NCBI GenBank assembly: GCA_024220525.1
Contig: JAMYWO010000308.1
Span: 18,814-43,559, forward strand
Direction of reading: 5' to 3'
Length of the DNA: 24,746 nt
Origin: Cochliopodium minus
Taxonomy: Eukaryota > Discosea > Himatismenida > Cochliopodiidae
Shown here: positions 1 through 24,746 of the stretch, piece after piece
Layout: each line of letters begins with the position of its first letter
Numbering within the stretch: the first letter of the stretch is position 1
The notes under the pieces: model-generated
What the model was told of the DNA's origin: nothing
Databases searched by the model: none
Seen by the model: only the letters and a program-made list of their open reading frames with translations
Translations under genes and position numbers: made by a program

Positions 1-69
1 AAAATAAAAATAAAAATAAAAATAAAAATAAAAATAAAAATAAAAATAAAAATAAAAATAAAAATAAAA
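1..69. repeat. (AAAATA)n run, left copy of an exact 69-bp terminal direct repeat
   Basis: Thymines fall every six bases from position 5 to 65. Positions 1-69 are identical to 24678-24746. The run lies inside the T-rich (on the coding strand) intron of gamma-COP that spans the two window ends. Because the unit is a simple hexamer, the identity could be chance overlap of one microsatellite rather than a designed terminal repeat. Confidence 0.95.
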
Positions 70-95
70 AATAAAAAGTAAGAAAAAATTGTTAC

Positions 96-785
96 GAAGA
101 AAAAGAAGCCAAGTCAAATTCAAAAGGGGAAGAGGTGGGCTTGGACAAATATTGCTGCAAAGAGGTGGACAACTTGTTCAATGAGGCGAAAGGAACAGGC
201 GCATGAACCTTTTTGGCGAAAGAGACGTCCTGGTTGATGGAATAAAAGGACAAAACTGATCTGTCTCTCACTTCGTTATCGTTATCATAAATACATCTCT
301 CTATAACAATATTAAAAAAAAAAACAAAAAAATTAAAATGATAAATTTTCAATGAAAATAAAAAAGATGAAAATTTTTTGAAGCTTTACATGAAAGTTAT
401 AAAATTTTGAAGACAGAAGAAATAAAATGAAACAAAATAAAGAATAAAAAAAAAATAAAAAAAAATAAAATAAAATAAAAAATAAAAAATAAAAAAATAA
501 AAAAATGAAAAAATAAAAAAATAAAAAAATAAAAAATAAAAAAAAATGTTATACCCAACAATAATTGGATGGAAGGTCTCAGGTCCTCTACATGCAAAGC
601 AAAGTTGGACAAAGCAGAAACAGCAGCAGCACGGACGGAACTGTTCTCCAAGATGACTCTGTTGTAGATGTAGCGGATATATTTGGAAGGGTTGGTGGTC
701 TTAGGGCCCTCTTCTCCCAAAAGATGGAGGATTTTGGTGGAAAGAAAAGAGTATTCACAGTCTTCAATGAACTCGCAAAGATGTC
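96..785 (-). CDS. Coatomer subunit gamma, middle exons (part of a gene that wraps round the window ends)
   Basis: Gamma-COP is a large subunit of the COPI vesicle coat (F-subcomplex), working in retrograde Golgi-to-ER transport. Two exons are seen on the minus strand. The first, 785-555, carries the highly conserved HEAT-repeat stretch with [29 protein letters not shown] and a VRAAAVSAL helix. The second, 300-96, carries [14 protein letters not shown] and the end of the solenoid. The intron 554-301 has donor GTATAA and acceptor TTATAG; phase 1 rebuilds LLLERC, as in animal gamma-COP. The exon at 785 opens with two bases finishing a codon, so earlier exons (about 430 residues in animal homologues) must lie upstream, but 786-1092 is only low-complexity DNA and then an N. 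Exon 2 ends in phase 2 at a GTAACA donor and joins the exon beginning at 24424. Similarity is strong enough that the family call is near certain. Confidence 0.93.
301..554 (-). other. Gamma-COP intron with A-homopolymer-rich low-complexity DNA
   Basis: On the plus strand it is mostly runs of five to eight A broken by T, that is T-rich on the coding strand. Open frames through it translate to Phe/Leu/Ile strings and are not coding. It is bounded by a GTATAA donor and a TTATAG acceptor. Confidence 0.85.
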
Positions 786-1092
786 CTATAAAAATAATGT
801 TTATTAATAAAAAAAAATATAATAAAATAATTATGATAAATAATAAGTAGTGACAACAATAATAATAATAAAAAAACAAATTGAATAATATAGAAAATGA
901 AACTTATAAAATAAAAATAAAATGTAAAAAATAAAATACATTTAAATTTTCAAATAAATATAAAATTAATATAAAATATAAAATATAGAATATAGAATAT
1001 AAAATATAAAATATGAAATATAAAATATAAAATATAAAATATAAAATATAAAATATAAAATATAAAATATAAAATATAAAATATAAAATATA
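786..1092. repeat. Low-complexity intronic DNA with a 7-bp (ATAAAAT)n tandem array up to the N
   Basis: From about 970 to 1092 the sequence is an imperfect array of the unit ATAAAAT, with a few A-to-G changes near 988-1015. The rest is A/T-rich sequence with an AATAAT run at 859-871. It should be the start of the gamma-COP intron lying 5' of the exon at 785, but no further gamma-COP exon is present. The array stops at the ambiguous base 1093, where unrelated plus-strand coding sequence begins. Confidence 0.85.
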
Positions 1093-1093
1093 N
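1093..1093. other. Ambiguous base N marking a probable assembly joint or breakpoint
   Basis: This is the only non-ACGT character in the window. A minus-strand gene (gamma-COP) loses its 5' half immediately to the left, and a plus-strand gene (PA-7TM) loses its 5' end immediately to the right. A tandem repeat abuts it on the left. That is the pattern expected of two sequence ends brought together. Confidence 0.8.
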
Positions 1094-1113
1094 TTGATTT
1101 TGATTGAATTCAG

Positions 1114-3962
1114 TTGTGGCTTGAGATGGGCAACCAATCAAGCAAATTTAACATGGAATGAAATTAAACCCGGATTTTCATATATGAGAAGACCAATCAC
1201 ACCCTTCGTAGCTCAAATTGTTCCACAAGGAACAAATCTGTTTAATTGCCAGCCAATAAAGGCGAATGTAAATAATTTCCAAAAACAAAAAAACTCAAAG
1301 GGATTATTATTTTTGAAAAAATAGAATATATTCAAATTTCACATTAACAGAATGACAATTTGAGGATTTATCGATTTGGAATATTATTCCCTATCACATA
1401 AATTTATATTTTTTATATATATTTATTTTATTTTATTTTATTTTATTTAATTTTATTTAATTTTTTTAATTCTTAATTTCCGACAATCAAATGATTCAAG
1501 TTGACAGGGAAAATAGCTTTGGTTGCATTTGGGAATTGCTCAATAGAAAGACATATACAATATGTGTTGAAAGCAGGTGCAAAAGGGATGCTTTTGATAA
1601 GTGATGGATGGAGAGTATGCAACTTAATAGATGAACACACATTCAACACTTCGATCCCGACCATATGTGTGAATGCAATTGCTCCTTCTTTCAGATCTTT
1701 TGTATCCAATTTTACAAAGGTATAAAAAAAATCATTTCTTTATTTTTGAAATCACTGATTATTGATGATTAGTATTAATTTCATTAATCACTATAATGGA
1801 ATATTGTTAAAGTCCTTTAACTATAAATTATTTTGAATATTATATTTTTTATTGATCTTTTTTTTATTATTTTTTTTATTTGAATTTGTTTATTTTATTT
1901 TATTATGAAAGAATGGACAACAACTGAAAGCAACACTGATAGATTTTACACCTGGAGAAAATCCTTACGACGAGTTGAACAGAGGAGGGATGCAATTTAG
2001 GAGGGCAATCATGCTTTTCCTTTGTCCATTACTCATGATTTACTCCCTCTACAAAATGTACTTGTTCTCCAAACAAAAAAACAATCTATTTGTCTTCATA
2101 AGTTTAATTAGTGTATTTTTATGTAAAACCTGCTTTATTTAATTTTATTTAATTTAATTTATTTTATTTTATTTAATTCTTTTTAACATAATTATTTTTT
2201 TATTATTATATTTTTTTATTTTTATTATCCTTAAATTTTTTTAAATTTAAATTTATTTTTTAATTTATTAAATAATTTTTTATTTTGTTACTTTTTATTT
2301 TTAAATTTTATTTTATTTAATAATTTTATATTTTGTTACTTTTTGTTATTAAATTTTTTTTATTTTATTTTTATTTTTTATTTTTTATTTTCTTAGAAAT
2401 TTATTCCTTTTTTATTTATTTTTTTCAGTTTTATTTTCCTAATTTTTAATTTTATTTTTTATTTTTTTTTTATCACAATTTTTGTTAAGTTTAAATAAAA
2501 AAATTAAACAGAGTTTTATTTATCATTTCAAAATTTAATTAAAATTTGATGAAATGCAACAATTTAAATATTATAAACTAAGATGGATTATGTTGGCCTT
2601 TGTTACTTTTTTTGAAAAATTTATTCCTTTTTAATTTTTTTTGTTTATTTTTTTAATATTATTTATTTTTTATAATTTTTTTAATCAAAAATTTTAGTTA
2701 AATTCATTAATAAAAAGTTTAAATCTTTAATTTTTTTTTATTTTATTGACTTTACATTACATTTTAATTTCATTGAAAATTTAGATGCAATTTTTTTGAT
2801 GATATACAATATTGACAACCAAGGGTATTTCAGAATGGTCACAAATTTTCAATTTCAAGTCATTTTCAACAACATGAAGTACATCATTTTTTCTCCCTCT
2901 CGTAAAAAATTTAACAAAAAAATAAAAATAAATAAAAAAATAAAAATAAAATAAAAAATTTTTGAATTAAAAATAAAAACAAAAAAAATTAAAACGAAAA
3001 ATTAAAAAATGATCTAATTTTATATTTTTAAAATTATTTTTAGAAACAGTGATTTCTATTGTCCATACAGGAGTGATTTTAAAGGTATTTGGGAACAACT
3101 CAAACAAAAAAGTAATTCCCATCACTGTTTTGATTTTGTTTATGTTGATGGTTGAAATCCCTCTTCTTGTTTCCGCTGTAAAAATTTTTTATTTTAAAAA
3201 TTTTAATTTTTAACTGTTTTTGTTTTATAATTTTATTTTTTTTATTTTTTATTTTTTTTTAACATTTTTTGTTTTATAATTTTATTTTCATTATTTTTTT
3301 ATTTTTATGAGTTTAGATAACTTTTTCGACTTATCGAAGAAATGATAATTTGTTCAGAGCTATCAGCATTTGTATCAGCATTTTTTATGGGTTCAACGTT
3401 TTATTTTATTGGCTTGGAAGTATTTTGTTGATTTATAAATTGCATTCAACCACTGGTAAAAAAAATAGAAAAATGGAAAAATAAAAAATAAAATTTTAGT
3501 AAAAGTAAAAATAAAAATAAAATAAAATGGAAATAAAAATATATAATACTCCACTATCTGTTAAAATTAAAGAAATAAAATAAAAAAAAATAAAAAATAA
3601 AAATTTTTTAAATAGATGGAATGAGCAATACTCAAAAAAGCAGGAAAATAAGAAAGTATTTAAAGTTTTCGATCTTAGTGATCATATATGGGATACTAAT
3701 CTTTTCAGCATTCATGTGCATCAATTTTTCAGTGAACCCAAACATTCTGAACGACATGTACAAATTCACAATTCTGTATTACATGATAGATTGTTTCCTT
3801 CTTTTGGCAGCTTTTGTGATGGTGTACATGTTTCAACCCAAACATTCTCCTTTTTCTCAAAGTTTGGCTGCCAACGCCAATTCTCCCAACTTTTCTTCAA
3901 AGCTCGGTTCTTCTCGCAAGTCTGATTTTATTGATGAAGAAAAAAGTGTCCCTCTCAACTAA
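1114..3962 (+). CDS. PA-domain seven-transmembrane protein, 5' end missing
   Basis: Seven exons join in phase: 1114-1267, 1501-1719, 1912-2122, 2785-2901, 3044-3177, 3317-3455 and 3616-3962, giving about 439 residues without the N terminus. Residues about 1-125 resemble a protease-associated (PA) ectodomain, with an N-glycosylation-type NLTW site, FNCQPI, then LTGKIALVAFGNCSIERHI and AGAKGMLLISD. It is followed by about seven hydrophobic segments: MLFLCPLLMIYSLY; a second spanning exons 3 and 4; TVISIVHTGVILKVF; VIPITVLILFMLMVEIPLL; one in exon 6; and two in exon 7. The tail is Ser-rich and cytoplasmic by inference (SSKLGSSRKSDF). This is the layout of a receptor-like or sorting protein of endomembranes or the cell surface; ligand and function are unknown. 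The first exon shown begins after an AG at 1113 and needs an upstream exon, which is lost at the N. No protease catalytic domain is visible. Confidence 0.72.
2123..2784 (+). other. Longest intron of the PA-7TM gene, T-rich
   Basis: This 662-base stretch runs from donor GTAAAACC to acceptor AATTTAG and is mainly T with A interruptions. No open frame with family similarity is visible in it. Splicing across it keeps phase 1 and rebuilds a hydrophobic helix (SVFLYAIFLMIYNI), which supports the model. Confidence 0.7.
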
Positions 3963-4396
3963 TTTGCTCCCCCTACCTCTCTCTTTCCTTCTCTTTCTAT
4001 TCCTATTTTATTTTTATTTTTCTCTTCAAATGACTTATTTTGAAAGATTATTTTTTATAGTGGTTGTGGTTTTGAGCACAGCCCAGTTTTACAAAAAAAA
4101 ACAACTACCAAAATGAGTCTTTTGTTTAAATTAAAGTTTAATTTAAAGTTTTATTTAAAGATCCTGTAATTTCTTTTTCCTATTTAATTCTATCTTAAAA
4201 ATGAATTCTAAAATCATCTTTCAACAGTCCAGAATTTATCAATTCAAATCAAATTTAACAAGTTGTTTCTGTTGAATCTGGATCAAAAGCTTTTATTTTT
4301 GTTGGTTTTTAAAACTGCTTTTGGTTTGCTATTTATGAGTTTGGAATTGGGAAAAATGATGTTTGAGAAATTGATGTGATTGGAACTTTGTGATAG
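3963..4396. other. Intergenic, pyrimidine-rich 3' flank of the PA-7TM gene
   Basis: Directly after the stop at 3962 there is a CT-rich tract (about 3966-4025), followed by ordinary A/T-rich sequence. Short open frames here have no recognisable content. No promoter or RNA gene can be supported. Confidence 0.6.
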
Positions 4397-4760
4397 GAAA
4401 GAAAACAAAATATTGCTGAAAAAAGATTCTATGATCAGCCAAGTTGGTTTGAATTATTCACCAAATCATCAGAAAACAATAGTTCTTTAGATTATCCCAA
4501 GAACTTCATTTATCTTCTTGAAAACCATACCTACAGCAAAGTTTTCATAATTTTGAAGTATATAGGAAAATAGAAAGAAGAATTAATTGAAAAGAAACAA
4601 TCGAAAAGATGGAATATCCTATCATCAATGATAAACCCAATTATTTGATGATGATTACTCCAAGAAAGCAAAAGAATGGACAAAACTTTCTTTTCTTAAA
4701 CATAAGCCTCCAAATGCATACCAAAAGCATGCTTTGTACTAGCGATGATCGAAAGCAATT
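4397..4760 (+). pseudogene. Frame-broken coding-like sequence of unknown origin
   Basis: An open stretch at 4397-4573 has protein-like composition (EKRFYDQPSWFELF, DYPKNFIYLLENHTYSKVF) but no ATG and ends in TAG. Further protein-like pieces follow in other frames (EEWTKL-like text read as KKAKEWTKLSFLKHKPPNAY near 4644-4715). None is joined by a convincing splice pair. I do not recognise the family. It may be the remains of another gene or upstream exons of the broken gene that follows. Confidence 0.35.
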
Positions 4761-4764
4761 TAAA

Positions 4765-6000
4765 ATGCATATTTATCACTTATTACTTATTCTGATATTA
4801 GGGTATCTAAAATCAAATCACAAATATTTAATATTTCTGATTGCTATATTAACAAATAATGCCAGTGTTTATTATAACTTGATTACGAACATTGATTGTG
4901 GCAATTACAGTGGCTTCACCCCAATTGAAAATGGCACTTTCAAATGTCGACAATGCTGGATTATTTGGAATTGGAATTAATGCAATAATAATAAATGTAG
5001 TTTTAAATAATAAATATAATAGCTCCAGGCCGCGCTAATGTTGGAGCACTTTTTGGATATTTTGTGGGTTGTAACATCAATAATATAACTTTATCAACGA
5101 CAGAGCAAAGTATATCTAATGTGATTAATGGGCATATTCCTGTTGGAGGTTTAATTGGAATAACAATGGGAGCAACAACAGTTAATAACCTTAGTAAACG
5201 CAACTGGGATTAATATATAGGAGGAGTGATAGGAAATAGTCAACCTTCTAGCGAAGTTTCTAATTGCTACAATTTGAGAGAAATTTCTAATTCAAGTGCT
5301 TTGATTGTATATGGATTACAAAGAGTAGGAGGTGAATAGGGATCTATGGACCAAATGACAATATTCAAATGAGGGAAAATTTTTTAGGTTAATGGAGAAG
5401 TAGGAGTAATGGGGTTTGCACTTCAGCCAGAGAGCAGCAGGTGTTCTTGGAACAACTGGACTTCAGGTCTATACAAAAAGGTAAATATTATTTTTCCTCA
5501 ATCTGTTTGGAAAGGAGATAAATTGATTTTTGAACAAACTCTCAATTATTCTTGCCAAAGTTGCCTAATTTCCTCTACACTTCCTCCTTCCACTCTCACT
5601 CCTACTCTTACTCCTTCTACTCTCATTCCCTCCACCCTCATTCCTTCGACTCTCATACCTTCGACTCACAGTCCTTCGAATCTAACACCTTCCACCCTCA
5701 TTCCTTCCACATCACCCCAAATTTGCATTTATCAAGTTCCTAACTGCTCACTTTGTGAAAGTTCAAATGGAGTAGTAATTGTTAATACAAACAACTTTGA
5801 TGTGTCATATGCGAATATTAGTGGAAAACACTCTTATGTTTTCTCCATCTCCAACTCCTCTTTTGTGATCAACTCAGCAATTAATATCTCTAATAATAAA
5901 GCTTTATTGGATACTTTAATCAAGGATTTGAAAGAAGCATCACCACTCAAATCTACCAAAACATGTCAGGAAAGTTGAATATTACAGGATGTGCAACATT
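4765..6000 (+). pseudogene. Decayed GLUG-repeat cell-surface protein gene with a Ser/Thr/Pro stalk
   Basis: The ATG at 4765 starts a hydrophobic leader (MHIYHLLLILILGYL), then YYNLITNIDCGNYSGFTPIE, the lead-in typical of proteins with GLUG motifs. The repeats themselves, NAGLFGIG, NVGALFGYFVGC, VGGLIGITMG and IGGVIGNS, follow but in different frames. There are at least two in-frame stops (TAA at 5211, TAG at 5337) and shifts near 4930, 5025, 5390 and 5480. From 5480 a long clean segment encodes IIFPQSVWKGDKLIFEQ and CQSC, then about ten copies of a (L)(I/T)PST stalk unit, then a Cys-containing domain. The frame is lost again near 5945, where NITGCATFNGV continues in another frame. GLUG proteins are usually secreted or surface-anchored beta-rich adhesins; here the gene looks inactivated. 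Unrecognised introns could explain some but not all breaks. Confidence 0.6.
5570..5713 (+). repeat. Coding tandem repeat of a Pro-Ser-Thr stalk
   Basis: A 15-base unit encodes PSTL plus a variable residue (I/T). It is repeated about nine times with synonymous and single-residue changes inside the broken surface-protein gene. Such stalks usually hold an extracellular domain away from the membrane and are O-glycosylated; that role is inferred. Confidence 0.7.
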
Positions 6001-6422
6001 CAATGGAGTAATAACATTGATTTATTTTAAAATATTAATTCATTTTAATTTTCTAATAAATTTAAGATCAACAGAAAAAATCTTCAAAGAGTGGAAACTT
6101 AAGCAAGTTTATTGAAAGCATGAAGACACTCTATTCTTCAGATTACAATGTAAATTAACCAATAGAATTTAGAGGTTTATCTTTTTAACTTTTTAGAGTC
6201 ACTAATAGAATTTAATAATTACAAAAGAGGAAGATCTCAACAGTTCATGAAGAATGTTTAAACCCTTCATAACAAAAAGATATCAATTAAGAACATTTCA
6301 AATTTACTTCCAAAATTAATTAATTTATTTCAAAAATTTTTGTGCAAATGTTTTAACATAGTGATGGAAAGGAATAACGTGTTCATAAAGAAAATTATAA
6401 TAAAAAAAAAATTGTAAAGAAT
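6001..6422. other. Intergenic region upstream of epsilon-COP
   Basis: The first part (to about 6160) still has protein-like reading (KSSKSGNLSKFIESMKTLYS), probably the tail of the decayed surface-protein gene. The remainder is A/T-rich with no recognised feature. It presumably holds the epsilon-COP promoter. Confidence 0.5.
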
Positions 6423-7659
6423 ATGACAGATCTCAACGAAATTAGAGACCTATATTACTTAGGAAACTATCAAAGAGTAATAAATGAAGCATCAAATATA
6501 GATTGCCCTGAAGTGGAGCAAAAGATCCAAAGAGACGTGTTTATTTATAAAAGTTATTTAGCACAAGGCAATTATAAAATTGTTTTGGAGGAGATCAATG
6601 ATAAACATCCTGCTGATTTGAAGGCTGTATTAATCTTTGCCAAATATCTTTCTGATGACAAAGATTTGAAGAATGATGCTTTGGAGACCTTGGAGAAATG
6701 GATGAAGGGTTCCAACGCAAACAATGAGAATTTCTTATTGATTGCATCTTTGATTTATATCAACGAGAATAATAATGATAATGCTTTCAAATGTGCTGTA
6801 AAGGTCCAATCTATAGAAGGGTAAAATTATATAATTTTATTTTCAATAATGCCCAAAATATTTTGAAATTAAGTATAAATAACTTCTTTCCTCATATATT
6901 GAAAAATTTTTTGTGAGAATTTAATCTGCGCCATATAATTTGGATCAATTTTTATATCTCAACATAAGATACTATATAATTGATCAATGAGATCCAAATA
7001 TCATTCTGCTTTCATCATTATGATATGTATATTTTAATATAAGGTTCTATAATATTTTCATCATTATAATCTGATTAATATTCTGCAGAAAAGCAATGAT
7101 GATACAAATGTATTTGAAGATAGACAGAATTAAAAATGCAGAGAAGGAATTGTCAGATCTCATCAAAAAATACGATGATGAGAATCCCCTCACCTTGTTG
7201 GCAACCGCCTGGGTAAAGCTCTACTACGGAACTGAAGAAAAGTCCAAAGAAGCGTTTTACATCTACCAAGGTAAAAAAAAATTTAAATTTTTTTCCAAGA
7301 AAACTAATTTTATTCATTTTTCTTTCTTTTTCATTCAAAAAAAACAAGAATTGGTCGAGAAATTTGGCCCAACATCACTCTTGCTCAATGGACTTTCTGT
7401 AGCCAACCTCCAAATCAACCAAACCGAGGATTCCATCCAAAACCTCAAAGAATCTCTCGAAAAGGACTCCAAATCTTCCGACGCACTCATCAACCTGGCT
7501 ACTTGCTACACTTTGCAGAACAAGTCTTCTCTCTCCAAGCGTCTTTACACCCAGGTCAAAACCTTCCAACCTAATCACATCTTTCTTACCAATTTGTCAA
7601 TTGCTGAGAACAATTTTGACAAGTTTGCTTCTAATTTTGCTCCTGAGGTCAAAAATTGA
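6423..7659 (+). CDS. Coatomer subunit epsilon
   Basis: Epsilon-COP is the TPR-solenoid subunit of the COPI coat (B-subcomplex, binding alpha-COP). Three exons, 6423-6820, 7089-7270 and 7349-7659, give 296 residues, close to the family's usual 290-310. Family signatures in order: IRDLYYLGNYQRVINEA near the N terminus, RDVFIYKSYLAQGNYK (residues about 38-53), FAKYLSDD, a KAMMIQMYLKIDR helix straight after intron 1, TLLATAWVKLYYG, PTSLLLNGLSVANLQ, SLEKDSKSSDALINLATCY and the ending AENNFDKFASNFAP. Intron 1 (GTAAAA...CTGCAG) is phase 2. Intron 2 (7271-7348, 78 bases) is phase 1, is a multiple of three and has no stop, so unspliced reading stays open, but the family similarity passes exactly across it (YIYQ to ELVEKFG). 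The ATG at 6423 places the first TPR helix where it is expected. Confidence 0.93.
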
Positions 7660-7982
7660 TCCATCTTTTTTTTTTTGAACAAATTAAAATTTTATACATA
7701 TTTATTTAAATTATACTTAATAATTCCCATATTGTTATTTTATCCTAATCTAAACTTTTATTCAGTTTGCATTGAAAAATATTAATCTGTTAAATTATGA
7801 ATTCAAAAAAAAAATTTCATTTGGTTGATAATTACATTTTCTAAACGCGAATAAGCTTATTAAATAAATTGGAAAATTATCAAAAAATACAGCTCTTTTT
7901 TATAATCGATTAGAAAAAAAAAAAAAAGATAATAAATTAAAAAAACAAAAAAAAACTAAATCAAAATCAACAAATAACAAAC
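7660..7982. other. Intergenic region between epsilon-COP and the GQQPI-repeat gene
   Basis: A/T-rich sequence with T runs just after the epsilon-COP stop and an A13 run near 7914-7928. It is likely to hold one 3' end and one promoter, but no specific signal can be claimed. Confidence 0.5.
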
Positions 7983-8892
7983 ATGAGCAATTTACAACAA
8001 AGTAAGTATTTTTTCAATTAAACTTACAAAGGTAAATTTCAATTTTTTAGCAAAAGCTGAAGGATTAAACAGGCAAAATGAACAATTACAACATCCCCAC
8101 CTCGAAGATAATGCAGTGGTTCTTGGAAAACAACCAATCATCGAAGGAAGACCTCTTGTAGTTGGACAACAACCAATTGTACAAAAAGAAAAAGTTGTAG
8201 TTGGACAACAACCAATCTTTGAAAAGAAAAATGTGGTAGTGGGACAACAACCAATCATTGAACAAAGACCTATTATTGTTGGACATCAACCTATCATGGA
8301 ACAAAGAAATGTCGTAGTTGGACAGCAACCAATTATTGGAGAAAAGGATGTCATTGTAGGACACAAACCAATAGTTGAAGATAGACCAGCGATTGTAGGT
8401 GAAAAAATACTTATTGAGCAAAGAACTCAACAACCAATATTTGACCAAAATCTCACTCAAACAAAGGAAGTACATCATCACCACGTAGAACAAACCAAAA
8501 AACCACTCGGAATTGGTCTTTTCACACAAGGAGCAAGAATCGCTCTTCTATCAAGCAAAGACAAGTATCTCACTTTCAACAAAGACAAGATTAAACATGC
8601 AAAAAATAGAGGAGAAAAAGAAGTTTGGTGTGTCGAAAGCTGTGGTCAAGATGGTCTTTTTGCACTCAGAAATGAATATGACGGAAGATATTTGAGCTGT
8701 GACCACAAATTGAGACTGAGCGATACAAGAGGAGAAACTGAAATTTGGAGAATCGAACAAGTTGATCATGAAGGTACCAGAAAATACTTGTTGACCAGCC
8801 ACAAAGGTGACTTTCTTTCTGAAGGACTTATGAACTTGAAATTAAGGGAAGATAGTTGCACCAAAACTTACTGGGAAGTTGAAGCTGTCTAA
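7983..8892 (+). CDS. GQQPI-repeat protein with C-terminal beta-trefoil (fascin-like) domain
   Basis: Two exons, 7983-8001 and 8051-8892, give 286 residues. The short first exon (MSNLQQ) is chosen because donor GTAAGT and acceptor TTTTTTAG join in phase 1 and because the coding sense extends upstream of the next ATG at 8116. Residues about 30-130 hold some eight copies of a 13-residue unit of the form VVGQQPI(I/F/V)E(Q/K)(R/K)xV, rich in Val, Gln and Pro. A VHHHHVEQ linker follows. Residues about 160-286 form a compact domain with beta-trefoil-type elements: ARIALLSSKDKYLTF, DGLFALRNEYDGRYLSC, ETEIWRIEQ, RKYLLTSHKGDFLSE and the ending TYWEVEAV. These resemble fascin/actin-crosslinking-like or lectin-like trefoils. 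A cytoskeletal or glycan-binding role is possible but unproven. No signal peptide is seen, so it is probably cytosolic. The repeat block is not a family I recognise. Confidence 0.78.
8110..8440 (+). repeat. 39-bp coding tandem repeat (VVGQQPI unit)
   Basis: The DNA unit includes GGACAACAACCAAT(C/T), recurring every 39 bases, for example near 8164, 8203, 8242, 8281, 8320 and 8359. Codons for the core GQQPI are nearly identical, while the second half of each unit varies. This indicates duplication within the gene with some homogenisation. Confidence 0.85.
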
Positions 8893-9117
8893 TGAAAATT
8901 CAAAAATTTTGAAAAATCAACAAATCAAATTAAACTATTTATCCTTTAAAATCAAAGACATAATCTTTAATTATGGCGTTTAAAAATGAAATTAGTGAAA
9001 TGAAAATATGAAATGAAAATGAAAAAAAAAAATCAATCACTGAAATTAAGCAACACTTTTGTTGATTTCATTGATTTAATTCATGAAATAAAATAAAAAA
9101 AACTTCCCAGCAAACAA

Positions 9118-12107
9118 ATGATAAATGATTTGTTTTTAAACTACTTTGGCAAAAATCTTTCTGTTATCTTACATGGAGGAGAGGATGAATCAGAAAAGGA
9201 AAAAAAACTAAACAAACTGATTGGAAAATCTGTTGAAAATTTTGATAATTCATTGTTTTATGCTTGCAAAAGTGAAAACCTCTTTCTCTTCAAATTTCTT
9301 TTCAAAAAAAAAAAAATTGAAGCATTCAAAAAAATTAATGGCACAAGAACTATTGATCTCATAATTTCTGGGAAGAATAAAGAAATCATAAAATCCTTTT
9401 TGGAGAAAGGAGAATATCCCAATCTTCTCCTCTTTTATCTCAATTTAACTTATTTTGATAGCCAAATTTTTGAATTTTTGATTGATTTTTGTGTTGATGT
9501 AAATCTTTCCTACGATGATACACTTAATGCACCTATACATTTAATAATCTCAAGAAATAAAGAGTTTAGTCTCATTAAAAAATTGATAGAGAAAAAATCA
9601 GATCCAAATTTGAAGAATAAAAAAGGAAAAACACCTCTGCACATGGAATGTTCAAAAAAACAACCAAATTTCGAAATAATCGATTTTTTGATTGAAAACA
9701 AAACAAATGTAAATCTCAAAACCACCAAAGGATTCACTCCCTACCTTCAATACTTGAAGAAAACAGAAAAAATAGAAGATAGAATCTTTTACCTCTTCAA
9801 TCAATACCCTTTTGATGAGAAATTTGAAGATGCAAAAGGCAACAACATTGCGCACTATCTCCTCTTAAAACAAGATATCTCCTATCTGGAAGAATTCCTC
9901 CTCAAAAAAGTGGATGTAAATCATTTGAACAAAGATGGGTTTTCTCCCTTCCACTTTGCACTCAAAAACCCAAAAGTATCTACCCAAATGATCAAAACAA
10001 TGATCGAGTTCTATCGAGCTAATGTGGATTTCATCCCTGGTTCCGAAATTTCCCCTTTGAAAATTACACTGGGAAATTACATTTGGAGTAACTATTGTTT
10101 ATTTCCTTCATTTCACTTTTAAACCCTTTCTTTTTAATTATCTTTAGATGGAAAAATGAGAAACCAAAATGAAAAAAACGAAATCTTAAAAATTCTGCTG
10201 GAAAAAGGAGCAGACGCAAATGAAGAAATGGATGACAAACACCCATTAATCTACTATTTCGATGGAGGGAGAGATAAAGATTATCTGCATCTTTTGCTGG
10301 ATAACAAGGCAGATATAAACTACATTAGTAAAGTGGATGGGAAGACTTTTTTACATCATTTATGTGATAACCAAGATTATTTTTCTTTTGAATTGTTTGA
10401 AGAATTGGTTTTCAGAGGAGGAGATATTTATGTTGAGGATGATTCCAAAAAACTTCCGCTTAGTTACATCTTTTCCAACAAAGATAACTTTATCTATTTG
10501 CTCAACATTCGATTGGATATAAATTGGTCTTTTCGAAATTCCGAGGGAGTTTCATTATTAGAAGAATTCTGTTCTTCGATTGAAGAAGAATTTTGTGGGG
10601 AAATTTTTTTTTTTCTCCATGATGACTTTTGTGAGGTGTTAAATGACCCTCTTCTTTGCAACAAACTCTTTTCTTTGTTCTGGAAAAAACCTTTTAAAAG
10701 CAAACCTCTTTTGGAGTATTTCCTGGACAGAGGAGCAACGCCCGAAACCATTCTCTCCAACAAAGAATATTTCCTTTTCAATTGTTTTACAGGGAGAATG
10801 AATTTGCACATGTTGTCTTTTGAGTTTCTGCTAAAGGAAGAAAAAAAGAAGAAGCGCGCCTCTTTCTTGAAAAAATGTTTGGAGTATTCTTGCATCGATG
10901 GCTCAAATAGCAAAAGCATTCTCCTTCTTCTTGATCTCCTTCACTTAAAAGACACTTCCAAGTACTTGTCTCTTTATTGCACCAATCCCAAAGTCGATCC
11001 CTCCATTCTCAAAATTCTCCTCCAAAAATCTGGGAAAAAAGAAATTGATTTCAGTTTACAAAACTGCCTCAAAAATCATTTAATTGAGACGATCCTTGAG
11101 TTTACTAGCTATATCGATGATTTGTTTCCCATTGCTCAATTTTTTGTCAAAAATAATTATTTAATTCAATTGGATGACTTGATAAGAACTAATCCCAGCA
11201 AAATATCTCTCGCCCAAAAAAAAAAACTTTTAAATTATTCTTTGTCCGATTTTGAAAACTTAAATGGTTTCCATAAAAATCCAATTTTTTACACCCTTTT
11301 GTACCACAACTCCGTAAATGTATATACTGACTATTTTTCTTTATTTGTTTAATTAACTTTTTTTATCATGTTAGGATACAAGATTATCTCTTCGCTCTTT
11401 TGAACGATTCTTTCCTGTAATTCATTATCTAAATTTTTCTTGCAATTAATTTTCTTTTTCTGAAAAATTCTTAGTTTCATGATAAAATCTCTATTTCTGA
11501 CCAGATTAAAATTCAAAGGGTATTGAATTTATGGAACGAAGGAAGTTTGTGGACAGCACCAATGCACTCTACTCTTCCAGTGGAATTCAAACAAAAAATT
11601 TTTAACTTTGTTCTATGCTTGAAACACTTTTTCAAAACCAAAAAAGCAATCATTTTTCCAATTTTCCCAAAACCTCTCTTGTTAAAATGTATTTCTCTGT
11701 CTTTTTCTTCAAAATACAAACCAGAGTTTTCCGATGAAATATTTATTACTTACCAAGAAATGAAACTACAAAGGTATGAGGAGCTTTGTGTTTACCCCAC
11801 AACTGTCCAAAATACCTTGGTTCCTAAAAAAACAAAGTATGTTCGTTATGGAAATAAGATTGAAAAGAAAATGATATACAACAAACCTTCTTCAAATTGC
11901 TTTGTAAATTTATCAAAAAAAGTTCTAGGATTATCTTCTTCTTTTAACTATGTTGAGTCACAAAGAGATCTTATTTGTATTAAAAGAGAGGAAGATCTCA
12001 ACACTTCCAAGAAGATGGTTCTTAGCAAACCTCCTCCAAACAAAATAAATAGAAAACAAAAGTTCCAAAAACTTCAATTCAACAAGTTAAAGTTCACTAA
12101 AAGATAA
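9118..12107 (+). CDS. Ankyrin-repeat protein with a C-terminal CID-like segment and basic tail
   Basis: Four exons fit in phase: 9118-10087, 10148-11313 (or 11319), 11375-11416 and 11475-12107, about 936 residues. The first 370 residues carry degenerate ankyrin repeats (KKGKTPLHMECSKK, LIENKTNVNLKTTKGFTPYL, VNHLNKDGFSPFHFALKN, LLEKGADANEEMDDKHPLIY). The middle is helical and more divergent. From about residue 680 the text NPIFYTLLYHNS, then RSFERFFP, then SDQIKIQRVLNLWNEGSLW resembles the last helices of a CID (RNA polymerase II CTD-interacting) domain, in which a KI-x-RLL-x-WE helix is typical. The last 150 residues are Lys/Arg-rich without a recognised domain. The ankyrin part is secure. 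The CID reading is an inference, and the small 42-base exon and its borders are the weakest part: an alternative frame there also reads protein-like. It converges with the DEP-PH gene, 45 bases apart. Confidence 0.68.
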
Positions 12108-12152
12108 AACAATTCAATTAAAGAAATATTTTAGAATAAGAAGTTTTAATTT

Positions 12153-13843
12153 TTAAAAGGAAGATTCAATAAATTCAAAAAAAAAGTTTTCTTGGTTCAA
12201 ATTGTCATTCAAACTAGCAAAAACAGAGAACCAAATGTTTCTTTCCCTGTCACTAGGACAAGCAAAAAAATGAACAGAAGAAGGATCAACAATATAAAAA
12301 TGAAAAAGCAAGTTTTCTTCATCACTGTTCTTGGAAGAGTACTTCTCAAAAGTTTGGATAGTGGAAACAGAAGTCGACTCCAAGGATATTTCCTTCAATA
12401 ATTTATCCTCATTTTGGTTTTCATAGATGGTGGCTGTTTCTTTGCGGAGGATCACAAAAACTCTTTTGAACTTTTCTTTTGGACTCACCCTGAAATAAAG
12501 AGACCCAGAGTGGAGGATTTTGGAACAAAAACGATAAAGATGAGATCCCTCACAAAATTGATGTTTGTGTGAAACTTTTTTATTTGGAAGTGCCAAAAAT
12601 TAACAAAAATAAAAAGTAAATGTATAAAAATAATACCATGAGACAAGAGCCCAAAATTTTCAAGGAGAAGTCCAAAATTCACTGCATCTGTAACATTTTC
12701 AATTTGTGGAACGTTTTGACCCAACCAAAATAAGGCATCCTGAATAAAAAAAAAAATGAGTTAATTAAAGAATAAAGTTTTTGATTTTTTTAATTTTTTG
12801 TAACAATTTGACTGAATATCATCTTAAAAAAAATGATCTTGTGTTAAAGGTAATTTGTAATACCTTGGAACTGAAACAATTCTTATGGATTTTTAATTTT
12901 TTTCGCCTATCTTTCACATTAATCTCTTTTTTCATTTGATCTGTGACAGATATGAGATGATTTTGAATTGCATCAAGATCCTGAAAGTTAAGATGGCTAA
13001 AATGGTAAACAGAAAAGGGAGAAACTTCAAAAAAAAGACAAAAATTCTTGTCTACAGGAGAAATGATCCCAAGATGGAGTAAAATATGAAAGAGTTGTAT
13101 GATTTTAATTCTCCTTTTTATGAATACTTTATCTTGAGAAGCTCTATTCTTTTTATCTTCAAAATATGTTTGATATTCTTTAATGGAGTAGATGTCTATG
13201 TATCTGTGGTACTTCTGGATGATCCTGTCTATCAATTTTGTCTTCTTGAACTTGAGATTCCTTTTGATGGGATTATCTTTCAGGTATTGCTCTATATCAT
13301 CTTCATACAAATTATCTTCTAAATTCTTTTTGACAGATATATCAGCTTGAGACAGATTTTTGGCTAAAAATAATAATATATTATTTTAATTATTAATAAT
13401 CAATTAATTATTCGCTTGTTTAAAAGTATAAAAATCTTACTGGCTTTAATTAGTTTCAAATGAAAATTTGTTTGATTATCTCTCCCACATATATTCTTTT
13501 CGACAATATCTTCAAGCAATTCGTTCAAAATGTCAGGAATCTTTTTGTTTTTTTTGATTTCAAATTTGATCTCCAATTCTCTCCTTTTGATCTTTCTTTC
13601 ATTCGAATTTTTATTGTACACATCAAACAATTTATCCACAACTGAATCATTTCGACAACACCAATTAATCATATCTTCTGAAATGAAACAATGATCTAAT
13701 CTTTTCCCGAAGAAATAGATATTATCAAAAGTTTCAAAACCATTTTTCGAAAAAATTTCCAAAACCATCTTTATTTTTCTGCTCAAACATTCATTCGAAT
13801 CAACTGTTAAACTATTTTCTTGATTTGAATCAAAATCTCTCAT
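12153..13843 (-). CDS. Triple-DEP, PH-domain protein (pleckstrin-like architecture)
   Basis: Four exons on the minus strand, 13843-13441, 13363-12864, 12739-12637 and 12574-12153, join in phases 1, 0 and 1 to give 475 residues. The last domain (about residues 357-455) is a PH domain: LHSGSLYFRV, FKRVFVILRKETATIY, LFHFYIVDPS and the final helix ERNIWFSVFASL. Before it lies a clear DEP domain rebuilt only after splicing: KNCFSSKDALFWLGQN, DAVNFGLLLENFGLLSHVS, KHQFCEGSHLYRF. Two more divergent DEP-like units precede it: CFISEDMINWCC with a basic insertion, and FHILLHLGIISPVDKNF ending in VYHFS. DEP and PH domains bind membranes, phosphoinositides or GPCR/G-protein partners, so a membrane-recruited signalling adaptor is likely. 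No catalytic domain is seen. Pleckstrin is PH-DEP-PH; this order differs. The ATG at 13843 is the first in frame, with A/T-rich sequence upstream. Confidence 0.8.
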
Positions 13844-14072
13844 ATCTTTTATTATTTTTTGGAATTTCTTAAATTTCTTTATGTTTGGTTGGGAATTTAG
13901 GTGTTGATTCGTTTATAATGTGAATTTTAAAGTTAAATTTATTTGTTAAAAGACTTTTTAGTTAAATTATCAACCATTTTATTTATTCAAAAAAAGAGAT
14001 CAAATTATAAAACGTAATAATAATAAATTTTAAACTCTTTTTTTTTTTTCATGATTTTTATTTCCAAATAAT

Positions 14073-14635
14073 TTAACGGTAAGATTTTTGGTATCTTGCA
14101 CGAGCACCTGGACCTCCGAATTTTTTAGGTTCCATTCTACGTGGATCAGTCACGAGAAGAGAACGATCATATTCAATCAATGTTTGTTTAATTTCATTTT
14201 TAGAAGATTCATCGACATATTTTTGATAATATGCAACGACTGCTTTTGCGATAGCTTGTCTGACTGCATAAATTCTTGATACAGGTCCTCCACCTCTTAC
14301 TCTTACACGAATATCAATTTTGGAAAATTTATCCTTGCCAAGAATGAGAACAGGTTCATATACTTTATATCTGAGAATTTGTGGTTCAACGGTTTCTAAT
14401 GGAGAGCTATTAACTTTAATTAATCCTCTTCCTTCTTTGCAAAATGCGACTGCAATAGCTTTTTTCTGATTAAATATAAATATCAATATTAATTTTATTA
14501 GGTTTGTAAAGCAATCATTTATTATAGGATTATTCTCAAAGCTCATTATTTGATAAATTAATCAATATTATTTTGATTTAACATGTATTTAATTTTTACC
14601 TTCTTTCCAAATACTTGAACTGACTTTTTTGGCAT
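14073..14635 (-). CDS. RPS16: 40S ribosomal protein S16 (uS9)
   Basis: uS9 sits in the head of the small ribosomal subunit, and its C-terminal tail reaches the P-site tRNA. Two exons, 14635-14600 and 14465-14073, give 142 residues (animal S16 has about 146). The first exon encodes [12 protein letters not shown] and ends at a GTAAAA donor in phase 0; the acceptor is AATCAG. Conserved stretches are [59 protein letters not shown] and the invariant end ARYQKSYR. The reading frame that starts inside the intron at 14546 is not used. It is transcribed away from eL13, with 200 bases between the two start codons. Confidence 0.96.
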
Positions 14636-14835
14636 GCTGGACAAACTTGATCACGATTTTTTTTATATATTTCAAATTTATAAATAAATGAATAAAAAAT
14701 AAAATCTATAAAATAGTAAGATCGAATTTTTTATTTTTATTTGCGTTCTTAATATAAAGTATAAAGAAAATATTTTATATTTTAAAAATAATAAAAACTT
14801 AATATTGAAAAATAAAATAAAATCTCTTCGATAAT
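14636..14835. promoter_or_regulatory. Shared (bidirectional) promoter region of the RPS16 and RPL13 genes
   Basis: Two ribosomal-protein genes start head-to-head with only 200 bases between their start codons, so both promoters must lie here or extend into the first introns. The sequence is almost entirely A/T, with a T8 run at 14658-14665 and GATC near 14650. No specific element can be assigned. Confidence 0.6.
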
Positions 14836-15769
14836 ATGTAATTCTTTTTTCCATTACAAATATAAATATATAAGAATTTGATCCCAATAATTAACTATCA
14901 AAAAAAGAATTGGATCAAAAACATAAAAAATATTAACAAACAAAATTTGAAAAGATGTCATCTTCATAAATCAAAAAATAATTTAAATTTATAGGGTACG
15001 TCACAACAATCAAGTCCCAAATGGTCACTTTAAAAAGCATTGGCAAAGAAGAATCAGAACATGGTTCGATCAACCAAAGAAAAAAGAAAGAAGACGTAGA
15101 CTCCGTCACATTAATGCTTTGAATAATGCTCCAAGACCAACCGCAGGATTATTGAGACCAATTGTTCAGTGTCCAACAATTAGATATAATATGAAACAAA
15201 GAGCAGGAAGAGGATTTACATTTGATGAGCTTAAAAAAGCTGGTATTGATAAAAATTTTGCAAGAAACATCGGTATTTCTGTTGATCACAGACGTAGAAA
15301 TAAAAATGAAGAACATTTGAGAAGAAATGTTGATAGACTTAAAGAATATAAATCAAAACTTATTCTTTTCCCATCAAACTCCAAAAAACCTAGAAAACAA
15401 GATGCAAAACCAGAAGAACTCAAAAATGCAACTCAAAATACTTCATTATTTTTATTCCCTTTCCCTCGTGTTCCTGACACTGAAGTTCTTAGAGAAAGTG
15501 AAACTCGTGCTATCACTAATGATGAAAAAGATCCTAAAAAATCTGTTGTTGCAAAACTTAAAAGAGCACGTATTGCTTTACGTTTGGAATCTAGAAGAAG
15601 AATTAGAAGAGCAAGAAAACAAAATCGTCTCGAAATGGAAAAGAAAATGGAAACTGCTGGTAAAAAAGAAGGAGGAGATAAGAAAACTCCAGTAAAGACC
15701 CCAGCTAAAGGACCAACTAAGGGAGGAGCTACTAAAAAAGAAGCACCAAAAAAAGAAACAAATAAATAA
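14836..15769 (+). CDS. RPL13: 60S ribosomal protein L13 (eL13), start codon split by an intron
   Basis: eL13 is a eukaryote/archaea-specific protein of the large subunit. The main exon, 14995-15769, opens in phase 2 with G-GTA-CGT, reading VRHNNQVPNGHFKKHW, the known N terminus after Met. The ATG must therefore be completed from AT in an upstream exon. The best candidate is AT at 14836-14837 before a GTAATT donor, giving a 157-base intron ending ATAG (a GTCATC donor at 14957 is the poorer alternative). Conserved parts are RPIVQCPTIRYNMKQRAGRG, FARNIGISVDHRRRNK and LKEYKSKLILFP. The 258-residue protein is longer than the usual 205-215 owing to a Lys/Pro/Thr-rich tail from about residue 220 (KTPVKTPAKGPTKGG). 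The family call is near certain; the exact first exon is inferred. Confidence 0.92.
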
Positions 15770-15906
15770 TCTTTTTTATTATTAAAATAATTTTTATATT
15801 TATACAATTGTGTTCTTTATTAAATAAATTTGAAAGAATAAGTTATTCATTTTATATACAAACTTTATAAAACAAATTTTCTATCTTTATTCAGAAATTA
15901 AAAAAA

Positions 15907-18900
15907 ATGAAAAATAAAGAACCAAAATCTCCAAAAAATAACAAAGGTTCCAACAATTTAATTTAATTGATAATGAAGAGGATTTTTCAATAATAAATGT
16001 TTATTCAAATTCTATGAAAATTATAAAGGGAATATAAAGTTAAATGGGGATTCAAATTTGATAAAATCAGAGAATGTGAATGAATTGAAATTATATCTTG
16101 AACACAATGATTATAATGTCAATAAAAAAAACAGTCATGGATATTCCTTTACACATTATTTTCTATCATACAACAATAACTTGGAAATAATAAAGTATTT
16201 AACAAATGAGAAAGAATGTGACTTAAACACAAGGGACAATGACGGAAACACACCAATTCATTTTGCATGTTGGTAAACTTTTCATCTTTATACACAAAAT
16301 TCAAATAAATCTGAAACAGAATATAAAATTTTGAAAAATGATTTTTTTCTAAGAATTCATCTTAAAATTTTTCAAAATTTATTGTCAAGGTATAACTCAA
16401 ACTTGGAAATTATAAAATATTTGTTTGAACAAGTAAAATGTGATATAAATATCAAAAACAAGAATGGATATACACCATTTCACAAAGCATGCAGAGGAAC
16501 AAATTTGAAAATAATTAAATACATGATAGAGGAATTAAAATGTGACGTGAACATGAAAAAGAACAACAAAAATGGACACAGTCCATTCCATATGATATTT
16601 TATTCAAAGAAAAACACTTATGAAATTGTCAAATACTTTTTGGAAAATACACAAGCGGACATTAATTTGAAAGACGCCAAAGAAAATTCCCCGCTTCACA
16701 TGGCTTGTTTGAATTACAATAATGCGGACATCATCCACTATTTGATTGAAGAAAAAAAATGTGACGTGAATGCAAGAAACAAAGAAGGGAACACTCCTTT
16801 TCATACCATTTTCGCTGAAAACATCAAAGACAATTTCAATCTTGTCAAGTATTTTGTTGACGCCACTGTTTGTGATTTGAACATGCACAACAATGCAGGG
16901 AATACTCCTCTTCATTTAGCTTGTATATCTTATTTTATTTTTTAATTTTATTTTTATTTTTTATTTTTATTTTTTATTTATTTTTTTATTTTTTTGTTTT
17001 TTTATTTTTTTATTTTTTTATTTTTTCATTTTTTTTCATTTTTATTTTTCATTTTCATTTTATTTTTTTATTTTTTCTATTATGTTCTGCATTTAAATTT
17101 TATTTTTGAAGGTATGAATAATAGCCGGTTGGAGTTGATCAAGTATTTGGTAAAAGAGGGAAAGTGTAAAGTGAATTTAGTGAATAACTATGACGAAACC
17201 ATTTTGCATTTAGCCTCTCAGAACAACAATAACTGCAAAATCGTTAAGTATTTGTGCGAAAAAGCAAAATGCGATGTTAATTTGAAAAATAACAATGGAG
17301 ATACCCCTCTTCATTTGGCTTGCTGGTAATTTTTTTTTTTTTTCAATTCTTTTTTAAGGGTGCTCCTTTAAATTGAATAGAGCCACTCATTAAAATATAG
17401 ATATCGAAAAAATAAAAAATTTATTTTAATTTATTATTTTACTTATTTAATGTTTTAATTTGTTATTTTTTTTTTTTTACTATTTAATGTTTTAATTTGT
17501 TATTTTTTATTTCATTTGTTATTTTTTTTTTAATATATTTTTTTTTATTTTGTTAATTTTTATTAATAAATTTTTATTTTTTAGTTTTAAAAATTTTTCT
17601 AATCTCACATTATTATTTTAAAAATAGGAATAACAAAAACTTGGAAATAGTAGAGTATCTGATTGAGGAAACCGAAAGCGACGTCAACATGAAGAACTGC
17701 AAGGGTCTTTGTCCATTCGAGCTTGCTTGTTGGAACAACCAAAACATAGAGATCATAAAATACATGGTGGAAAATCTCAAGTGTTACGTCAAAATGGTAG
17801 GGAACATCGATTTGGATACCCCTCTTCATTTGGCTTGTAAATTATATTGAATTTATTTTTTAAATTTATCATCATTTTTTTTTTTTGAAATCATTTTTTT
17901 AAATTATTTTTTTAATTTTTTTTTTGTTATTTATTTTGTTTTGAAAGGCAGTCACAACTCTAGTGTTGATGTCATAAAGTATTTCTTTGTCGAGTTAAGC
18001 TGCGATTTGAACATCACCAACTTGAAGAACCAAACGCCGTTCCACGTGGCCTGCATCAAAAACCCCTCCTTGAATGTCGTCAAGTTTTTCGTCACGCATC
18101 TCAAATGTGATCTTTCTTCCAGTTTTAAAAGCGGCGATTCTCTTCTTCATTTGGCATGTATGCACAATTCCAATTTCGAAATTGTTAAATATCTGATCCT
18201 TCAAAAAATGGATATCAATGCCAGAAATAGCCAGGATGAAATCCCTCTCTTCTCTTTTTTGATCCATCCCAAATCATCTCATTTTCTTTATCCTCATTTG
18301 AAATATCTCCTCGAAATGAAAAGCCATCTCAATCAGATCAACAAGGATGGCGACACCCTTCTCCACAAAATCTTCCGCTCGCACATTCATGCTCATGATC
18401 CTGAAATCCTGAAATCGATTCTGATTTCCTTTTTATCGTATGGGTATGACCTCACTCTCGAAGATCGCCAAAAAAATTCTTTAAAAAATCTAATTTGTAA
18501 CAACATCAACAACCGTTCAAAAAATAAAAGCAAAATCACTAATAACAATAATAATAATAAGAAAAGCCACACGGATAACTCCTCTGAAAATAATTACAAG
18601 CTGCTTTATGAAATGATTGACAAACAAGAAATTTGGAAGCCCACCACTCACAAGTACTTTTCTTCTTATCATCATAATACTGTCAAACTATTTTTTTTGT
18701 GCATCAAACATTTCTCAAAGTTGTCTCTCACCAAATTAACTCGCAACGTTGTGTACAAAATTCTTTCCTATTCAATCAACTCTTCTCTTTTTCCTTCTCC
18801 TAAACCCTCCCTTGTTCAAAAAAGGTTGTTGGGAGAACAATCACTTTGTGAGAATGAACAGGACAAGAAGAAATTCAAACTAATTAATCAAACTAATGAA

Positions 18901-19113
18901 ATTGTTTCCCAAATCTACGAGCTCAAGTTGCAGATCAAAAAGAAAAAGCTCAAATATCTCGAGCTTGAAAGAGATCTGCTGGACAAAAACGAAATTTCTT
19001 TGGAAATGTCCCTTTTGGCTGAAGAAATCGATAAACTCAAGCTGGAGCTCGATACAATGAACCAAACTGTTTTCAATCAGTTAGATGGAAGTCTTGGAAT
19101 CGATTTCTATTAA
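15907..19113 (+). CDS. Ankyrin-repeat protein with WxPxTH motif and C-terminal coiled coil
   Basis: Six exons join in phase: 15907-15946, 16029-16272, 16390-16922, 17112-17325, 17628-17836 and 17948-19113, for 801 residues. About thirteen ankyrin repeats of roughly 35 residues carry the pattern NxxGxTPLHLAC...N(L)EIIKYLIEExxCDVNxK. All four internal introns fall at the same place, in or just after the LAC(W) motif, so exons equal whole repeats. After about residue 560 the repeats fade into a poly-Asn/Lys linker, then IWKPTTHKYF followed by helices ending LTRNVVYKILSY. This resembles the WxPxTH/F-box-like end seen in many protist ankyrin proteins, which could link it to ubiquitin ligases. The last 80 residues form a charged heptad-like coiled coil (QIYELKLQIKKKKLKYLELE). 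The first exon (MKNKEPKSPKNNK) rests on a weak GTTCCA donor and is uncertain; the rest is solid. Confidence 0.82.
16923..17111 (+). other. T-rich intron inside the ankyrin gene
   Basis: Nearly all bases are T with A and a few C. The donor is GTATAT in the LAC motif and the acceptor is GAAG. The phase-1 junction restores A-C-M at the repeat boundary. The neighbouring introns 17326-17627 and 17837-17947 are of the same T-rich type and contain no open coding sequence. Confidence 0.75.
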
Positions 19114-19186
19114 TCTTTGTTCCATTAAATTTTGTTTTATATTTAATTTTGTTTTATTGATTGAACTTTCAAAAATAAAAAAAAAA

Positions 19187-19624
19187 ATGAAAAATTCAAA
19201 AAAATTACTCCATTCCATACCTAAAACCACCATCAATACCAATGATATCAAATTCCCCAAATCAATTTCTTTCAATGATAAAAAGGGTTTCATCCTCATC
19301 ATCAAAGCCAAACCCAACTCCAAGAATAATTCTTTATTATCAATCGAAGATGAATATATTGAAGTTGCCATTGCTGAACAAGCTCAAGATAATAAGGTAT
19401 GAATGAAATATTATCAAATGAATACTCATTTTCATTTCATTTGGAAGGCAAATAATGAATTGATCGATTATATGAGCTCCATTTTGGATGTGAAGAAGAA
19501 AAGCATTTGTATTGAGAGTGGAAATAAGGGAAAGAATAAAACTTTGAGTATTTCTCCCTCTGATGCTAATGATTTGAGCCTCCAATCCATCTATGACAAA
19601 TTAAAAGATAATATGATCAATTGA
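19187..19624 (+). CDS. UPF0235/DUF167 (YggU-like) family protein
   Basis: Two exons, 19187-19396 and 19448-19624, give 128 residues, near the usual size of eukaryotic members. Phase-0 joining (AATAAG, donor GTATGA; acceptor TTGGAAG) rebuilds the family core: GFILIIKAKPNSKNNSLL, EYIEVAIAEQAQDNKANNEL, IDYMSSILDVKKKSICIESG and KNKTLSI. The KPNSK, the small-residue turn before ANNELI and the helix followed by SGxKxxxK are the diagnostic positions. The biochemical function of this widespread small alpha/beta family is not established. The ATG at 19187 is preferred because the longer upstream reading is hydrophobic low-complexity sequence. It lies 73 bases after the ankyrin gene on the same strand. 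Confidence 0.85.
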
Positions 19625-19801
19625 TTCAATCATTCATGATCCTGATATGAATATGTAATTGAAAATAAATATGTTACCAAAAGAATAAAGAGGAAAATTT
19701 TGTGAAATAAATGGATGAACCAAAATCTTACATTTGATCAATAGATAATAGCCAAATGATTTTATGTTAATTTATTATTTTCTAAAAATAAAATAAAAAA
19801 A

Positions 19802-22224
19802 ATGCAAACCAATTTTGAATATAAAGACACTAATTTTGAAGAATTTATTCTTTGTTCCATATGTTATGGTAAAATTAAAAATTTCCTTGCTATATAACTT
19901 TTATTTTATTGAACATTCCTCACAGAGCCATATATATATCCTATCACATTGGCTTTATGTGGACATACATTCTGCAAATTATGTTTGTTGCAGATGATAA
20001 AGAATGGAATGCATACTTGTCCTATCTGCAAGACAGAGTAAATAAAAAATAAAGAAGAAAAAATAAATTAATTTAGGCTAAATTAACAATCCTCCACAAT
20101 GAAAAAAAAAAGAATAGATCTCAAAATTTTGAATAATTCGAAATGCTCTATAGTGATAAAGAAAATATCAGATTCATTGAATATATATTGTTCATTGGAA
20201 AATCCAAATGGATCAAGAGATTGCGAATGGACAGTAAAATTGGATCAAAATAATTAATTAATATCTTGACTATCAATGATCATATGATCGTCTTATATTC
20301 TTAATTTAATATATCTTCAGTACATTTATGATACTCATTTTTTTAAAACTTTTATAAATAAAAAAAGGGACAAAGAGGGGATATAGAAGAGCACAGAAGC
20401 TCGAAGGATTGCAAGAACAAAGATAAAAAGAAGATATATACCATCAAAGTGGATGGGATAGAGGTCGATCTGAAAGAATATCTAGATAATCAAAGCATTG
20501 TAAAAGATAATCAAAATGAAAATGAAAATGAAAATGGAAATGACTATTATGAAGAGGATGATAATAATAATAATAATATTAATCACTTTCATCTACATCT
20601 TCGTGATCTTCATCAAAATTATCAACTGGGGATGAATATGCTCTGGGAGGATGGTTTTGAGGGAGATGAAGACGATATGAATCTGTTTTTGGGTAATAAA
20701 ATAAAATAAAATAAAATAAAATAAATAAATAAATAAATAAAATAAATGAAATAAATAAATAAATAAATAAAATAAATAAATAAATAAATGAAATAAATAA
20801 ATAATAATTAATAAATAAAAAAATGAAACTTAAATATATTGATACAAATATTTTTTCTTTCAGTCAACAACGTATACGAAAACGAAGAAGAGGAAGCGGA
20901 AGAAGAGGGAAATGAGGAAGGGGAAGAAGAGGGGGTACCAATGGACGAAGGAAGTATATACTTCTCTTTTCACAACAACAGCAACAACAATAGCAACAAT
21001 AACAACAACAGAAACATCAATAGCAATATCAATATCAATAACAACAATAGCAATAACAACAGAAACAACAATAGCAATAACAACAGAAACAACAATAGCA
21101 ATATCAATATCAATAACAACAATAGCAATAACAACAACAGCAACATTAATATTAATATCAATAGTAACAGTAATAATGGCAATAATTTCAATAATAACAG
21201 TAATAATGGTAGTAATATCAATTACAATAATAATTATAATTTCAATGGGAATGTTTATGAAAATGAGAATGAAAATGAAAATGAAAATGAAAATGAAAAT
21301 GAAAATGAAAATGAAAATGAAAATGAAAATGAAAATGAAAATGAAAACATAAATTATAATAATGATGTTAGTTTTAATTTTATTCACACTGATGATGTTG
21401 ACGTCGGTGATAATGATCACAATCATTTCAACAATTACGTGTCGGTGGAGAGGCAGATACAAGCGAACAACCAAATGGTCCAAAACACTCTCAACAACAT
21501 GAACCTCTTCATGCAGTCCATCTTCAACCCCTCTTCCAACCACAACAACCCTTCCAACATCATGAACGCCATGAACAACACCATGAACAGCGCCTTCCAC
21601 TCAATGAACAATACAATGAATAATACAATGAACAATATCACGAGAAATAATTTTAATAATAATAATAATATGGCGAATAATTCTAATAATTTTGGTAATA
21701 TGATGAATAATTCTTCTAACAATAATTTCAATACTAATATGATGAATTCAATGAGCAATTTTAACAACTTTTCTTCGAATTTTCAACATCCTTTTTTCCA
21801 GAATTCTTCTCATTTTTCCTACAATAATCATCGCAACAACAATAATAATTTTAATGCAAATATTGGTTATGTCAATCAAAATAATCAAAACAACAATAAT
21901 AACATGAATCAAAGCAACAACATCAATAACATCAATAACGAAAATCAGTTCATCAACCAAAACGACCAACAAAACGAAGAGAATTCTCACAACAACCATT
22001 TCATGTACCAAAACAATCTTCAACATAACCACAACCATTCTGAAGACCACAATGACCATTACCATAACCACAACCACAACCATGACAACAGCCATAACAG
22101 TTTTGTTCAATCCCAGTCTAATGGAAACTCTTTCTTCGTGCAAAGCCCAGGCCAGCAGTCCGTCATCACTCACAATGGCAGGACTGTTGTATTTCAAAAT
22201 GGGAAATATTTTTATTTATCTTAA
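19802..22224 (+). CDS. RING-finger, TRAF-type zinc-finger, Asn-rich protein (probable E3 ubiquitin ligase)
   Basis: Five exons, 19802-19868, 19926-20037, 20113-20233, 20368-20692 and 20864-22224, give 661 residues in phase. The RING is complete: C18-x2-C21, C34-x-H36-x2-C39-x2-C42 and C54-P-x-C57, a C3HC4 finger that would bind an E2 enzyme. A TRAF-type zinc finger follows (C86, C97, W99, H109, C115; CEWTGQRGDIEEH), completed only by the splice 20233/20368. Next come an acidic region with Asn runs, a Glu-rich block, an (Asn-Glu)n tract, and several hundred residues dominated by Asn with Ser, Met and His. The extreme C terminus is ordinary (ITHNGRTVVFQNGKYFYLS). The TAA met when the acceptor at 20079 is used is avoided by the acceptor at 20112, which keeps KTEIDLKILNN in frame. 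RING-TRAF proteins act in ubiquitin signalling; the substrate is unknown. Confidence 0.85.
20693..20863 (+). repeat. (TAAA)n/(AAATA)n microsatellite within an intron of the RING gene
   Basis: The intron starts GTAATAAAATA and ends TTTCTTTCAG. Between 20697 and 20825 it is almost wholly TAAA and TAAAA units with a few TGAA variants. The phase is 1 and the flanking exons join G-TC to give Val. Confidence 0.85.
20970..21250 (+). repeat. Coding Asn-rich trinucleotide tract (AAC/AAT/AGC)
   Basis: Long runs of AAC and AAT with AGC, ATC and AGA interruptions encode poly-Asn with Ser, Ile and Arg. Larger sub-repeats such as SNINININN and NNNRNNNSN recur two or three times, indicating local duplication. 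Confidence 0.9.
21256..21346 (+). repeat. Coding (GAAAAT)n hexanucleotide repeat, (Glu-Asn)n
   Basis: About 15 units of GAAAAT, pure apart from one GAG near the start, encode alternating Glu and Asn. Near purity at the DNA level points to recent slippage, so copy number probably varies between alleles. Confidence 0.92.
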
Positions 22225-22514
22225 ATTATTTCTGTTGATGTTCCTCTTTTTGTAAATTTCCCATTAAAATTTTACTTTTTGTAGCAAATTGCTTTTTATT
22301 AAAATCATGATAAGAATATTGTTTGAGGATAAGAGAATTACAATTAATTGACACAAATGGATACATTAGTCAAAACATCAACAATAGCTACTCTTCCTGT
22401 ATCATCATCTAATCAATAACTGATAATAAAATTTAATGAAAGCTTCAATTTTATCTAAAAATAAATTTTTAAATGTGAAGAATAAAATAAATTTTTTAAT
22501 TTTTGAGAGAATTT
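22225..22514. other. Convergent intergenic region between the RING gene and gamma-COP
   Basis: Two 3' ends face each other across 290 A/T-rich bases. T runs follow the RING gene stop, and AATAAA-like sequence near 22480-22490 could serve as a cleavage signal on the plus strand. No coding sequence is recognised. Confidence 0.5.
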
Positions 22515-24424
22515 TTATATAATAGAAATGATCATTTGAGAAATCTCCTCAGAGCTAGATCTACAAACAATTTCGACATTAGCTTGATTATCATCCAACT
22601 TCATTCTGGCTCTGACGACAATAGGGAACAAACCCAAAAAGGAGCCAGCCAAATAGAGGACATGTTTGTTCTTCTTAGGAGGAACTTTGTGACTTTGGTT
22701 GCAAGGCTGCAAAGAGAGGTAGTTGATGATTTCGGTACAAGCAGCGGACAAATCGCTGATGTTAGGCAAAGAAAAAACGATTCTTTTTTGGGCAGATTCC
22801 CCAAGTTGTTCCTAAGAAAAAATGAAAAAATAAGTAAGGAAAAAATAAGAAGTAGTCTTTTAAAAAAATAGAAAAAAAAAAATAATAAACAGAATGGAAA
22901 ATAAAATAAAAATAAAGATAAGAAAATAAAAATAAAAATAATTAAATAAAAATAATTATTAATAAAAAATGAAATAAAAAAATAAAATAAAATAAAATAA
23001 AAAAATAAATAATAAAATCAAAAAATAAATAAAATAAAATTTTAAAGATAATTTTTTTACCCAAACATCGTTCCAATCATTGTTGATTTCAGATTTACAA
23101 ATGTAGTTGGAAGCGCTCAACTCCAAATCGTCCAACTGGAACTCATCTTCATAACCTTGGTCATCCTCATCAGGTTCGCCAGTGTCGCCGTCGACCTCCT
23201 TCATGACGAACTTGAGGGTGGAGGTGAAGGAGCCGGTGGGGAAGGAGCTCTCTTCCTTCTCGAAGCAAACGAAGCAGTGGCTGGTGGATCCGTATCTCAG
23301 TTTCTTTGCTTGTACGGTTGACACTAATGTGAGGGAATCTTTTTTTTTTTTTTTGAAGGGAAATTTTTTTAAAATAATTTTTAAAAACAAATAAAAAATT
23401 TTAAAAATAAACTAATAATAATAATAAAAAATTTAGAAAATAAAATATAAAAAAAAAATAAACAATAATGTTCTTAATAAAAAATGAATATTAAAAATTT
23501 TATTTTTTTGAATTAAAAAAAAAGTTGAGAAAATAATAAAATTAAAAAAATACTAATTTGATAAAAATGATAAATATAAAATAAAAAATAAAAAGGAGAA
23601 TGAAAAATTGTAATAAAATTGTAATAAAATTAAAAAATAAAGAATGAAAAATAAAAAAAAATTAAAAAAAAAAAAATAAGGAATGAAAATAAAATTTACC
23701 AGAAATTTGATCATCAGCCTCCAAACGTACGGAAACATTTTCCAATTGCTGTTCTTCGATGGTGTTTTTACAAATGAAGTGAAAGAGAATGTAGCCAGAG
23801 TAAAAGTGTTTAATACAAGAGACTACATATTCTGATTCTGACTCTGTGAGAGCTTGGGGGGTGGAGGAGGACAAAATTTTTCCTGTAAAAAAAAAAGTTC
23901 AAATTTAATCCCATCAATTTTAAAAAAAGATTGAGAAAAAATAAAATAAAAAATAATAATTAAAAAAAATAGGTAAAAAATTAAATTAATAAAAAAATAT
24001 AATAAAAAATAAAAAAATAAAAAAATAAAAAAATAGAATAATAAAAAAATATAATTAACAATAAAATAAAAAATAAAAATGTAATTAAAATAAAAAAGAA
24101 TAAAAAAATAAAAAATAAAAAAAAAATAAAAAATAAAAAATAATAAAAAATAAAAAATAACAAAAATAATAAAAAATAAATAAACAAAAAATGAATTGAA
24201 AATAAATTAATCTCAAAAATTTACCTAATTTTTTAAATTCAGGAATCGAGTTGATTAACTCCACGTAGTCTTTACGAATGTTTTTGTTGTCTCCTTCTCC
24301 AGACTTGGATTGGGAAGAGGAGGAAGAGCCGGAAGAGGAGGTGTTGCCGGTAGATGTGAAGTTTTGGGAAGTGGTGGATTGGGAAGAGGATTGAACGAAA
24401 AGGTTGTAGTCAAAAGCATTCTCT
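22515..24424 (-). CDS. Coatomer subunit gamma, C-terminal exons (continuation of 96-785)
   Basis: Four exons, 24424-24225, 23882-23700, 23323-23061 and 22811-22515, join in phases 1, 1 and 0. They cover the linker (Ser/Thr/Gln-rich, then VELINSIPEFKKLGKILSSS), the appendage beta-sandwich (ALTESESEYVVSCIKHF, NTIEEQQLENVSVRLE, STLKFVMKEVDGDTGEPDED, GYEDEFQLDDLELSASNYI) and the platform subdomain (LQPCNQSHKVPPKKNKHVLY, LAGSFLGLFPIVVRARMKL, CRSSSEEISQMIISII, stop). The appendage recruits ARF-GAP and other COPI cofactors. The first exon begins in the phase (one base completing a codon) that exactly fits the exon ending at 96, and the two protein ends abut in family alignment. Together the two parts supply about 459 residues of an expected 870-900. 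There is no start codon here, as expected for internal exons. Confidence 0.94.
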
Positions 24425-24677
24425 CTATTTCGAAATGAAAAAATCAAAAACCAAAAAAAAAAAAAGTTTATTACATTTTTAATGCAAAAAAACCGAATAA
24501 TTAAAAATGATAAAATAAAATAACAAAAAAATGAAATATTATTTTCAAAAAAAAAAAGTTAATATAATCAAAAATAAATAAATAAAAAAATAGTTAAATA
24601 AAAATAAAAAATAAATAAAAAAATAGTTAAATAAAAATAAAAATAAAAAATAAAAAGTAAAAGTAAAAGTAAAAGTA

Positions 24678-24746
24678 AAAATAAAAATAAAAATAAAAAT
24701 AAAAATAAAAATAAAAATAAAAATAAAAATAAAAATAAAAATAAAA
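24678..24746. repeat. (AAAATA)n run, right copy of the exact 69-bp terminal direct repeat
   Basis: It is identical to positions 1-69, with thymines every six bases from 24682 to 24742. It is preceded by (AAAAGT)3 at about 24657-24676, which is absent next to the left copy. Being in direct and not inverted orientation, it does not look like a telomere. Confidence 0.95.

Follow-up and report, generated by a model that had tools for sequence, protein, structure and literature searches.

The stretch of DNA analysed here (the window, 24,746 nucleotides of a Cochliopodium minus genome assembly) is, with a probability of about 0.94, the right portion of a scaffold in which three consecutive contigs of an ordinary linear chromosome have been written in reverse order. 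The circle that the window seems to form is an assembly error, and the gene of gamma-COP is split by it over both window ends. From the course of this gene and from the overlaps of the contig ends we infer that the physical order is C-B-A: on the chromosome, the three contigs would follow one another in this order and in the same orientation, and the scaffold would write them as A, 7,213 N, B, a single n and C.

Composition of the scaffold and the window

The genome assembly comprises 44.65 Mb in 598 scaffolds, and the scaffold under consideration (C305) has a length of 43,559 bp. The window corresponds to C305:18814-43559. Its right edge is the end of the scaffold, and its left edge is the border of the run of 7,213 N (C305:11601-18813) inside the larger scaffold, to the left of which a further 11,600 bp of sequence are situated. 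Apart from this run, the scaffold contains only one N, at C305:19906 (position 1093 of the window), and consists, therefore, of three contigs. Contig A (C305:1-11600) occupies the left end of the scaffold, beyond the N run from the window. Contig B, of 1,092 bp (window 1-1092, C305:18814-19905), starts in a hexamer tract that is pure over 70 nt and ends in a heptamer tract that is pure over 77 nt. Contig C, of 23,653 bp (window 1094-24746, C305:19907-43559), comes after the single n at 1093, which is the scaffold join of B and C and which, if the contigs are indeed mis-ordered, does not stand within contiguous DNA. Instead of an assembly gap, the run of 7,213 N might in principle stand for withheld bases.

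Genes of the ordinary nuclear kind were found in contig C. Ten open frames that were scanned included members of the ribosomal S9/S16 and L13e families, epsilon-COP and ankyrin proteins, the gene content of an ordinary nuclear chromosome. At the very beginning of C (window 1094-1321, plus strand), an open frame extends to the contig end without a start codon and was taken as the 5'-truncated start of the gene of a secreted protein, which presumably has a PA domain further along. The search of the genome for a left neighbour of C gave no overlapping partner, but just a 75%-identical paralogous stretch in another scaffold (C141), where the paralog has an ATG and a few more upstream codons (3 to 5, as estimated by eye) than the start of C.

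The gamma-COP gene across three contigs

The evidence that counts is the colinearity of gamma-COP rather than the identity of the terminal repeats. One minus-strand gene, followed from 5' to 3', would pass from A to B and then to C, and for a gene of the minus strand running in this way the chromosome order C-B-A is needed. With the blocks in reversed order, the left end of the scaffold carries the 5' part of the gene, the left end of the window its middle part and the right end of the window its 3' part.

The exons upstream of window position 785 are situated in contig A (C305:110-2130), where six minus-strand exons match the family Adaptin_N at positions 2-57, 56-112, 110-221, 230-310, 306-363 and 365-413, three of these six being, when taken singly, under the whole-protein cut-off of the family. 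In contig B, the minus-strand exon at window 555-785 corresponds to Adaptin_N 414-492 and to positions 436-513 of gamma-1 COP (PDB 5a1u_E, 874 aa, which we take to be the mouse protein), and the next minus-strand exon (window 96-300, donor GT at 95-94), having no Pfam match of its own, corresponds to gamma-1 COP 511-576 with an E-value of 4e-4. In contig C, the minus strand contains a serine-rich linker exon (window 24225-24424, lower boundary set by eye), which by itself matched neither Pfam nor PDB entries, followed by the first half of the appendage platform (window 23700-23882, boundaries set by eye), which matches COP-gamma_platf 16-74 and gamma-1 COP 631-685. The second half of the platform (COP-gamma_platf 76-152, window 22962-23411) and the last domain (Coatomer_g_Cpla 17-115 of 115, window 22518-22811) come next on the same strand, and the coordinates of these two are those of open frames, not of exact exons.

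Of the six A exons, three were run against PDB, and of the four C stretches, two: the linker and the first half of the platform. The A exons gave positions 11-83, 135-246 and 384-439 of gamma-1 COP; by contig, the positions matched are 11-439 in A, 436-576 in B and 631-685 in C. The domains Adaptin_N, COP-gamma_platf and Coatomer_g_Cpla were thus found in the order that characterises gamma-COP. The gene shares with gamma-1 COP the succession of the Adaptin_N part, the appendage platform and the C-terminal platform within one gene, and differs from it in AT-rich microsatellite introns and in the serine-rich linker. Nothing functionally unusual was seen in this gamma-COP.

Both splices that cross contig ends are in phase. 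At the junction of A and B, the exon ending at C305:110 is joined to the exon at 785, and the product reads KEEGLGHLCEF. At the junction of B and C, a previous reading made from the sequence only had placed the last base of a minus-strand exon at 96, and direct inspection confirmed it: the exon ends there with TCTTTTTCTTC, is followed by the donor GTAACA and has two codon bases left. The minus-strand exon at 24424 comes after AAATAG and gives the missing A, as was also claimed in that reading, and the join reads FSSENAFDYN in phase. The exons at 96 and 24424 are, as had been proposed, consecutive exons of one gamma-COP gene, and therefore the right end of the window leads into its left end.

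The gene appears to be single-copy and ordinary. In the genome, COP-gamma_platf was found solely in C305, in two pieces, and there was no second gamma-COP platform. A second match to Coatomer_g_Cpla (C5:411842), considered as a possible further gamma-COP, was rejected, as its score is 161 bits for beta-COP and 31 bits for gamma-COP. An exon frame of A (116 aa) searched against the genome matched itself only. The frame of the B exon, taken together with the intron on both sides (168 aa), gave 12 other weak matches with E-values from 3e-6 to 6e-3, none of which ended before residue 147, a position well within the intron portion. These matches were rejected as extra copies, since they vanish when the exon is searched without the intron; the B exon alone (75 aa) matched only itself in the genome. 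No second copy of the platform domain, of the A exon or of the B exon was thus found in these searches; collapsed copies would be visible only through read depth.

Contig ends, microsatellites and the apparent circle

The ends of the contigs were compared for exact overlaps of 12 to 399 nt in the six ordered pairs of different contigs in like orientation, as well as in the reverse-complement pairs. Two of the six pairs overlap: the right end of C and the left end of B share 69 bp, and the right end of B and the left end of A share 71 bp. No exact overlap within this range was found in the other tested like-orientation pairs or in any reverse-complement pair. The contigs would stop where introns of the gene carry long microsatellites, impassable to a short-read de Bruijn assembler, and it is because the assembler could not cross these tracts that the facing ends would share 69 and 71 bp. 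The edges of the gamma-COP blocks fall on contig ends at N, at n or at the ends of the scaffold, and the facing ends overlap while the genes are colinear in an order other than that written, which is the picture to be expected of a mis-ordered scaffold.

The tract (AAAATA)n at the left end of B (window 1-69) is identical to that at the right end of C, which is also the end of C305 (window 24678-24746); this identity of 69 bp, noticed earlier, turned out to be exact. At the other end of B, a pure tract of (TATAAAA)n occupies exactly 77 nt (window 1016-1092), and its last 71 nt are the first 71 nt of contig A (C305:1-71). The pure heptamer tract measures exactly 77 nt at the left end of A too, whereas the hexamer ends are pure over 71 nt in C and 70 nt in B, not over 77 nt. 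A third length of 77 concerns the right end of A: its overlap with the beginning of a 1,518-bp contig in another scaffold (C4:170122-171639) is exactly 77 bp long. The latter contig comes after a single n and is the only other strong match to the right end of A in the genome. It is probably the right neighbour of A, and it may itself be misplaced. Direct adjacency of the right end of A to the left end of B or of C was rejected, as there is no exact overlap in either case.

This recurrence of exactly 77 nt in three places is suggestive of a de Bruijn assembly of short reads (k=77) that was broken at microsatellites. A repeat tract that exceeds k in length collapses in such assemblies to a loop, which leaves a single k-mer of the repeat at the end of each flanking contig. 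Such a value of k would account for one of the two breaks, that between B and A; the break between C and B, with its hexamer ends of 71 and 70 nt, is not explained in this way.

The perfect 60-nt word (AAAATA)10 has 425 placements in the 44.65-Mb genome (211 forward and 214 reverse, overlapping placements being counted separately), and for this reason the 69-bp repeat identity alone is weak evidence. The terminal repeat was consequently rejected as a proof, by itself, of a circle. The 63-nt heptamer word is rarer, with 25 placements at 12 loci, two of which are the left end of A and the right end of B.

It is extremely improbable that the window represents a genuine circle of 24,677 bp, or a unit of this length repeated in tandem, even if its ends are direct repeats identical over 69 bp and the splice across them is in phase. 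Circular contigs produced by de Bruijn assemblers have terminal direct repeats, and their ends have an exact short overlap. The window resembles them in the exact short overlap of its two ends, but here the overlap joins two distinct contigs, is situated in a microsatellite, and a second contig join interrupts the circle. The sequence between the repeats is broken by the n at 1093, where a circle needs continuity, and for this reason the view of the window as a circularly permuted molecule of 24,677 bp fails. Moreover, the genes are not continuous at every point of such a circle: the part of gamma-COP upstream of 785 was found in A and not past 1093, the right end of B overlaps A, and the frame at 1094 has no start codon. 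The ribosomal protein families S9/S16 and L13e and epsilon-COP, nuclear housekeeping genes, also argue against it. It may be concluded that the circle is excluded because B continues into A, not into C, and C begins in a frame lacking its start. Among the alternatives offered by the sequence-only reading, an assembly cut inside a microsatellite was half right, and the circle and the permuted molecule were wrong.

Other arrangements and a possible cause of the reversal

A larger ring, or a tandem unit of about 44 kb, might be formed by the whole scaffold, both the order C-B-A and the scaffolder's 7.2-kb link of A to B and C being real and the right end of A leading back to the left end of C; it would carry gamma-COP, epsilon-COP and two ribosomal protein genes. 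A scaffolder respecting orientation should put A before C only if read pairs link the right end of A with the left end of C, and such a link together with C-B-A would close the ring; the left end of C is, in addition, without an overlapping partner elsewhere. Nevertheless, we consider this arrangement very unlikely, as the right end of A has its exact 77-bp overlap with the contig in C4, its only other strong match (although that contig could be misplaced), lacks an exact overlap to the left end of C or of B, and the parts of gamma-COP that were searched have no second copy. The probability is practically negligible that the gene is truly scrambled in the genome as A-B-C and mended by DNA rearrangement or trans-splicing. 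The written order of the scaffold agrees with such scrambling, but the blocks have their edges where contigs end, at N, n or the scaffold ends, they have one orientation, with microsatellite overlaps at exactly the facing ends, and an assembly error suffices, so no new process is needed.

If three contigs of a linear chromosome were reversed, the scaffolder would have mis-read the links between them. As a possible but rather doubtful cause, short-insert (innie) pairs spanning C/B and B/A may have been mistaken for outward-facing mate pairs with an insert of about 20 kb. The insert size would then be about 19.9 kb, giving the gap of 7,213 as 19,905 - 11,600 - 1,092, and the gap between B and C would be negative and written as a single n. 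Some scaffolders do denote a negative gap by a single n. One fitted parameter, the insert size, would thus account in C305 for the contig order, the length of the gap and the single n. Two papers speak for this cause: PMC9326850 describes how mate-pair libraries are contaminated by short pairs, and PMC9635638 how mate pairs lead to hidden scaffolding errors. Two observations speak against it. If one join in the scaffold C65 had been reversed as well, a contig start would be expected near 62.8 kb, and no N was found in C65:60500-65500. In C4, the length of one gap, 23,361 N or more, is at odds with an insert of 20 kb. Pieces of 10 kb each from the scaffolds C522 and C508 contain no N and, hence, have no bearing on the cause of the reversal. 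At the five single-n joins in L004-L008, any exact overlap of the two sides was limited to 9 nt at most, and a literature search on contig-end overlaps found no paper.

In this assembly, a single-n join or an N run is no guarantee of order. Near either of them, a gene can look truncated, absent or rearranged, as gamma-COP does here, and yet be intact in the organism; no circularity, gene loss or break of synteny should be called where one of them intervenes. Mate-pair scaffolding errors in short-read assemblies, as described in PMC9635638, are similar to the present case in that contigs are misjoined and universal single-copy genes are disturbed; the difference is that the three contigs considered here appear to belong together, with just their order reversed.

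Contig ends and single-n joins

In C4, another scaffold of the same assembly, a short contig carries a gene with collagen-like (G-X-X) repeats (C4:170122-171639; positions 123-1640 of locus L022). Since its first 77 bp are identical to the right end of contig A (positions 1-11600 of C305, the scaffold that holds the window at its right end), it may adjoin contig A and perhaps belongs there, not in C4. A run of no fewer than 23,361 N comes after this short contig, and stretches related to it, with 62-69% identity, are carried by other scaffolds.

Contigs in C4 and in a further scaffold, C56, both stop at the same base of a common 121-bp sequence (89% identical), at C4:170120 and C56:91747 (L028:1501), respectively, and a single n adjoins each of these ends. 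The coinciding ends possibly represent a repeat boundary. Single-n joins, with one n between two contigs of a scaffold, are frequent near microsatellites and were present in 5 of the 7 loci L002-L008, a non-random sample consisting of matches to an AT-rich query. In L005 and L007, a microsatellite occupies one flank of the join and unlike sequence the other.

Genes and repeat-bearing frames in the window

An epsilon-COP gene, recognized as Coatomer_E in two open frames, is located at window positions 6378-7656. It lies on contig C (window 1094-24746), as does the 3' part of gamma-COP, approximately 15 kb away, so that two coatomer subunits are linked, perhaps by chance.

A 39-bp tandem repeat within an open frame (window 8123-8387) encodes 13-residue units around GQQPI; a Pfam scan of this frame gave no match. 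Large ankyrin-repeat open frames are located at 9097-11349 and 17851-19110, and within an open frame of 465 residues, positions 20972-21347 carry long repeats, Asn-rich as well as Glu-Asn (ATGAAA)15.
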